The translations under genes and the position numbers were made by a program. A model generated the notes under the pieces. The model was not told the origin of the DNA and searched no databases. It saw only the letters and a program-made list of their open reading frames with translations. Below, in pieces: positions 1-64,000 of a stretch of DNA of 64,000 bases (positions within the stretch are counted from its first letter, which is position 1; each line of letters starts with the position of its first letter). Source of the stretch: Leisingera thetidis (GTDB lineage: Bacteria > Pseudomonadota > Alphaproteobacteria > Rhodobacterales > Rhodobacteraceae); NCBI RefSeq assembly GCF_025857195.1, contig NZ_CP109793.1, positions 45,967 through 109,966 on the forward strand, read 5' to 3'.

Positions 1-162
1 GGCCCAGGCCCGCACTGTCTGATGCGATACGATGATGCCGCGCTCGGCAAGAAGATCTTCAACCATCCGAAGGCTCAGCGGAAACCGGAAATACAGCCAG
101 ACAGCGTAAGCAATCACTTTGGGCGGGAAACGGTGGCGGCGATAGAGACGGGCGTTGGTCAT
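1..162 (-). CDS. IS6-family transposase, N-terminal part
   Basis: The minus strand encodes MTNARLYRRHRFPP followed by KVIAYAVWLYFRFPLSLR, VEDLLAERGI and VSHQTVRAWA. This is the well-known N-terminal region of IS6-family DDE transposases (HRFPPEII..AVWLY..FPLSLR.VEELLAERGI.VSYETIR.W). An in-frame ATG at 177 would add five residues. Only about 54 residues are inside the window, so the catalytic DDE core is not seen. It would catalyse replicative transposition of the element. Confidence 0.8.
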   Translation of the reverse strand, partial: MTNARLYRRHRFPPKVIAYAVWLYFRFPLSLRMVEDLLAERGIIVSHQTVRAWA

Positions 163-211
163 GCCGCCATGTCGCATTTTACGCGGGCAGCCGCTTTAAC
201 TTTACGGTGCC
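1..211 (-). mobile_element. IS6-family insertion sequence, cut by the window edge
   Basis: The left part of the window holds the 5' end of an IS6/IS26-like element read on the minus strand. Its transposase begins near 162-177. The sequence reading inward from 211 (GGCACCGTAAAG) resembles the GGCACTG terminus known for IS26-type elements, so 211 is the probable outer end. The other end lies outside the window, so no target duplication can be tested. The boundary is inferred from resemblance only. Confidence 0.6.
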
Positions 212-319
212 GGCGCCGGGCATGGCAGGAGGTAATCCCGTTCTTTGCCTTCGATCCGGCGATCCGGAAAATCATTTACACCACGGATGAGATCGACAAG
301 ACATTTCTGCCGGATTCCT

Positions 320-871
320 CTAATCTTCGGCAGTGCGGTCGACCTCGGGGCGAAGCGTGGCGTGTCGGCTGGAAGCGTCACCGGGCGGCCTATTCAGTCC
401 CTGCCGGTTTGAGGCGGCCGCACACCCGCCCTGTTTTGGAGGGTGTGGCCGCCAGGCCGCCACGACGTGCTCGTAGCTTTTCTCCGCTTGCTCAGCGATC
501 TTGGCTTCCTGGTGGCGCAACTCCTTCACATTGTAGGCATAGGTTGCACCACGCCGATTGCCCTTCTTCTGCGGCTGACCGGCCGCCAGTTCCATGGCAA
601 GGCACTTGTGGGCGACCAGGCTGGGTCGGGCCCAGCGATAGTCCTCGCCTTTCGTCAGCATATACCAGCACAGCGTGGCGAGCTTGCGCGCCACGGCAAC
701 GGCGGCGATCTGATGTCCGCGCCGCGACCGGATGCGGATGAAATAGGCCCGCAGCGGACCCGGCGCTTTCGCCGCGGCCCAGGCCGCCTCGACCAGCATG
801 GCGCGGGCATGGCTGCGTCCGGCCTTGCTGATCCGGCCATGGTAGGCAGGCCCGAGGCCGGACTGGCGCAC
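320..871 (-). pseudogene. IS110-family transposase, C-terminal fragment
   Basis: The reading frame starts abruptly with VRQSGLGPAYHGRISKAGRS and continues through HARAMLVEAAWAAAKAPGPL, RSRRGHQIAAVAVARKLATL and CWYMLTKGEDYRWARPSLVA. These match the C-terminal Transposase_20 domain of IS110-type DEDD transposases. The N-terminal RuvC-like domain and the start codon are absent. Upstream, the same frame stops at about 932-934 without recognisable transposase sequence. It is therefore a truncated relic, unrelated in sequence to the IS110-type element at 32-33 kb. The last ~60 residues may be read-through of non-coding end sequence. Confidence 0.8.
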
Positions 872-1024
872 CCACGGGAAGTTAATGTGAGATTGCCACC
901 AGAGTCCAAGTCGCCTTCGCCCGGATCGTCCTCAAGCTCGGTCAGCCGATAAACAACTGACCGCTTTTTTTGCAGTGAAATGGCGCGCAGTCACAGCTGC
1001 GCGCTCCCCTGTGCTCTCAGGTGT

Positions 1025-1780
1025 TCAGGCAAATTTTCCTGACAGCAGCGTTCCGGCATCCGGCACGCGGGCTTCGAGGCCGAGCGCCTTGAGCATCTGG
1101 TGCGTGGTCGCGACCGCGGCCGAGAGCACCGGGATGCCGCATTCGTCCTCGACTTTCTGGATCGCCGCCAGCGAGGGCATCTGAACGCAGGCCGAGAGCA
1201 CCAGCGCGTCGATGTTCTTGAGGTTCACGCGCTTGTAGATATCCAGCAGGTTCAGCGGATCCTGCGCGGCCACTTCCAGATTGTCGGGGATCTCCAGCGC
1301 CACGTAATCGCTGACCTCGACGCCCTCGGCCTCGATGTAATCGGCAACCATCTGGGTCAGCGGTTTCATGTAGGGCGCGACGATGGAGATGCGTTTCGCA
1401 CCCATCAGGTGCAGCCCGTCGACCAGCGCGCCGGCCGAGGAAACCACCGGGGCCGGATGGCCGTTTTCCACCGTGACCTCATGCAGGCGCTTCTGGCTTT
1501 CGCGGTGGTAGCCCTTGCCCATCGACATGATCGCCACCAGGCAGGCGTAGCCCATCACATCGACATCGGCATCGCTGAGTTCCAGCGCGCAACGGTCGCT
1601 GTCGCGGTCCATCGCGGCCAGTTCCTCGGGGGTGACCTTCTTCATCCGCATCCGGCTGGAATGGAACGAGAAGCGTTCCGGCAGGATGGTTTCGCGGGCG
1701 CGCAGCATCGCGGGGATCTCGCGCTCCATCGTCAGGTTCGACGATGGAACGATCTGCCCGATCTTGTAGGAATTCGCCAC
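1025..1780 (-). CDS. maiA: maleate isomerase (maleate cis-trans isomerase)
   Basis: This 251-residue protein belongs to the Asp/Glu racemase superfamily and closely resembles bacterial maleate isomerases, which convert maleate to fumarate with no cofactor. The two expected catalytic cysteines are visible: C80 in GYACLVAI and C198 in SACVQMPS. Length and start (MANSYKIGQIVPSSNLTME) fit the family. It is the last gene of a minus-strand set nitrilase, gentisate dioxygenase, FAH hydrolase, maiA, with only 3 bp separating it from the FAH gene, so it is surely co-transcribed. In this context it would take maleate released from maleylpyruvate to fumarate for the TCA cycle. Arylmalonate decarboxylase is a related alternative but is less likely here. 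Confidence 0.9.
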   Translation of the reverse strand: MANSYKIGQIVPSSNLTMEREIPAMLRARETILPERFSFHSSRMRMKKVTPEELAAMDRDSDRCALELSDADVDVMGYACLVAIMSMGKGYHRESQKRLHEVTVENGHPAPVVSSAGALVDGLHLMGAKRISIVAPYMKPLTQMVADYIEAEGVEVSDYVALEIPDNLEVAAQDPLNLLDIYKRVNLKNIDALVLSACVQMPSLAAIQKVEDECGIPVLSAAVATTHQMLKALGLEARVPDAGTLLSGKFA

Positions 1781-1783
1781 GGC

Positions 1784-2701
1784 TCAGTCCCCGATCTTGA
1801 TGACGGGATTGCGCAGAACGCCAATTCCGTCGACACCGCATTCGATCACGTCGCCGGGCCACATCCATTCCTGTGGGTCCCGGCCGGCGCCGACGCCGGC
1901 CGGGGTTCCGGTGGCGATGATGTCTCCGGGCTCCAGGGTGATGCCCGAGGAAATGTCGGCGATCAGCGTCGGGATGTCGAACAGCAGGTGCTTGGTGTTG
2001 GAGCGCTGCTTCTCTTCGCCGTTCTTCTTCAGCCAAAGAGTGAGGTCATGCGGATCGGCCACCTCGTCGGCGGTGACGATTGCCGGGCCCATCGGGCAAT
2101 AGCTGTCCTGGCCCTTGGAGAAGATCCACTGGCCGGCGCGGCGGTTGTCGCGGGCCGAGATGTCGTTGATCACCGTGTAGCCGAAGACATGGCTCATCGC
2201 GTCGTCCTTGGCGATCCTCGTGGCGCGCTTGCCGATGATCACACCCAGTTCGACCTCCCAGTCGAGCATCTGGGTCATGGCGGCATTGTGCTGGATCGGT
2301 TCGCCGTCGGCGATCACCGAGGTCGGCGGCTTGGAGAACACCACCGGCTTGTCCGGCAGATCGGCCGAGGTATCCAGCGATTTCGCCGATTCCGCTACAT
2401 GTTCGACATAGTTCAGGCCGATGCCAAAGATGTTCTTGCGCGGCCGCGGAATCGGCGCCAGCAGGCGGGCGTTTTCCTGCGCCAGCGAGATGCCGGCCGG
2501 GCGGCTGCCGTCGGTTTCGGCGATTGCCCGTGCCAGGGCGGCAAGGGCGTCCGGCCCTTGGTCGATCAGGTCCAGCATGGTGGCGGGGAAATCCTCGCCG
2601 ACGACGGTTCCGAGAGCTTCGACGTCAATGATCAGCCCGTCGTGGATGGCGCCGAGACGGCCTTCGCTCGCCGCGGAGCTGCGATAAGTAACAAGTTTCA
2701 T
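1784..2701 (-). CDS. fumarylacetoacetate hydrolase family protein, probable maleylpyruvate hydrolase
   Basis: A 305-residue FAH-family hydrolase. The start at 2701 (MKLVTYRSS) is preferred over the longer frame to 2863, which runs into gentisate dioxygenase. The typical IFGIGLNYVEH segment is present. Metal ligands are visible as E149 and E151 in WEVELGVIIG and D180 in INDISARDNR. The C-terminal LEPGDIIATGTPAGVG loop is also typical. These enzymes cleave C-C bonds of 3-ketoacids such as fumarylpyruvate or maleylpyruvate. Since no glutathione-dependent maleylpyruvate isomerase is seen and maleate isomerase follows directly, direct maleylpyruvate hydrolysis to maleate plus pyruvate is the favoured assignment (inference). 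Confidence 0.87.
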   Translation of the reverse strand: MKLVTYRSSAASEGRLGAIHDGLIIDVEALGTVVGEDFPATMLDLIDQGPDALAALARAIAETDGSRPAGISLAQENARLLAPIPRPRKNIFGIGLNYVEHVAESAKSLDTSADLPDKPVVFSKPPTSVIADGEPIQHNAAMTQMLDWEVELGVIIGKRATRIAKDDAMSHVFGYTVINDISARDNRRAGQWIFSKGQDSYCPMGPAIVTADEVADPHDLTLWLKKNGEEKQRSNTKHLLFDIPTLIADISSGITLEPGDIIATGTPAGVGAGRDPQEWMWPGDVIECGVDGIGVLRNPVIKIGD

Positions 2702-2721
2702 GAGTGTCTTTCCAGATTTGC

Positions 2722-3840
2722 TTAGCTTTCGACGATCTGATGACCGTCGTTGTCTTCGAGCGCCTGCTCGGCATAGAAGCCCAGTTTGCGCATGGTCGGC
2801 AGGTCGTGGAACGAGAACAGGCAGGCGTCCTCGCCGGCTTGCGTGTTGCAATGCTCGTGCCACATCCAGGGCGGCACGCAGAAGATATCTTTTTCCTTCC
2901 AGTCGAACCGCTTGCCGTTGATCACCGAATAGCCTTCGCCCTTGGCCACCTGATAGATCACGTTGCCGGTGTGGCGGTGCGCCTTGGTGTGTTCAGAGGG
3001 GCGCAGCAGCTGCATGTTGGCGCCCATGGTCAGCATCGGATCGGCGCCGGTCTTGGGGTTGATATAGCGCATGATCACGCCGTCATAGGGCGAGCCGTCG
3101 GTGACCTTGGCGTAGCTCTGCAATGCCTCGTAGGTCTGGTCCCAGCGGAACTTGAGCAGCGGCGAATAGGGTTTGTCCCAGCGGTCCAGCTCGGGCATCA
3201 GCGCCGGGTGGCCATAGGTTGCCGGGCTGTCGTCCAGTGGCAGGCTGGTGGTCTGGTAGTCGTTCTCGTGGACGGTATAGAAATTGGCCTCGAGCGCGTT
3301 GGTCAGCGGGATGTCGAGACCGTCCTGCCACAGGCAGGTCGAGCCGTCTTCCTCGATGCCGTGCTCGTGCCAAGTCCCGTTCGGCGTCAGCACGAAGTCG
3401 CGCGCCCCGAGGCTCATCTTGTGGCCGTCGACAATCGTGTAGGCGCCGGTTCCCTCCATGATGAAGCGCAGCGCGGAGGCCGCGTGCTTATGCGCGCCGG
3501 CCCGCTCGCCGGCCTTCATGGTCTGGATGCCCGAGAACAGCCAGCCGCAGGCGGCGCTGACGTCGCGGCGCTTGGGGTTGCGCAGGTAGACCACCCGGCG
3601 GCCCGCATCCTCGGGGCGGACCAGGTCGATGGCGCGCAGCACCTGCGGCCGGATCTCATCCCATTTCCAAAGCACCGGTGCCGAAGCCGGGGTCGGCTCC
3701 CAGGGTTCGATGTCGTTGGCCACGGTCCAGAGCGCGCCGGTGTCGATCTTGGCCAGATCCTCGTAGAAGGCTTCCAGCTCCGGGTTGTCCTTGACCCGGG
3801 CGCGGCCCATCTGGTTGTCTCGTTCGTCAACAGTGGTCAT
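2722..3840 (-). CDS. gtdA: gentisate 1,2-dioxygenase
   Basis: A 372-residue bicupin ring-cleaving dioxygenase that opens gentisate (2,5-dihydroxybenzoate) to maleylpyruvate using Fe(II) and O2. The N-terminal cupin carries the iron ligands H117, H119 (GAHKHAASALRF) and H158 (TWHEHG). A second cupin (HTKAHRHTGNVIY, WMWHEHCN) follows in the C-terminal half. Length is normal for the family. Its ATG overlaps the nitrilase stop by 4 bp, implying translational coupling, and the FAH gene starts 20 bp downstream. It is the key ring-fission step of this operon. Confidence 0.95.
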   Translation of the reverse strand: MTTVDERDNQMGRARVKDNPELEAFYEDLAKIDTGALWTVANDIEPWEPTPASAPVLWKWDEIRPQVLRAIDLVRPEDAGRRVVYLRNPKRRDVSAACGWLFSGIQTMKAGERAGAHKHAASALRFIMEGTGAYTIVDGHKMSLGARDFVLTPNGTWHEHGIEEDGSTCLWQDGLDIPLTNALEANFYTVHENDYQTTSLPLDDSPATYGHPALMPELDRWDKPYSPLLKFRWDQTYEALQSYAKVTDGSPYDGVIMRYINPKTGADPMLTMGANMQLLRPSEHTKAHRHTGNVIYQVAKGEGYSVINGKRFDWKEKDIFCVPPWMWHEHCNTQAGEDACLFSFHDLPTMRKLGFYAEQALEDNDGHQIVES

Positions 3841-4901
3841 GTCGTCCTCCAGGCTTTATCAGATCCGTTTGAAGTGTCGGCCGCCTGCGCGCCGGTCTCC
3901 GGCTCCGGTGCGTTGGCCGATGGACGCGGGGCAGCGGAAAGCGTCAGCGGCGCTTGCGGCGCATTGTTGAGATGCAGCGCGAAGACATCGAAGCGGTTGT
4001 AATGGCCGGTGATGTCATGCATCTGCTTGGGCTGGATGCAGCGCGCCAGGTCGATCTCGCCATAGACGATGCCTTCGGCGTCGATCAGCCCTTCGGTCAC
4101 CTCCCGGCCGTCCGGGCCAATGATCCCCGAATAGGCGCCGGATTTGCGCTCCAGAAGGGTGCGCGCATCGGGGCGGATTTCCTCCATCGCAGTGATGATC
4201 TCCTCGGATACCGTCGAGGTGGAGATCACGGTGAACACCTTGCCCTCGAAACTGTGCGACATGCCACGCAGTTTGATCGCATCGGCCATGTCGTAATCGG
4301 GCGGCGCCACCGGCAGCGCGATGTAGCTGGCGGCATGCACCAGCTCGCCCTGCGCCAGCAGCGAGAACCGCGCCAGCGTATTGGTGTTCTCGCCGCAGGC
4401 CAGCCCGCCCAGCGGCCCGATCGCGGTGTCATGGACACGCAGGCTCGATCCGTCGCCGCCGGTCCAGGTCAGCTTTTCCGCCCAGGTCGGCACCAGCTTG
4501 CGGTGCTTGCCGAGGATCGTCCCGTCAGGGCCGATGAACACCAACGTGTTGTACAGCGTGCCCAGGGACACCGGGCTGCGTTCGTTCACCCCGATCACCA
4601 CATGCACGCCGTGGCTCGCCGCGGCCTTGCAGACGATGTCGATTTCCGGCCCCGGCAGGAACACCGAGGCGCGCACCAGCTTCTCGAACCAGGCGCTGCC
4701 GGTCACCGGATCGGTGATCCAGCTCCAATAGGGGTAGCCGGGGATGTAGACCTCGGGGAACACCACGAGCTGCGCCCCGTTGCCTGCTGCCTCGGCAATC
4801 AGCCCGGCAGCCTTTTGCGCCGTTGCGAAGGCATCCAGAAACACCGGTGAAGACTGCACCGCCGCAGCGGTGAATGTGCCGAGAAAGGTATCGGGGTTCA
4901 T
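3837..4901 (-). CDS. nitrilase (carbon-nitrogen hydrolase)
   Basis: A 354-residue nitrilase-superfamily enzyme. The catalytic triad is visible as E50 (VFPEVYIPGYPYWSW), K135 (GKHRKLVPTW) and C169 (GLACGENTN). The PGYPYW segment and length favour a true nitrilase (nitrile to carboxylate plus ammonia) over an amidase. The last ~35 residues (PRPSANAPEPETGAQAAD) are low-complexity. It is the first gene of the gentisate operon, divergent from a LysR regulator 90 bp away. Its position suggests that it produces a carboxylated aromatic feeding gentisate. The substrate cannot be read from sequence. Confidence 0.9.
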   Translation of the reverse strand: MNPDTFLGTFTAAAVQSSPVFLDAFATAQKAAGLIAEAAGNGAQLVVFPEVYIPGYPYWSWITDPVTGSAWFEKLVRASVFLPGPEIDIVCKAAASHGVHVVIGVNERSPVSLGTLYNTLVFIGPDGTILGKHRKLVPTWAEKLTWTGGDGSSLRVHDTAIGPLGGLACGENTNTLARFSLLAQGELVHAASYIALPVAPPDYDMADAIKLRGMSHSFEGKVFTVISTSTVSEEIITAMEEIRPDARTLLERKSGAYSGIIGPDGREVTEGLIDAEGIVYGEIDLARCIQPKQMHDITGHYNRFDVFALHLNNAPQAPLTLSAAPRPSANAPEPETGAQAADTSNGSDKAWRTT

Positions 4902-4954
4902 TGGATCACCATGAATAATTCAGTTCCTTTACCTGTGTCCCAAATCTGGACTAT

Positions 4955-4969
4955 TAGTTCTAGGAACTA
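4955..4969. promoter_or_regulatory. inverted repeat, candidate LysR operator
   Basis: TAGTTC TAG GAACTA is a perfect 6-bp inverted repeat with a 3-bp spacer in the 90-bp divergent gap between nitrilase (start 4901) and the LysR gene (start 4992). The position is typical for a LysR-type recognition site controlling both directions. A TATAAT box at 4983-4988 lies immediately downstream. Function is inferred from location and symmetry. Confidence 0.55.
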
Positions 4970-4991
4970 TTTCTTGGCTTGGTATAATGTA

Positions 4992-5927
4992 ATGGATATA
5001 CGAAAATCCGCCTCCTGGACCCGCAGGCTGAAGCTGCGCCATCTCGAAATCTTCTCTAGCCTCGTGGTTGCGGGCAACCAGTCGGCAGCGGCCGACAAGC
5101 TGAACATGACCCAGCCGGCCCTGTCCAAATGGCTGCGCGAGCTGGAGCAGGACATTGGCGCGCAGCTCTTTGTGCGTGGCAAGACGCTGCGCCTCACCTC
5201 CTTGGGCGCCGAATTCCTGTTGTTTGCCGAACATGTGCTGGGCGAGGCGGAAAATGTCTCGGAAGTGCTGCAGGACATGCGCGCCGGGCGGGCCGGGCGG
5301 GTGCGGATCGGCGTGCTGCATGCGGTGGTGTCGGATTTGGTGCCGACGGCAATCCTGAAATTCCGCGAGAGCGCGCCCAAGGTGCGGATCACCGTGGTCG
5401 AGAATACCCTTGTACCCCTGCTTGATGCGCTGTTGCGGCGCGAGCTGGACGTGATCATCGGCCGTATTCAAGGAGCGGTACTGGAAGGGGTTAATGCCGA
5501 GGTTCTCTATGACGAGCAGGTGGTGGCCGTGGTGCGGGCCAGCCACCCGCTTCGCTTGTCGGCGCGGCCGAGCTGGGCGGCCGCCGGCAAGTTTCCCTGG
5601 CTGGTGGCGCCGCCGGGCACGCCGATGCGCACCCGGATGGAATCCGAGTTCGTCAATGCCGGGGTGCCGTTTCCCGACGAACTGCTGGAATCGCGATCGG
5701 TGATCGTGAACGAGACCCTGCTGCGCAATGCCGACATGATCACCCTGATGTCAAAAAACGTCGCGCGCTACTACACCCAGCATGGCGTGCTGACCGAGCT
5801 GGGCCTGCCGATGACCGGCGGGCTGGGCCCGATGGGGATGTATCTGGCCGATGAGAAACCGCGCCCCGCGGTGGGACGCTTTGCCGAGATCGTCCGCGAA
5901 ATCGCCCAGCAATACGCGTCAAAATAA
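4992..5927 (+). CDS. LysR-family transcriptional regulator
   Basis: A LysR-type regulator of 311 residues from ATG 4992 (MDIRKSASWTRRLKLRHLEI). The longer frame from 4911 would translate through the operator region, so it is rejected. The N-terminal winged helix-turn-helix (LRHLEIFSSLVVAGNQSAAA, MTQPALSKWLRELEQDIG) is followed by an effector-binding domain from about residue 95. It is divergent from the nitrilase/gentisate operon and upstream of the co-directional TRAP and hydrolase genes. It probably activates both in response to an aromatic or pathway intermediate. A TATAAT box at 4983-4988 lies so close to the ATG that the leader would be very short. Confidence 0.9.
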   Translation: MDIRKSASWTRRLKLRHLEIFSSLVVAGNQSAAADKLNMTQPALSKWLRELEQDIGAQLFVRGKTLRLTSLGAEFLLFAEHVLGEAENVSEVLQDMRAGRAGRVRIGVLHAVVSDLVPTAILKFRESAPKVRITVVENTLVPLLDALLRRELDVIIGRIQGAVLEGVNAEVLYDEQVVAVVRASHPLRLSARPSWAAAGKFPWLVAPPGTPMRTRMESEFVNAGVPFPDELLESRSVIVNETLLRNADMITLMSKNVARYYTQHGVLTELGLPMTGGLGPMGMYLADEKPRPAVGRFAEIVREIAQQYASK

Positions 5928-6046
5928 TACCAAAAAGAATATACCTCTCCAAGATTTTGTTTCTTTCCTTCATAGACCGTGCTGCGCAAGAGTTAAGGTG
6001 CAAAACGCAGAATGTGGCGTCACCATTCTCTTGGGGAGGATAACGG

Positions 6047-7078
6047 ATGAAGAAGATCTTTGGGAAAACCGCGCTCGCCGGTTCCCTGGCGGTGGGCCTG
6101 CTCGCCGGAACCGCCCGGGCGGAAACCGAATTGCTGTTCAGCACCTTTTTCCCGCCGCAGCATGTTCTGGTGAAGGATGTGCTGGTGCCCTGGGCGGAAA
6201 AGGTCGCCGAGGCGACCGATGGCGAGGTCACCGTGACCTTCGCGGCCTCCAGCCTGGCGCCGCCGCCCAAGCAGCTCGACATGGTGCAGGACGGGATCGC
6301 CGATGTGACCGTGCAATTCGCCGGTGTCGTTCCGAACCGCCTGACAACCCTTCTGGTCGGCGCGGTTCCCGGTCCGACCGGCACCAGCGAGGCGATGTCG
6401 CGGGCGCTCTGGCGCACCCATGAGGCGCATTTCGACGTTGCCGAAGAGTTCGACCGCCTGCAACTCCTGTCGCTCTTCGCCCTGCCGCCGCAGATGATGT
6501 TCGGCACCACCGGCGCGCCGATCTCTTCTGTCGAGGAGATGAAATCCGCGCGCATCGCGACGACCCCCGGCACCGCGGCCAAAGCGTTTGGCGCGGTCAG
6601 TTCCGGCATCGTCGCCGGTCCTGCCTTCCGCTACTTCGAGCTAGTCAGCAAGGGTATGGTCGATGCCTTTGTGGCGGTGACACCGATCGACGTAATCGGT
6701 TTCAACCTTGCCCCCTATACCAAGACCGCCACCGATATGGGCAGCCTGGGCACCGCAGGCACGTTTTCGCTGGTGATGAACGAGCGCAAGTGGCGCCGGC
6801 TTTCCGAAGAAGACCGCGACGCGATCATGTCGGTCTCCGGTGAATATTTTGCCGGGCTGCTTGGCGCAGTCGATGCCAGGAATTCCGAGGTCATCGAGCA
6901 GCTGAAGGCCGATGGCGTGCGTTTCGTGACGCTGTCCGAAGAGATGGAAGCGGACCTGCGCGATGCCTTTGCCCCGATCTCCGAGGACTGGATTGCCAGC
7001 GTCACGGCCAAGGGTGTCGACGGTGCGGCGGCGCTTGACTTCTACCGCGACACGCTGTCCCAGCTGGCGGCCGAGTAA
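6047..7078 (+). CDS. dctP: TRAP transporter solute-binding protein
   Basis: A 343-residue DctP-family periplasmic binding protein. The start at 6047 is supported by a strong GGGGAGG Shine-Dalgarno 8 bp upstream. It has a Sec signal peptide (MKKIFGKTALAGSLAVG, cleavage after TARA near residue 25). The mature part shows TRAP binding-protein features such as LAPPPKQLDMVQDGIADVTV. It delivers a carboxylate-type substrate to the DctQ/DctM membrane pair. It is 120 bp downstream of the LysR gene and starts the plus-strand operon that runs to the SulP permease. The last ~260 bp were also copied into dctQ (see repeat 6812-8152). Confidence 0.93.
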   Translation: MKKIFGKTALAGSLAVGLLAGTARAETELLFSTFFPPQHVLVKDVLVPWAEKVAEATDGEVTVTFAASSLAPPPKQLDMVQDGIADVTVQFAGVVPNRLTTLLVGAVPGPTGTSEAMSRALWRTHEAHFDVAEEFDRLQLLSLFALPPQMMFGTTGAPISSVEEMKSARIATTPGTAAKAFGAVSSGIVAGPAFRYFELVSKGMVDAFVAVTPIDVIGFNLAPYTKTATDMGSLGTAGTFSLVMNERKWRRLSEEDRDAIMSVSGEYFAGLLGAVDARNSEVIEQLKADGVRFVTLSEEMEADLRDAFAPISEDWIASVTAKGVDGAAALDFYRDTLSQLAAE

Positions 7079-8152
7079 GCCGATGGACGCGTCCCCGCAG
7101 CCCGCCCGAACAGACCGGAACCTGACCATGATCCTGGTATGGATTTCGGGGATCGCCCTGTTCCTGATGATGGTGGTCACCGTCACCGACGTGGCCGGAC
7201 GGTACTTTTCCGGGCGGTCGCTCACCGGGTCGAACGAGATGATCCGCATGGCACTTGCGGTAAGCGTGTCGAGCGCCCTGCCGGCAGTGACGAAGTCCGG
7301 CGCCCATATCACGCTTGAACTGCTGGTCGGCCAGGAAGGGCATCCGCTCGAACGGCTGCGGCGCATCCTTGTCAATGTGATCGGAGCCGCCGCCTATGCC
7401 TTCCTGACCTGGTTTCTATGGCAGGCGGCGATGGAAGCCCACGAATTCTCGGAAGTTATCGGATATCTCGAACTGCCGCGCGCGCCGATGATCCTCTTCG
7501 GACCGCGACGCGATCATATTGTCGGTCTCAGTGAATGTTACGCCGGGCTGCTTGGCGCAGTCGATCCGGGGAGTTACCGAGTCATCAGAGCGGCTGAAGG
7601 TACGATGGCGTGCGTTTCTGACGCTGTCGAAGGATGGAAGCGGACCTGCGCGTGCGCTTTGCTGATCTCCGAGGACTGGTTGCCAGCGTCACGTACAGGG
7701 TGTCGACGGTGCGGCGGCGCTTGACTTCTACCGCGACACGCTGTCCAGCTGGCGGCCGAGTAAGCCGATGGACGCGTCCCTGCCGCCGACGGACCGGACC
7801 GGACCATGATCGTGGTGCCGTAGTTTCAGAGGATCGCCTGTTCCTGATGATGGTGGTCACCGTCACCGACGTGGCCGGACGGTACTTCCGGGCGGTCGCT
7901 CGCGGGTCGAACGAGATGATCCACGGCGCGCGGTAGCGTGTCCGAGCGCCCTGTGGCGGTGACGGTGGCCCATATCGCGCGAACTGCTGGTCGGCGGAAG
8001 GGCATCCACTCGAACGGCGGCGGCATCCTTGTCAATGTGATCAGGCCGCCGCCTATGCCCCTGGCCTGGTTTCTATGGCGGGCGGCGATGGAAGCCACGA
8101 TTCTCGGGTTATCGGATATCTCGAACTGCCGCGCGCCCCGATGATCCTCTTC
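6812..8152 (+). repeat. imperfect tandem duplication, 688 bp versus about 652 bp
   Basis: Bases 6812-7499 (end of dctP through most of dctQ) recur at 7501-8152. Long stretches are identical, for example the dctP stop plus dctQ start (about 7070-7095 against 7760-7775) and the segment around 7835-7890. The second copy carries dozens of substitutions and small indels, mostly deletions, shortening it by about 36 bp. It has no open frame. The first copy is fully functional in frame. Confidence 0.92.
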
Positions 8153-8257
8153 ATGACATTCATGACAGCTGTCTGCGACGGCGTGATGCTGGAACAAGCC
8201 TGGCAGAGCATCACCGGCGGTACCGCGAAAGACGAAGCAGAGGAACCGCAAGCATGA
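7083..8257 (+). pseudogene. dctQ: TRAP transporter small permease, interrupted by a degenerate duplication
   Basis: From ATG 7083 the frame encodes a DctQ small subunit (LTMILVWISGIALFLMMVVT, DVAGRYFSGRSLTGSNEMIR) as far as LPRAPMILF at 7499. The normal C-terminus, MTFMTAVCDGVMLEQAWQSI and onward, resumes at 8153 and stops at 8257. It overlaps the dctM start by 4 bp. Between them lies 653 bp of degraded copy of 6812-7499. Joining 7499 to 8153 restores an uninterrupted 173-codon gene, the normal DctQ size. As given the gene is broken, so transport would fail. An assembly error is a strong alternative because the rest of the operon is intact. Confidence 0.88.
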
Positions 8258-9546
8258 CTGTTGCCCTGATCGGATTTGCCGTTCTGTTCGTCCTGTGTTT
8301 TCTGGGCGTGCCGCTGGCCGTCGGCCTGTTGACCGTTGGCACCGTCGGTTTCGGCTACTTTCGCGGATTTGGCGCCGCTGGTTCGGTGGTGGGACAGCAG
8401 ATCACCGATGCCTTTTCGTCCTACGGGTTCTCGGTCATCCCGTTGTTCGTCCTGATGGGCGCCTTCATCCACCGCGCCGGGCTGGCCGACGATCTGTTCA
8501 ACGGCGCGCGGGCCTGGCTGGGCCATATCCGCGGCGGCATGGCGCAGACCACCATCGGTGCCAGCGCCGCCTTTGCCGCGGTCTGCGGCAGTTCCATCGC
8601 CACCGCGGCCACCATGTCGCGGGTCTCGCTGCCGCAGATGAAACGCTACGACTACAACGACGGTTTCGCCTGCGGCGCGGTGGCGGCGGGCGGCACGCTG
8701 GGCATTCTGATTCCGCCGTCAGTGCCGCTGGTGATTTTCGGCATCCTGACCGAGACCGACATCACCGGCCTGTTCATGGCGGCGCTGGTTCCCGGGGTGC
8801 TTCTGGCGCTGCTCTACATGTGCGCCGCCTGGCTTGTCGTGCTGTTCCGTCCGGAGCTGGGCCGTCCCGCGGCCCCGGTGAGCTGGCGCGAGCGGCTGAC
8901 CGCCTCACGCCGCACCGCCATCGTCGGCACCCTGTTCGTGGTGGTGCTGGGCGGCATGTACCTGGGAGTTTTCACCCCGACCGAGGCGGCCGGTGTCGGT
9001 GCCGCGGGGGCATTCCTCATCATGGCCCTGCGCCGCGCCGCCTCGCGCACCGCGGTCCGCGAAGCCCTGACCGAATCCGTCCTCACCACCGCTGCGTTGC
9101 TGATGGTGGTCGGCTCGGCGCTGGTCTTCAACACCTTCCTGACGATCTCCGGCCTGACGGCCGAACTGGTCACGCTGATCAATTCGGTGAACGTGTCTCC
9201 GCTGGGCGTCATCACGGTGATCTGCGTGATCTACCTCTTGCTGGGCTGCGTGTTCGACAGCCTTGCGGCGATGATCCTGACGGTGCCGGTCTTTACGCCG
9301 ATTGCCGTGAGCCTGGGATATGACCCGCTGTGGTTCGGGGTTGTCGTGGTCATCGTGGTTGAGCTGGGCCTGATCACGCCGCCGCTCGGGATGAATGTTT
9401 TCATCGTCAAGAACCTGGCCCCGGATGTTCCGGTCTGGCGGATTTTCGCCGGGGTCTCACCCTTTGTTCTGGCAAATATCGTCGGACTGACCCTGGTGGT
9501 GCTGTTGCCCGCCATGGCCCTCTGGCTGCCGGAATTACTGAACTGA
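8254..9546 (+). CDS. dctM: TRAP transporter large permease
   Basis: A 430-residue DctM subunit with about 12 hydrophobic segments and family hallmarks (VIPLFVLMGAFIHRAGLADD, GTLGILIPPSVPLVIFGILT, ELGLITPPLGMNVFIVKNL). It forms the cytoplasmic-membrane ion-coupled transport channel with DctQ and takes substrate from DctP. Its ATG overlaps the dctQ stop by 4 bp (ATGA), showing that dctQ was translated recently in this operon. The gene is intact. The substrate is probably an organic acid, possibly an aromatic one given the neighbours. Confidence 0.94.
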   Translation: MTVALIGFAVLFVLCFLGVPLAVGLLTVGTVGFGYFRGFGAAGSVVGQQITDAFSSYGFSVIPLFVLMGAFIHRAGLADDLFNGARAWLGHIRGGMAQTTIGASAAFAAVCGSSIATAATMSRVSLPQMKRYDYNDGFACGAVAAGGTLGILIPPSVPLVIFGILTETDITGLFMAALVPGVLLALLYMCAAWLVVLFRPELGRPAAPVSWRERLTASRRTAIVGTLFVVVLGGMYLGVFTPTEAAGVGAAGAFLIMALRRAASRTAVREALTESVLTTAALLMVVGSALVFNTFLTISGLTAELVTLINSVNVSPLGVITVICVIYLLLGCVFDSLAAMILTVPVFTPIAVSLGYDPLWFGVVVVIVVELGLITPPLGMNVFIVKNLAPDVPVWRIFAGVSPFVLANIVGLTLVVLLPAMALWLPELLN

Positions 9547-9568
9547 ACCAATAGCAGGAGAACTCAGC

Positions 9569-10801
9569 ATGGCTGGAGAATGGATCGACATTCAGGCGGC
9601 GGATGGTGGCACTTTCGGAGCCTATCTGGCACGGCCGGAAAAGGGCAGCGGCCCCGGGCTGGTGCTGCTTCAGGAAATTTTCGGCGTCACCGAGGATATC
9701 CGCGCCATTGCCGACATGTATGCCGAAGAAGGCTATGTCGTGGCGGCCCCCGATGTGTTCTGGCGCGCGGAACCGCGGCTGGAATTGAGCCACGGCGGCG
9801 AGGACATGAAGCGGGCCATGGCACTGGGCCAGGGGCTCGATGATGCCCAGGCGGTGGCAGATATCGCGGATGTGGTGGCGGCGCTGAAAGCGCTGGATTG
9901 CTGCAAGGGCGGTATCGGGATCATGGGGCAATGCATGGGCGTCCGGCTGGCCGTTGGTGCCGCCGTGGCCGGGCATGTGGATTGTGCAGTCGCCTATTAC
10001 CCGGTCGGGCTGAATCGCGTCCTGAAGGACGGCGACGACATTCCGGTGCCGGCGGTGTTCCATATCGGCGCCGAAGACCCGTTCATGGGGCAGGATGAAG
10101 TCAAGGCTCTGGCGGAGCGTTTTGCCGGCAACCACCAGATCGAGATCTATTCCTATCCCGAAGCCGGTCATGCGTTCGCCAACCCCGGGCGCGACACCTT
10201 CATCAAGGCGCCCGCCGACATGGCCTATAGCCGCTCGCTCGCCGTCCTGCGCAAGGTGATCGGCCCCTGGTATGACCTGAACGCGCTGTGGGAGGCGCAT
10301 CGCGCCTGCGAGTTCGAAACCCGCGATGCCGACGAGACCATGAAGACCATGGTGGCGGAGCCCTATGTCAACCATATTCCCACACTGACCGGCGGCACCG
10401 GGCAAAAGCTGCTGCGCCGGTTCTACGCCAACCATTTCATTCCCAAGAACCCGGCGGACATCAAGGGCATCCCGATTTCCCGCACCGTTGGGGCCGACCG
10501 GGTGGTCAACGAGGTGATCCTCTGCTTCACCCACGACACGATGATGGACTGGATGCTGCCGGGCGTCGAACCGACCGGCAAATACGTTGAGATCCCCTTT
10601 GTCAGCGTGATCCATTTCCGCGGCGACAAGCTCTATAACGAACATATCTACTGGGACCAGGCCAGCGTCCTGGTGCAGCTGGGCCTGCTAAACCCGGAGG
10701 GGCTGCCGATCACCGGCGTGGCCACGGCCAAGAAGGTCTTTGATCCCGGCCTGCCGTCGAACGAACTGATGCCGAACTGGCCGGAGAGCACAGATGAATA
10801 G
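9569..10801 (+). CDS. dienelactone hydrolase fused to a SnoaL-like domain
   Basis: A 410-residue two-domain protein. Residues 1-230 form a dienelactone hydrolase: C122 (MGQCMG), D170 (HIGAEDPF) and H201 (AGHAFANP) give the Cys-Asp-His triad. Residues about 245-400 form a SnoaL/NTF2-like domain (RRFYANHFIPKNPADI, VNEVILCFTHDTMMDWMLPG, HIYWDQASVLVQLGLL). The RBS AGGAG precedes ATG 9569. It overlaps the next SDR gene by 8 bp. Dienelactone hydrolases open lactones made in aromatic degradation. The SnoaL half may bind or process the lactone. The substrate is unknown. Confidence 0.88.
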   Translation: MAGEWIDIQAADGGTFGAYLARPEKGSGPGLVLLQEIFGVTEDIRAIADMYAEEGYVVAAPDVFWRAEPRLELSHGGEDMKRAMALGQGLDDAQAVADIADVVAALKALDCCKGGIGIMGQCMGVRLAVGAAVAGHVDCAVAYYPVGLNRVLKDGDDIPVPAVFHIGAEDPFMGQDEVKALAERFAGNHQIEIYSYPEAGHAFANPGRDTFIKAPADMAYSRSLAVLRKVIGPWYDLNALWEAHRACEFETRDADETMKTMVAEPYVNHIPTLTGGTGQKLLRRFYANHFIPKNPADIKGIPISRTVGADRVVNEVILCFTHDTMMDWMLPGVEPTGKYVEIPFVSVIHFRGDKLYNEHIYWDQASVLVQLGLLNPEGLPITGVATAKKVFDPGLPSNELMPNWPESTDE

Positions 10802-11549
10802 CGCGGGCGGCATAGCGATCCGCGATGCGGTGGTTCTGGTGACCGGCGCGGGCGGCGGTATCGGCCGGGCCCTGGTCGCGGTCCTGCTGGAGCGCGGCGC
10901 CGCCGAGGTGGTCGCCTGCGACCGCCAGGCACCGGGTTTCGACGATCCCCGTGTCACGCCGCTTGCGCTTGATATCACCGATGAGGCGGCGGTAGCGGAA
11001 GCCGCCCGGCGCCATGCCGGCCGGGTCACGATCCTGATCAATAATGCCGGGGTGAATGCCAATTCTCGGTTGTTCTCGGACAGGCTTCTGGCCGAAGCGC
11101 ACAGCGAGATCGCGGTCAACTACCTTGGCACGCTGGCAATGATGCAGCATTTCGCGCCGGCCATGGTGGCACGGGGCGGCGGGCAGATCGCCAATGTGGT
11201 CAGCTTTGTCGGGCTGGTCTGCGGCCCCGGCATGGCGGGCTATTCCGCGAGCAAGGCCGCGGCCCATATGGCTACGGTCGCGGCGCGCGCCGAATTGGCC
11301 CCCCTGGGCGTCGGCGTGCTGGGCATCTATCCGCAGCTCGTCGACACCGGCATGAGTCGGCATCTCGCGCTTCCCAAGCTCACCACCGAGGCGCTTGCGG
11401 CGATGATCGTCGAGGCCGTCGAGGCCGGGCAGGACGACCTGTTCCCCGGCCCGGCAACCGAGGCTTTTGCAACCCTGCGCCAGGACCCGGAAGGCTTTCA
11501 GGCAATGCTGATCGACCGGCTTGGCCCGGCACGGCCGCAATTCAAGTAA
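10794..11549 (+). CDS. SDR-family NAD(P)-dependent oxidoreductase
   Basis: A 251-residue classical short-chain dehydrogenase. The Rossmann glycine motif is TGAGGGIGRAL near residues 18-27, NNAG is present, and the catalytic Ser (NVVSFVG), Tyr and Lys (GYSASKAAA) are in order. Its start overlaps the dienelactone-hydrolase stop by 8 bp and the next hydrolase begins 15 bp after its stop, so it is operonic. It probably oxidises or reduces an alcohol/ketone intermediate of the substrate handled by the neighbouring hydrolases. Confidence 0.88.
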   Translation: MNSAGGIAIRDAVVLVTGAGGGIGRALVAVLLERGAAEVVACDRQAPGFDDPRVTPLALDITDEAAVAEAARRHAGRVTILINNAGVNANSRLFSDRLLAEAHSEIAVNYLGTLAMMQHFAPAMVARGGGQIANVVSFVGLVCGPGMAGYSASKAAAHMATVAARAELAPLGVGVLGIYPQLVDTGMSRHLALPKLTTEALAAMIVEAVEAGQDDLFPGPATEAFATLRQDPEGFQAMLIDRLGPARPQFK

Positions 11550-11564
11550 CGCAAGGACAGAACA

Positions 11565-12423
11565 ATGACATTCGAGACTCAAGTTGTGCGCGCCAACGGC
11601 AACGATTTTTCCTGCTGGCTCGAGGGCGAAGGTGACAAGGACGTCGTTTTCATCCACGGCGAGATCCACGGCAAGGCCTACTGGGAGCCGCAGATCCGCG
11701 AATTCATGAAGGATCACCGCTGCCTCTGGCCTATGACCGGCGCGGGCATCACGGCAGCGACAGCGCCGCTTTCGGGTTCTCGGTGGAAAACCAGACCCGC
11801 GATCTGCGCGCGCTGCTGGATCACTTCGGCATGAAGCGGCCCAAGATCGTCGCGCTGGCCTTCGGCACCACCATCTCCGCCAATTTTGCCAACCAGAACC
11901 CCGAGCGCGCCGAGTCGATGATCATCGGCGCCTGGGGCGAGCTGCATGACGCGCTGTCCTATCTCGAACGCTGGGAAGTGGCCGGCCGGCGGGCCGCCGA
12001 GGCGGTGGACCAGGGCGGAAAACAGGCGCTGGTCGAGCTGCTGCGCAAGGAAGGCGGCAAGTCGATGTTCATGGTGATCCCGCCGGAGGGCGACCCGCTG
12101 CGCGAGCCAGTCATCGACCTGATGGCCAGCCACAAGGCCGAGCACTACCGCAATGGCATGCTCGAAGTCGCCTCGTCGGTGCCGGATCTGGTCTCCCGGT
12201 TCGAGAAGCTCGATATCCCCGGTGCTGGGCATCTGCGGCGAGGATGATCCGTTCAAGGATGAACCCGAGGTCCTTGCGGCGATGAAATCCTTCCGCGAAG
12301 GCGCCATGATCCCGGGGGGGCGGGCGGTTTGCTCATTGGCAGCAGCCCGGCGCCTTCAACGAGGTTGCCCGCCAGTTCTGGGCAACCGCCGAACCGGCCT
12401 CTGCCCGCGGCAATCTTTCGTGA
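11565..12423 (+). pseudogene. alpha/beta hydrolase with three frameshifts
   Basis: Frame 1 gives MTFETQVVRANGNDFSCWLE and VVFIHGEIHGKAYWEPQIR. After a shift near 11721-11733 the next frame gives AYDRRGHHGSDSAAFGFSVE and ALLDHFGMKRPKIVALAFG. After an extra C at 12217-12220 it reads VLGICGEDDPFKDEPE. After the G7 run at 12314-12320 it reads GGRFAHWQQPGAFNEVARQF to a stop at 12421. Put together this is a complete alpha/beta hydrolase of about 285 residues resembling 3-oxoadipate enol-lactonase-like enzymes. The usual nucleophile-elbow Ser is not obvious (ALAFGTTIS). All breaks sit in short runs, so base-calling error is as plausible as decay. Confidence 0.8.
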
Positions 12424-12437
12424 ACAAGGTGAATCCG

Positions 12438-14109
12438 ATGCCCAACACAGTGAAAAACATACTGTTCATCATGTTCGATCAGTTGCGCTGGGATTACCTC
12501 GGCTGCACCGGGCATCCAACTTTGAAAACCCCGCATCTCGACCGGCTGGCCTCGAAAGGGATGCGGTTCACCAACGCCTATGTGCAATCGCCGATCTGCG
12601 GCTCGTCGCGGATGAGTTTCTACACCGGACGCTATGTTCAGAGCCACGGCGCGCAGCGCAATAATTTCCCCCTGAAGGTGGGGGAAGTAACGCTCGGCGA
12701 TCACCTCCGGGCGGCGGGAATGGATGCCTTCCTGATCGGCAAGACCCATATGGAGGCAGACGCCGAAGGGCTGGAACGGCTGGGGATCCCGCCGGATTCG
12801 GTGATCGGCGCGCGGTTGTCGGAATGCGGTTTCGACGTTGTCCTGCGCGATGACGGATTGTGGACGGAGGGGCCGGACGGTCCCTACGACACGCGCGTCT
12901 CGCCTTTACAATACCTACCTGCGCAGCAAGGGATACCCGGCAGAAAACGGCTGGTCGGAAAACGCCAATGCGGTCGCGCTGGAAAATGGCGAGGTCACCT
13001 CCGGCTGGTTCATGAAATACATCAACCGGCCGGCCAACGTGGCAGAACCCGACAGTGAGACGCCCTGGCTGACCGGGCAGGCGATCGACTTCCTCGATCA
13101 GCCGGGGCGCGATGACCGCCCTTGGCTGTGCCATCTGAGCTATATCAAGCCGCATTGGCCCTATGTCGTCCCCGCGCCCTACAACGAGATGTTCGGGCCG
13201 GAGGATGTGGTGCCGCCGGTCCGCAGCGAGGACGAGAAGAACGATCCGCATCCGGTCTTTGCGGCCTATATGGAGACGCTGGTGGCGCGCTCCTTCTCCA
13301 GGCAGGAGGTCCGCGAAAAGGCGATCCCGTCCTATATGGCATTGATCAAGCAGGCCGATGACCAGATGGGGCGCCTGTTCACCTATCTCGAAGAGGTCGG
13401 CCGGATGGAAAACACGATGATCGTGGTCACATCCGACCACGGCGATTATCTTGGCGATCACTGGCTGGGCGAAAAGAACTTCTTCCACGATTGTTCGGTC
13501 AAGATCCCGCTGATCATCTATGATCCGCGCCCGGAGGCCGATGCCACCCGCGGCCAGAGCTGCGACGCGCTGGTCGAAGCCATCGACCTGACAGCGACCT
13601 TCATCGAATGCGCAGGCAAGGAGGTGCCGGACCATATCGTCGAGGGGCGGTCGTTGTGCCCGCTGCTGCATGGCGAGGCGCCCGGGGACTGGCGCGAGGT
13701 GGTGATCAGCGAAATGGATTACTCCACCACGCAAATGGCGAAATCGCTTTCGATGCCGCATAAGGATGCGCGTCTGTTCATGGTCTTCGACGGAAGGTGG
13801 AAGCTGGTTCATGCCGAAGGCGGTCTGCCGCCGCTGCTGTTCGATCTGCATGACGACCCCGATGAACTCAAGGATCTGGGCCGCGATCCCGCCTACGAGA
13901 GCGAAAGGCGGCGGATGTACGACCATCTGCACGCCTGGTCGCGGCGGCTGTCGCAGCGCACCGCAATCTCGGATGCGAAACTGGACGCGATGCAGGGCAA
14001 ATACCCGCGCCAGGGCGTTCTGCTGGGGCTCTATGACGGCTCGGAGGTGCAGGAGGAAAATCTCTGCAAGGTTCCGGCGGTGCCGGCGCGCCAAGACACG
14101 CTGGACTAG
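12438..14109 (+). pseudogene. sulfatase (arylsulfatase / phosphonate monoester hydrolase family), one frameshift
   Basis: About 557 residues. The N-terminal part MPNTVKNILFIMFDQLRWDY contains the metal-binding DQ. The formylglycine region is ICGSSRMSFYTGRY, a C-G-S-S-R version of the C-x-P/A-x-R signature. An extra T at 12904-12906 shifts the frame: YDTRVSP should continue YNTYLRSKGYPAENGWSENA. The rest is intact, with LCHLSYIKPHWPY and the metal site TSDHGDYLGDHWLGEKNFFH. The enzyme would hydrolyse sulfate or phosphonate esters in the cytoplasm (no signal peptide). The SulP permease immediately downstream fits sulfate release. Confidence 0.88.
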
Positions 14110-14283
14110 CGGCCTCCGACCGGCGCTGTCGAATGCCGCGCTTGACCGCCTGGGGGCCGGTCTGTGCCCCCGGTACGGCCGGCCCGCCGCCACCGCGGCA
14201 CTAGCGCGCGAGATGCCGGGTTGCAGACCCGAGGCCAGCTGATCCTGCAGCACGGGCTGCAACCGAACTGGAAGCGATAGAAC

Positions 14284-16101
14284 ATGAATAAGGTGAGGTC
14301 AGGCGCATCGTCGCTCTCACAGGCGGCCATGGCGGTTGTTCCGCCATGGCTCGGCGGTGTTTCCCGCGAGGCGCTGCGCAGCGACGTTCTGGCGGGGCTG
14401 ACCGGTGCGACGATCGTCCTGCCGCAGGCCGTCGCCTTTGCCGCCATCGCGGGGCTGCCTCCGGAATACGGTTTCTTCACCGCCATGGTGATGCCGGTGG
14501 TCGCGGCCTTTGCCGGATCGAGCTGGCATGCGGTCTCCGGGCCGACAACGGCCATCTCGGCGCTGGTCTTCGGCGCGCTGGCGGGCAGTCTTGAACCCTT
14601 TTCGGCCGAATTCATCCAGGTGGCGATCGCTTTGTCGCTGATGGTCGGCATTATTCAGCTGCTGCTCGGCTTTGCCAAGCTGGGGGCGCTCGTCGATTTC
14701 GTCTCGCATTCAGTCATGACTGGTTTCGTGGCTGGGGCCGCCATCCTGATCGCGCTCAGCCAGCTGCAGTATATCCTCGCGATTGATCTGCCGCGGCCGA
14801 GCCATCTGCCGCTCTTCCTCGAGATGCTGCTGGAGCGGGCATCCGGTGTCAGCTGGCCGGCCGTTGTGGTGAGCATCGTCACGCTGGCTGCCGGGATCGG
14901 TGTCAAACGCTGGCGGCCCGGCTTGCCGAACTATCTTCTTGCCCTCGCGGCCGGGTCCGTTGTGGGTTGGGTGTTCTCGCGGAGCGGAGCAGAGATTGCC
15001 AGTATCGGGGTCATCAATGCCGCGGCCCCCCGTCCGATGCTGCCGCCGGCCGGGGCGGATCTGTTGCGGACCTACGGGTCCGCCGCCTTTGCGATTGCCC
15101 TCGTCGGACTGCTCGAGGCGCTGGCGGTGAGCCGCGCGATCGCGACGCGCTCCGGCCAGCCGATTGACGGCAATCGTGAAATCGTCGGCCAGGGCGCGTC
15201 GAATTTCATCGGCAGCTTCTTCCAGTGCTATCCCGGTTCCGCTTCGTTCACGCGGTCCGGGGTGAATTACGAGGACGGCGCCAGGACGCCGCTTTCGGCC
15301 ATCTTCGCGGCGGGCTTCCTGTTTCTGATCCTCCAATTCGTGGCGCCCTGGTCGGTCTACGTGCCGGTGTCCGCGATGGCAGGTGTCATTCTGCTGGTGG
15401 CCTGGCGCCTTATCGACTTTAAGGAAATCCGGCATATCGCGACGACCTCCGCGAGCGAAAGCGCAATTGCGCTCAGCACGTTCCTGGCGACACTCTTCAT
15501 CGACCTCGAATTCTCGGTCTATGTCGGCGTCTTTCTGTCCTTCCTGTTCTTTGTGCGCTCATCCTCGCGGCCGACCTTCGGCATTGGCGCGCCAGATCCG
15601 AATACCGCGACACGCATGTTCAGGAATGCCGAGGAAAACGGGCTGAAGGAATGCCCGCAGCTGGTCGTCATGCGCCTGGACGGGCCGCTGTTCTTCGGCT
15701 CGGTGGAATTCGTGCGCCGCAAGTTCCGCTCTGTCGAGCGGGAGCGCCCGGACCAGAAGCACATGCTGTTTGCAATGAAAGGGGTCGGCGAGGTCGACAT
15801 GCCCGGATCGGACCTGCTGATCGAGGAGGCCGGACGGCGCCACCGGCGCGGCGGCTCGTTTCACATCATGACCCGGACGCCGAAGACGATCACCAAGCTG
15901 GCCCGCTTCAAGGTCATGCGCGCCTTGACGAAGAAACACATTCATCTGAGCAAGGGCGATGCGGTTTCGGAGATCGTGCCATTGCTCGATCCGGACATCT
16001 GCCGCACTTGCACCGCGCGGATCTTCCGGGAATGCGCCGCTCAGCCGGGCCATTCCGGCGCGAATGGATCACCGTATCAAACTGCGGGAGAAAACACCTA
16101 G
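14284..16101 (+). CDS. SulP-family anion permease with STAS domain
   Basis: A 605-residue SulP transporter. About 10-12 hydrophobic segments span residues 25-430, with the family segment TGATIVLPQAVAFAAIAGLP and PEYGFFTAMVMPVVAAFAGS. A C-terminal STAS domain (LVVMRLDGPLFFGSVEFVRR) follows. An unusual Cys-rich tail, DICRTCTARIFRECA, lies near residues 575-590. SulP proteins move sulfate, bicarbonate or dicarboxylates. Placement 174 bp after the sulfatase suggests sulfate. The gene is the last of the island; an IS256 begins 38 bp beyond its stop. The 174-bp gap before it shows no supportable gene. Confidence 0.9.
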   Translation: MNKVRSGASSLSQAAMAVVPPWLGGVSREALRSDVLAGLTGATIVLPQAVAFAAIAGLPPEYGFFTAMVMPVVAAFAGSSWHAVSGPTTAISALVFGALAGSLEPFSAEFIQVAIALSLMVGIIQLLLGFAKLGALVDFVSHSVMTGFVAGAAILIALSQLQYILAIDLPRPSHLPLFLEMLLERASGVSWPAVVVSIVTLAAGIGVKRWRPGLPNYLLALAAGSVVGWVFSRSGAEIASIGVINAAAPRPMLPPAGADLLRTYGSAAFAIALVGLLEALAVSRAIATRSGQPIDGNREIVGQGASNFIGSFFQCYPGSASFTRSGVNYEDGARTPLSAIFAAGFLFLILQFVAPWSVYVPVSAMAGVILLVAWRLIDFKEIRHIATTSASESAIALSTFLATLFIDLEFSVYVGVFLSFLFFVRSSSRPTFGIGAPDPNTATRMFRNAEENGLKECPQLVVMRLDGPLFFGSVEFVRRKFRSVERERPDQKHMLFAMKGVGEVDMPGSDLLIEEAGRRHRRGGSFHIMTRTPKTITKLARFKVMRALTKKHIHLSKGDAVSEIVPLLDPDICRTCTARIFRECAAQPGHSGANGSPYQTAGENT

Positions 16102-16138
16102 GGCCGGTGCGCGCTAAGGCGCTGCCCGGCGCTACAGG

Positions 16139-17524
16139 CAGCTATGGCTGAATCTGGTGTTTGGGCGGTTTGAAAGCTGGCGGTGCATCTGGTTGGTTTG
16201 ATGTCGCCAAACAAACCACCAACCATCGAGGACGCACCACCATGAATGACGCTACCATCATCGAATTTGCCGGTCGAGACACCGTGTCGGACCCGCTGAC
16301 GGATCTTCTGCGCAAGGGCGCGCGGGAGCTTCTGCAAACGGCGGTCGAGGCGGAGCTGGACGCTTTTTCCTGGCCGAATTTGCGAAACACCGCACCCCGG
16401 AGGGCCGGGCCGCGGTTGTTCGGAACGGACACCACCCCGAACGCGCCGTGCAGACCGGGATCGGCCCGGTCACGGTGCAGATCCCGAAGGTGCGCTCGAA
16501 GACGGGCGCGCCTGTGGCGTTCCGCTCGGCGCTGGTCCCGCCTTACGTCCGCAAGGCGAAGTCGATCGAGGCGGCGCTGCCCTGGCTGTACCTCAAGGGC
16601 ATCTCTACGGGCGAGATGGGCGCAGCACTCAAGGCGCTCCTGGGCCCGGACGCGACCGGCTTCTCGGCCAAGACAGTGGCGCGGCTGAAGGCGCAATGGG
16701 CGGAGGAGTACGACGCCTGGCGCAAGGCCGATCTTGGCCGTGATGAATGGGTCTATGTCTGGGCCGACGGGATCTACAGCGGCTTGCGCGGCACAGATGA
16801 CCGGCTCTGCGCCCTGGTCGTGATCGGCGTCAATGCGCGCGGCGAGAAGCATTTCCTGGCCATCGAGGACGGCGTGCGGGAAAGCACCCAAAGCTGGCGC
16901 GAGGTCCTGCTGGGGCTCAAAAGCCGCGGCCTCAACGCTCCGAAACTGGCGGTCGGCGACGGGGCCATGGGATTTTGGGCGGCTCTTGAGGAAGTCTATC
17001 CCTCCACCCGGCAACAGCGCTGCTGGGTGCATAAGACGGGCAACGTTCTGAACTATCTGCCAAAGCGCAGTCAGCCCAAGGCAAAGAAGGCGCTGCACGA
17101 CATCTGGCAGGCCGAGACCCGTGAAGATGCCCGCAAGGAGTTTGACTTGTTCGTCGGCACCTACGAAGCGAAATACCCCAAGGCGGTCGAATGCCTGGTC
17201 AAGGACCGCGACGAACTGCTGACCTTCTACGACTTCCCCGCCCAGCACTGGCAGAGCATCAGGACGTCAAATCCCATCGAGAGCGCGTTCGCCACCATCC
17301 GCCACCGCACGAAACGCACCAAGGGATGCCTGAGCCGGGACGGGATGCTCCACATGATGTTCAAGCTCGGCCAATGCGCTGAGAAAAGCTGGCGCAAGCT
17401 GCGCGGCTTCGCTCATCTCGCAGACGTCATCGAAGGCGTCGATTTCATCAACGGCATCAAGCCATCAACACAAGATCAGGCCGCCGCTTGATGACCGCCC
17501 AAACACCAGATTTGACAATAGCTC
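16139..17524 (+). mobile_element. IS256-family element, copy 1
   Basis: A 1386-bp element nearly identical to 26670-28053. The ends are imperfect inverted repeats: AGCTATGGCTGAATCTGGTG on the left and AGCTATTGTCAAATCTGGTG as reverse complement on the right, both followed by TTTGGGCGGT. Flanks (CGCTACAGG left, GTCACAGAA right) do not match, so there is no target duplication. The right flank lies inside an IS21 istA gene and the left flank follows sulP, which implies a deletion or recombination event using this copy. Confidence 0.9.
16242..17491 (+). pseudogene. IS256-family (mutator-type) transposase, frameshifted
   Basis: The gene starts MNDATIIEFAGRDTVSDPLT at 16242. A T5 run at 16364-16368 (three Ts in copy 2) shifts the frame at AELDAF. 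From there the correct frame runs intact through VQTGIGPVTVQIPKVRSKTG, the DDE-type core (YVWADGIYSGLR, AVGDGAMGFWAALEEVYPST, QQRCWVHKTGNVLNYLPK) and TSNPIESAFATIRHRTKRTK to the stop at 17491. Repaired length is about 416 residues, normal for IS256. The break is one homopolymer difference, so the element may in reality be functional. Confidence 0.9.
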
Positions 17525-17589
17525 GTCACAGAAACGGCGTAACCGCCCGATTTGAACCGCCTGCTCGTGTGTCCTGGAGATTGCTAAGA

Positions 17590-17619
17590 GACGTCCATAA
17601 AGACGTCTTTAATGACGTC
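17590..17619 (+). repeat. three GACGTC palindromes at exact 12-bp spacing
   Basis: GACGTC occurs at 17590, 17602 and 17614, each separated by six AT-rich bases, between the IS66 left end and the tnpA start at 17642. The regular spacing suggests binding sites for a transposase subunit or regulator, but this is inference. Confidence 0.6.
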
Positions 17620-17641
17620 TCCTACAGGGAGGGAGGCAGCT

Positions 17642-18013
17642 GTGCGGGGCGAAATTCTTGGCTTGGAGCGTCGGCGCCGCTGGAGTGACGACGAGAAGTT
17701 GGCGATTGTGCTTTCGGTCGGGGTGAACGGCGCGACCGTGTCGCAGGTCGCACAGCGCCACGAGATCAGGCGGCAGCAGATCTATGCCTGGCGATACGAG
17801 CTGAGGAGGAAGGGGCTTCTGACGCCAGACGACGCGACGCTATTCCTGCCCGTCGATATTACGTCGCCGCCGGAACCGCCGGAAGCGTGCGCCCCTGAAG
17901 CGAGCTTGGCGTTGATTGAGGTGGTTCTGCGCAATGGTCGCAGCTTGCGGGTCGATGCCCATGTGGATGCGGCGGTGCTGACCCGTTTGATCCAGGCGGT
18001 GGAGGCGGCATGA
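17642..18013 (+). CDS. tnpA: IS66 accessory protein TnpA
   Basis: A GTG start at 17642 is chosen because GGGAGGGAGG lies just upstream. The ATG at 17612 lies in the palindrome array. The 123-residue product has a transposase_8-type helix-turn-helix (RRRRWSDDEKLAIVLSVGVN, VSQVAQRHEIRRQQIYAWR) and the acidic/hydrophobic C-terminus usual for IS66 TnpA (RVDAHVDAAVLTRLIQAVEA). Its stop overlaps tnpB by 4 bp. It assists TnpC in transposition. Confidence 0.9.
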   Translation: MRGEILGLERRRRWSDDEKLAIVLSVGVNGATVSQVAQRHEIRRQQIYAWRYELRRKGLLTPDDATLFLPVDITSPPEPPEACAPEASLALIEVVLRNGRSLRVDAHVDAAVLTRLIQAVEAA

Positions 18014-18357
18014 TCGGCCCGGGCACCGGCATTCGCGTTTACCTGGCCTGCGGTCACACTGATATGCGCAAAGGTATCGCGGGGCTTTCAGCGATCGCGC
18101 AGGATGTCTTGAGGCAGCGGCCATCGAACGGTGCCGTGTTCGCGTTTCGAGGGCGCCGCGGCGACAGGGTGAAGCTTCTGTATTGGGATGGCCAGGGCTT
18201 TTGCCTGTATTACAAAGTCCTGGAGAAGGGTCGTTTCCCATGGCCTGCGGCGACGGATGGCAGCGTGCGTCTGACCGCCGCTCAATTGGCCATGCTCTGG
18301 GAGGGGATCGACTGGCGCAGGCCGGATTGGGGCGCGCCACCAGCCCGGACGGGCTGA
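18010..18357 (+). CDS. tnpB: IS66 accessory protein TnpB
   Basis: A 115-residue IS66 Orf2-like protein with the family signature YLACGHTDMRKGIAGLSAIA, then VFAFRGRRGDRVKLLYWDGQ and GFCLYYKVLEKGRFPWP. It overlaps tnpA by 4 bp (ATGA), so the two are translationally coupled. It is required in many IS66 elements, but its biochemical role is not known. It is unrelated to the IS605 TnpB nuclease. Confidence 0.93.
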   Translation: MIGPGTGIRVYLACGHTDMRKGIAGLSAIAQDVLRQRPSNGAVFAFRGRRGDRVKLLYWDGQGFCLYYKVLEKGRFPWPAATDGSVRLTAAQLAMLWEGIDWRRPDWGAPPARTG

Positions 18358-18419
18358 TTTATCTCTCTGGAATTGTTTGTTTTTATGGCGTCCGATCTGG
18401 GAGAATGGTATCCACCACC

Positions 18420-20048
18420 ATGTCCGTAGAAGCCACGCCTCTCCCCAATGATCCCGCCGTTCTGAAGGCGATGATCGCCGCGTTGCAGGCGGAAAACCAA
18501 AAGATGTCCGCCAGTTTGCGGGCGCATGATCTGCTGGTTCAGGCGCTGCGCGTCCGGATTGCCAGATTGCAGAAGCAGAAATTCGGCTCCAGTTCGGAAA
18601 AGATCGAGCGGGAGATCGAGCAACTGGAACTGGCGCTGGAGGACCTGCAGGTTGCGCTCGCCGAGGCGGATGAACTGCCGCCGGAGGGCGATGATGAGCC
18701 GGAGACGGACAACCAGACCCCGGAACCAGCCGAACCGCGGGAGTCGAGGCGCCGCCGTCCGAAGGTGTCGCAGGACACGCCGCGCGAACGCCGCGAGCTT
18801 GACCCCGGCGACAGTTGCCCGGATTGCGGGGGCGATCTGCGTGTGGTCGGGGAGGATGTCAGCGAGCTGATCGACATGATTGCAGCCCAGCTGAAGGTCA
18901 TCGAGATCGCGCGTATCAAGAAATCCTGCCGGCGCTGCGAGCGTATGGTTCAAAGCCCGGCACCCAGCCGTCCGATCCCACGGAGCATGGCGGGCCCGAA
19001 CCTTCTGGCTTATGTGCTGACCTCGAAGTTCGACGACCACGTGCCGTTGTATCGTCAGAACGAGATCTTCGCCCGCATGGGGGCAGACATCCCTGACACG
19101 ACCCTGGTCGACTGGTGCGGCGGGGCAATGAAGACGCTGGCGCCGCTGATCGAGAAGATCGAGGCCGAGATCATGGCCAGCAATCTTCTGCACGCAGATG
19201 ACACGCCCATCCGGGTTCTCGATCGCGGCCGCCGCGACAAGGGGCTCGGAAAGGGCGTCAAGAAAGGCCGGATCTGGGCCTATGTCCGGGATCAGCGCCC
19301 ATGGGCGGGCACGGCCCCGCCGGGTGCGGTCTATCACTTTGCCCCGGACTGGAAGGAAGAGCATGTCCTCGCCCATCTTAGCGAGACCAGCGGCATTCTC
19401 CAGGCTGATGGCTACAAGGGGTATGCCAAGCTCTATGCCGCGGACCTGGACGGCAAGAGCCAGTTCCGGGAGGCCGCGTGCTGGGCGCATCTTCGCCGCG
19501 ACTTTCACGATGTCTGGACCGCGACGAAATCCGCAATCGCGCGCGAGGCGCTCGACCGTATCGGCAAGCTCTACGACATCGAACGGGAAATCAGCGGCAA
19601 GCCTGCCGAACTGCGGCTGGCCGTGCGCCAAAAGGAAAGCAAGCCCAAGGTTGATGCGTTCCGGGACTGGGCCGAAAGGCAGCTCACCCGTATTCCCGGT
19701 AAGAGTGATCTGGCCAAGGCGTTCCGCTACGGGCTGAGCCGCTGGGCTTCATTCACGCTGTTTCTGGAGGACGGGCGCGTGGCCATCGACAACAATCCCG
19801 CCGAGCGCGCGCTGCGGCCCATTGGCGTTGGCAGGCGGAACTGGCTATTCGCGGGTTCGGATACCGGCGGTGAAACGCTCGCCCGCGCCATGACCGTCAT
19901 CGAGACGGCAAAGATGAACGGCCTCGATCCGCAGGCCTACCTCGCAGATGTCTTGGACCGTATCCACGATCACATGGTCAACCGGCTGGCCGAATTACTC
20001 CCTTGGAACTGGAAGCCGGCAGATCAGAAACGCAGCGAGGCTGCGTGA
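18420..20048 (+). CDS. tnpC: IS66-family transposase TnpC
   Basis: A 542-residue IS66 transposase from ATG 18420 (MSVEATPLPNDPAVLKAMIA); an in-frame ATG at 18405 is possible. In order it has an N-terminal coiled coil/leucine-zipper region (residues ~15-80), an acidic linker, a zinc-binding module (CPDCGGDL..CRRCERM), and the DDE catalytic core (HADDTPIRVLDRG, LQADGYKGYAKLY, CWAHLRRDFHDV). The typical C-terminus is AIDNNPAERALRPIGVGRRN. It is intact and catalyses transposition. Confidence 0.94.
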   Translation: MSVEATPLPNDPAVLKAMIAALQAENQKMSASLRAHDLLVQALRVRIARLQKQKFGSSSEKIEREIEQLELALEDLQVALAEADELPPEGDDEPETDNQTPEPAEPRESRRRRPKVSQDTPRERRELDPGDSCPDCGGDLRVVGEDVSELIDMIAAQLKVIEIARIKKSCRRCERMVQSPAPSRPIPRSMAGPNLLAYVLTSKFDDHVPLYRQNEIFARMGADIPDTTLVDWCGGAMKTLAPLIEKIEAEIMASNLLHADDTPIRVLDRGRRDKGLGKGVKKGRIWAYVRDQRPWAGTAPPGAVYHFAPDWKEEHVLAHLSETSGILQADGYKGYAKLYAADLDGKSQFREAACWAHLRRDFHDVWTATKSAIAREALDRIGKLYDIEREISGKPAELRLAVRQKESKPKVDAFRDWAERQLTRIPGKSDLAKAFRYGLSRWASFTLFLEDGRVAIDNNPAERALRPIGVGRRNWLFAGSDTGGETLARAMTVIETAKMNGLDPQAYLADVLDRIHDHMVNRLAELLPWNWKPADQKRSEAA

Positions 20049-20344
20049 TGGCAGCGACGACCTACGTCTGCTCCATCGCCCATGTCGCCAGCCTGCTGGG
20101 CGAGGATCCTGGACTTCTCGAGGCCATCGTCAGCAACGACGACAACCTCTCCTACGGCAACATCGTCAGCGTCCACATCGGACGGGACGACTACATTACG
20201 GCGCTGACCGACGAGGGCATCGACGAATTGCGCGACATGCTGGCATCAGCACGAGTGTCCGTTGAGGCATGGCACAGCTTCCTCGAAGACTTCGTCGCTG
20301 AGCCCGACATCATCGCCCGCGTCAACAATCAACCGCTGCGGTAA
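20048..20344 (+). CDS. IS66 passenger ORF, small conserved protein
   Basis: A 98-residue acidic protein (MAATTYVCSIAHVASLLGED, SYGNIVSVHIGRDDYITAL, TDEGIDELRDMLASAR). Its ATG overlaps the tnpC stop by one base and its stop lies 15 bp inside the right inverted repeat, so it is part of the mobile element. Similar small ORFs are found after tnpC in some alphaproteobacterial IS66 elements. No catalytic motif is evident and the function is unknown. A role in transposition control or target immunity is only a guess. Confidence 0.75.
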   Translation: MAATTYVCSIAHVASLLGEDPGLLEAIVSNDDNLSYGNIVSVHIGRDDYITALTDEGIDELRDMLASARVSVEAWHSFLEDFVAEPDIIARVNNQPLR

Positions 20345-20367
20345 AAATCGGGCGCTTACGAAACGGC

Positions 20368-20707
20368 TGTACCCGTAGCCATCAGGATGGGCCGCGCGGT
20401 ACTCTTCCCACAGCAAGCGAAGCGTCACGCCTTTGCGCCGCAATTCCCGGTGGACGTATGCCCAGTCTGGCTGAAAGGCGCGCCGCGCCGCCTCCCGGGC
20501 AGTGCGCGGATAGAGGAGCCGTTCAAGCTCGCTGTCCGACATCTCCGCTGGCAGCGGCCAGCTTAAGCCTGCCTCATGGGCGCGATCCAGATACCCTTGC
20601 AGCGTGGTGCGGCCGATCGCCAAGCTCGACGCCATCTGGCGGGTCGATAAACCCTCGGCTGAAAGTCGCAGTACGTCTCGTATCTTCCGCATCGGCAATC
20701 TCTTCAT
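20368..20707 (-). pseudogene. istA: IS21-family transposase IstA, N-terminal fragment
   Basis: The minus strand from ATG 20707 encodes an HTH start (MRKIRDVLRLSAEGLSTRQM, ASSLAIGRTTLQGYLDRAHE) and EYRAAHPDGYGYSRF. This is the recognised IstA N-terminus, about 115 residues. The frame continues across the IS66 insertion as CD at 17525-17538 and is then cut by the IS256 right end at 17524. The DDE core and istB are absent. It is therefore a doubly interrupted relic. Confidence 0.9.
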
Positions 20708-20779
20708 CGGGCTTCCTTCGGTCGGGGAAAACCGAAAGGTAGCGAGTTGAAAGATGCCTCGCAGCAGGGCGTCAGAAGG

Positions 20780-20861
20780 GTGGCCGGATGTTCCGGAATC
20801 AGTGGCCGGATAAAATCGGAATCAGTGGCCGGATGTTTTTGGAATGGGTGGCCGGATCACA
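20780..20861 (-). repeat. IS21 terminal multiple repeats
   Basis: GTGGCCGGAT occurs four times at 20780, 20802, 20825 and 20848, spaced 22-23 bp (about two helical turns) upstream of istA. The outermost reads TGTGATCCGGCC inward from about 20861. Such repeated transposase-binding sites are characteristic of IS21-family ends. The 220 bp from here to 21085 shows no supportable gene. Confidence 0.8.
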
Positions 20862-21085
20862 CTGGAATACGCAGACGTGCATAAATCGAGAATTATGCGC
20901 ACCCGATGCGGCTAAATGATTTCAATGGCTTGGTGTGTGCAAGACTCACATGCTGAAACATATTCGTCATGAAACCCAAGAGTTTGCTTTCTGTTTAGAA
21001 GTGATGCATGTCGGACCCTTCCAGGGGTGACAAGCGTCACGCCAGCCTGAAAGAGTCCGGTATCGACGATCTAACGATTCAAATG

Positions 21086-21550
21086 TCAAAGTATCTCGAT
21101 ATCGCCAACTTCGGTTCCGCGAATAATTTTGATATCAGCACTGGAGTAACCACCCAGCAGGGCGACGTTGCCATGAACGCTATAGTCGCCGGTTCTAATG
21201 ATTAGCTTTGCAACATTTCTGATCGCATACATGTTGGGGCGGTATTTGGTCGTCGTCACGCGATGCTCTCCGAATATCTCAACCACGGCCGTATACTTTT
21301 CGGGATTGATTTCGACCATTTCTTCCGCCACGAGCGCTCTTTCGATGTCGCCGTTATCTCGCAATAGTGGCAGAATCTGCTCAAGCGACACGAGTCCCGG
21401 GGCTACACCAAGGTCCAGTACTGGCACGCCGATATCGTCCGGGATTTGTCCGCCCGCATCAGCAACATAAATGATCTCGCCGTGGCGGAGCGATGCCAAA
21501 GCTGCTGCAATTGTGCCGTGGAGAATTCTGTCGTCCTTACCGTACTGCAT
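21086..21550 (-). CDS. RbsD/FucU-family protein
   Basis: A 154-residue protein from ATG 21550 (MQYGKDDRILHGTIAAALAS), preceded by GAAGGA. It matches RbsD/FucU (D-ribose pyranase/L-fucose mutarotase) across HGEIIYVADAGGQIPDD, VPVLDLGVAPGLVSLEQILP, ALVAEEM and KLIIRTGDYSVHGNVALLGG. Such proteins interconvert pyranose and furanose forms. It is the last gene of an ABC uptake operon whose binding proteins are not of the sugar type, so the true substrate may not be a sugar. The family call is reliable, the substrate unknown. Confidence 0.8.
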   Translation of the reverse strand: MQYGKDDRILHGTIAAALASLRHGEIIYVADAGGQIPDDIGVPVLDLGVAPGLVSLEQILPLLRDNGDIERALVAEEMVEINPEKYTAVVEIFGEHRVTTTKYRPNMYAIRNVAKLIIRTGDYSVHGNVALLGGYSSADIKIIRGTEVGDIEIL

Positions 21551-21649
21551 TCTTTTTTCCTTCTTTCGTTTCTTAAACTGACTAGATGAGTTCTTTGAAG
21601 TATCCTGATCGTGTGGGAGCCTAGTCACGCGCATAGTCGGCAGCCGACT

Positions 21650-22417
21650 TCATGACTGTGTCACGTTCGCCCTCAGATATTCGATAACTTCCGCGGCAAT
21701 CGAATCGTGCATCTTGTCGTTGATGATGTCGTGATGACCGTCCGGAACATTGATGAAGCGAGCATTTTTCAGCCGGCCCGCATAAGCGGCGTTGAACTGA
21801 GGCGGCGCAATTGTGTCCTCGGTCCCATTGATGAGGAGTATCGGTAGCGAAACGTCTACCAGAGCCACTTCAATTTCGCGCCTCACGTCTTCAGTCGCTT
21901 TTCGCCGTTCAATTATCCTTTCCGGCGGCGCCACAAACCCGTAAGGATCCTCGCTCAGCAATTTCAAATAGTCCGGGTCCTTCGTAACGATTGTATCCGG
22001 CGGAATGTCATAGGTTGAGTCTGTCAGGACCGTCCCCGTCAGGACGAGGCCCTGAATAACATCTGCCAGTGCGTCACGACATGTCAGCAGCGCTGCGGTT
22101 GTCCCTCCCAACGAATGACCCATGAGAAACAAAGGCGTGTCGTCGGTCTGGCTGTCCGCGAAGGACAACAGTCTACGCGCCGCCGCCAACAGAGGTTCGA
22201 AGGACTGAACCCGCCCGCGTTCGCCATCGGATCGCCCATGTCCAGGTTGGTCAAGCGCCCAGACATGAAAGTCGGCCGCATTCAACTTCGCGAAAAAGCG
22301 TTCGTAGTGCCCGGTGTTTTCGCCAAAACCATGCAGGAAAACGAGATGTGCAGTCGGGTTTTTGACAGGCCAGGAAGAGTGGTAGACGCTGCCGAATTCA
22401 GTATCAAAGGTTGCCAT
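21650..22417 (-). CDS. alpha/beta hydrolase (lysophospholipase-like, serine aminopeptidase S33 type)
   Basis: A 255-residue hydrolase from ATG 22417 (MATFDTEFGSVYHSSWPV). It has the oxyanion region FLHGFGENTGHYERF, the Ser nucleophile in GHSLGG, the Asp in LLINGTEDTIAPPQ and the His in VPDGHHDIIND. It resembles monoacylglycerol lipase-type enzymes. The start overlaps the end of the upstream binding-protein gene by 14 bp, so it is co-translated with the ABC transporter. It probably hydrolyses an ester or lactone taken up by that transporter. No signal peptide, so it is cytoplasmic. Confidence 0.88.
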   Translation of the reverse strand: MATFDTEFGSVYHSSWPVKNPTAHLVFLHGFGENTGHYERFFAKLNAADFHVWALDQPGHGRSDGERGRVQSFEPLLAAARRLLSFADSQTDDTPLFLMGHSLGGTTAALLTCRDALADVIQGLVLTGTVLTDSTYDIPPDTIVTKDPDYLKLLSEDPYGFVAPPERIIERRKATEDVRREIEVALVDVSLPILLINGTEDTIAPPQFNAAYAGRLKNARFINVPDGHHDIINDKMHDSIAAEVIEYLRANVTQS

Positions 22418-23465
22418 GTGCTGACGCCTTTCGTGTCGGTACTGCAATGTCGATATCAGTGGCCCTGATGCACGGTTCGAAAGTGGCCGTGTCCCAGTCC
22501 GGCAGAACCGCGACTTGATCTCTCATTTTCTCCCACCGGTCGTGTTCAAGCTTGATATTGAAGTTCATCCCGAACTCGTCCCACATCCGTTCCGCCAGAG
22601 CAGGAGGCAAGTTCATGTCATTTTCCAGATAGGACAGGACCACGCTTCTGTTCTCCTCGTCGACTACGAAAGCGTATGTTTCCGTCAGGGCACTGCAAAA
22701 AGCCTCGGCAGTCTGGGGACTCTGTTCGACGAACGCCGCATTCGCGGAAAAAACCGAAAACAGGAAATCGGTTCCATAAACGTCGCTCTTCACCGATTTG
22801 TTATCAACTAGCGGAATCGCTGCGTCAGAGTCGATCAGTTGATCGCTGGGCGGAATGACCACAAGGAAATCGACCTGATTGTTCATGATTGCGCCCGCAG
22901 CGCCCACTCCGGTGCCGACCGAGACATATTCAACTGAGGAAATCGGATCGAGCCCGGCATCGCTCAGGACCTTTGAAACCAGCCGTTCTGTGGCGCCGCC
23001 GCGCGCCACGACGCCGATGCGCTTGCCCTCGAAATCCCGTATGTTCTCAGGATACGGGGAGTAGAAGTGCGGCAAGGGAATGTTCGAACTGGCCACGATG
23101 GAATAGTCGATATCGTAATTGGACGAAAGAACGATGAGTGGCGCGCCGCGGCTGATGGCGGAAAATACCAGGCCCGCACTCACATGGGTCACATCCGCTT
23201 TGTACTCCAGGACGTCCGCAAGCATCGTCGCGCCGCCTGGCCAAGCCCGAAAATCCAGCTCAAGCCCATGTTCTCTCATGATGCCGAGATCCTGACCAAT
23301 CTTGGGCAGAAGGCCATCGAGCGTGTCGATCGAGGTCGAGATCCGGACGGTGACCATGGTCTCTGATTGCGCCGTGGCGCCGGTGGTGCCGGAGATCCCG
23401 AGGACGGACACAAGCATAGGCACTATCAGAACTTGCTTGGCTTTATTGATAAGGTCAGTGTCCAT
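22404..23465 (-). CDS. ABC transporter substrate-binding protein, NMT1/SsuA-like (second paralogue)
   Basis: A 353-residue periplasmic binding protein with an N-terminal hydrophobic signal (KQVLIVPMLVSVLGISGTTG). The core is VRISTSIDTLDGLLPKIGQD, GIMREHGLELDFRAWPGG and GKRIGVVARGGATERLVSKV. It is clearly paralogous to the gene at 25310-26320, sharing STSIDTLD, YVSVGTGVGAAGA and VVIPP. The fold is of the nitrate/taurine/thiamine-precursor class rather than the sugar or peptide class. It lies between the ATPase and the hydrolase in one minus-strand operon. Confidence 0.88.
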   Translation of the reverse strand: MDTDLINKAKQVLIVPMLVSVLGISGTTGATAQSETMVTVRISTSIDTLDGLLPKIGQDLGIMREHGLELDFRAWPGGATMLADVLEYKADVTHVSAGLVFSAISRGAPLIVLSSNYDIDYSIVASSNIPLPHFYSPYPENIRDFEGKRIGVVARGGATERLVSKVLSDAGLDPISSVEYVSVGTGVGAAGAIMNNQVDFLVVIPPSDQLIDSDAAIPLVDNKSVKSDVYGTDFLFSVFSANAAFVEQSPQTAEAFCSALTETYAFVVDEENRSVVLSYLENDMNLPPALAERMWDEFGMNFNIKLEHDRWEKMRDQVAVLPDWDTATFEPCIRATDIDIAVPTRKASAHGNL

Positions 23466-23565
23466 TCCGCATTCCAGTTATCGTGTTTTCGGGACTCAAA
23501 GCGTCTCTGGCGCCGGGTTGACTGGGTCCAGTGCTCGTGCACGCCCTCGTGAGGAGGGCCGGCCG

Positions 23566-24381
23566 TTAATCATGCGCGAGTATCTTGCGAATCTCGTTGA
23601 AGATCGCGCGGGATTCCGGATCGGCCGAAATTTCGAACAGGTCTCGCGGCCGGTCGAAGGTAACCTGGAATTCCTCGACCACTTTCCCATCATGGAATGC
23701 CACGATCCGGTCCGCGAGCATGATAGCCTCGTTGATATCGTGCGTAACGAATACGATCGTGCGCTTATCCTGCTCCCAGGTTCGGAGAAACTCTTCCTGA
23801 AGCGATTCCCGCGTCTGCGCATCAAGTGCTGCGAAGGGTTCGTCCATCAACAAGAGGCGGGGGTGCAGTGCCCAAGTTCTGGCGAGAGCCACCCGTTGCC
23901 TTTGCCCTTGGGATAATTGCTGCGGATAGTTTTCCATGAGATGCCCCAAACGCACCATTTCGAGGTTCTGTCGCGCCGTGGCCTTGCGGGTCTTTTCGTC
24001 GACGCCTCGAATTTCCATTCCGAATTCGACGTTACCCAATGCGGTGCGCCATGGAAGCAGTGCATCGCGTGCGAACATGTACCCCATGTCATCCAGAGCC
24101 GATTTTGGCGGTTTTCCGAGAACGGTAATCTGGCCTAAACTCGGTTTGGCCAACCCGGAGATGACATTAAGCGCGGTCGTTTTGCCACACCCGCTCTGGC
24201 CCACGAAGACCACTAGTTCACCCTCGCGGATACGCAGGTCAACGTTGTCCAAGGCCTTGATGACGCTGCCATCCAGACGACGGTACTCCACGGACACCGA
24301 CTGAAACTCTGCGGCAAGTTCGGCCGAAAAGTTGGCCGTTGTCACGACATTGTCGGATGTTTTTGGCTTGGTGTCGATCAT
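23566..24381 (-). CDS. ABC transporter ATP-binding protein, SsuB/TauB-like
   Basis: A 271-residue ATPase. Walker A is GQSGCGKT (residues 61-68), the signature is LSQGQRQRVALAR (156-168), Walker B is LLLMDEPFAALD (with D180, E181), and the switch His is in VFVTHDINEA. It is closest to the nitrate/sulfonate/taurine class. It begins 4 bp after the permease stop. It energises uptake at the inner membrane together with the permease and the two binding proteins. Confidence 0.93.
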   Translation of the reverse strand: MIDTKPKTSDNVVTTANFSAELAAEFQSVSVEYRRLDGSVIKALDNVDLRIREGELVVFVGQSGCGKTTALNVISGLAKPSLGQITVLGKPPKSALDDMGYMFARDALLPWRTALGNVEFGMEIRGVDEKTRKATARQNLEMVRLGHLMENYPQQLSQGQRQRVALARTWALHPRLLLMDEPFAALDAQTRESLQEEFLRTWEQDKRTIVFVTHDINEAIMLADRIVAFHDGKVVEEFQVTFDRPRDLFEISADPESRAIFNEIRKILAHD

Positions 24382-24385
24382 TTCA

Positions 24386-25201
24386 TTATCCTGCGCGGTG
24401 TTTCAGAATTTTCTTTTCCAGCATTGCCATCAAGACGTTGATGAGTGAGGCCACTACAGCTAGGACGATGACCACAGCATAGACCCCTTCCAGGGCAAAA
24501 ATTCCAGCGTACCAGGCGACGAGTTGGCCAAGGCCGATTTCAGAAGCGAGAATTTCCGATGTGGTCACGCCAAGAAGGGAATAGATCACGCCCAGTCGCA
24601 GTCCGCCAAATATCGACGGTACAGCACTGGGGAGAAGGATCTTCATGAACATCTGTCGTTTGTTGATGTTCATGGCCCGTGCCATCGTGAGGATATCGTT
24701 GTCAATGGTCCGGATTCCGGCTCGCGCACTGACGATCAGGATGAAGACAACAACCGAGAAAGCGAGCGCGATCTTTGCCGATTGGTCGATGCCGAAAAGC
24801 AAAATGAATACGGGGGCAAAGGCGATCCTTGGCATTGCATTGATCGCGCTCAGATAGGGGTCGATGAGTGCTTCGATTTTTGGGAAAAGCCCCAAGCCGA
24901 TTCCGATAACGATACCGACAGCACTGGCCAGGATGAACGCGATCACAGTTGCTTCCAGTGTTGAATACAGGGCGGGTAGAAGCGTTCCGTCCAGCAATAT
25001 CTTGACGAAGAAATCCCAGACTTCTTTCGGACTGCGCGCGATGAGCGGCTTCACCACGCCCATCTGATAAACTGCTTGCCAGAACGCCAGGAATGCAAGG
25101 CCCACGAGCACCTGGCCCATCAGCAGCTTAAGTCTAGCATTTCGCTTTAAGCGACGTTCCAGGGTTTGATACTCATCTGCCGAGAGCGCTACACTGGCCA
25201 T
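24386..25201 (-). CDS. ABC transporter permease, SsuC/TauC-like
   Basis: A 271-residue permease from ATG 25201 (MASVALSADEYQTLERRL). An upstream in-frame ATG at 25279 adds an unlikely leader. It has about six hydrophobic segments and the cytoplasmic EAA-type loop (ARAMNINKRQMFMKILLPSA, PSIFGGLRLG) that contacts the ATPase. It is probably a homodimer. It is tightly coupled to the ATPase gene (4 bp gap). Confidence 0.92.
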   Translation of the reverse strand: MASVALSADEYQTLERRLKRNARLKLLMGQVLVGLAFLAFWQAVYQMGVVKPLIARSPKEVWDFFVKILLDGTLLPALYSTLEATVIAFILASAVGIVIGIGLGLFPKIEALIDPYLSAINAMPRIAFAPVFILLFGIDQSAKIALAFSVVVFILIVSARAGIRTIDNDILTMARAMNINKRQMFMKILLPSAVPSIFGGLRLGVIYSLLGVTTSEILASEIGLGQLVAWYAGIFALEGVYAVVIVLAVVASLINVLMAMLEKKILKHRAG

Positions 25202-25309
25202 GTCGTAAACTCCAGTTTGTTGGTCTGGGGAGAGCATAGGCAAAAAACAGACTGCTGTTTCCGAATGCGCTTGCCGCATGCCCTCCCCGACTCCTTTCCT
25301 TCAGGGAGG

Positions 25310-26320
25310 TTAGCGTGACGTGATATCGACGCAGGGCTGATAGACGGACGTTTGCCAATCAGGCACGAAATCCGTGAAGTTACTCATGTTGTTCCACCCC
25401 TCCTCGGTCAGTTCGAACCGGAAGTTCCCGGAATAGGTGTTCCACAATTGGGCGGCATCCTCCTGTTCGAGGTTCATCGCAGCGGAAAGGTAGCCAACGA
25501 CTTCGTCTTGGTTGGCTGGTTCCTTCGCAAAGGCGAGGGTTTCTTGAATGCCTTCGCAGAAGGCTTGGGCCACATCGGGGCGCTCTTCCACAAAGTCCCT
25601 GTTCGCGGCAAAGACCGTAAAAAGATAATCCGGTGCATACACGTCGTTATGCGTCGACTCGATGTCGACCAGAAGGTTCATCTTTTCCGAATTGATGAGG
25701 AGATCGGTGGGCGGAATCACCACCATGGCGTCGACCTGGTCGTTTTCAAAGGCGCCCGCCGCGCCAACTCCCGTGCCCACGGAAACGTATGTCACATCCT
25801 TTTCGACATCCATACCGGCGTCGGAGAGCATCTTGCGCACCATGCGCTCGGTGGCGCCGCCACGACCAGCAATGCCAATACGGCGACCGGCCAGATCTTT
25901 GACGAGCTCAGGGTAGCCGGACTGCTGATTGGGCCAGTCGAGTCCAGCTTGACCGATGAAGGTGTAGTCGATGTCATAGTTTCCAGACAGGAACACAAAA
26001 TCTGCGCCCTTCTCGATCGCCGGGAAATAGAGCGCCGTGCTGACGTGCGTGATATCTGCAGAGCCGCCCACAACCGCCGAGACCATCGCCGGTCCGTTTG
26101 CCCCGCGGATAAAGCTGAGGTTAAGGCCTTTGGCTTCCATGATGCCCAGATGCTCGCCGAGCTGCGGCAACATCGCATCCAGCGTGTCGATCGATGTTGA
26201 GATCGTGACCCGCTCCAGGTCAGCTGCACTCGCAGCACCTGCTCCGATAGCAAGGGCTGCAACCAAGGTGGTCAGTATAGTTGTCGACTTGATTTGGTGG
26301 ATCGGCGAGGATCTTGTCAT
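25310..26320 (-). CDS. ABC transporter substrate-binding protein, NMT1/SsuA-like (first paralogue)
   Basis: From ATG 26320 (MTRSSPIHQIKSTTILTTLV) a 336-residue protein with a signal peptide ending near GAASA. It shares STSIDTLDAMLPQLGEHLGI, GRRIGIAGRGGATERMVRKM and YVSVGTGVGAAGAFENDQVD with the gene at 22404-23465. It is the first gene of the operon, with a LacI-type operator about 100 bp upstream. High-affinity capture of a small organic solute is expected. The solute is not deducible from sequence. Confidence 0.9.
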   Translation of the reverse strand: MTRSSPIHQIKSTTILTTLVAALAIGAGAASAADLERVTISTSIDTLDAMLPQLGEHLGIMEAKGLNLSFIRGANGPAMVSAVVGGSADITHVSTALYFPAIEKGADFVFLSGNYDIDYTFIGQAGLDWPNQQSGYPELVKDLAGRRIGIAGRGGATERMVRKMLSDAGMDVEKDVTYVSVGTGVGAAGAFENDQVDAMVVIPPTDLLINSEKMNLLVDIESTHNDVYAPDYLFTVFAANRDFVEERPDVAQAFCEGIQETLAFAKEPANQDEVVGYLSAAMNLEQEDAAQLWNTYSGNFRFELTEEGWNNMSNFTDFVPDWQTSVYQPCVDITSR

Positions 26321-26421
26321 TTCTCTCTCCCTTTCCCCTCTCCCAAGGGGCTGTGGCTTTCTGTGATACGAATGGCGCAATAAGGCTGGATTTCATGTGG
26401 CCAATGCGGCATTCTCTCTTA

Positions 26422-26435
26422 TGGGAACGATTTCA
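26422..26435. promoter_or_regulatory. LacI-type operator
   Basis: TGGGAACGATTTCA, a 14-bp CG-centred pseudo-palindrome of the LacI/GalR form TGNNAACGNTTNCA, about 100 bp upstream of the ABC operon start codon. It matches sites at 41092, 43740 and 47102. Confidence 0.65.
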
Positions 26436-26523
26436 TTTCTTCGCAGAAGCTTGCACAACCGATTCGCACCCAGTGTCCATGTTATACATTTATCTTTTTT
26501 TGTTGTCTACGTTTTTCACCGTG

Positions 26524-26536
26524 TTGTATATATCAG
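26524..26536. promoter_or_regulatory. possible MatR-like operator
   Basis: TTGTATATATCAG matches 11 of 13 bases of the TTGTATATAACAA palindrome in the matA-matR divergent region. It is AT-rich, so chance is a real possibility. Confidence 0.3.
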
Positions 26537-26669
26537 CGGTGCTATCCAAGATCCCGAGATATGAGATCTATGACATTCAATCCCATCTTCGTCAGAAATC
26601 AGTTCGTTCGAAAAAGGTTATTCTATCCTGGACCATCGGTTCACGCTATCGATCCGGACAAGCCTTGGG

Positions 26670-28053
26670 CAGCTATGGCTGAATCTGGTGTTTGGGCGGT
26701 TTGAAAGCTGGCGGTGCATCTGGTTGGTTTGATGTCGCCAAACAAACCACCAACCATCGAGGACGCACCACCATGAATGACGCTACCATCATCGAATTTG
26801 CCGGTCGAGACACCGTGTCGGACCCGCTGACGGATCTTCTGCGCAAGGGCGCGCGGGAGCTTCTGCAAACGGCGGTCGAGGCGGAGCTGGACGCTTTCCT
26901 GGCCGAATTTGCGAAACACCGCACCCCGGAGGGCCGGGCCGCGGTTGTTCGGAACGGACACCACCCCGAACGCGCCGTGCAGACCGGGATCGGCCCGGTC
27001 ACGGTGCAGATCCCGAAGGTGCGCTCGAAGACGGGCGCGCCTGTGGCGTTCCGCTCGGCGCTGGTCCCGCCTACGTCCGCAAGGCGAAGTCGATCGAGGC
27101 GGCGCTGCCCTGGCTGTACCTCAAGGGCATCTCTACGGGCGAGATGGGCGCAGCACTCAAGGCGCTCCTGGGCCCGGACGCGACCGGCTTCTCGGCCAAG
27201 ACAGTGGCGCGGCTGAAGGCGCAATGGGCGGAGGAGTACGACGCCTGGCGCAAGGCCGATCTTGGCCGTGATGAATGGGTCTATGTCTGGGCCGACGGGA
27301 TCTACAGCGGCTTGCGCGGCACAGATGACCGGCTCTGCGCCCTGGTCGTGATCGGCGTCAATGCGCGCGGCGAGAAGCATTTCCTGGCCATCGAGGACGG
27401 CGTGCGGGAAAGCACCCAAAGCTGGCGCGAGGTCCTGCTGGGGCTCAAAAGCCGCGGCCTCAACGCTCCGAAACTGGCGGTCGGCGACGGGGCCATGGGA
27501 TTTTGGGCGGCTCTTGAGGAAGTCTATCCCTCCACCCGGCAACAGCGCTGCTGGGTGCATAAGACGGGCAACGTTCTGAACTATCTGCCAAAGCGCAGTC
27601 AGCCCAAGGCAAAGAAGGCGCTGCACGACATCTGGCAGGCCGAGACCCGTGAAGATGCCCGCAAGGAGTTTGACTTGTTCGTCGGCACCTACGAAGCGAA
27701 ATACCCCAAGGCGGTCGAATGCCTGGTCAAGGACCGCGACGAACTGCTGACCTTCTACGACTTCCCCCGCCCAGCACTGGCAGAGCATCAGGACGTCAAA
27801 TCCCATCGAGAGCGCGTTCGCCACCATCCGCCACCGCACGAAACGCACCAAGGGATGCCTGAGCCGGGACGGGATGCTCCACATGATGTTCAAGCTCGGC
27901 CAATGCGCTGAGAAAAGCTGGCGCAAGCTGCGCGGCTTCGCTCATCTCGCAGACGTCATCGAAGGCGTCGATTTCATCAACGGCATCAAGCCATCAACAC
28001 AAGATCAGGCCGCCGCTTGATGACCGCCCAAACACCAGATTTGACAATAGCTC
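26670..28053 (+). mobile_element. IS256-family element, copy 2, with 9-bp target duplication
   Basis: A 1384-bp element nearly identical to copy 1 at 16139. It is flanked by a perfect 9-bp direct repeat AGCCTTGGG (26661-26669 and 28054-28062), which fixes both ends. It sits between the matB 3' end and the promoter region of the ABC operon. The intact duplication shows a simple, probably recent insertion. Confidence 0.95.
26773..28020 (+). pseudogene. IS256-family transposase, two frameshifts
   Basis: This has the same start and sequence as the copy at 16242. Here the T-run at 26895-26897 is in frame, so AELDAFLAEFAKHRTPEG reads correctly. One base is missing near 27071 (PPTSVR instead of PPYVRK) and one C is extra in the C5 run at 27764-27768 (FPRPALAEH instead of FPAQHWQSI). 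Copy 1 is correct at both places. Combining the copies gives an intact transposase of about 416 residues. Confidence 0.9.
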
Positions 28054-28101
28054 AGCCTTGGGCCATACCATGCTCTCCGGTGACTACACCGCTCTTGCGC
28101 T

Positions 28102-29668
28102 CTACCGCCAAAAAACTGGACCTTTTTGCCCCGGTTGTGAGGAAAGGTTTCCGTTTGGTGAATAAAGGTCAGCAAATCGGGTCCGCAGTTCAGCCTTTTG
28201 CACCTTGCCCATGGCGTTGCGCGGCAAGGAATCCACGACAATCGCTGCCCTCGGCTGCTTGTAGCGGGCAAGTTTTTCGGAAAGCGCATGGAAAAGTCTG
28301 TCCTTTTCAAGAGCGGCTCCAGGCTGCAGCACCACCACCGCCGTCACGTACTCGCCGAAATCCGGGTGGGGCACACCGATAACTGCTGACTCGGCGATCT
28401 CGGGAAGCTCGTCGATGGCTGTTTCGACTTCCTTGGGATAGACGTTGTACCCTCCACTAATCACTAGGTCCTTGTCACGGCCGACGATGTGCAGGTAGCC
28501 GTCGGTGTCGACAAAGCCGAGATCGCCGGTGACGAAGAACCCGTCAGACCGAAATTCTGCGGCTGTTTTCTCCGGCATCCGCCAGTAGCCTTGGAACACG
28601 TTTGGCCCCCGGACCTCGATCACACCGGTTTCACCAGAGGCAACAAGCGCGCGCGTCTCGCGGTCGGTGATCCTGATCTCCACATCTGTCAGTGGAAACC
28701 CCACGGCCCCGGTTCGGCGCTCCCCATCGTAGGGGTTCGAAGCAATCATGCAGGTTTCTGTCATACCGTAGCGCTCGAGGATCACGTGGCCGGTCCGTAC
28801 AAAAAAATTGCGTGTGCACGTCCTGGAGCAAAGGCGCAGAACCCGACACGAAGAGTCGCATTGACCGGGTCGCGTCGCGGTCGAGTCGAGGCGAAGACAG
28901 AAGGCGGGTATAGAAGGTCGGCACGCCCATGAGCACAGTGGCATTAGCCATCTCGTCGATGACCTGGTCGACGTTGAAGCCGGTCAGAAAGATCATCGTG
29001 GCGCCTGCCGTGAGTGCCATGTTGCAGGCCACAAAGAGGCCATGGGTGTGAAATATCGGCAGCGCGTGAATAAGCCTGTCGGTGCTGTCGAAGCGCCAGG
29101 CCACGTTGAGGGCCATTGTGTTTGAAACCAGGTTTCCGTGGGTGAGCACCGCGCCCTTGGACCTTCCGGTTGTTCCCGACGTGTATAGAATGGCGGCAGG
29201 ATCAGTTGCCGACCGGCTGACCTGCGTGCGTGCCGGAGCAGCGCCAGCCACGCGATCCATCAATGTACCGTCTCCCTCCGCGCCAAGGCTTTCGACTGCC
29301 AGCGCAGGAGACGCGTATCGTGAGTTCTGGTCGAGCATGCGGGGGGAGCAGACAAATAGCCTTGGCTCCGCATCGCCCAAGAAATAGTCGATTTCGGCGC
29401 CGGTGTAGCTCGTGTTGAGCGGCAGGAACAAAGCCCCCGTCCGCAGACAGGCAAGATATAACAGGACCGCTTCGGCGCTCTTGTCCACTTGTACAGCAAC
29501 CCGGTCACCCGGAGATACGCCCAGATCCAGAAGCACCGTGGCAAACCGGAGAGCCAGATCCTGCGCCTCGCCATAGGTGATCTGCGACTGCCCCGGCCGC
29601 TCGAACAGCACCTTGAACTCATGCTTGCGGCAACAGAGGTCGAACATTTCCGGGATTGTACGGCTCAT
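28102..29668 (-). pseudogene. matB: malonyl-CoA synthetase, one frameshift
   Basis: From ATG 29668 (MSRTIPEMFDLCCRKHEF) this is an acyl-CoA synthetase with the AMP-binding motif ILYTSGTTGRSKGAVLTHGN and MatB-like ALPIFHTHGLFVACNM. A seven-A run at 28801-28807 breaks the frame in the segment that should read VHTQFFVRTGHVILERYGMT. The remainder (GYWRMPEKTAAEFRSDGFF, VTGDLGFVDTDGYLHIVGR, KDLVISGGYNVYPKE) is intact. It ligates malonate to CoA. It is 15 bp downstream of malonyl-CoA decarboxylase. The frameshift may be a base-call error. Confidence 0.9.
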
Positions 29669-29682
29669 TTCAATATCTCGCT

Positions 29683-31040
29683 TCAGATGGAGTATGGGTG
29701 TGACGGATCGATCAGGCAGCTGCGCCCCCGATGGCTCCGCAAGGCGCGCCGCATGGAGGGGCCGCAGGCGATGCTGCCTTCGTTCGCGAAGGACTCGTGT
29801 CGGGATTCGATCTCGTCCAGCTCGTAGAGGTAGTTGATCATCACGCCGTGTGCGCGCTCCAGCGCGCCTTTCGCCAAGTCCGCAGGCCAATTGACCCGAT
29901 ACGCCGAGGCGCCGTTGCCCAGATGAAAGCGCGCCACCGGATCCACGGGCGCGCCGGCCGCGGTCTTGCCATGGACAACGTATCGCGCCGCCCAATACTG
30001 GACCTGGGGCTCAAGACCCTCGCACAGGGCCGCGTCGTTTTGCCATGCTCCGGCGGCCAATTGCGCGGCCAGTTCCTGCGCTCCAGTGTCGTCCTGGGTG
30101 TTGAGCCAGCCGGCAAATCCGGGAGCCGGCGACAAGGTCACAAAGGTCCGAATGTCTGTCAATTCCTGCGAAAGGTTGCTAACCACCTGCTTGATGAGAA
30201 AATTGCCAAACGACACACCCTTGAGGCCCGGCTGGCAATTGCTGATCGAATAGAAAACCGCCGTATCGGGGGCGTCGCTGGAAGCGGAGCTGTCGAGGGA
30301 CAACAGCGGCATGATGGCGTCCGGAATTCCTTTGCACAGCGCTACCTCGACAAAGATAAGTGGCTCATCGCCGGTCGCGGGATGGAAGAAGCCGTAACAG
30401 CGGCGGTCGAACGGCTCGAGACGGCGTCGAAGATCGTTCCAGTCCCTGATTTGATGTACGGCCTCGTAGGCGACGATCTTTTTCCAGGATCGCAGCCGGT
30501 GAGTTCCAGTCGATCCGGCGCATCACCAGGAAGCCGCGGTTGAACCAGGACGTGAGCAGATGACAGAAATCGCTATCCAATGGCGCCAGATCTGGCTCTG
30601 AGCGCATCATCCGGAGCAGGTCCTGACGCATCCTGACCAATTGGATTGTGCCGCCGGGCGGGTGGTTGAGCATGCGCAGCAACTCCTGCCGCCTAGGCTC
30701 CACGGCTCTGAACAAGTCTACCAGTGCGGTTTCCGATTGGCCAGCCTCCCCAGGTCAAGTACGCGACCTTCAGAGCATCTGGGTCGGCGCTGTATTCGTC
30801 CAGAAGCAGCCGAAAGAAACGCGATTTGGCGGCGTCGTCGAGTTCGGCATAGGCTGCGAGCGCTTGGCCGGCCACGGCCATCCGCGATGCTTCGCCGCCC
30901 GGCAGCATCAGTTGCGCACAACCGTTGACAAGCCTGGTTTCGGCTGTTTGCGTCGACGTTTGCTTGGCTATCTTCAGGCCCATACGATCTGCGATGCTTT
31001 GGAAAAGGTCGCTCAGCAATGCGATGTTGGAACCCGTCAT
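29683..31040 (-). pseudogene. matA: malonyl-CoA decarboxylase, two frameshifts
   Basis: The frame starts at 31040 (MTGSNIALLSDLFQSIADRM). An extra C in CCCC at 30748-30751 and an extra T in T5 at 30479-30483 shift the frame. Corrected, it reads LTWEAGQSETALVDLFRAVE, FNRGFLVMRRIDWNSPAAIL, EKIVAYEAVHQIRDWNDLRR and VSFGNFLIKQVVSNLSQELT. This is a full malonyl-CoA decarboxylase of about 450 residues, which decarboxylates malonyl-CoA to acetyl-CoA. It is divergent from the GntR-type matR. Confidence 0.88.
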
Positions 31041-31090
31041 GACCTCTGTCTCCCGATGGCTTCTGCGTCTTATACACCCGAAAGACTATG

Positions 31091-31103
31091 TTGTATATAA
31101 CAA
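31091..31103. promoter_or_regulatory. MatR operator candidate
   Basis: TTGTATATAACAA (arms TTGT/ACAA) lies in the 130-bp divergent gap between malonyl-CoA decarboxylase and the GntR regulator. The rhizobial MatR operator is known to be TTGTATACAA-like, so this is a good candidate autoregulatory site. Confidence 0.6.
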
Positions 31104-31170
31104 AAACGGTTCTGGATTTTTCACCCAGGACCTTCTATGTTCTTTGAAAAGATTGAAAGGAGCATTGCGA

Positions 31171-31833
31171 TTGGTACGCAAGTCGAACACGGCTCACATC
31201 CGGGAAACGCTTGAGAACGCCATCATCAATGGCCAGTACTCGCCCGGGGCTCGCCTAGACCCGGAACGGCTGGCTCGCGAGTTCAATTGTTCCCGCACAC
31301 CAATTCGCGATGCGCTTCAGCAACTTGAAGCTTCGGGCCTGGTCCGCATCCACTCCAAGCAAGGTACCTTTGTCGCTGAATGGAGCATGGAAGAGCTGAC
31401 CGAACGGTTCGAAGCAATGGCAGAATTGGAAGCGACCTGCGCGCGCCTCGCCGCCCGGCGAATTACAAACGAGGAACTGGCGGAACTTGAAGAAAAGCAC
31501 GAAGCCACCCGCCAACTGGCAGAGGAAGAGCGCTTCGACGAATACTATGTTGCCAACTCGGCATTTCATCGCTGCATCTACAGAGCGTCTCATAATGCCT
31601 TTCTTGCGCAAGAGGCCATGCGCCTGCATTCGATGCTTCAACCCTATCGCCGAATACAGCTGCAAGTCCGCAACCGGGTAAAGCGGTCATTCAAGGAACA
31701 CGATGCAGTCGTTGCCGCAATTCGCAACGGCGACGACAAGGCTGCAGATAAGGCAATGCGGGATCATGTTCTGATACAAGGCGACCGATTTCACGATCTG
31801 CTTGCGGCGCTGAGGGTGGAAGCAGCACAGTGA
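31171..31833 (+). CDS. matR: GntR-family (FadR subgroup) regulator, probable MatR
   Basis: A TTG start at 31171 is chosen because AAAGGAG lies 8 bp upstream and no ATG/GTG fits. The product is 220 residues. The N-terminal winged HTH (HIRETLENAIINGQYSPGAR, LAREFNCSRTPIRDALQQLE) is followed by an all-helical FCD ligand domain with metal-type residues (ANSAFHRCIYRASHN, EHDAVV, DHV). It is divergent from malonyl-CoA decarboxylase/matB, the usual arrangement of matR, which represses malonate catabolism until malonate is present. Confidence 0.85.
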   Translation: MVRKSNTAHIRETLENAIINGQYSPGARLDPERLAREFNCSRTPIRDALQQLEASGLVRIHSKQGTFVAEWSMEELTERFEAMAELEATCARLAARRITNEELAELEEKHEATRQLAEEERFDEYYVANSAFHRCIYRASHNAFLAQEAMRLHSMLQPYRRIQLQVRNRVKRSFKEHDAVVAAIRNGDDKAADKAMRDHVLIQGDRFHDLLAALRVEAAQ

Positions 31834-32068
31834 AAGACAAGGTGCCTTGCTGGTCGCGTCAATATACTTGCACCGTTGTTTGCACAAAGTGATCTGAAGC
31901 TTGATTTCCCTCCAGCTTTCGGGGAAATCCGTCGGTTGATCTCTCGCCTCATGCGACCCTGGTTTCCAGTGTCGGTTTCATTGCGAATTGGCTTTGATGC
32001 TGTAACCGCCCCCCGACGGCATCGGTGTGCCAAGGTGGGATCGCAACAATCCATATTGGGAGGCGGTC

Positions 32069-33097
32069 ATGTCGGAGATTATCACGGTCGGACTGGATCT
32101 GGCGAAGAATGTGTTCCAGGTCCATGGTGCTGACAGCAAAGGCAGTGCTGTTTTACGCAAGAAGCTCAGAAGGGCCCAAGTGCTTGAATTCTTCGCTAAG
32201 TTGCCGCCCTGCGTGGTGGCGATGGAGGCCTGCGGGGGCGCGCATTTCTGGGGTCGGGAGCTGGCCAAGCTCGGTCACGACATCAAACTCATCCCGCCCG
32301 CCTATGTGAAGCCCTTCATCAAGCGGCAAAAAAATGACGTGGCGGACGCTGAGGCTATCTGCGAGGCGGCGCAGAGACCGAATATGCGCTTCGTGCCGGT
32401 GAAGAGCGAGGAAACGCAAGGGGCGGCCAGCGTCTTCCGCGTCCGAGAATTGCTCATCCGGCAGCGCACCTAGGCCATCAACGCGCTCCGCGGACACCTC
32501 ACCGAGTACGGCTGGGTCGTGCCACAGGGTGCGACGAATGCCCGGCGCCTGGTCGCCCTTGTCGCAGACGAGGCCTCAGGCCTGCCCGCCACGGCGCGGG
32601 CCTCCCTGACGGTCCTGACTGCAACGCTTGCCCAGCTCGACAGTCAGATCGAGACCTTGGATGCCGAGATCGACCGGCGAGCCAAGACGGATGAGGTTGC
32701 CCGGCGCCTGATGACGATCCCCGGCATCGGCCCGTTGATCGCCACGGCCATCGCCACTCTGGCTCCGCCGCCGGAAGCTTTCCGGAGGGGACGAGACTTC
32801 GCGGCATGGCTCGGCCTCACGCCGCGGCAGCACTCGACAGGCGGCAAGCAGAGGCTCGGCGCCACGACAAAGATGGGCGAGCGCTCTTTGCGCCGGTTGC
32901 TGATCATCGGGGCCAACAGCGTTATCATCAAGCGGCATTGCCACGCTTCGGCTCGTCCGGGAACGTGGTTGGCGGGAATGCTGGAGCGGAAGCCGACGAT
33001 GCTGGTCCGGGTCGCCCTCGCCAACAAAATGGCGCGGATCGTCTGGGCGCTGATGAAGAGCGGTGATATCTACCGGGCTCCGGCCATGGCGGCGTAA
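32069..33097 (+). pseudogene. IS110/IS1111-family transposase with one nonsense codon
   Basis: The start MSEIITVGLDLAKNVFQVHG shows the DEDD (RuvC-like) N-terminal domain (GLDLAKN, AMEACGGAHFWGREL, KNDVADAEAICEA). An in-frame TAG at 32471-32473 replaces the expected Gln in RQRTQAINALRGHLTEYG. The frame then runs on to 33097 with the Transposase_20 domain (RRLMTIPGIGPLIATAIATL, FAAWLGLTPRQHSTGGKQRL). Full length would be about 342 residues. Only one C-to-T change separates it from a working gene. The 235 bp upstream (31834-32068) hold its left end and no other gene. Confidence 0.9.
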
Positions 33098-33355
33098 GGT
33101 CCGCCAGCGGTCGCGAGGTCGTCGGAGCGGAGGAGGGCTGAGAGCAGCTTGGCGCAACGGTCGTGAGACGGGGTCGGAAGAACCAGAGTGCAACAGAGTG
33201 CCATCGAGCACGCGGCTTTGATTTGGTTCCGACCCGCGAACACCATGCGGGCCCGCGGCATGACGATGGCCGCATCACGAGGCCGGATACATGTCAGCAC
33301 CCGACACCGCGCCAAATTGCTCCAAAACCCTCTTGCGCAAGGGGCGGTTATACAT
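33098..33355 (+). other. non-coding 3' end of the IS1111-type element, candidate guide-RNA region
   Basis: About 258 bp follow the transposase without a credible gene. IS110-family elements are known to encode a structured bridge/seek RNA in a non-coding end, and for the IS1111 group this is the 3' side. The position fits. I have not derived a fold or target loops, so this is inference only. Confidence 0.3.
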
Positions 33356-34397
33356 GTTGCGCAAATAGCGTGAAGCCCGGACTTCCCCTTTCCCCAGACG
33401 CATTTATCCCATGGGCTCTGTGACAGGTATGCCAAGCGCGGTGTAGCCGTTCAGCACGGCGGCGCGGATCTGGAGTTCGGCGACCTGGCGATCGAAGTCT
33501 CGTGCCATGAGGCTCTGCCCCAGCAGCTTCACGCAATGCATCTTCGTCTCGGCGCGGCTTCGGCGGTGGTATCCGCTCCACTTTCGCCAGATTGCGCGGC
33601 CGAGGTATTTTGTTGCGCGCAGTGCTTCGTTCCGTGCGATGGCGCCCCCAGTTGACGGCTTCCACGGCTTGGCATTCCTGCGGGGCGGAATGACGGCATG
33701 GGCGCCCCGATCGGCGACGGCGTCATGACATTTGCGCGTGTCATACGCCCCGTCTGCGGTGACCGAGCCGATCTCCACATCAGCCGGGATCTGGCTGAGC
33801 AGTTCGGGCAGCATGGGCGCGTCGCCGACATTGCTACCGGTGATCTCGATGGCCCGGATCTCCAGCGTTTGCTCATCGACGCCGATGTGGATCTTGCGCC
33901 ACAAACGGCGTTTCGGGCCACCATGCTTGCGGGCGTGCCATTCGCCTTCGCCCTCTGCCTTGATGCCGGTACTGTCGATCAGTAGGTGCAGCGGGCCCTT
34001 GGAGCCCCGATATGGGATGTTGACGGCGAGGGTCTTTTGTCGGCGGCTGAGCGTGCTAAAGTCGGGCACCGACCAGTCGAGGCCGACCAAGCGCAACAGG
34101 CTCTCGACGAACCCGGTCGTCTGCCGCAGCGCCATGCCGAACAGCACCTTCATGGAGAGGCAGGTCTGGATGGCGGCATCGCTATACTGCGGCTGCCTGC
34201 CTCGCTTACCGGTGGGTGTCGGCACCCACGCCATGTCCGGATCGAACCAGATCGTCAGGGAGCCACGCTGCTTCAGCGCTTCGTTGTAGGCCGGCCAGTT
34301 CTTAGTCTTGTAGCTCGGCGGGATGGGTCTGTTCATGATGACCAGCTACCATGCTGGATTCACAAGATGAATCCCCCCCCCCCGGCATTTACGCAAC
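33356..34397 (-). mobile_element. IS5-family element
   Basis: A ~1042-bp element carrying an intact transposase. Short terminal inverted repeats are visible: GTTGCGCAAAT inward from 33356 and GTTGCGTAAAT inward from 34397. Near the right end is an 11-C tract (34373-34383). It has inserted in IS110-family DNA. I could not find a convincing target duplication, so the ends are approximate. Confidence 0.75.
33404..34336 (-). CDS. IS5-family transposase
   Basis: A 310-residue DDE transposase. It has an N-terminal DUF4096/InsH-like region (YSDAAIQTCLSMKVLFGMAL, RQTTGFVESLLRLVGLDWSV, PDFSTLSRRQK), then LLIDSTGIKAEGEGEW (first D), VTADGAYDTRKCHDAVADRG (second D) and RSRAETKMHCVKLLGQSL (E). All catalytic blocks are present and the frame is unbroken, so it looks active. 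Confidence 0.92.
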   Translation of the reverse strand: MNRPIPPSYKTKNWPAYNEALKQRGSLTIWFDPDMAWVPTPTGKRGRQPQYSDAAIQTCLSMKVLFGMALRQTTGFVESLLRLVGLDWSVPDFSTLSRRQKTLAVNIPYRGSKGPLHLLIDSTGIKAEGEGEWHARKHGGPKRRLWRKIHIGVDEQTLEIRAIEITGSNVGDAPMLPELLSQIPADVEIGSVTADGAYDTRKCHDAVADRGAHAVIPPRRNAKPWKPSTGGAIARNEALRATKYLGRAIWRKWSGYHRRSRAETKMHCVKLLGQSLMARDFDRQVAELQIRAAVLNGYTALGIPVTEPMG

Positions 34398-34494
34398 AAA
34401 GCCTTGCGAATTTCTGCGACGTGAGATTGCCCAAGGACAAATGGCTGTCCTTCGAGACATCCAAACCGATGAAAAGTTCGATATTCTCGACCAT
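34398..34494 (-). pseudogene. IS110-family transposase, N-terminal fragment
   Basis: The minus strand from ATG 34494 encodes MVENIELFIGLDVSKDSHLS, the start of a DEDD transposase, and is cut after ~30 residues by the IS5 right end. Its 5' leader (34495-34660) resembles the leader of the IS1111-type gene at 32 kb (both with ACCGCCCC and CGGCATC), so the two were related elements. It begins immediately after the pyruvate carboxylase stop. Confidence 0.75.
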
Positions 34495-34664
34495 GGTTCG
34501 TCCTCCTGGCTTGAAGCTCTGCTCTCCGAGGAACCCTCGTTGAAAGCCGCCAGTGTAGGGCTCCCCCCCGTCACGGGCAGCCGCAAAAGGACATACGGTC
34601 TTACATTGCAGACCCACGTTGGTACATTGATGCCGCCGTGGGGCGGTCGCATCATCAGAGCCCA

Positions 34665-37600
34665 TTACGCGCTATCCAGCTCCACCAGCAGGTCCTTTGC
34701 GTCGATCTGGCCACCCGGCTGGACGTGGACGGCCTTGACCGTTGCGTCGCGCTCGGCGTGGATGCCGGTTTCCATCTTCATCGCCTCGATGGTCAGCAGC
34801 ATGTCGCCTTCCTTGACCACCTGACCGGCGCTGACGGCGACCGTGGCCACGACGCCCGGCATCGGCGCGCCCACGTGGTTCGCGTTGCCCGCTTCCGCCT
34901 TGGGCCGCTGGATGGTCGAGGCTTTGACCAGCCGGTTCGGCACCCGGATCACCCGCGGCTGGCCGTTCAGTTCGAAGAACACCTTGACCTCGCCGCTCTC
35001 GTCGGTCTCGCCGATGGCCTGGCAACGGATTTCAAGCGTCTTGCCGGGGTCGATCTCGGCGGTGATCTCCTCGCCCGGCTCCATGCCGTAGAAGAACGTC
35101 CGCGTCGGCAGGGTGCGCACCGGGCCATAGGTCCGGTGACGGCCCATGTAGTCGAGGAAGACCTTGGGATACATCAGATAGCCGTTCAGGTCCTCGTCAT
35201 CGACCTGCTTGCCATCAAGCTGCCTGGACAGCTCGGTGCGGGTCGCTTCCAGATCGACGGCGGGCAGGTGCTTGCCGGGGCGCTCGGTGTTGGGCGCCTC
35301 GTCCTTCAGCACCTTGCGGATGATCTTGTCGGGGAAACCGCCCGGCGGCTGGCCCAGATTGCCGCGCATCATGTCGATGACCGAGTCGGGGAAGGCCACG
35401 TCGGCATTCGGATCCTCGACCTGCTCGCGGGTCAGACCCTGGCTCACCATCATCAGCGCCATGTCGCCCACCACCTTCGAAGACGGCGTGACCTTGACGA
35501 TGTCGCCGAACATCCGGTTCACGTCGGCATACATCTGCGCCACCTCGTGCCAGCGTTCCTCCAGCCCCAGTGAACGCGCCTGCGCCTTGAGGTTGGTGAA
35601 CTGCCCGCCCGGCATCTCGTGCAGATAGACCTCCGACGCCGGGGCCTGAAGGCCGCTCTCAAACGCCGCGTATTGCCCGCGCACCGCCTCGAAATAGTCG
35701 GAGATCTCGCGGATCGCCTTGATGTCGAGCCCGGTGTCGCGGTCGGTGTGGCGCAGCGCCTCAACCACGGTGCCCAGCGTCGCCTGCGACGTGTTACCCG
35801 AGAAGCTGTCCATCGCGCAATCCACCGCGTCCACGCCCGCCTCTGAAGCGGCGAGGATGGTGGCGCAGGCCACGCCGGCGGTGTCATGGGTGTGGAAGTG
35901 GATGGGCAGGCCCACCTCTTCCTTCAGCGCCCGGATCAGCACCTTGGCGGCGGCCGGCTTCAACAGGCCCGCCATGTCCTTGAGGCCGAGGATGTGGGGA
36001 GCCTGCGTCGCGCAACTCCTTGGCCGTGTTGACATAGTATTTCAGGTCGTACTTGGCCCGGTCCGGGTCCATGATGTCGCCGGTATAGCAGACGGTGCCT
36101 TCGCAGATCTTGTTGTTCTCGATCACCGCATCCATCGCCACTCGCATATTCTCGACCCAGTTGAGCGAGTCGAAGACGCGGAACACGTCGATGCCGGTCG
36201 CCGCCTGGCGCACGAATTCCCGCACCACGTTGTCGGGATAGTTGGTGTAGCCTACCCCGTTGCTGCCCCTCAGCAGCATCTGCGTCATCAGGTTGGGCAT
36301 CGCCTCGCGCAGGTCGCGCAGCCGCTGCCAGGGGCATTCCTGCAAGAAGCGATAGGCCACGTCGAAGGTCGCGCCGCCCCAGCATTCGACCGAGAACAGC
36401 TGCGGCAGGTTGGCGGCATAGGTCGGCGCCACCCGGATCATGTCGATCGAGCGCATCCGCGTCGCCAGCAGCGACTGGTGCCCGTCGCGCATGGTGGTGT
36501 CGGTGATCAGAAGCTGCCGCTGCGCCTTCATCCAGTCGGCGACCGCCTGCGGGCCCTTCTGCTCCAGCAGGTTGCGGGTGCCCATCTGCTGCTCGGCCTT
36601 CTTCGCCGGGGCTTGGGCTCTTTCAGATCGGCGCGGCGGCGGCCGGTCCTTGGTCTCGGGATGCCCGTTCACCGTGATGTCGGCGATATAGGTCAGAACC
36701 TTGCGCCGCGGTCGCGCCGCTTCTTGAAGGTGAACAGTTCGGGCGTCGTGTCGATGAACTTGGTGGTATATTCGTTCGACAGGAAGATCGGGTGTTTCAG
36801 CAGGTTGATGACGAAGTCGATGTTGGTGCTGACGCCCCGGATGCGGAACTCGCGCAGCGCGCGGTCCATGCGTGAAATCGCCTTTTCCGGCGTCGGCGCC
36901 CAGGCCGTCACTTTGGTCAGCAGCGAGTCGTAATACCGCGTGATCACCCCGCCCGCGTAAGCCGTGCCGCCGTCCAGACGGATGCCCATGCCGGTGGCCG
37001 AGCGATAGGCGGTGATGCGGCCATAATCGGGGATGAAGTTGTTTTGCGGGTCCTCGGTGGTGATCCGGGTTTGCAGAGCGTGGCCGTTGAGCTTGATATC
37101 GTCCTGCGACGCCATACCGGTGGCCTCGGCCAGCGTCTTGCCTTCGGCGATCAGGATCTGCGCCTGCACGATGTCGATGCCGGTCACTTCCTCGGTGACG
37201 GTGTGTTCGACCTGCACGCGGGGTTCACCTCGATGAAGTAGAACCTGCCCGTTTCCATATCCATCAGGAACTCGACCGTGCCCGCGCATTCATAATTCAC
37301 ATGGGCGCAGATGCGGCGGCCCAAGTCGCAGATCTCGGCGCGCTGCGCCTCGCTCAGATAGGGGGCAGGGGCGCGTTCCACGACCTTCTGGTTGCGGCGC
37401 TGGACCGAGCAGTCGCGTTCGTACAGGTGATAGATCTCGCCATGCTTGTCGCCCAGGATCTGCACCTCGACATGGCGGGCGCGGGTGATCATCTTTTCCA
37501 GATACCCCTCGCCGTTGCCGAACGCGGCCTCCGCCTCGCGGCGGCCTTCCAGCACCTTCTCCTCCAACTCGTCCTCGCACAGGATCGGCCGCATGCCGCG

Positions 37601-38104
37601 CCCGCCGCCGCCCCAGGACGCCTTGAGCATCAGCGGATAGCCTATCTCGGCCGCCTCCTTGCGGATGGCGTCCATGTCGTTGCCCAGCACCTCTGTCGCC
37701 GGGATCACCGGCACGTCGGCGGCAATCGCCACCTTGCGCGCGCTGGCCTTGTCGCCAAGCGCGCGCATGGTCTCGGCCTTGGGGCCGATGAAGGTGATGC
37801 CGTTCTTGACGCAGGCGTCCACGAATTTCGGGTTCTCGGACAGCAGGCCATAGCCCGGATGAATCGCATCCGCGCCGCAGTCCTTGGCGACCCGGATGAT
37901 CTCGTCGATCGACAGATAGGCCGCGACCGGCCCCATGCCTTCGCCGATGCGATAAGCCTCATCCGCCTTGAAGCGGTGCAGGCCCAGCTTGTCCTCTTCG
38001 GCAAAGACGGCAACGGTGCGTTTGCCCATCTCGTTCGCGGCGCGCATCACCCGGATGGCAATCTCTCCGCGGTTCGCGATCAGGATCTTCTTGAATTCGG
38101 TCAT
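34665..38104 (-). pseudogene. pyc: pyruvate carboxylase, several frameshifts
   Basis: From ATG 38104 (MTEFKKILIANRGEIAIRVM) come the biotin-carboxylase/ATP-grasp domain (KASWGGGGRGM, FYFIEVNP), then the carboxyltransferase domain (LITDTTMRDGHQSLLATRMR, LFSVECWGGATFDVAYRFLQ, PIHFHTHDTAG). It ends with the biotin-carrier domain and its EAMKMET site. Breaks lie near 37220-37223, 36701-36712 and 35998-36004, with a probable compensating pair at 36605-36650. The span of 3440 bp fits the usual ~1147 residues almost exactly, so essentially nothing but single bases is missing. It would make oxaloacetate from pyruvate. Its start overlaps the upstream HAD gene by 4 bp. Confidence 0.92.
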
Positions 38105-38994
38105 GCCTGCGCTCGGACCTCTTCAGCACTTAATTGCAAAACCTGTTGGACAAGCCACTCGAGGGCAATCGCCAACCCGCCGTCGTCGCAGGACGGCGCA
38201 ACGATATCCGCCGCGCTCTGGATATGCGGCTTTGCATTGGCAACCGTGATGGCCAAACCGGCCCATCGCAGCATTTCGAGATCGTTATCCGAGTCCCCCG
38301 CGACAACCACATCGCCAACGGCAATGGCGCGCGCGTCCGCCAGAAAGGCTGCGGCCAGGTCTTTCCGCGTATCCGGGGAAACAAGCTCGACAAGGTTCGG
38401 ACCGGATTGGGCGACGGTCAATTTGTTAGCGAAGGTGAGGGACAATGACTGGACGGCATCGGAGATACGGCCCGCGGGAAACGTCGCCAATAGCTTGAAT
38501 GGGGCGCCGGGCGCATCTTCCGGGGACCGGATCAGCGCAAGGTCATCCCCGGTCACATCGGTCCGTCGTCTCGCAACCTGTTCATCGGGCGTCAGGACAT
38601 AGCCACAGGTCAGATCGAACCAGATCGGGCTGCCGCCGGCAGAATGGACCACCGACATGGCTTCCAGCGCAAAATCGCGGTCCAATCGATTTTCTCTGAG
38701 CGTCTCCCGATTGCGCAAGTTGCCGATCCAGGCGCCGTTGAAGCAGCAAACCATGTCCGACGCGCCCACCTCCGCATGAACGCGCTCGACCCCGACCGGA
38801 GAACGTGCCGACGCAAGAATGATGGGCAGGTCGATGGCGTCAAGTCCGCGCATGGCGGCGGAGACCGTTGGCAGGAGCTTGTGATCATGCGTCAGCAATG
38901 TCCTGTCGACATCGCAAAAGAACAGTTTCGGACGGGTGTCCAGAGGCAGTTTTCGAGAGATTTGTAGGTCAGGCAACGGCGTCTCCTCCGACAT
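38101..38994 (-). CDS. HAD-superfamily phosphatase (Cof type)
   Basis: A 297-residue HAD hydrolase from ATG 38994 (MSEETPLPDLQISRKLPL). The catalytic motif is FFCDVDRTLLTHD (D28, D30), then SARS (motif II), a lysine in APFKLLATF, and GDSDNDLEMLRWAG (motif IV). The cap is type C2, as in Cof/YidA sugar-phosphate phosphatases. It overlaps the alanine racemase 3' end by 26 bp and the pyruvate carboxylase start by 4 bp, so it is locked in one operon. Substrate unknown. Confidence 0.87.
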   Translation of the reverse strand: MSEETPLPDLQISRKLPLDTRPKLFFCDVDRTLLTHDHKLLPTVSAAMRGLDAIDLPIILASARSPVGVERVHAEVGASDMVCCFNGAWIGNLRNRETLRENRLDRDFALEAMSVVHSAGGSPIWFDLTCGYVLTPDEQVARRRTDVTGDDLALIRSPEDAPGAPFKLLATFPAGRISDAVQSLSLTFANKLTVAQSGPNLVELVSPDTRKDLAAAFLADARAIAVGDVVVAGDSDNDLEMLRWAGLAITVANAKPHIQSAADIVAPSCDDGGLAIALEWLVQQVLQLSAEEVRAQA

Positions 38995-40114
38995 AGGTGC
39001 GGTAACATCCCCGGCCAAGTGCGATGATCGCCTCATGTTCATTTGTGCCGACGGTATTGGCCAGAGAACGGTAGTTTATTGTCTTGCCGACAATCTCGGC
39101 CATGGAGCCGACATGCACTGTGCTTTCCGGCAGCGCCGAAATATCGACGGCGGTCAAATCCATCGAAACCCGGCCGACGACAGGCGCAATCCGATCCCCG
39201 AACGCTACGTGCCCGAGATTGCTGTTGCCGCGCAGATAGCCATTGGCATAGCCAATCGCGAGGATGGCCACGCGCCGGGTTTCGGGGGCGTGCCATGTGC
39301 AGGAATAGCCCACCGGATCGCCCTTGCACAGCGTCCGGATCTGGACGACCGGCGCCAGAACCGTTGCCGGCTCATGAAGCGGGTTGGCGGCGTCGGCCAG
39401 AGGATTGATTCCGAAGGTGGATTTCCCGGGGCGGATGATATGGCCATGGAACTCTTGCCCCAGAAAAACGCCGCAGGAGTTTGCGATTGAGAGCGGGGCT
39501 TCGGGAAACCTGGACGCGCGGTCACGCAGCCTTTCGGCCTGTAGGCGACAGAGGTCTAGATCCACATCGTCCGCCGACGCGAAATGAGTCATGTAGGCCT
39601 GGACGTCCAAGTTCTTCAGCAGAGGCAGTGCCAGATCATCGTCATCGGGTGCCAGGCCCAGACGATTCATGGCCGTGTCCAGATGTACGAAGGCGGCAAG
39701 AGGCGCGCCTTGCCGGATTGCCGCGTCGGAGGCCGTTTGCAATTGCTCGCGCGAATTCACCACGGGAATGATGTCCTGCGCCACGGCTTCTTTCATGCCG
39801 TCCTCTGTCACGCCATCGAGTGCCGCGATGCGCGGTCCCTGCCCCAGCGTATTTCGCAAGACCAAGGCATCCTCGAACCGGGCGGTAAAGAACAACTCGG
39901 CTCCGGCGGCCAGCAGCGTCCGCGCGGATTCAACCATTCCATGCCCATAGGCATCGCCCTTCACGATGGCCGCGCAAGAGCCTTGCGCCATTCGCGCCAG
40001 GGCTTGGAAATTCCGGCGGATGGCGGCCAGGTCGACGACCATCACCGGCTCGCTTGTCAGGCGGCGTCTGGCCTCGGCGGGCAAATCGGTTGAGATACTG
40101 GTTTCGTGGATCAT
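38969..40114 (-). CDS. alr: alanine racemase family protein
   Basis: A 381-residue PLP-dependent fold-III racemase from ATG 40114 (MIHETSISTDLPAEARRRL). The PLP lysine is K52 in AIVKGDAYGHGM. The catalytic Tyr region is VGYSCTWHAPETRRVAILAI, with GRVSMDLTAVDI downstream. In this operon it may be catabolic, supplying or removing D-amino acids, rather than cell-wall dedicated. A broad-spectrum amino-acid racemase is possible. Confidence 0.88.
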   Translation of the reverse strand: MIHETSISTDLPAEARRRLTSEPVMVVDLAAIRRNFQALARMAQGSCAAIVKGDAYGHGMVESARTLLAAGAELFFTARFEDALVLRNTLGQGPRIAALDGVTEDGMKEAVAQDIIPVVNSREQLQTASDAAIRQGAPLAAFVHLDTAMNRLGLAPDDDDLALPLLKNLDVQAYMTHFASADDVDLDLCRLQAERLRDRASRFPEAPLSIANSCGVFLGQEFHGHIIRPGKSTFGINPLADAANPLHEPATVLAPVVQIRTLCKGDPVGYSCTWHAPETRRVAILAIGYANGYLRGNSNLGHVAFGDRIAPVVGRVSMDLTAVDISALPESTVHVGSMAEIVGKTINYRSLANTVGTNEHEAIIALGRGCYRTYVGGDAVA

Positions 40115-40179
40115 GCCAGGATTCTCTTTTCGAGTGCCCGGGCCGCACTGGGTGCGACCCGGGGTTTGTCGGCTTGGGA

Positions 40180-41052
40180 TCAGGCGGAAAGCGCGGCGAC
40201 GGCCTGCTCGACCAGCTTCATCTCGTCGGCCTTGAGCGGCGGAACCGGCATGCGGCACAGGCCAACCTTGCGACCGGTCATGTCGCTTCCGGCCTTCGCG
40301 ACCGGGTTGAATGGTAGCGTCCACAGCAGCCGGCTGATCGGCTGGAGCTTTTTCCAGACCTCCTCGGCCTTGCCGTATTCGCTGGACTGGACCAGGTTCC
40401 ACAATTGGACCACTTCCGCCGGGGCGACGTTGCCCGAGCCGGTGAACAGGCCCGCGGCACCGTTGACCAGTGCAAAGAAGTTCAGGAAATCGCAGCCGCA
40501 GAAGACCTTGGCTCCCTGCCCGGCCAGTTTCTCGATCCGGCTGGGATCGGCCGTCGAGTCCTTGATGTAGTCGATGCCGTCGATCTCCGAGAACCGGGCG
40601 AAGATTTCCGGCGTGATGTCGAACTGGGTGAAGACCGGGATGTTGTAGGCCATGATCGGGGTCTTAATCGCGGCCGCGATCTGTTCGTAGTGCCAGCGCA
40701 CGCCCTCTTCACCCGGACCTTCGAAATAGGGCGGCAGGACCAGGACCGCATCGGCGCCGACGCCTTCGGCATGCTTCGAATTCTCGACCGCATCTTCGGT
40801 CCGGATGGCCGAGGTCTGCACGATCACCTTTGCACGGCCGTCGGCGTGCTTGCAGGCCACCTCTGCCAATTCCCGCTTCTCGACCTCCGACAGGAACGGG
40901 AATTCCCCGGTGCCACCGTTGATCGCGATGATGTGAACCCCGTTCTCGATCAGAGAGTCGATATTGGCCTTGAACGCATCGAGGTCGAGGCCGGCGCCAT
41001 TATTGGTGAATGGCGTGCAGATCGGAACGCAAACGCCTTGCAGATTGCTCAT
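40180..41052 (-). CDS. dihydrodipicolinate synthase (DapA) family lyase/deaminase
   Basis: A 290-residue (beta/alpha)8 class I aldolase from ATG 41052 (MSNLQGVCVPICTPFTNN). The Schiff-base lysine is K164 (IDYIKDSTADP) and the partner Tyr is Y136 (MAYNIPVF). The GGTGEF loop is present. A LacI-type operator lies 40 bp upstream. With a proline-racemase-family enzyme and an aldehyde dehydrogenase nearby, 1-pyrroline-4-hydroxy-2-carboxylate deaminase (hydroxyproline pathway) is an attractive candidate. Other 2-keto-acid lyases of the family are not excluded. Confidence 0.85.
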   Translation of the reverse strand: MSNLQGVCVPICTPFTNNGAGLDLDAFKANIDSLIENGVHIIAINGGTGEFPFLSEVEKRELAEVACKHADGRAKVIVQTSAIRTEDAVENSKHAEGVGADAVLVLPPYFEGPGEEGVRWHYEQIAAAIKTPIMAYNIPVFTQFDITPEIFARFSEIDGIDYIKDSTADPSRIEKLAGQGAKVFCGCDFLNFFALVNGAAGLFTGSGNVAPAEVVQLWNLVQSSEYGKAEEVWKKLQPISRLLWTLPFNPVAKAGSDMTGRKVGLCRMPVPPLKADEMKLVEQAVAALSA

Positions 41053-41091
41053 AGTAGTCTCCTTTTGTTGCCCATTCGGGGCGTTCTTCAT

Positions 41092-41105
41092 TGGGAACGT
41101 TTTCA
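41092..41105. promoter_or_regulatory. LacI-type operator upstream of the DapA-family gene
   Basis: TGGGAACGTTTTCA, matching the 26422, 43740 and 47102 sites, lies 40 bp upstream of the DapA-family ATG (41052) and just after the aldehyde dehydrogenase stop. Confidence 0.75.
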
Positions 41106-41142
41106 TTGCGGGGCGCGGACACGCCCTGCAATTTGCCTTGGG

Positions 41143-42636
41143 TTAGCGAAGCTGAATCCAGATCGCCTTTTGCTCGGTGTACTGGTCGTGGGCGTGCAGA
41201 CCCTTGTCCTTGCCGCCGAAACCGGATTCCTTGAATCCGCCGAAGGGCACGGCAAAATCACCTTCCGAGTAGCAGTTGACCGAAACGGTTCCGGCCCGAA
41301 TGGCCTTGGCCATGCGATGTGCCCTGTTCAGGTCATCTGTATAGACCGCCGCCGCCAGCCCGTAGCTGGTGTCATTGGCGATGCTCACCGCTTCGGCTTC
41401 ATCCTTGACCGTGATAACCGATAGGACCGGCCCGAAGATCTCTTCACGGGCAATGGTCATGTCGTTGGTAACACCTTCAAAAATCGTAGGCTCGACGAAG
41501 TAACCGCCGGTTTCCGTCAGAACGCGCTTGCCACCAAAGGTCACCGCGGCGCCTTCAAACTTGCCGCGCTCGATCATGCCAAGCACCTTTTCCATGTGCT
41601 TCTCTCCGATCATCGTGCCAACACGGGTGTTCTCATCGAACGGATCGCCGACCGTCCATTCTGCGAAATGGGACTTCAGCTCTTCCAGCAAACGATCCTT
41701 GATCCCCTCCTGAACGATCAGCCGCGAACCCGCTGAACAGTTTTCGCCCATGCAGAACAAGATACCGTTGGCCACGTTCTCGATGACCGGTCCCAGATCC
41801 CTCACATCGTCCATGACGATGGCAGGGCTCTTGCCGCCGCATTCGAGAATGATCTTCTTCAAGTTCGACTTGGAAGCATATTCCAAGAAGTAACGCCCAA
41901 CCTCGCCGGAGCCGGTAAAGCTCACGCAATCCACGTCCATGTGGAGACCGATTGCCTTCCCTGCTTCGTGACCGAGACCCGGCACCACGTTGAAGACGCC
42001 ATCCGGAATGCCCGCCTGGTTGGCCAACTGAGCCACACGGAGCAGCGACAGGGACGTCAATTCTGCTGGCTTGACGATCAGCGAATTGCCGCCCGCCAGC
42101 GCCGGGCCGATTTTCCACATGGCGACAAAAAGCGGGAAGTTCCAAGGGATCACCGCGCCTACGACGCCGATCGGTTCGCGCACGATCATCGACACCACGT
42201 CATGTGGCGCGGTCGACATCTGGTCATAGATCTTGTCGGTAGCTTCGGCGTGCCAGCGCAGCGTGGCAATGGAGTCAGGCAAATCGACATTGCGCGCGTC
42301 GTTGATCGGTTTTCCGGCATCGAGCGACTCCAGCAAGGCCAGTTCCTCAATATTCTCTTCGATCAGGTCGGCGAATTTCAGAAGCACGGCCTTGCGGTCG
42401 CCGGGTGCCATGTGCGCCCAGGTCCCGGCTTCGAAAGCTCGGCGCGCGGCGGCAACGGCAAGATCGACATCCTCTGCATCGCATGACGCGATATTTGTGA
42501 TGACCTGGCCGGTGGCGGGGTTGACCGTCGGGAATGTTTTGCCCGACACTGCATCGACGAATTTCCCGTCGATATAGGCGCGCGTCTCGAAGTTCAGCGC
42601 GGCGGCGGCTGCCTTGAAGTCGGTTGGTTTGTTCAT
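41143..42636 (-). CDS. NAD-dependent aldehyde dehydrogenase (PuuC-like)
   Basis: A 497-residue ALDH from ATG 42636 (MNKPTDFKAAAAALNFET). It shows the cofactor site (IPWNFPLFVAMWKIGPALAG, SFTGSGEVGRYF), the catalytic Glu (ILECGGKSPA) and Cys (CMGENCSAGSRL), and the C-terminal VPFGGFKESGFGGKDKGLHA. It resembles gamma-glutamyl-gamma-aminobutyraldehyde and related semialdehyde dehydrogenases. In this setting 2-oxoglutarate semialdehyde is a candidate substrate (inference). It is 28 bp downstream of the racemase-family gene. Confidence 0.9.
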   Translation of the reverse strand: MNKPTDFKAAAAALNFETRAYIDGKFVDAVSGKTFPTVNPATGQVITNIASCDAEDVDLAVAAARRAFEAGTWAHMAPGDRKAVLLKFADLIEENIEELALLESLDAGKPINDARNVDLPDSIATLRWHAEATDKIYDQMSTAPHDVVSMIVREPIGVVGAVIPWNFPLFVAMWKIGPALAGGNSLIVKPAELTSLSLLRVAQLANQAGIPDGVFNVVPGLGHEAGKAIGLHMDVDCVSFTGSGEVGRYFLEYASKSNLKKIILECGGKSPAIVMDDVRDLGPVIENVANGILFCMGENCSAGSRLIVQEGIKDRLLEELKSHFAEWTVGDPFDENTRVGTMIGEKHMEKVLGMIERGKFEGAAVTFGGKRVLTETGGYFVEPTIFEGVTNDMTIAREEIFGPVLSVITVKDEAEAVSIANDTSYGLAAAVYTDDLNRAHRMAKAIRAGTVSVNCYSEGDFAVPFGGFKESGFGGKDKGLHAHDQYTEQKAIWIQLR

Positions 42637-42664
42637 TGTAGTCTCCTTAAAAGAAGGTAGGATT

Positions 42665-43696
42665 TCACGCCACCGGCCAGGTGTCCGACAGCGTGTAGCC
42701 GGTTGGGAACGGGTCGGAAGGGTCGAGGACGTATTGATGGAAGGCGGTAATCCAGGCGCGGCCGGTGATCTCGACCGACACGTCGGGGATCTCCCCCGTC
42801 CGGCCGATTTCGAAGATGCGGCCGGTGAATTTCGTACCGATAATGGATTCGTGGACGAAATCTTCGTCCTTCTGGATGTCTCCTCGGGCGTGCAGCAGCG
42901 CCAGCCGGGCCGTTGTGCCGGTTCCACAGGGCGACCGGTCGAGGCGGCCGGGTGAGACGATGACGCCGTTTCGCGATGTCTTGACACCGTTTTCTTCGCG
43001 CAGCGGCCCCGCCCAAAGCGTTTGGTTCACCGTGTGGATTTCGGGGTTTTCGGGGTGCACCGATGGCAGCTGCTCCGCCGCCGCGGCCTTGACCTTCTCG
43101 CCGACAGACGACAATTCCGCCGCCTCATCCGGTTCGATGGCAAAGCCACAATCAGCGGCATCGACGATGACATAGAGCATTCCGCCATAGGCTACGTCGA
43201 CCCGCAGCGAGCCGTGATTTTCTACCTCGATAACTTCATCCCGGTGCAGAACAAACGCCGGCAGGTTTTTGAAGCTGATCGATGTAACCTTGCCGTTTTC
43301 GCACGTTGCCCGCATCCGGATCAGGCCTCCTGGGGCTTCAAGCACCACATTTGTCACCGGCTCGACCATAGGAATCATGCCGGTTTCCAAGAGCACAGTT
43401 GCGGTGCAGATCGTGTTGGTGCCGGACATAGGCGGGTAGGACGCAGGCTCACTAATAATGTATCCGGCCTGCGCCTCTGGGTGGTTCGAAGGCAACACAA
43501 GGTTGGTGCATTGCGAGACCTTGCCGCGCGGTTCATGCAGCAGGAAGGCGCGTAGATCATCGCCTTCACTCTCGAGCCATCGCGCCTTTTCGAACATGGT
43601 GCTGCCCGGCACGTTCAGGACGCCGCCGGTGATCACCTCGTTCGGCTCTCCTTCGGCATGAGCACCGACCACGTTGATCATTCGGGAAAGTTTCAT
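42665..43696 (-). CDS. proline racemase family protein (candidate hydroxyproline 2-epimerase)
   Basis: A 343-residue PrpA-family enzyme (MKLSRMINVVGAHAEGEPNE). The two active-site positions are S91 (PPMSGTNTIC), where most proline racemases have Cys, and C257 (DRSPCGTGTTARLALL). Ser/Cys pairs are known in part of the 4-hydroxyproline 2-epimerase group, and Cys/Thr in trans-3-hydroxyproline dehydratases, so an epimerase is favoured. A LacI-type operator lies 44 bp upstream. No D-amino-acid oxidase of the usual pathway is seen in the window. Confidence 0.86.
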   Translation of the reverse strand: MKLSRMINVVGAHAEGEPNEVITGGVLNVPGSTMFEKARWLESEGDDLRAFLLHEPRGKVSQCTNLVLPSNHPEAQAGYIISEPASYPPMSGTNTICTATVLLETGMIPMVEPVTNVVLEAPGGLIRMRATCENGKVTSISFKNLPAFVLHRDEVIEVENHGSLRVDVAYGGMLYVIVDAADCGFAIEPDEAAELSSVGEKVKAAAAEQLPSVHPENPEIHTVNQTLWAGPLREENGVKTSRNGVIVSPGRLDRSPCGTGTTARLALLHARGDIQKDEDFVHESIIGTKFTGRIFEIGRTGEIPDVSVEITGRAWITAFHQYVLDPSDPFPTGYTLSDTWPVA

Positions 43697-43739
43697 ATTT
43701 TTGGTTTCCGTATTGTTCGCGTGGATTGAGAAAAACCGA

Positions 43740-43753
43740 TGGGAACGATTGCA
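43740..43753. promoter_or_regulatory. LacI-type operator upstream of the racemase-family gene
   Basis: TGGGAACGATTGCA lies in the 92-bp gap between the racemase-family ATG (43696) and the upstream GMC gene. It differs from the 26422 site at one base. Confidence 0.7.
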
Positions 43754-43788
43754 TGATCTGACGTATGATATCCCATTTGAGTATGGTT

Positions 43789-45420
43789 TCAGTTTGCAAG
43801 GTAATAATCGGCCTTCTCTGGAAGCAGCGGCGGGCGGCCGCGAATGTCATCGGCGATGCGCTCTGCCATCATGATGACTGGTGCATTCAAGTTGCCTGAG
43901 ACAATTTCAGGCATGATTGAGGCATCGACGATACGCAGCCCTTCTACCCCGTGAACTCGGCCCATGTTGTCGACAACCGAGTTCTGGTCATTGCCCATAC
44001 GGCATGAGCAGCAGGGATGGTAGTTCGTTCCGGCTGTATTGCGAAGCCAAGCTTCGATGTTGGCATCCGTCCGAACATCTTTGCCTGGCGTCACCTCCGC
44101 GCCGCGGAACTCATCCCAAGCGCTCTGTGCCACAGTTTCCCGGATGGCTTTGGTGGCCAGAATAGCAAGGTCGAGATCGTCCCTATTGTCAAAGAAGTTG
44201 AACACGAATTTCGGGTTCTTCATCGGGTCGGGGGAGTCGATCCAAACCCTGCCTTCGGACTTCGGCCGCATCAGGCTAAAAAAATACTGAAATCCGTTTT
44301 CCAGCTTCACATTGCCGTGCTGAAACTCACCTAACATCGGCACGAACTCGAATTGGACGTCAGGAATGATCTCGCTTTCGCGCACTCGCATAAACGCCCC
44401 TACTTCAAAGAAGTTTGTCGCCCCGAGCCCTTTTTTGAAAAACAGCCATTGCGCTCCGAGTTTCGCTTTTCCAAAGAACGACAACTCTTTCGCCGCCGAC
44501 ACGTTCTTAGTAGCACGGTACATGACGGGCGCGGCGATATGATCCTTCAGACCTTGGCCCACTGCAGGCAGGTGATTGACCACCCCGACCCCGACGGACC
44601 TGAGATGATCAGCATCGCCTATCCCGGACAACTGCAGGAGTTGAGGTGAATTGATGGCACCGGCACAGAGGATGGCTTCACGCTCTACCTCATAGCTTAC
44701 TTCGCCAGACGGCGATTCTGCTATGACCCGAACAGCGCGTTTGTTTGAGGTTTCGATCCTTTTCACCCGTACGCCTGTCTGGACATAGAGGTTAGGTTTA
44801 GGTGGCTGGTTGAGAATGTATGCATAGTGGGTATTGAAGCGAATTCCACTGCCGACATTCCGCTGGGTGACGTGAACACCTTCCTGCTTGTAGCCGTTGT
44901 GGTCCTTCACATGTTCCAGCCCCATCTGTTTTCCGGCTTCGAGGAAGGCATGGTAGAGCGGATTTTCGGCTTTGCAGGTTTCAACGTGCATCGGCCCGTT
45001 GGCACCACGATAGGTATTGGCACCGCGATCAAAGGTTTCCGCTTTCTTGAAGTAGGGAAGCACGTCTGCGTAGGACCACCCCTCGACGCCAGCGCTGGCC
45101 CAATTGTCATAGTCCCAGGGGTTTGCGCGCACCCAGTTCATCCCGTTGATCGAGGACGAACCGCCAAGAACGCGCCCGCGCGCCTCATGGATGGTTCTGT
45201 TGTTCAGATTAGGTTCGGGCTCGGAATCATAAAACCAGTTGAACCTGTCGTTCATCAGTGGAAATCCAAGTGCAGCCGGCATCCGGATGTATAGGTGATC
45301 GTCTTTTGGCCCGGCTTCGAGAAGGAGTACGTTGATCGTCGGATCTTCTGCCAGACGCGCGGCAATGACAGATCCTGCGGAGCCGGATCCGATGACAACA
45401 TAGTCATATTTAACTTTCAT
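43789..45420 (-). CDS. GMC-family FAD oxidoreductase, choline-dehydrogenase-like
   Basis: A 543-residue flavoprotein from ATG 45420 (MKVKYDYVVIGSGSAGSV). It has the N-terminal FAD motif GSGSAGSVIAARLAE, GMC signature 1 (GRVLGGSSSINGMNWVRANP), signature 2 (GAINSPQLLQLSGIG) and the C-terminal active-site His region (GTNYHPCCSCRMG). It oxidises an alcohol to an aldehyde. The aldehyde dehydrogenase immediately upstream (77 bp gap) would finish oxidation to the acid, a BetA/BetB-like pair. The actual alcohol is not deducible. Confidence 0.9.
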   Translation of the reverse strand: MKVKYDYVVIGSGSAGSVIAARLAEDPTINVLLLEAGPKDDHLYIRMPAALGFPLMNDRFNWFYDSEPEPNLNNRTIHEARGRVLGGSSSINGMNWVRANPWDYDNWASAGVEGWSYADVLPYFKKAETFDRGANTYRGANGPMHVETCKAENPLYHAFLEAGKQMGLEHVKDHNGYKQEGVHVTQRNVGSGIRFNTHYAYILNQPPKPNLYVQTGVRVKRIETSNKRAVRVIAESPSGEVSYEVEREAILCAGAINSPQLLQLSGIGDADHLRSVGVGVVNHLPAVGQGLKDHIAAPVMYRATKNVSAAKELSFFGKAKLGAQWLFFKKGLGATNFFEVGAFMRVRESEIIPDVQFEFVPMLGEFQHGNVKLENGFQYFFSLMRPKSEGRVWIDSPDPMKNPKFVFNFFDNRDDLDLAILATKAIRETVAQSAWDEFRGAEVTPGKDVRTDANIEAWLRNTAGTNYHPCCSCRMGNDQNSVVDNMGRVHGVEGLRIVDASIMPEIVSGNLNAPVIMMAERIADDIRGRPPLLPEKADYYLAN

Positions 45421-45497
45421 GGTGTTTCTCATCTGTTCCAAGGGTTCCAAGCAAGGGTATCCAACAATTGTCATCTTTGGATCTCCGCCGATCCAGT

Positions 45498-46970
45498 TCA
45501 CGCGGTGTGTGGCAACGATTTCGACCGTTTCCCAAGTCGGAAGAACGTCGATTTGACTTGCATGAACTCAGTCAAACCCTCTTTTCCGTTTTCGCGACCC
45601 AAGCCGGAGCGCTTGTAGCCGCCAAAGGGCATCTGCGGGGCTCCGTCCAAAAATGTATTCACCCAGACTGTACCGGACTTCAGCCGCTTCGAGACTTGGT
45701 GGGCCTTATCGATATCCTTGGTCCACATGCCGTTGCCGAGCCCGTATTCAGTATCGTTGGCCAGCGCCACGGCCTCGTCCACGGTCTCAAAAGTGGTGAT
45801 TGAAATGACCGGACCGAAAACTTCTTCCCGGAAATAGGTCATCTTGGGAGTGACATTTCCGAGGATGGTGGGCGCGATGAAGTAGCCTTTGTCGTAGTCG
45901 CCGCCGGTCAGACGCCCGCCGCCGCAGAGGATTGTTGCCCCTTCCTTTTTGGCGGTTTCGATGTGGTCTAACACCGAGTTCATGTGGTCTTCATGGATCA
46001 TCGCACCCATGTCGCTTTCCTTGTCCAGCGGCAGTCCAACGCGGAGCATTGACATACGCTCGGCCAGCTTGGCTGAGAAATCTTCGGCAATGCTCTTTTC
46101 GACAAGAAGTCTGGTACCGGCGACACATTCCTCGCCCTGGTTTAGGATCGTCCCCAAAACCACACCGTCCAGAGCATCGTCAAGATCGGCGTCGGCGAAC
46201 ACGATGTTGGCCGCCTTGCCGCCGAGTTCCAGACCGGCACGCTTTACCTGACGGGCGCATTTCTCGCCGATCTGCTGGCCGACCGGGGTCGAGCCGGTAA
46301 ACGAGATCATGTTGACATCAGGATGCTCCACCATCGCATTGCCGACCACGCTGCCTTTACCGGTGACAACATTGATGACCCCGTCGGGAAAGCCTGCTGC
46401 TTTCGCCAGCCTGGCGATCTCTAACGTGGTTCCGGCGGTCATTTCAGAGGGTTTGACGACGACCGTGCAGCCTGCCGCAAGCGCATAAGGCAATTTCTGA
46501 AACAGCGTCACTGCGGGAAAATTCCAAGGTGTGATCATTCCGACAACACCAATCGGCTCGTAGGATACGATGCCAAGTGCCGACGTGCCGTGATGGGTTT
46601 GCGCCCGGCCTGGGATTTCCCAGGCAAGAGCAGCCGCGTATCGAGTAAGATTGATGGAGTGGCTAAGCTCACCGTATCCGTCCTTGATCGGTTTGCCGAC
46701 TTCCTCCGCTTCGATCTCGGCCAATTGGTCGAGTTTGGCCTCCATCAGATCAGCAAGCTTCGTCAGGAGCGCTGCGCGCTCAATGCAGCCACTGTTGGCC
46801 CATGCGCCCTCGGCACTCTTTGCGGCGGCAACTGCCGCATTCAGATCGCCGGCGGTGCCAAGCGCGAAGGAGGCAAGATCCGCGCCATGTGCCGGGGATT
46901 TCCTGATCGCTGCTTTGCCACCGATGGCAGGTACATCCTTGCCGTTTATCCAAAGATTGTAGCAGCGCAT
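45498..46970 (-). CDS. NAD-dependent aldehyde dehydrogenase (BetB-like)
   Basis: A 490-residue ALDH from ATG 46970 (MRCYNLWINGKDVPAIGG). Motifs are ITPWNFPAVTLFQKLPYALA, SFTGSTPVGQQIGEK, the Glu in LELGGKAANIVFADAD, the Cys in NQGEECVAGTRLLVE, and MPFGGYKRSGLGRENGKEGL. It is the first gene of a minus-strand pair with the GMC oxidoreductase. It is divergent from the LacI regulator, with a double operator between them. Confidence 0.9.
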   Translation of the reverse strand: MRCYNLWINGKDVPAIGGKAAIRKSPAHGADLASFALGTAGDLNAAVAAAKSAEGAWANSGCIERAALLTKLADLMEAKLDQLAEIEAEEVGKPIKDGYGELSHSINLTRYAAALAWEIPGRAQTHHGTSALGIVSYEPIGVVGMITPWNFPAVTLFQKLPYALAAGCTVVVKPSEMTAGTTLEIARLAKAAGFPDGVINVVTGKGSVVGNAMVEHPDVNMISFTGSTPVGQQIGEKCARQVKRAGLELGGKAANIVFADADLDDALDGVVLGTILNQGEECVAGTRLLVEKSIAEDFSAKLAERMSMLRVGLPLDKESDMGAMIHEDHMNSVLDHIETAKKEGATILCGGGRLTGGDYDKGYFIAPTILGNVTPKMTYFREEVFGPVISITTFETVDEAVALANDTEYGLGNGMWTKDIDKAHQVSKRLKSGTVWVNTFLDGAPQMPFGGYKRSGLGRENGKEGLTEFMQVKSTFFRLGKRSKSLPHTA

Positions 46971-47101
46971 GACTTTCTGACCTCTCAATATTCTGTTTTG
47001 ACTCACGCTCCCACGAAACTCGTGGAACCGGGGCGGATGCACGTTTCGATGAACCGCGATTCCCTACGCCTTACGTCCAAGAACGGTCGAATCCCGTCCT
47101 A

Positions 47102-47129
47102 TGGGAACGTTTTCATGGAAACGGTCCCA
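47102..47129. promoter_or_regulatory. double LacI-type operator
   Basis: Two 14-bp pseudo-palindromes abut exactly: TGGGAACGTTTTCA (47102-47115) and TGGAAACGGTCCCA (47116-47129). They lie in the divergent region between the aldehyde dehydrogenase (46970) and the lacI-type gene (47191). This probably mediates autoregulation and control of the oxidoreductase pair. Confidence 0.78.
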
Positions 47130-47190
47130 TTAGCTATTGTCAAGAGGAATCTTCCGTGGCAGAGTGGTTTGAACACAGGAGTTCAAGGTT

Positions 47191-48240
47191 GTGACACGAA
47201 AGAAATCTGACAGTGCCGGTAGCGGAGTCAGAGCTGTTGCTCAGGCGGTTGGCGTTTCGAAATCTACAGTTTCCCGGGCGTTTAATTCACCCGAATTGGT
47301 CAAGGAAGAAGTTCGTCAGAAGATCTTCGAGATCGCCGCGGAGATGAATTATCGCCCACATCCTGCGGCTCGCGCCTTGCGATCTCAGCGAACCCACATC
47401 GTCGGCGCCGCCATACCGACGCTAGATTACGCAATCTTTGCGCGGATGGTGAACGAATTTGAAAAGACGCTTTCCACGCTTGGGGCGTCCACCATCGTCA
47501 TCACCACCGGTTTCGACAACCGCGATGTGTTCGACGACGTGCGGCAACTCGTAGACAGGGGCGCCGAAGCACTTCTGTTGGTCGGAGAAGTTGAAGATCC
47601 GAAGCTCAAGGATTTCGTGCGCCACGCCAGTCTGCCTGTAGTAACAACTTACAGCGCTCCGCCAGATAGTACCGTTCCTGCAGTTGGGTTCGATAATTAC
47701 CGCGCCTTCGCTGAAGCTGTCGAGCACCTCGCCAAACTCGGTCACAAATCCTATGCCATGATCGCAAGCATGACCGATGGCAATGACCGCCAACGAGCAA
47801 GGATTGCTGCGTATCGAGATACCTTGGAGCGTCATGGGCTGATCGGTTCCGACCGTGTTTACAAGCACACTTATGAAATGCGCAGCGGCGTCAGTACCAT
47901 GGAGCAGATCCTGGACGAATACCCGGAGACCACTGCCGTGATCTGCAACAGCGACGTCTTCGCCATCGGCGCGCTCAAGGCGTGCCGAAACCGCGGCGTG
48001 CGAGTGCCCGAGGACATTTCGATCATCGGATGCGACGATTTCGATTTTGCGGAGCTCTTGGACCCTCCGCTCACGACCATCGCGGTACCCGCAGCCAGAA
48101 TGGGTCAGCTTGCGGCTGAAACGTTATGGGCGGCAATAACCCAAAAGAAGCCCGTTGAAGGCCACCTTATCGAAACCAGAATTGCCATGCGCAATTCGAT
48201 TGGCCCGGCTCCGAATGCACGGATTCAGGTCTCAACTTAG
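47191..48240 (+). CDS. LacI-family transcriptional regulator
   Basis: A 349-residue regulator with a GTG start at 47191 and CAGGAG 8 bp upstream. It has the N-terminal LacI HTH (RAVAQAVGVSKSTVSRAFNS, VRQKIFEIAAEMNYRPHPAA, with hinge RALRSQ) and a periplasmic-binding-like effector domain (IVGAAIPTLDYAIF, AVICNSDVFAIGALKACRNR, ISIIGCDDFDFAELLDPPLT). It probably represses the operons preceded by TGGGAACG-type operators. The nature of its inducer is unknown. Confidence 0.92.
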   Translation: MTRKKSDSAGSGVRAVAQAVGVSKSTVSRAFNSPELVKEEVRQKIFEIAAEMNYRPHPAARALRSQRTHIVGAAIPTLDYAIFARMVNEFEKTLSTLGASTIVITTGFDNRDVFDDVRQLVDRGAEALLLVGEVEDPKLKDFVRHASLPVVTTYSAPPDSTVPAVGFDNYRAFAEAVEHLAKLGHKSYAMIASMTDGNDRQRARIAAYRDTLERHGLIGSDRVYKHTYEMRSGVSTMEQILDEYPETTAVICNSDVFAIGALKACRNRGVRVPEDISIIGCDDFDFAELLDPPLTTIAVPAARMGQLAAETLWAAITQKKPVEGHLIETRIAMRNSIGPAPNARIQVST

Positions 48241-48250
48241 CGTTGAGACT

Positions 48251-48267
48251 AAGGGCCCTGCCCTTTT
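48251..48267 (+). terminator. possible intrinsic terminator after the LacI gene
   Basis: AAGGGC-CCT-GCCCTT forms a 6-bp stem with a 3-base loop followed by TT, 10 bp after the lacI-type stop. The short U-tract makes it weak. Confidence 0.4.
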
Positions 48268-48332
48268 GGGGCGTCATCTACTGAAAGGAAAAACTGATCC
48301 CCGTTCCGCGTGGAATCCTGAGGTCAAAGCAC

Positions 48333-49709
48333 ATGTTCCTGTCTATATTTGACATTTTCAAGATCGGTATCGGTCCCTCCTCATCGCACACGATGGGACC
48401 CATGGTTGCTGCTTCTCGTTTCCTTTCCAAGCTAGAAAACGAAAATGTTCCCATAGCTCGCTTTAGAGCCACTTTGCATGGTTCACTAGCTTTTACCGGA
48501 AAAGGCCACGGCAGTGACAGGGCAGTTATTCTGGGCTTGGCTGGGTTTGAACCCGAAACCTTCGCGGCACAGCCGGCGGAACGCGCGCTTGAAGCCATCA
48601 AGGCGCGAAAAACGATTGTTTTGGAACCTTTCGGAGAAGTTCGCTTCGCTCCAGAGAATGATCTCGTTTTCGATTTTGAGAAGGCTTTGCCGCTGCATCC
48701 AAATGGGCTGACTCTGGAGGCGCTCGACGAAATCGGCCATGTCAAGGTCAGAGAACAATATTATTCCGTCGGTGGCGGGTTTGTCGCGACTGCGCAGGAA
48801 TTGGTCGAAGCCGAAACTGAAGCCAAAAAGGTCGACGAAATACCCTACCCTTTTGCCACCGCTGCTGAAATGCTGAAGACGTGCGCAGAAACCGGCCTGA
48901 GTATTTCTGAACTAAAAATGGCAAACGAACGCGCCTACAGGTCGGAAACCGAAGTGACGGAAGGGATCGCTAGGATCTGGAAAGTCATGCAAGATTGTAT
49001 CGACAACGGGCTTGAGAACGACGGCATACTCCCCGGTGGGTTAAATGTCCGCAGGCGAGCAAAAGCTCTCCATGGGAAATTGCTGGTCCGGCAGAATTCA
49101 AGCCAGAAGCTTCCCGAAAACCACACAGATTGGGTAATCTCCTATGCGATGGCCGTCAACGAGGAGAATGCCGCAGGAGGGCGCATCGTGACCGCTCCCA
49201 CGAACGGAGCCGCTGGGGTAATCCCAGCAGTTATCGCGTTCTGGCAAAAACACATGCAGGAAATGCCCAAGGGGTCGGTCCAGGAATTCTTTCTAACGGC
49301 CGCTGCGATCGGGGGACTGATCAAACACAATGCCTCAATTAGTGGTGCAGAATGCGGTTGCCAAGCTGAGGTTGGGAGTGCAGCAGCAATGGCTGCAGCG
49401 GGGTTAGCGGCAGTGCGCGGAGGAACACCGGAGCAAATTGAAAACGCCGCCGAGATTGCATTGGAACATCACCTCGGCATGACCTGCGATCCGATCAAGG
49501 GGCTTGTGCAGATCCCCTGCATCGAAAGAAACGGCCTCGGTGCCATCAAGGCCCTCGCTGCTGCTTCGCTCGCTCTTCATGGCGATGGGAAACACATTGT
49601 CCATTTGGATGACGTGATCGAAACCATGTGGCAGACTGGCCAAGACATGCACGAATCCTACAAGGAAACGTCACTAGGGGGGTTGGCCATCAACGTGCCC
49701 AACTGTTGA
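48333..49709 (+). CDS. sdaA: L-serine ammonia-lyase (iron-sulfur serine dehydratase)
   Basis: A 458-residue single-chain L-serine dehydratase. It has the N-terminal beta domain (MFLSIFDIFKIGIGPSSSHT, MGPMVAASRFL) with GKGHGSDRAVILGLAGF, and the C-terminal alpha domain (RIVTAPTNGAAGVIPAVIAF, KHNASISGAECGCQAEVGSA, HHLGMTCDPIKGLVQIPCIE) with the conserved cysteines for a [4Fe-4S] cluster. It deaminates L-serine to pyruvate and ammonia. It is co-directional with the LacI gene and 92 bp after it. Codon use is AT-richer than the aromatic island. Confidence 0.95.
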   Translation: MFLSIFDIFKIGIGPSSSHTMGPMVAASRFLSKLENENVPIARFRATLHGSLAFTGKGHGSDRAVILGLAGFEPETFAAQPAERALEAIKARKTIVLEPFGEVRFAPENDLVFDFEKALPLHPNGLTLEALDEIGHVKVREQYYSVGGGFVATAQELVEAETEAKKVDEIPYPFATAAEMLKTCAETGLSISELKMANERAYRSETEVTEGIARIWKVMQDCIDNGLENDGILPGGLNVRRRAKALHGKLLVRQNSSQKLPENHTDWVISYAMAVNEENAAGGRIVTAPTNGAAGVIPAVIAFWQKHMQEMPKGSVQEFFLTAAAIGGLIKHNASISGAECGCQAEVGSAAAMAAAGLAAVRGGTPEQIENAAEIALEHHLGMTCDPIKGLVQIPCIERNGLGAIKALAAASLALHGDGKHIVHLDDVIETMWQTGQDMHESYKETSLGGLAINVPNC

Positions 49710-49711
49710 TT

Positions 49712-49830
49712 TGGAGTTGCCCCCTTTTGCGCCACGTTACAACCGTCTTGGGGTTGATCCCCGTCTCCCGGTTCAGCCCCCGAGCGTAGCTTGCAATCGC
49801 TGTATTGCAGCTCTGACAGCGTGGTGTCAC
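49712..49830 (-). pseudogene. degraded transposase HTH, IS481-like
   Basis: In two minus-strand frames one can read RAAIQRLQATLGG and RETGINPKTVVTWRKRGQLQ. This is the RAAIQRS..A..YGINPKTV.KWRKR pattern seen at the N-terminus of IS481-type transposases. No start, no catalytic domain. The remaining 400 bp up to 50235 show nothing recognisable. Confidence 0.5.
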
Positions 49831-50235
49831 TCAATGGCTGCAGCCAATTGACAGTCAAAAATGAATATAACAGAACGGCATCTTCTGGCTTTGTCGAAGT
49901 GCCATTTGAGATCGCTGGACGCAAATGTGTGGATCAATTTTGGGGGTAGAACCGCCATCCATTTTGGGCTAGGAATTTTCCTGAAGCTTGCAGCTTTAGG
50001 AAGGATCCGTCGTTTGGCTAGCCACATTTCCCCATTGTTTTCCTAAGAAACCATGGCCGTCTGGCCGAACATGTGAAGACGCGTTTTGGCAGCTTTGCTG
50101 CGTGAGGTGTGGACCTTCCATGAGGTCCAAGGGGCCGAATTGGGCGTTGCTGGCCCGATCCCTTCGAGAGGGCTGAGCCAAGAGCCCGGCTGTGGAGCGG
50201 CGCTTAGCGCCTCAATTTCCCGCCGCGGCCAGAGG

Positions 50236-51051
50236 GTGAGGGCTGCCCTTACGGTCTTTCTGGTCGCGCTCCTGGCTCCTGTGGCGGCACCCGCGGGCGA
50301 CTGGTCCAGCTCCGGCAGCTTCGACCTGAAAGAGACCACCGAAATCCGCGAAAGCCTGGCCTCGGCTTCGGCTTCTTCCCAAGGCGGCTGGAACTTCGCC
50401 ACGAGGGAAAGTGAGTGGGTTGCCCTCGATGCCTTTGAGCGCTCGCGGCCGGGAAAGCAGCCCCCTGCCCCAGCCTCCTTCCGTCTGCCTTCCGGCTCCA
50501 GTGTCGAAAAGCTGTTTGCCCTCATCGCCTTTGCTGAAGCTCCCGGCGGCCGCTACGACGCAATCCACCACGGCGCCAAGGTGAGGCCAGGCAAGAAACC
50601 CTCTCAAATGTCTCTTGCGAATATCTACACCTGGATCGACCGCACGCCGGGACAGCCCCACGCCATCGGTAATTTCCAGATCATACCTTCGACTTTGCTT
50701 AACTTGCAGAAACGCCTCGGCCTGCCTGACGGAACCCGCTTCAGTCGGGAGACGCAGAACCGTATGGCAGCTCTCCTGATCTCTGACGCCGGGTATCAGA
50801 AGTTTGCGTCTGGCCGGATTTCACGAGCCGCGTTCATGGACAACCTGGCGCGCATCTGGGCTGGCCTGCCGCTGGCATCGGGCAAGTCTGCTTATCATGG
50901 ATATTCCGGGAACCGCGCGACAATTACTCGGACTTTCTACGGTGACCAGATGAAAAGGATCTTTGACTCCGGAACAGCGCGGATCACAGCAGCCTCTCTG
51001 GCGGCTCAGGCAACACCTATGAGCACAGACTGGACACAGCTGGGGCAATGA
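50236..51051 (+). CDS. secreted lysozyme-like (endolysin-type) protein
   Basis: The GTG at 50236 gives a clean signal peptide (VRAALTVFLVALLAPVAAPA). An in-frame ATG at 50086 would bury it, so GTG is preferred. The product is 271 residues. Its C-terminal domain (FALIAFAEAPGGRYDAIHHG, PHAIGNFQIIPSTLLNLQKR, ARIWAGLPLASGKSAYHG) resembles small muramidase/transglycosylase folds of phage endolysins and conjugation-associated hydrolases, with the Glu of AEAPGG as candidate catalytic residue. It may cut peptidoglycan during DNA transfer or phage release. The exact family is not certain. Confidence 0.65.
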   Translation: MRAALTVFLVALLAPVAAPAGDWSSSGSFDLKETTEIRESLASASASSQGGWNFATRESEWVALDAFERSRPGKQPPAPASFRLPSGSSVEKLFALIAFAEAPGGRYDAIHHGAKVRPGKKPSQMSLANIYTWIDRTPGQPHAIGNFQIIPSTLLNLQKRLGLPDGTRFSRETQNRMAALLISDAGYQKFASGRISRAAFMDNLARIWAGLPLASGKSAYHGYSGNRATITRTFYGDQMKRIFDSGTARITAASLAAQATPMSTDWTQLGQ

Positions 51052-51276
51052 TCCGGACCGCCGCCCAACCACCCGTGATAAGCGCACGGGCATTGCAGAA
51101 GCGCGGTTCAGATATTCCAGTTCAATGTCGGCTGGAGACAGGCAAATGGGAAACCTTCATGGCGCAAAAGGCAGCTATCCGAGCTTCTGAAGGATGGCGC
51201 TGAATGCGACATGCAGGCGGCCGGTCTAGTACCCGCCCCCGGCGATGAACAATTGGAGCGGCGGTTTCTGAACTTG

Positions 51277-51597
51277 TTATCCTCGCCTCCAGACTGAGAG
51301 CTGATCAAGACTTCGGAAAAAACCGCACGATCTTACGCCGCACAAAAAGAGGAAATAAACGGCCGCAAAAAGCCCTGACCAGACCCCGAAGATTGAGGCC
51401 CAGGATACGGTCAGAAAAAAGAGTGCGCCATGTACAGTCAAATGCCCCTCCAAACCTCGGGATGCCCTGGACACATGCCGGGGTGGCTCTGACTGTAGCA
51501 GGTTTCCGGTTAACAAATCCGGCCCGGACAGCAGCCGCCTGCGTTCCTCCCGGTTGAGGCTCTGGCGCCGGGAACTGCTGTTTCCAGTTGCCCTCAT
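51277..51597 (-). CDS. possible small membrane protein
   Basis: A 106-residue frame whose C-terminal half holds two hydrophobic segments (HLTVHGALFFLTVSWASIFG, VWSGLFAAVYFLFLCGVRS). There is no convincing Shine-Dalgarno before the ATG at 51597, and the N-terminal half looks non-coding. It sits in an otherwise empty 585-bp stretch (51052-51636). A translational accident is quite possible. Confidence 0.3.
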   Translation of the reverse strand: MRATGNSSSRRQSLNREERRRLLSGPDLLTGNLLQSEPPRHVSRASRGLEGHLTVHGALFFLTVSWASIFGVWSGLFAAVYFLFLCGVRSCGFFRSLDQLSVWRRG

Positions 51598-51636
51598 TTT
51601 GGAGCAGATATCAAAGCTGCGGGGATACTCCCCGCC

Positions 51637-52152
51637 CTACCGAGCCTTTGCGATGATACCATCTTTGCCAACAGCTGCGATGCTATCGGAAGTGCGGCGT
51701 GCCAGATCCACTCCGTCGGCGGAGATGCTGGCCTCAGCGAACTCTGTCTTCTTCAGCACAGATCCGTCTGCCTCCACCCAGGTGGTCTCGCTGCTGCTTT
51801 CGCGGGTGATAGATCCATCATGGCTGATCCGGATCGAAATGCCCGCCACCGCAACTGTTACTGAATCTTCCGTTACCAGAACCCCGTTCCAGGCATCCGG
51901 GAAATCGCGGCGCAGGACAATCTTGTCCGGGCGCAGCTTGATTTGCACGTCCTGGTCCGTGTCCCCTGCTGCGCTTCTGACCACAACAAAGGCTTCCTGT
52001 TCGCTTGGATCATTGTGAATACTCGCACTGGCATTCTTCGGCGGCCACACCTTCGGGGCTGCGCGCCGCGCGCCTTTCTGGTCCCGGTGGAAACCAATAT
52101 ACAGCTGGGCAGAGCGCCAGGTTTGGCGCAAGGAATTCACAAGTTCAGACAT
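51637..52152 (-). CDS. protein of unknown function
   Basis: A 171-residue protein (MSELVNSLRQTWRSAQLYIG) with GAGGA 9 bp before the ATG. The second half is rich in alternating hydrophobic/polar beta-type segments (QIKLRPDKIVLRRDFPDAWN, VTEDSVTVAVAGISIRISHD, SVLKKTEFAEASISADGVDL). I do not recognise the family. It lies in the mobile segment between the lysozyme-like gene and the DUF2958 gene. Confidence 0.65.
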   Translation of the reverse strand: MSELVNSLRQTWRSAQLYIGFHRDQKGARRAAPKVWPPKNASASIHNDPSEQEAFVVVRSAAGDTDQDVQIKLRPDKIVLRRDFPDAWNGVLVTEDSVTVAVAGISIRISHDGSITRESSSETTWVEADGSVLKKTEFAEASISADGVDLARRTSDSIAAVGKDGIIAKAR

Positions 52153-52340
52153 TGGTCTTAATCCTCAACAGAATGTGCGCGCACCGGACCAAATCGGGTC
52201 CTCCTAGCGCCGCCAGTATTTCTCAAATTCACTGCTGCGGGCGTGCCAACTGGCCTAAACCAGTCGGCCGCCCCAAAGTTCATAGGGTATTGGCAGCACG
52301 GTTAGGACGGGCCCTTACCCCATGCAAGCCAAGGTTCGGC

Positions 52341-52703
52341 TTACGCCTGAATGGCACCGTGCAGACGCGCCTCCCGTGCGTAGTCCACAAGCGGTTTTGA
52401 CGATGTCCAGTATAGGTCGCGTTCGATCCTCAATCCAAAGGGGCCGCGGACTGCCATCAGTTCCGGGATGTACACGCTGCCCAGTTCCGGGCAGCCCATA
52501 CCCAGATCACACAGGCCGAAGGCGAGATTCCTGTCTTCAGGATCAATTTCGCTGATTAGCCAGGTTGCGGCGCCCCAAGGTGTGAAAAGCTTCACCACTG
52601 GCTGCCGCGACATGTCCTCAGCAATCTCCCCTGCCCTCTCCTTTGCCGCGATTGCCCCGTTCTGCAGCAGTTTTTCAAATTGACCTTTCGTAAACAGGTT
52701 CAT
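52341..52703 (-). CDS. DUF2958 domain protein
   Basis: From ATG 52703 (MNLFTKGQFEKLLQNGAIA) a 120-residue protein matching DUF2958 (PVVKLFTPWGAATWLISEID, FGLCDLGMGCPELGSVYI, ELMAVRGPFGLRIERDLYW). This family is common on conjugative plasmids and integrative elements. Its function is unknown. The longer frame to 52928 is unlikely because the upstream DNA is non-coding in composition. Confidence 0.82.
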   Translation of the reverse strand: MNLFTKGQFEKLLQNGAIAAKERAGEIAEDMSRQPVVKLFTPWGAATWLISEIDPEDRNLAFGLCDLGMGCPELGSVYIPELMAVRGPFGLRIERDLYWTSSKPLVDYAREARLHGAIQA

Positions 52704-53618
52704 ACCCAACGTCTCCTTTGTTTTTTGGCCATCGGGAGGTCCCCTTTGGCTCTGGTTTTGAGCAGAGCCCTGCAAGGGCGCCGTCTCTAAAACCTGACCC
52801 GCTGGCGAAGCGTGGGGGGTAGCAACTGCAACTGGAAACCGATGGGAGTGGTGCGGCCCGCAGGCGCAGCCGAGGACACGGTCCCGTCGGTTTCCGGTTG
52901 CGGGCGTGTGGGGGCAAAGCCCCCTCAATGTCTCTTGTCAAAGGATTTGCGCATGGCAATGCGCACCGCTTTTTTTGCGGAGGTTCGGCCACCTTGGGAT
53001 TTAGCATTCGCAGTTCGGGCAATGAAACCGCTTCCCCGACGGTCAATCAGCCCTCAAAGCGCGGATTTCCCCACGCCTGCACCAGACATTCCGGGCCTGC
53101 TGGACACTGACGAGGCTGGAGTAGAGGTTCCAAATGTCGAGCCCACATTATGGAAAAACGACAATCCTGCATTTGCCCTGCCATCAGGACACCGCCACGC
53201 CACTCGCTTACAGAATGTCACGCCAATACTATTATATGCTTTACTGATCGGCCATGAGGCCAGGTCCTGGGCGCTCCACGGACTTGGTCTCCAGCTCCAG
53301 ATTACACATCGCAAGCCGGTCTTCCTCATGGCAGCCGGGCCAACTATCAGGACGCAAAACCCGGCTCGCAGCGATTGATGCCAAATCAATATTCACAGCC
53401 GCGCCTCGCAAGAACTATGCTAAAATGCAGGTAACGATAATCGGAGATGCTCCTGATCTCGATTAACACTTGTTCGCAATTGAAGCCTTCCAGGCCGAAA
53501 TCAATAGCTGACCACAACGGCTATGGCCATATGCATACATGCTCAGTAACGGATGCAAGCACTTGCCACTAAATGCGATATCTGCTTTGACCGGGTACAA
53601 TCAAAACAAAGGTGAAAC
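52704..53618. other. 915-bp gene-poor stretch
   Basis: The best open frame (52812-53378, plus strand) has no recognisable domain, low-complexity composition and no clear ribosome site. The segment includes the short palindrome at 52948-52965 and an AT-rich leader before the H-NS-like gene. A transfer-origin or replication role is possible but unsupported. Confidence 0.4.
52948..52965. repeat. TGCGCAT inverted repeat
   Basis: TGCGCAT-GGCA-ATGCGCA, a perfect 7-bp inverted repeat with a 4-base loop, in the gene-poor stretch upstream of the H-NS-like gene. It could be a protein-binding site or a hairpin. Confidence 0.5.
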
Positions 53619-53942
53619 ATGACAATAGATATAAACGGCCTGAATGCAGCTGAACTGGATGCGCTCGCTAAAGAAATAGAATCCCGCAAAGTGGAAGTGG
53701 AGAAAGAGGCCAAGCAAAACGCCTATTCCGAAATGCTGGCCATCGCAGACAAACACGGTGTGTCCTTCGAAGATGTGATTGCACTTCATGGCGGAAAGGG
53801 CCGCAAGCCCGGCACAAAGGCACCCGCCAAATACGCCAATCCAAAAGACGCATCCCAGACATGGACCGGCCGCGGGCGTAAACCGGCTTGGGTTCACGAA
53901 GCATTGAAAGCTGGCAAGTCTATTGAGGACCTTGAGATCTGA
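53619..53942 (+). CDS. H-NS-like histone family protein
   Basis: A 107-residue nucleoid protein. It has an N-terminal coiled-coil oligomerisation region (LDALAKEIESRKVEVEKEAK) and a C-terminal DNA-binding domain with the H-NS core motif KYANPKDASQTWTGRGRKPA. AAAGGTG precedes the ATG. Such proteins silence AT-rich acquired DNA, and many are plasmid-borne. It stands alone in the accessory segment. Confidence 0.9.
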   Translation: MTIDINGLNAAELDALAKEIESRKVEVEKEAKQNAYSEMLAIADKHGVSFEDVIALHGGKGRKPGTKAPAKYANPKDASQTWTGRGRKPAWVHEALKAGKSIEDLEI

Positions 53943-54204
53943 AGATCCTAAGCCTTGGTCGTGCCGCTCATTAAAACCATTAACTTCCTGAAAAGGAACG
54001 TGCGGCGGCGGTGTTCAGCCGCCGCGCAACATATTGGCCAGGCGAAAGAAACCAGCCCTGAGTTACCTTTCAGTAATATGTCGACTTGCTGCGGCGCAGC
54101 CCATCAATCCGGCATATCATTGCAGGTGTGATGGCAAAAAGGTGGTGAGACCACTCCGTGCGGACATAATGGAATAACAGCGCGGCCTGTGGCAACATCC
54201 CGGC

Positions 54205-54927
54205 ATGATCAAATTCCGCACTATCGCAGATGACCATCCCGACCTTGCGCATTCTCCTTTGCTTCGGGGCGCTCTGCTGATCCTGAAATATACACAGAAA
54301 CACGGATCAATCGGTCTAACCAGAACGAAGGCGTTCAAGCGCGCCTTCGTCCATTGGGCCGTCGAGCATTTCGACTGGCCCGGGAAGAATGCAGAGGAGA
54401 TGCTTCGCTACAACAAGGTGATCAATGAATATGATTTTCCACCGCTCGAAGTTCTTCATTTCCTTCTAATTTCCCTGCGCCTTGGACGTCACTTCAAGGG
54501 TGAGTTTCGGCTAACACAGCGTGGCACAGATCTCGCTCAAGCCCCTGGCCGCTTGTTTGCCGAACTGATCCCATACTTTGTGCTCCAAGTCGATCACGCT
54601 TCCTATGCACGCTTCAGTGATCGCCCCTTTGGAAAATGGGACGTCTGGTTAAACGTGATAAACGTGGAGGCCGATCATGGCACTACCGAGGCTGCCCTGT
54701 TCAAAACCTTCTACGGTGAGTCACAAGACTGGCACACCGCGGGCTGGCGAGAAATGGCCGCGTTCTCTTGTTGTGTGCTACGGCCGCTCGAATGGTCGGG
54801 ATTGCTTAACGAGGCCCGCGAAGATGGCCCCGGCACGAAGGCATGTCATGTGTTCAAGACCCGACTCTGGCGCAGCGTGCTTAACCTTGAAACCGACGAC
54901 ATGCTGCAAAGGATGCCGGTTCAATGA
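54205..54927 (+). CDS. protein of unknown function
   Basis: A 240-residue protein (MIKFRTIADDHPDLAHSPLL). It has a predicted helical pattern with a winged-helix-like N-terminal part (LLILKYTQKHGSIGLTRTKA) and a C-terminal GWREMAAFSCCVLRPLEWSG. No family is recognised. The codon pattern is consistent with a real gene. It precedes a 240-bp gap (54928-55170) with no supported gene, then IS4. Confidence 0.65.
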   Translation: MIKFRTIADDHPDLAHSPLLRGALLILKYTQKHGSIGLTRTKAFKRAFVHWAVEHFDWPGKNAEEMLRYNKVINEYDFPPLEVLHFLLISLRLGRHFKGEFRLTQRGTDLAQAPGRLFAELIPYFVLQVDHASYARFSDRPFGKWDVWLNVINVEADHGTTEAALFKTFYGESQDWHTAGWREMAAFSCCVLRPLEWSGLLNEAREDGPGTKACHVFKTRLWRSVLNLETDDMLQRMPVQ

Positions 54928-55170
54928 AAGTGTTCTTCAGTGAGCCTAAAATGGGGCGCTTGCACAAGATCGGCCCATAGGTATGTACCGGCTGCTGTTC
55001 GCAATGGATTTCTGGCATGTTCTCGGGAAGTCGCTCATATGTTTCGGCCTACTGATCGGCACACGGGCCGTGGCCTTGTTGGGTTATGCTCGCACCGTGA
55101 TCTCATTAGCGGACAGGCCGTTGATGACCATTTCGGCCGTCAGATTCGTAAGGCTCCGGCGAAGCTTGCT

Positions 55171-56689
55171 GTTACCCATAAGTGTCTGGCGGCGTTGCGA
55201 TACGGGCTCCTTCGACGAGGTCGGCGAGGCGGGAGAAGCCTCGCCATATGACGGTCGTCCCCGGTGGCGCGTCGGAAGCGCGGTCGAGATAGCCTCCGAG
55301 GCGCGCGACCGCTCTGACATAAAAATCAAGATTGCGCGGTTCTTGCCGCTTTCTGTCCGGGGTCGCGAGTTCGAGCATGCGGCGCTCAGCTTCGGTGAAG
55401 ACGGCAGCCGAAGATGCTTCAGGTGCCTCCCGGCACAGCATCGTCAGCCATGACACGCGCCAGGCCACGACGCAGCACAACGCGATGCAATTGGCCAGAC
55501 GATCAGCCGTGGCCAAGCGCAGCTCTTCGATCCGGCACCCGGTTTTAAGGGTCCGGAAAAAAGGTCTCGATCTTCCACCGCAGCGCGTACCACTCGAGCT
55601 TGTGTACAGCGTCCGCGTGGGTCGCCACCGGCAGGTTCGTGATCAGCTTCCAAATGACGGGCGCCCGGCCTTCCGGCGGGTCGAACTCCTCGGCGTGGAT
55701 GATCTGGAGGTCCTGATGCCGGTATTTCCGCTGTTTGCCGATCGGCGGCCGGACCGTCATTGTTGCGTACCGGACCGACAGCACAGCGCGATGATCCTTG
55801 CCCTGCGCGTCGCGGAACCGGACTTCGTGGGTTCCGCTCGACTGCACCTCCGCCATCACCTTGGCAATGGTTGTGCCGCCATCCTCCGCCAAGCGGTCGA
55901 CACAACTCCGGACGAGGAAATTCGTCCCGAGTTCTTCAGCCAGGCAGTAGAGCTCGTAGATGTCGCTTTCCCGGTCGCCGACATGCACACAGCGCTCGGG
56001 CGCGCCTGCCAGCTCAGTGGACAGGCGCAGATTGTCGAGCCAGCGCATGCTTTCCTTCTGCTCGATCGGTACCCGGGTCGGATTGATCTTGCGCTTGAGC
56101 GCGGCGGTCCCTTTGAACTTTGCGCGCGACCAGAACTTGGCGGCGGTCAACCCCAGCGGCAGCCCGTCAGACGTGATCGCCAGGCTGGCATGCATCAGAA
56201 GACCGCAGACCGCATGCTTCTGGTAGCGGCCTTCCTTCAACTTGCGTCCGGTCGACACTTTCGTGAACCCGATCTTCTCCGGAGCCGAGCGCTTGAAGGA
56301 GAATTCCGTAGTGTCCTGCAGGATCAGGATGGGACCGTCGGTCGCCTGGATGCGCAGGGCAGAGGCGGCGAAATGGCCCTCAAGGATCTTGTCTTCGCTG
56401 ACATTTCCATTGGAAAAGAAACGGTAAGCAGCCTTGGTATTCGACCAGTCCTGGAACGCCGTGGGCAGCGATTTCCCCGGCCGCTCCCCGAGAGCCTCGA
56501 GCATTGCCCCGAGCCGACGGTTCAGCCGGGCGTCACCCAAATCACACCCGGCGGTTTCCGTTTCCACCCACTTCTGCCCCATGCCCGCACCTCAATTATT
56601 CGGTGCCACATGACGAATCATGACCGGGGCTTCTCGGGCAAGACCAAGTCTTGTGGGTGAATCAATTCGCCACACGACTTGTGGGTAAC
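55171..56689 (-). mobile_element. IS4-family element
   Basis: About 1519 bp. The ends are imperfect inverted repeats: GTTACCCATAAGTGTCTGGC inward from 55171 and GTTACCCACAAGTCGTGTGG inward from 56689. The transposase stop lies inside the left repeat. The flanks (AAGCTTGCT, TTCAAGTCT) do not form a target duplication. The right flank is the interior of an AbiEii-type gene, so the element deleted or replaced that gene's 5' end. Confidence 0.8.
55172..56582 (-). pseudogene. IS4-family transposase, one frameshift
   Basis: The gene starts MGQKWVETETAGCDLGDARL (Tnp_DNA_bind region), with DDE-type blocks (LILQDTTEFSFKRS, CVHVGDRESDIYELYCLAEE) and the YREK-type block (HKLEWYALRWKIETFF). An A6 run at 55557-55562 shifts the frame. 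Corrected, it reads KIETFFRTLKTGCRIEELRL and continues to the stop at 55172, about 470 residues. The single homopolymer break may be a sequencing error. Confidence 0.88.
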
Positions 56690-57581
56690 TTCAAGTCTGC
56701 TCGTGCGCATACTTCCGTATGTCGCAAAAGAGGAGATATTTGCGCTTAAGGGCGGGACGGCTATCAACCTCTTCTATCGCGACCTGCCACGTCTCTCGGT
56801 CGATATCGACCTGACCTACCTACCCGTCAAAGATCGAACAGAGAGCCTCGCCGAGATCAATGACGCGATGGATCGGATTGCCGCCGCGATCGAGAGCGGC
56901 ATTTCCGGCGCCAAAGCTGAGCGCATTGCCGGCGGTGGCGGCGGCGCCACACGCGCGCTGGCACGCCTCGGCACGGCCGAGATCAAGATCGAGACCTCTC
57001 CCGTCACCCGCGGCGTCGTACACAAACCGGAGCAACGCCAAGTCTCCGCGGCTGTCGAGGATGAATTCGGGTACGCGGAAATGAACATCGTATCCTTTGA
57101 AGACTTGTTCAGCGGCAAGCTGCATGCCGCCGTCGATCGCCAGCACCCACGCGACCTATATGATGTGAAGCTGCTCTACGAGAACGAAGGATTAACGGAC
57201 GAGTTGTTCCGTACCTTCTTGATCTACGTCGCGAGTTCACCACGCCCGCCGCATGAACTGCTGAACCCGAACCTGATCGACCTCGACAAATCCTATGCTC
57301 GGGAATTCGAGGGCATGACGAAGGACGGAGTCGACCTTACTGAATTGATCGCAACGCGCGACCGCCTGATCGGGGATATCCAGTCCCGCCTGGAAGAGGA
57401 CGCTAAGAGGTTCCTGGGAACCCTGCATGAAGGCGATCCGGACTTCGAGGCGATCGGTCGGCCACAAGCCGCCGGGTTACCCGCCGTCAGATGGAAGCTG
57501 ATCAACGTGAAAAAGCTGAAAGCAGAGAACGCCGAAAAACACACCGCCCAAGGGAAAGAGCTAGAAAAGCTCCTTGGCTGA
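56690..57581 (+). pseudogene. AbiEii-type nucleotidyltransferase, 5' end lost to IS4
   Basis: The open frame enters from the IS4 end and reads SLLVRILPYVAKEEIFALKG, then the nucleotidyltransferase signature GGTAINLFYRDLPRLSVDID with the DID metal site, and SFEDLFSGKLHAAVDRQHPR, typical of AbiEii/AbiGii toxins. About 15-20 N-terminal residues and the normal start are missing; only a TTG inside the IS end (56679) could start it. AbiEii enzymes transfer nucleotides to RNA targets in toxin-antitoxin or abortive-infection systems. No AbiEi-like partner is visible. The next gene begins 14 bp later. Confidence 0.85.
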
Positions 57582-57594
57582 TGATGGGTGAGAG

Positions 57595-58434
57595 ATGACT
57601 GTTTTTGCAAACGATCCCGATTATGAAGAATGCTTGGTCACGTTTTTTGACGTCCTCGGCTTCCGGAACCTCCTGCACACGCGAAGCGGAGCAGAGATCA
57701 GGCACCTGCTTTCGATGTTTCGCCGGGCGTCCGAAGGGGATGCCACGCCGCCGACCCGCTCCGATGAGATGCGGATGACCAGCGAAGTCCATGCAGAGAT
57801 CGTGTCTGACGCAATCGTCAGAACCAGAACCATTGAAACTCAGTACCAGGCCAGCCCTTTGGTCTGGGAACTCATTGATCTGCTGCACATCCAGATCGAA
57901 TGCGTGGCGAATGGCATTTTGGTACGTGGCGCGATGACGATTGGCCCCATGCATCTCGGCATCGATTTTAGCGGGCCAGTGTTCGGGCCAGGCCTGGTTC
58001 AGGCCTATTTTATGGAAGAAGCCGAGGTCATCTTCCCGCGCATAGCCATCCATGAAGACGTGATCAGACGCCACCGGCAAGAAAGAGTTCTTTGGCGCGA
58101 GGGACATTCCTACGAGGATGAAGCGCGTCACCTGAACAACCTCCTGCGCCAAGACGAGTCAGGTCTTCACTACATTGACTATCTTCGCGCTAGTCTTGGC
58201 GAGATCGACGGCGAATACGCCGGCTGGGTCGCGTTTCTAGGTAAGCACAAGACGTTGGTGGAGAGCGGTCTCTCCGGAAGTCCGAACGCGACCGTGCGAC
58301 GCAAATATAGCTGGCTCAAGAACTACCACAACGCGGTCATCGACGAGAACATGGCAAACCTGGAGCCGGGCTTGATGATCGAGGATGGGGACACATGGGA
58401 AGATCTGTTCAAAGAGCTTAGGATCGAAGCCTGA
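57595..58434 (+). CDS. divergent class III nucleotide-cyclase-like protein
   Basis: A 279-residue protein (MTVFANDPDYEECLVTFFDV). The pattern FFDVLGFRNLL (D19), then VSDAIVR (D72) and ILVRGAMTIGPMH with FGPGLVQAYFMEEAE, resembles the two metal-binding aspartates and central strands of class III adenylate/guanylate-type cyclase domains. No signal or membrane segment. It follows the AbiEii-type gene by 14 bp and probably forms an operon with it. Stand-alone cyclases of this type occur in anti-phage signalling (Pycsar-like), but no effector with a cyclic-nucleotide domain is seen here. The assignment rests on motif reading alone. Confidence 0.6.
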   Translation: MTVFANDPDYEECLVTFFDVLGFRNLLHTRSGAEIRHLLSMFRRASEGDATPPTRSDEMRMTSEVHAEIVSDAIVRTRTIETQYQASPLVWELIDLLHIQIECVANGILVRGAMTIGPMHLGIDFSGPVFGPGLVQAYFMEEAEVIFPRIAIHEDVIRRHRQERVLWREGHSYEDEARHLNNLLRQDESGLHYIDYLRASLGEIDGEYAGWVAFLGKHKTLVESGLSGSPNATVRRKYSWLKNYHNAVIDENMANLEPGLMIEDGDTWEDLFKELRIEA

Positions 58435-58436
58435 GC

Positions 58437-58690
58437 TCTCAAAAGCTCCCGCGCGTGGCAGTTGGTCACCAGCGCCAGCGAAGCCCCAGCCATCCTTGCC
58501 CGTTCAGATGCGGGCGAGATCGGTCGACCATCGCTCGTTTGGCGCGGCGGCAACGAAGGGCACGGCCTGGATGCGGGGCCGCATGCCCACGGCGCGCTTG
58601 CGGACCTGCCAGCCTTTCAACTGAAAGATCCGCTGCGCCGTGTTCTTGTTGAAGCCCAGACGGCAGCGCCCGTGCTTCGGCTGACGTGAG
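58437..58690 (-). pseudogene. IS3-family transposase OrfB fragment
   Basis: The minus strand reads LGFNKNTAQRIFQLKGWQVR, PRIQAVPFVAAAPNERWSTD and LARI, then a TGA where Trp is expected, then WGFAGAGDQLPR out of frame (expected ..LALVTNCHTRELLG). This is the integrase-core entry of an IS3 OrfB. Start and catalytic end are missing. It abuts the cyclase-like gene. Confidence 0.7.
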
Positions 58691-58799
58691 CGATGGCTGC
58701 AAGCAATTGTTGCATCGGGAGGCGCATTTCAAAGCTCTCCCTCGTTTCGTTAGTTTCGACACTTTGAGACGCTAAAAGCCACGCCTGTTCAGAGCGCGG

Positions 58800-59921
58800 C
58801 TACCCCTGTGCTGCCAAAAAGTCAGACACCAGGTGCAGTCCCTTTTTCAGGACTTCCGGCCCATTGGCATAGCCGATGCGCACATAGCCCTCCATGCCCA
58901 GGGCCGAACCCGGCGTGAACATCACCCCGGTTTCCTTAAGCAGCGCCACGCAGAACTCCCGCGAAGTCATCGGCAGATCGTATTTAAGCAGCGCCGTGGT
59001 GCCGGATCGCGGCTTCACCCAGGAGATCCGCGGTTCCTGTTCCACCCACGCCTCCAGGATCGCCAGATTGCCGCGGGTGATCCGCTGGCTGCGTGCCAGC
59101 ACCGCCGCGCGGTTTTCCAGTGCCAGCGCGGCGAAATGATCGTCGATCATGCCCACCGAGATGGTGTCGTAATCGCGGTGAATGGCCACCGCCTCAATCA
59201 CCTCCCTCGGCCCGGCGATCCAGCCCAGCCGCAACCCGGCCAGCGAATATGCCTTCGACATACCGGCGGTGGAAATCCCCTTCTCATAGATATCCGCGAT
59301 CGAGGCGGTCATGCCGTCCCCGTCCTGATCGGTGCCGCGGTAAACCTCATCGCACAGGATCCAGGCGCCTGCTCCGCGGGCAATGGCGGCGATCTCCTCC
59401 AGCACCGCCCGGTCCATCAGCGCCCCGGTCGGGTTGTTGGGGTTGTTGATGGCAATCAGCTTCGTCCCCGGCGTCACCAGAACCTGCAGCTCGTCCAGAT
59501 CCGGCAAGAACCCGTTCTCCTCGCGCAAGCGCAGCTGATGCACATCCGCACCAATGCTGGCCGGGATCGAGTAATGCTGCTGATAGGTCGGCACCACCGC
59601 CACCACGCGGTCACCGCGCCCGACCAGCGCTTTATGCACCAGCATATTCGCCCCGATGGTGCCATGGGTGACGATCACATTTTCCGGGCTTTGCCCTTTA
59701 TACATAGCCGCAATGGCATTGCGCAGCCGGTCCGAGCCCTCGATCGCGCCATAGGTCATCTTCATCGCCAGAAGCTCTGACAGATCGGCAGAGTTTTTCC
59801 CGGCCAGCTGCAGCAGTTCCTCGATGGTCAGGCTTTCAACGCAAGTCTCGGCGAGATTCCAATCGCATTTGGTCTCCCACTCGTTCATCCAGATTTCGAC
59901 GCCAAAGGGTTCGATATGCAT
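58800..59921 (-). CDS. PLP-dependent aminotransferase (class I/II)
   Basis: A 373-residue fold-I aminotransferase. It has the PLP lysine K223 in AGMSKAYSLAGLRLGW, NNPNNPTGALMDRAV, the Asp-Tyr cofactor contact CDEVYRG and the C-terminal Arg in GYVRIGYANG. Length is normal. It lies 18 bp downstream of the ornithine-cyclodeaminase-family gene, so they form an operon. It would exchange an amino group between an amino acid and a keto acid. The amino acid is unknown. Confidence 0.9.
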   Translation of the reverse strand: MHIEPFGVEIWMNEWETKCDWNLAETCVESLTIEELLQLAGKNSADLSELLAMKMTYGAIEGSDRLRNAIAAMYKGQSPENVIVTHGTIGANMLVHKALVGRGDRVVAVVPTYQQHYSIPASIGADVHQLRLREENGFLPDLDELQVLVTPGTKLIAINNPNNPTGALMDRAVLEEIAAIARGAGAWILCDEVYRGTDQDGDGMTASIADIYEKGISTAGMSKAYSLAGLRLGWIAGPREVIEAVAIHRDYDTISVGMIDDHFAALALENRAAVLARSQRITRGNLAILEAWVEQEPRISWVKPRSGTTALLKYDLPMTSREFCVALLKETGVMFTPGSALGMEGYVRIGYANGPEVLKKGLHLVSDFLAAQG

Positions 59922-59939
59922 GGGGCTCTCTCCTTTTCC

Positions 59940-60893
59940 TCAGGCGGTTGCGGCGCGGTAGATGGCATTGGCGACGGCGATATCCTCCAGCCCCAACCCG
60001 ATGGAGCGGAAGAACACAGGCCGCCCGGCTTCAGGCCCTTCGCAGGTTCCGGCAGCAAGCCCCGCCAGATCACCCCGGAGCTGATCCACGCTCCAGCCAT
60101 GATCCCGCGCGGCCAGCACCATCTCCCCGGCACTTGCCGGCGTGGTCTCGCGGTAGTCGCAATAGACCTGCGCCGAGGCCAGGAAGCCAGGCGTAATCTC
60201 ATGCGCTTGCGCCACATTGGTACTGATCGAAGTGACCAGCGCCCCCGGCGCCACTGCCGCCGCATCCAGAACCGGCGTCCCTGACGAAGTGCACAGCATC
60301 ACCACATCCGCCTCCCGCGCAACCTCTTCGGCGCTGGCGGCAAAGGCAACCTCGGGACAGACCCCGCGCCAAGCGGCCTGCTTGTCCGCATCGGCGCCCA
60401 GGCCGGGCGAATAGACCCGCACCTCCTGCCAGTCGCGCAAGCCCTGCACATGCCGCCAATGCGCCTCCGCTACAGCTCCGGAACCGATAATGGCCACCCG
60501 CGCCGCGCCCTCGCCTGCCAGCAGATCCACCGCCAGCGCCGTAGTGGCCGCGGTGCGTTCGGTGGTCAAACGGCCGGAGTCGCACAGCATCAGCGGCTGG
60601 CCTGTCTCCATCGACATCAGCACGGTCCAGGCGGTGATCACCGGCCCGCCCTCGCGCGGCAGATAAGGCGACAGCTTGGCGCCAAAGGTGCCCGCCCCGG
60701 CCGCCGCCCCCAGATAGGTGATGAAATCCCCCTGCCCTTCCGGAAACAGCGTCAATGTCTGCGCAGGCTGCACCGCCTGACCGCGACCCAGGTCTGCAAA
60801 AAGCGCGCGCATTTCCTGCAGCACATCGACCTGCGGCAGCAGCTGCACTACCGCTTCGGCATCCAACACAATCGGGGTTTTCGTCATCGGCAA
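59940..60893 (-). CDS. ornithine cyclodeaminase / mu-crystallin family protein
   Basis: A 317-residue protein with an N-terminal dimer domain and a Rossmann domain (VAIIGSGAVAEAHWRHVQGL). The family segments SPYLPREGGPVITAWTVLMS, TTERTAATTALAVDLLA and a C-terminal SIGLGLEDIAVANAIYRA are present. Members act as ornithine cyclodeaminase, alanine dehydrogenase or ketimine (pyrroline-2-carboxylate) reductase; sequence alone does not decide. It is divergent from the LuxR-type regulator, with 110 bp between their starts. Confidence 0.88.
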   Translation of the reverse strand: MPMTKTPIVLDAEAVVQLLPQVDVLQEMRALFADLGRGQAVQPAQTLTLFPEGQGDFITYLGAAAGAGTFGAKLSPYLPREGGPVITAWTVLMSMETGQPLMLCDSGRLTTERTAATTALAVDLLAGEGAARVAIIGSGAVAEAHWRHVQGLRDWQEVRVYSPGLGADADKQAAWRGVCPEVAFAASAEEVAREADVVMLCTSSGTPVLDAAAVAPGALVTSISTNVAQAHEITPGFLASAQVYCDYRETTPASAGEMVLAARDHGWSVDQLRGDLAGLAAGTCEGPEAGRPVFFRSIGLGLEDIAVANAIYRAATA

Positions 60894-61003
60894 ATTCCTT
60901 CTTTGTCCGAAGGGTAGCGGCCCCCCTGCCCTGCCGCCATCATCCCCAAGGATGATGCATGCCTCCCCGCCGCGTGTTATGGCAGGCAGACCGGGAGGAG
61001 AAC

Positions 61004-61813
61004 GTGGAATTTCAAGGCACTGACATTGCGGCTGCGAACAGCGCGCTGGCCAGCGTCATCAGCGGCCAGCGCGGCGCGGCCGGGCTGATCGCCGCCGCCC
61101 GCCCGCTTCTGCCTTTCACCGCCGCCTTCTGCGTGGTGAACCGCCCTGGCCAGCGCCCGCACTACCTGGATGACAGCTGCCCTCAAGGTGCCGCCAAGGA
61201 CGCGGTGCAGCTCTATGCGAACAGCACCTACCTGCTGAACCCGGTCTATAACACGCTGCTCGATGGGCTGCAGCCGGGGCTCTACCGGATGGCGGACCTG
61301 GCACCCGACAATTGGAACCCGGCGCCAGAGACCCCGGACATTCTGGTCGAGGACGCCGAGGAAATCGGCTACCGCACCCCCGGCTGACCCGCGGAGCTAG
61401 TGGAACTCACCCTGCTGACAGAACTGCCCGGTGGAGCCATGGGCGAAGTCAGCTTTGCCCGTCCTGCGGCAGACGGCGGTTTTCCCGATGATCTGCTGGA
61501 CCGGCTGCGCCCCTTTCTGCCGCTGTTCGGGGCGGCTTTCGCCCGGCTCTGGTCCCGACAGGCCCCGGGCCTTAGCGCAGCCAAACCAGAGCGGACGCTG
61601 GAGGACTTTGCCCGCAACAGCCTCTCCCCGCGGGAGGCGGAGATCGTGCAGATGATCCTCAAGGGCCATTCCAGCCTGTCGATCAGCCTGACCCTCGGGA
61701 TTGCCCTGCCGACGGTCAAGTCGCACCGCAAGAACGCCTATGCCAAACTGGGCATCAGCACCCAGCAGCAGCTGTTCAATGCCTTCCTGCAATGGCAGAG
61801 CAAGGCGCGCTAG
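61004..61813 (+). pseudogene. LuxR-family regulator interrupted by TGA
   Basis: GGGAGGAG precedes a GTG at 61004 (VEFQGTDIAAANSALASVIS), chosen over the ATG at 60959. An in-frame TGA at 61385-61387 replaces the Trp expected in RTPGWPAELVELTLLTELPG. The same frame then continues to a complete C-terminal LuxR HTH (LSPREAEIVQMILKGHSSLS, IALPTVKSHRKNAYAKLGIS). Corrected length is about 269 residues. It is divergent from the OCD/aminotransferase operon, which it probably regulates. No autoinducer-domain signature is obvious. Confidence 0.85.
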
Positions 61814-62196
61814 CAGCAGTATTCTTCCCAAGTTCTGAGACACCAGCTTACACCGCGACGGCAATGACGATGATTTTGAGTGTTTTGCCTAACAGTCTTA
61901 CGCTACACGCGATCTCTTCAGGCCAGGCAAAATGGCAAAGGGCCCTCAGCGGGCAAGAATTCCAGTGAGTGCACTGACCCGCTAGCATGCCAATTGAGTG
62001 CAGTCTTTTCGGGCGCTGCCTCAAGCTTACGCCAAGGCCCCATTCGAAAGTGACTTCCCCTAACTTGAGAATGACAAGTCATGCATCCGCTTCCACATAG
62101 CATTGAGCCCAACTGGATTGCAGTTGATCGATAGCCTTGACCCCTATAGATCGAAATGTGACATTATTTGAGCTATAGAAGGGATCTCTATACCTC
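61814..62196. other. 383-bp intergenic stretch
   Basis: I see no gene, RNA or repeat here. Composition is mixed, and the last 60 bases before the Fic gene are AT-rich and probably hold its promoter. Confidence 0.5.
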
Positions 62197-63309
62197 ATGC
62201 CATGGAGTTGGAAAATGCCCGGGTGGCCAGGCTTTCGATATGATGCCTTGGCTCTCGAGCCACTGGAACGGCAATTTCTGCTGTCTTCCGGCGAGATTCT
62301 CGGAGCCGTGCATCACGTCAGCCGCTCTGAACGCGAGCAACTCCGCATCGAGCTACTCAGCGATGAGGCAATGCAAACCAGTGCCATCGAAGGTGAGATC
62401 CTGGACCGGCTCAGCGTTCAGTCTTCGCTGCGCCGCCATCTGGGGCTGGCGCCTGACAGCTATCCGGCAAAACCGCGGGAGCGAGGTGTCGCCGAGATGA
62501 TGGTGGACGTCTATTCCAGCTTTGCAGGCCCGCTTTCTCACGAAACACTGTATCGCTGGCACCATATGCTCCTGTCCCATGACCGCCGTCTTGAAGCCAT
62601 CGGCGGCTACAGGCGGCACGCGGAAGCAATGCAAATCGTCTCCGGCCGCCTTGACCGGCCGACAGTACACTTCGAAGCTCCGCCTTCGGGTCAGGTCCTG
62701 CGCGAGATGGAACGCTATGTTGGCTGGTTCAATACCACCGGGCCGGGTGCTCCTGAGCCGCTCCCTGCCCTGACCCGGGCCGGGCTGAGCCATCTTTACT
62801 TCGAGAGCATTCACCCCTTCGAAGACGGGAACGGCCGTTTGGGCCGCGCCCTTGCCGAAAAATCTTTGGCGCAGGACCTCGGTCAACCAAGCCTCATTGC
62901 CCTTGCCTTCACCATAGAAAGGGAAAGGAGAGCCTATTACGACCAGCTCGAAGTGCACCAAAAAACGCTTGATGTAACAACTTGGCTTGTCTGGTTCGCT
63001 GAGATTGTGCTGAAGGCTCAGCAGGTCACACTTGACCGGGTCGGTTTCCTCATCGGTAAGGCGCGCTTCTATGACAGGCACCGGGACCAATTGAACGAGC
63101 GGCAAGCCAAGGCAATTGCGCGGATGTTCAGGGAAGGCTCCGAAGGTTTCAAAGGCGGGCTGAGCGCTGAGAAGTACCTCAAGATCACCGGTACATCGCG
63201 GGCGACGGCAACCCGGGATCTGCAGGATCTCGTTGAAAAGGGCGCGCTCAGCCGAACCGGCGAACGCCGTTATACGCGATATTGGTTGAATCTGGACGAA
63301 GAGGCCTAA
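62197..63309 (+). CDS. Fic-family protein (AMP-transferase) with DUF4172 and HTH domains
   Basis: 370 residues. The N-terminus WSWKMPGWPGFRYDALAL is the DUF4172 pattern, supporting the ATG at 62197. The inhibitory alpha-helix motif T61-S-A-I-E65-G66 is of the [S/T]xxxE[G/N] class, N-terminal (class II). The Fic motif HPFEDGNGRLGR starts at H206, with the catalytic His and full phosphate-binding loop intact. The C-terminal region (SAEKYLKITGTSRATATRDL, QDLVEKGALSRTGERRYTRY) is a winged helix. It would transfer AMP to a target protein, self-restrained by E65. No partner gene is adjacent. Confidence 0.92.
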   Translation: MPWSWKMPGWPGFRYDALALEPLERQFLLSSGEILGAVHHVSRSEREQLRIELLSDEAMQTSAIEGEILDRLSVQSSLRRHLGLAPDSYPAKPRERGVAEMMVDVYSSFAGPLSHETLYRWHHMLLSHDRRLEAIGGYRRHAEAMQIVSGRLDRPTVHFEAPPSGQVLREMERYVGWFNTTGPGAPEPLPALTRAGLSHLYFESIHPFEDGNGRLGRALAEKSLAQDLGQPSLIALAFTIERERRAYYDQLEVHQKTLDVTTWLVWFAEIVLKAQQVTLDRVGFLIGKARFYDRHRDQLNERQAKAIARMFREGSEGFKGGLSAEKYLKITGTSRATATRDLQDLVEKGALSRTGERRYTRYWLNLDEEA

Positions 63310-64000
63310 GAACGCCGGCCGCTTCTGCTAGTCGGCTGTATTTCTCAGGTGGCCAGTGAAAGAAGCGTCCAGTCCGGCGTTCGTTTCAGATCATTCAGAA
63401 TTCTGCTGGCTAGCCCGGTATCTTGTTTTCGTCAAGTTTCACTCTGTTTGCCCTGCCAGTGGTTGATTGAGATGAACTCATGTACGGGCATCCTAGAGCG
63501 GCTAGTAGCGGCCAGCCAAAGGCGCTTAGATCAATAGAATAGGTGATGTAGTCGGAGAGCGGTGGAAGCTCTTAGGTGCGGCCACGTGGTTTGAACGCGT
63601 TATGGAAGCGTTCATCCAGTATGCGTTTCGTAGCGGTAGCTTATGGCCCTTACTGCAGTCTCCAAGAGAATCGCTTTAGGAGCGTTTTCTAGGCAAGCGG
63701 CCCGCGCCAACGCTGTGCCCCGCTATACCGTCCTCGTCAGTTTTCAAGTGGAGTCAGCCTCCACCCCGCCTGAAGAGGTCAAAAGCTAATATCTTTCAAT
63801 ACGTTAACAAAACTCAGCTGCGCGATAATACTAGATATAGCGGTAGGCGCTTACATGACTACAATCATCACTACATGGAAATCTCTTGCAAGGAGCGGGT
63901 ATTTGGTGGCATCACGGAAACTGTAACGCACAAAGCTGCTTAGCGGCCGTTCGGCGTTACGGAAGAGCCGCGATAAAGACGGCCGGACAAGGAGCAGTGA
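63310..64000. other. 691-bp terminal stretch with no recognised gene
   Basis: The longest frames are under 65 codons and lack ribosome sites or known motifs. No RNA gene or transposase relic could be recognised. A gene beginning outside the window cannot be excluded. Confidence 0.5.

Follow-up and report, generated by a model that had tools for sequence, protein, structure and literature searches.

The question raised by this locus of Leisingera thetidis is whether an outlying ABC transporter operon belongs with a group of catabolic genes with which it shares a short upstream motif. The sequence-only reading of the window (the whole stretch of DNA analysed, 64,000 nucleotides) had placed five copies of a 14-mer at 26422, 41092, 43740, 47102 and 47116, and all five are found at these coordinates. 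As predicted operators, listed without strand, they are:

26422..26435, predicted LacI-type operator 5' of the NMT1/TauA-type ABC operon (motif match; left-out-site matrix score)
41092..41105, predicted dapA operator, upstream side (motif match)
43740..43753, predicted operator of the proline-racemase-family gene, upstream side (motif match)
47102..47115, predicted tandem operator 1 in the lacI/ALDH2 gap (motif match)
47116..47129, predicted tandem operator 2, directly abutting operator 1 (motif match)

In the orientation of the genes that follow, the ABC site is TGAAATCGTTCCCA, the dapA site TGAAAACGTTCCCA and the racemase-family site TGCAATCGTTCCCA; the copy at 47116 is TGGGACCGTTTCCA on the minus strand. 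The segment CGTTCCCA is invariant in the ABC, dapA and racemase-family sites and, because the opposite half varies, the symmetry of the window sites extends to just 4–5 of the 7 positions, compared with 6 of 7 in the Tabrizicola sites described below. The central CG is present in 5 of the 5 window sites.

The motif is rare. Within the window, 8 matches at ≤2 mismatches are observed versus 1.62 expected, a number reached in 0 of 100 shuffles. In the genome (5,473,091 bases, or 5.47 Mb, in 8 contigs), TGGGAACGWTTKCA has four exact copies, those at 26422, 41092, 43740 and 47102, all within the present stretch (contig C7), and 10 matches at ≤1 mismatch, that is, these four and six one-mismatch matches elsewhere; the reversed TGGGAACGWTTKCA, used as a control, gives 0 matches at ≤1 mismatch in the whole genome. 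Five of the six one-mismatch matches lie inside mechanical ORFs of 192 to 626 codons, which are putative as genes, and the sixth falls outside the eight longest ORFs listed for its region. Because TGGGAACGWTTKCA was derived from the sites themselves, the lacI-gap site TGGGAACGTTTTCA alone was used as a fairer query. With fewer than two mismatches, it matches only itself, the dapA site (0 mismatches) and the ABC site (1 mismatch) genome-wide. At ≤2 mismatches, it has 22 matches in the genome compared with 19 for the reversed TGGGAACGTTTTCA, so that this level is background, and the sites at 43740 and 47116 are at this level in the lacI-gap-only query. The genome-wide scan that the sequence-only reading had proposed thus came out in its favour: with both queries, equally good matches are not scattered across the genome.

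When the ABC site is left out of the matrix, it still scores 22.6, compared with at most 17.4 in 30 first-order Markov windows (1.92 Mb); in the window it comes third, ahead of two sites from which the matrix was made. A chance origin of the sites is rejected on the basis of the shuffles, the reversed controls, the lacI-gap-only query and this left-out-site matrix. Two weaker matches are not counted as sites, given the random best scores (mean 14.3, maximum 17.4), namely 48440, inside the serine lyase gene, with 15.7 in the matrix without the ABC site, and 45510, upstream of the GMC gene and inside the end of ALDH2, with 14.3, equal to the random mean.

The genes next to these sites are the following:

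21086..21634, minus strand, RbsD/FucU-family protein (family profile)
21650..22447, minus strand, alpha/beta hydrolase (family profile)
22404..23465, minus strand, second ABC substrate-binding protein (46% identical to SBP1)
23566..24381, minus strand, ABC ATPase, TauB-like (below curated equivalog cut-offs)
24386..25279, minus strand, ABC permease, TauC/SsuC-like (below curated equivalog cut-offs)
25310..26320, minus strand, ABC substrate-binding protein 1 (SBP1), NMT1/SsuA-like (PF09084 and PF13379)
38101..39042, minus strand, Cof-type HAD hydrolase (38% identical counterpart in the Tabrizicola cluster)
38969..40114, minus strand, alanine racemase, alr (TIGR00492 above cut-off; 60% identical Tabrizicola counterpart)
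40180..41052, minus strand, DapA-family gene (PF00701, family membership only; Tabrizicola counterpart 83% identical)
41143..42636, minus strand, aldehyde dehydrogenase 1, ALDH1 (family profiles)
42665..43696, minus strand, proline-racemase-superfamily enzyme, Ser-Cys (PF05544; MSGTN and DRSPCGTG motifs)
43789..45420, minus strand, GMC oxidoreductase (choline-dehydrogenase subfamily model NF002550 above cut-off)
45498..46970, minus strand, aldehyde dehydrogenase 2, ALDH2 (family profiles)
47191..48240, plus strand, LacI-family regulator with recognition-helix residues KS at positions 24-25 (PF00356 and PF13377 above cut-off)
48333..49709, plus strand, L-serine ammonia-lyase, 3' of lacI (TIGR00720 above cut-off)

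Measured from the site centre to the starts assigned in the present analysis, the distances are 108 bp for SBP1, 46 bp for dapA, 50 bp for the racemase-family gene and 138 bp for ALDH2, with the site upstream in each case; the second site of the gap lies 68 bp upstream of the assigned lacI start. The copies are therefore located just 5' of the ABC, DapA-family, racemase-family and lacI/ALDH genes (centres 46–138 bp from the assigned starts), as had been claimed, and the double site indeed has a LacI gene beside it. Partly palindromic, with a central CG and about 30–140 bp away from a start, the sites look like LacI-type operators, the LacI/GalR pattern that the sequence-only reading had recognized; in excerpts of Ravcheev et al. 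2014 (PMC4052901), over 75% of the LacI-family sites are 140 to 30 bp upstream.

The sites are rare, well positioned and, in the lacI gap, laid out as in an ortholog, and a local LacI regulon with an outlying importer is a well-supported reading of them (probability of about 0.75): the protein encoded at 47191-48240 would regulate four units, including the ABC operon, which would import the substrate of the pathway. This protein would act locally, most likely as a repressor that a metabolite of the pathway releases, and would bind sites of the TGGGAACGNTTNCA form in front of its targets. Gene spacing suggests four target transcription units: the NMT1/TauA-type ABC operon, the unit headed by dapA, the racemase-family gene together with ALDH1, and ALDH2-GMC, with lacI itself on the other side of the gap. 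Between lacI and ALDH2, a TTGACA box on the minus strand is followed after 8 bp by the tandem operators, so that a bound protein would block a promoter there; LacI binding and the sign of control at the sites are predictions.

The regulon reading is adopted because the sites are rare and well placed in the genome-wide queries, the left-out-site matrix scores the ABC site above random sequence, a LacI ortholog of 57% identity has a tandem operator in the same register, other LacI genes go with other operators, and the importer of related clusters is without a close match in the own genome. Several findings count against it: no promoter was called at the ABC, dapA or lacI-gap sites in a promoter scan (the scan did place one immediately 5' of the racemase-family site, its totals being no higher than chance), the comparison includes a single ortholog with DNA, which has differing half-sites and an extra site just inside its ALDH1 gene, and the ABC operon, with its rare SBP1 relatives, is 15–20 kb away behind insertion sequences. 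The outcome is a proposed four-unit regulon that can be tested.

In a LacI search of 198 genomes of the family (own included), two of the listed matches exceed 41% identity: the own gene and a 57% identical one, which lies in a cluster of conserved synteny attributed to Tabrizicola oligotrophica. Orthologous sites were compared in this one ortholog with DNA, closer orthologs (up to 82%) being at hand as proteins only. The gene order is nearly the same as in the window, with dapA placed beyond alr and Cof, and the identities are 83% for dapA, 38% for Cof, 60% for alr, 74% for ALDH1, 81% for the racemase-family protein, 79% for GMC and 72% for ALDH2; no counterpart of the serine lyase was found in the Tabrizicola stretch read. 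The lacI gap is laid out as in the window, with TTGACA, 8 bp and two abutting 14-bp operators of the TGAAATCG type, and the Tabrizicola genome contains its own motif at ≤1 mismatch in three places, all belonging to the cluster: two form the tandem, and the third is located barely inside the ALDH1 gene. For the earlier expectation that orthologous clusters carry the site at the same positions, the picture in this one cluster is mixed: a tandem occurs in the lacI gap at the same 8-bp distance from TTGACA, but the letters differ, the window form TGGGAACG is absent from the cluster, and no sites were found before the Tabrizicola dapA or racemase-family gene. The recognition-helix pair, KS in the window LacI versus PA in Tabrizicola, differs as well as the half-sites.

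Further related clusters are found on plasmids of Shinella zoogloeoides, Rhizobium sp. 11515TR and Paracoccus versutus (pBEN), the top three of 357 records by identity of the racemase-family protein. Like Tabrizicola, all three have a lacI gene as well as GMC, ALDH2 and the racemase-family gene; the LacI proteins of the plasmids are only 36–38% identical to the window LacI, and no match to dapA was found within 31-kb stretches around the plasmid clusters.

Our guess is that these genes probably degrade a proline or pyrrolidine with hydroxyl groups. The racemase-family protein matches PF05544 with 409 bits, with MSGTN from 90 and DRSPCGTG from 253, and both motifs are kept in 5 of 5 such proteins (window, Tabrizicola and three plasmids). 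Its best curated family is trans-3-hydroxy-L-proline dehydratase (NF047722; 428 bits, below the cut-off of 550 bits), and a 3-hydroxyproline dehydratase is among its closest solved relatives. The family assignments fit the lower hydroxyproline route, in which DapA would catalyse a deamination yielding 2-oxoglutarate semialdehyde and ALDH1 would carry this on to 2-oxoglutarate. GMC and ALDH2 as a pair point to an alcohol being oxidised to an acid, on which the hypothesis of a dihydroxyproline is based; the Ser-Cys enzyme would take the hydroxyproline formed by GMC and ALDH2. Choline-like substrates of GMC and the ALDHs are possible, with the GMC protein above the choline-dehydrogenase subfamily cut-off and the ALDH proteins below the betaine-aldehyde cut-offs.

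As regards the pathway only, an ordinary breakdown of trans-4-hydroxy-L-proline, with the Ser-Cys enzyme as the epimerase and a D-amino acid oxidase encoded elsewhere, is conceivable at clearly less than even odds. Excerpts of PMC4113996 describe a Ser-Cys member of the superfamily as 4-hydroxyproline epimerase, followed in that route by DHDPS-family and aldehyde dehydrogenase enzymes, and the hydroxyproline catabolic clusters covered there (4HypE or t3HypD) resemble the window cluster in combining a proline-racemase-superfamily enzyme with DapA-family and aldehyde dehydrogenase genes. The window cluster differs from these in its GMC oxidoreductase, second ALDH and adjoining LacI gene; moreover, neither a D-amino acid oxidase nor a ketimine reductase was found among the cluster proteins scanned, GMC yielding only a sub-threshold DAO match. 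It is GMC, ALDH2 and a sugar-type importer that recur across the related clusters instead, and the two matches to 3-hydroxyproline dehydratases, the curated one below its cut-off, also speak against this reading.

A more far-reaching and rather doubtful proposal combines a route for the degradation of a polyhydroxylated, iminosugar-like pyrrolidine with the replacement of the sugar-type importer by an unrelated ABC system, captured via one operator. Under this proposal, 3,4-dihydroxyproline would arise through oxidation of the hydroxymethyl group by GMC and ALDH2 and be dehydrated by the Ser-Cys enzyme to 4-hydroxy-1-pyrroline-2-carboxylate, after which DapA with ALDH1 would complete the route to 2-oxoglutarate. 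An excerpt of PMC5144071 reports that an unrelated enzyme weakly dehydrates a dihydroxyproline. A literature search of partial coverage (titles and starts of abstracts) found no such polyhydroxylated-pyrrolidine pathway, and the missing dapA near the plasmid clusters counts against the full route being general. If the guess is true, proline-racemase-superfamily enzymes would gain a new role.

The ABC operon is separated from the catabolic genes by 15–20 kb, in which several insertion sequences had been claimed; three were found, and the interval also contains an acyl-CoA-ligase gene that is split and a GntR gene. As in other importers of the NMT1/TauA/SsuA type, binding protein, permease and ATPase are all of that type, but the window operon has two binding proteins and the codirectional alpha/beta hydrolase and RbsD-family genes. 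In 4 of the 4 related clusters read (Tabrizicola and the three plasmids), a sugar-type ABC importer lies across the lacI gap (Pfam SBP_bac_1; in Tabrizicola also a MalK-like ATPase), which we take, as a working label, to be of the CUT1 class. The plasmid sugar-type binding proteins are 65 to 69% identical to that of Tabrizicola; the best match in the own genome is 24% identical (E 1.1e-9), and only the ATPase in the window resembles this importer (36%). We infer, as the favoured possibility, that the NMT1/TauA-type system stands in place of the sugar-type importer, and it would then take up the substrate of the pathway. The shared operator, not neighbourhood, ties the orphan importer to the pathway, in what is likely a case of importer replacement inside a recurring catabolic module.

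It is unlikely that only the catabolic sites are real and that the one before the ABC operon is a leftover or a chance copy, the operon having arrived by rearrangement and serving another substrate. The distance and the intervening insertion sequences would agree with such an origin, as would the NMT1 rather than sugar type of the system, the lack of a called promoter beside the site and the rarity of SBP1 relatives (390 genomes of the order, searched at E 1e-50, yielded matches in the own genome alone), but the ABC site is second only to dapA as a genome match to the lacI-gap site, scores 22.6 versus ≤17.4 in 1.92 Mb of random sequence and lies at a normal operator distance from the start, in a genome without a close match to the importer of the related clusters. 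Plasmid searches gave no match for SBP1 at E 1e-30 and none for DapA at 1e-60.

The window LacI remains the best candidate regulator of the sites. The own genome has eight LacI genes, among which C1:2837968 is the other one with a first-position lysine (KT), preceded, by eye, by a palindrome of the AAACCGATTT type; given that KT also occurs in close orthologs of the window LacI (those read among the orthologs of about 65–82% identity carry KS or KT), the residue pair alone does not fix the operator. That another LacI-family protein of this genome binds the sites is very improbable, the number of LacI genes and the shared KT pair notwithstanding, as the KT gene has its own, different palindrome upstream, no match to the lacI-gap query at ≤1 mismatch is near another lacI gene, and the tandem site adjoins lacI both in the window and in the Tabrizicola ortholog.

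Among the TA-type LacI genes recognised by script, TGTAAGCGCTTACA is found upstream in 25 of 30, a near form in 3 and none was seen in 2 (L010, L022), and two further TA genes have TGTAAGCGCATACA; these genes are mostly close relatives and hence not independent. This common family operator was considered for the window site and rejected, since it accompanies TA-type LacI genes. The AA paralog (C3) and the PA genes of Tabrizicola and L034 have TGAAATCGATTTCA-like sites, and the IA types have a GTAAACGTTTAC core in 3 of 4 (the three plasmid clusters), with none seen in L013. The HTH script covered L001-L045, with eleven unrecognised (L001, L003, L004, L006, L012, L023, L024, L031, L032, L034 and L035); L034 and the window LacI were read separately. 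Taken across orthologs and paralogs, the variation in half-sites and in recognition-helix residues offers a small natural data set for the study of LacI specificity.

The proposed regulon resembles the local LacI-family regulons in the available parts of PMC4052901 in its even site, central CG, likely autoregulation, sites about 30–140 bp upstream and tandem sites in divergent gaps. It differs in the amino-acid-like rather than plain sugar target pathway, the only partly symmetric sites, and the four units, one of them 15–20 kb away; the intersite distance of 14 bp is near but not on the 13 bp peak reported there.

The cluster was probably acquired, given that the relatives listed from the other genomes of the genus (21 compared, own included) are at 35–38% identity. 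LacI matches were confined to the own genome in 385 genomes of the class (E 1e-85) and in 390 of the order (E 1e-80), and to the own genome and Tabrizicola in 394 of the family (E 1e-80). Searches of viral contigs gave no match. A LacI search of genome contigs recovered one distant Staphylococcus locus. One of the 17 SBP1 relatives outside the window and one LacI relative are on contigs of equal size (9344), perhaps by coincidence. LacI and DapA relatives share an equal-sized longest contig in at least 13 cases over 5 kb (by eye, among the best 120 listed for each).

In Tabrizicola (locus L033), the lacI gene of the orthologous catabolic cluster is followed by a phage-type integrase gene (L033:1349-2641), which suggests that this cluster is a mobile island. 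In the Leisingera thetidis genome itself, a perfect TGAAATCGATTTCA site lies upstream of the gene for a LacI paralog on contig C3 (L036:9319-9332, in the own-genome locus L036). Weaker operator-like matches are found at two positions in the window:

45510-45523, upstream of the GMC gene
48440-48453, within the serine lyase gene

Transposase genes of the IS256, IS110 and IS5 types, along with one GntR-family gene, lie at 27144-34336 and set the catabolic cluster apart from the ABC operon. In the same interval, two ORFs (28102-29995) represent a single, split malonyl-CoA synthase-like gene. The pyruvate carboxylase gene (34665-38104) is covered jointly by four overlapping or adjacent ORFs in differing frames and is, therefore, probably broken. 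The window also includes a toxin-like gene and a Fic-domain gene:

56679-57581, AbiEii-type toxin-like gene
62197-63309, Fic-domain gene
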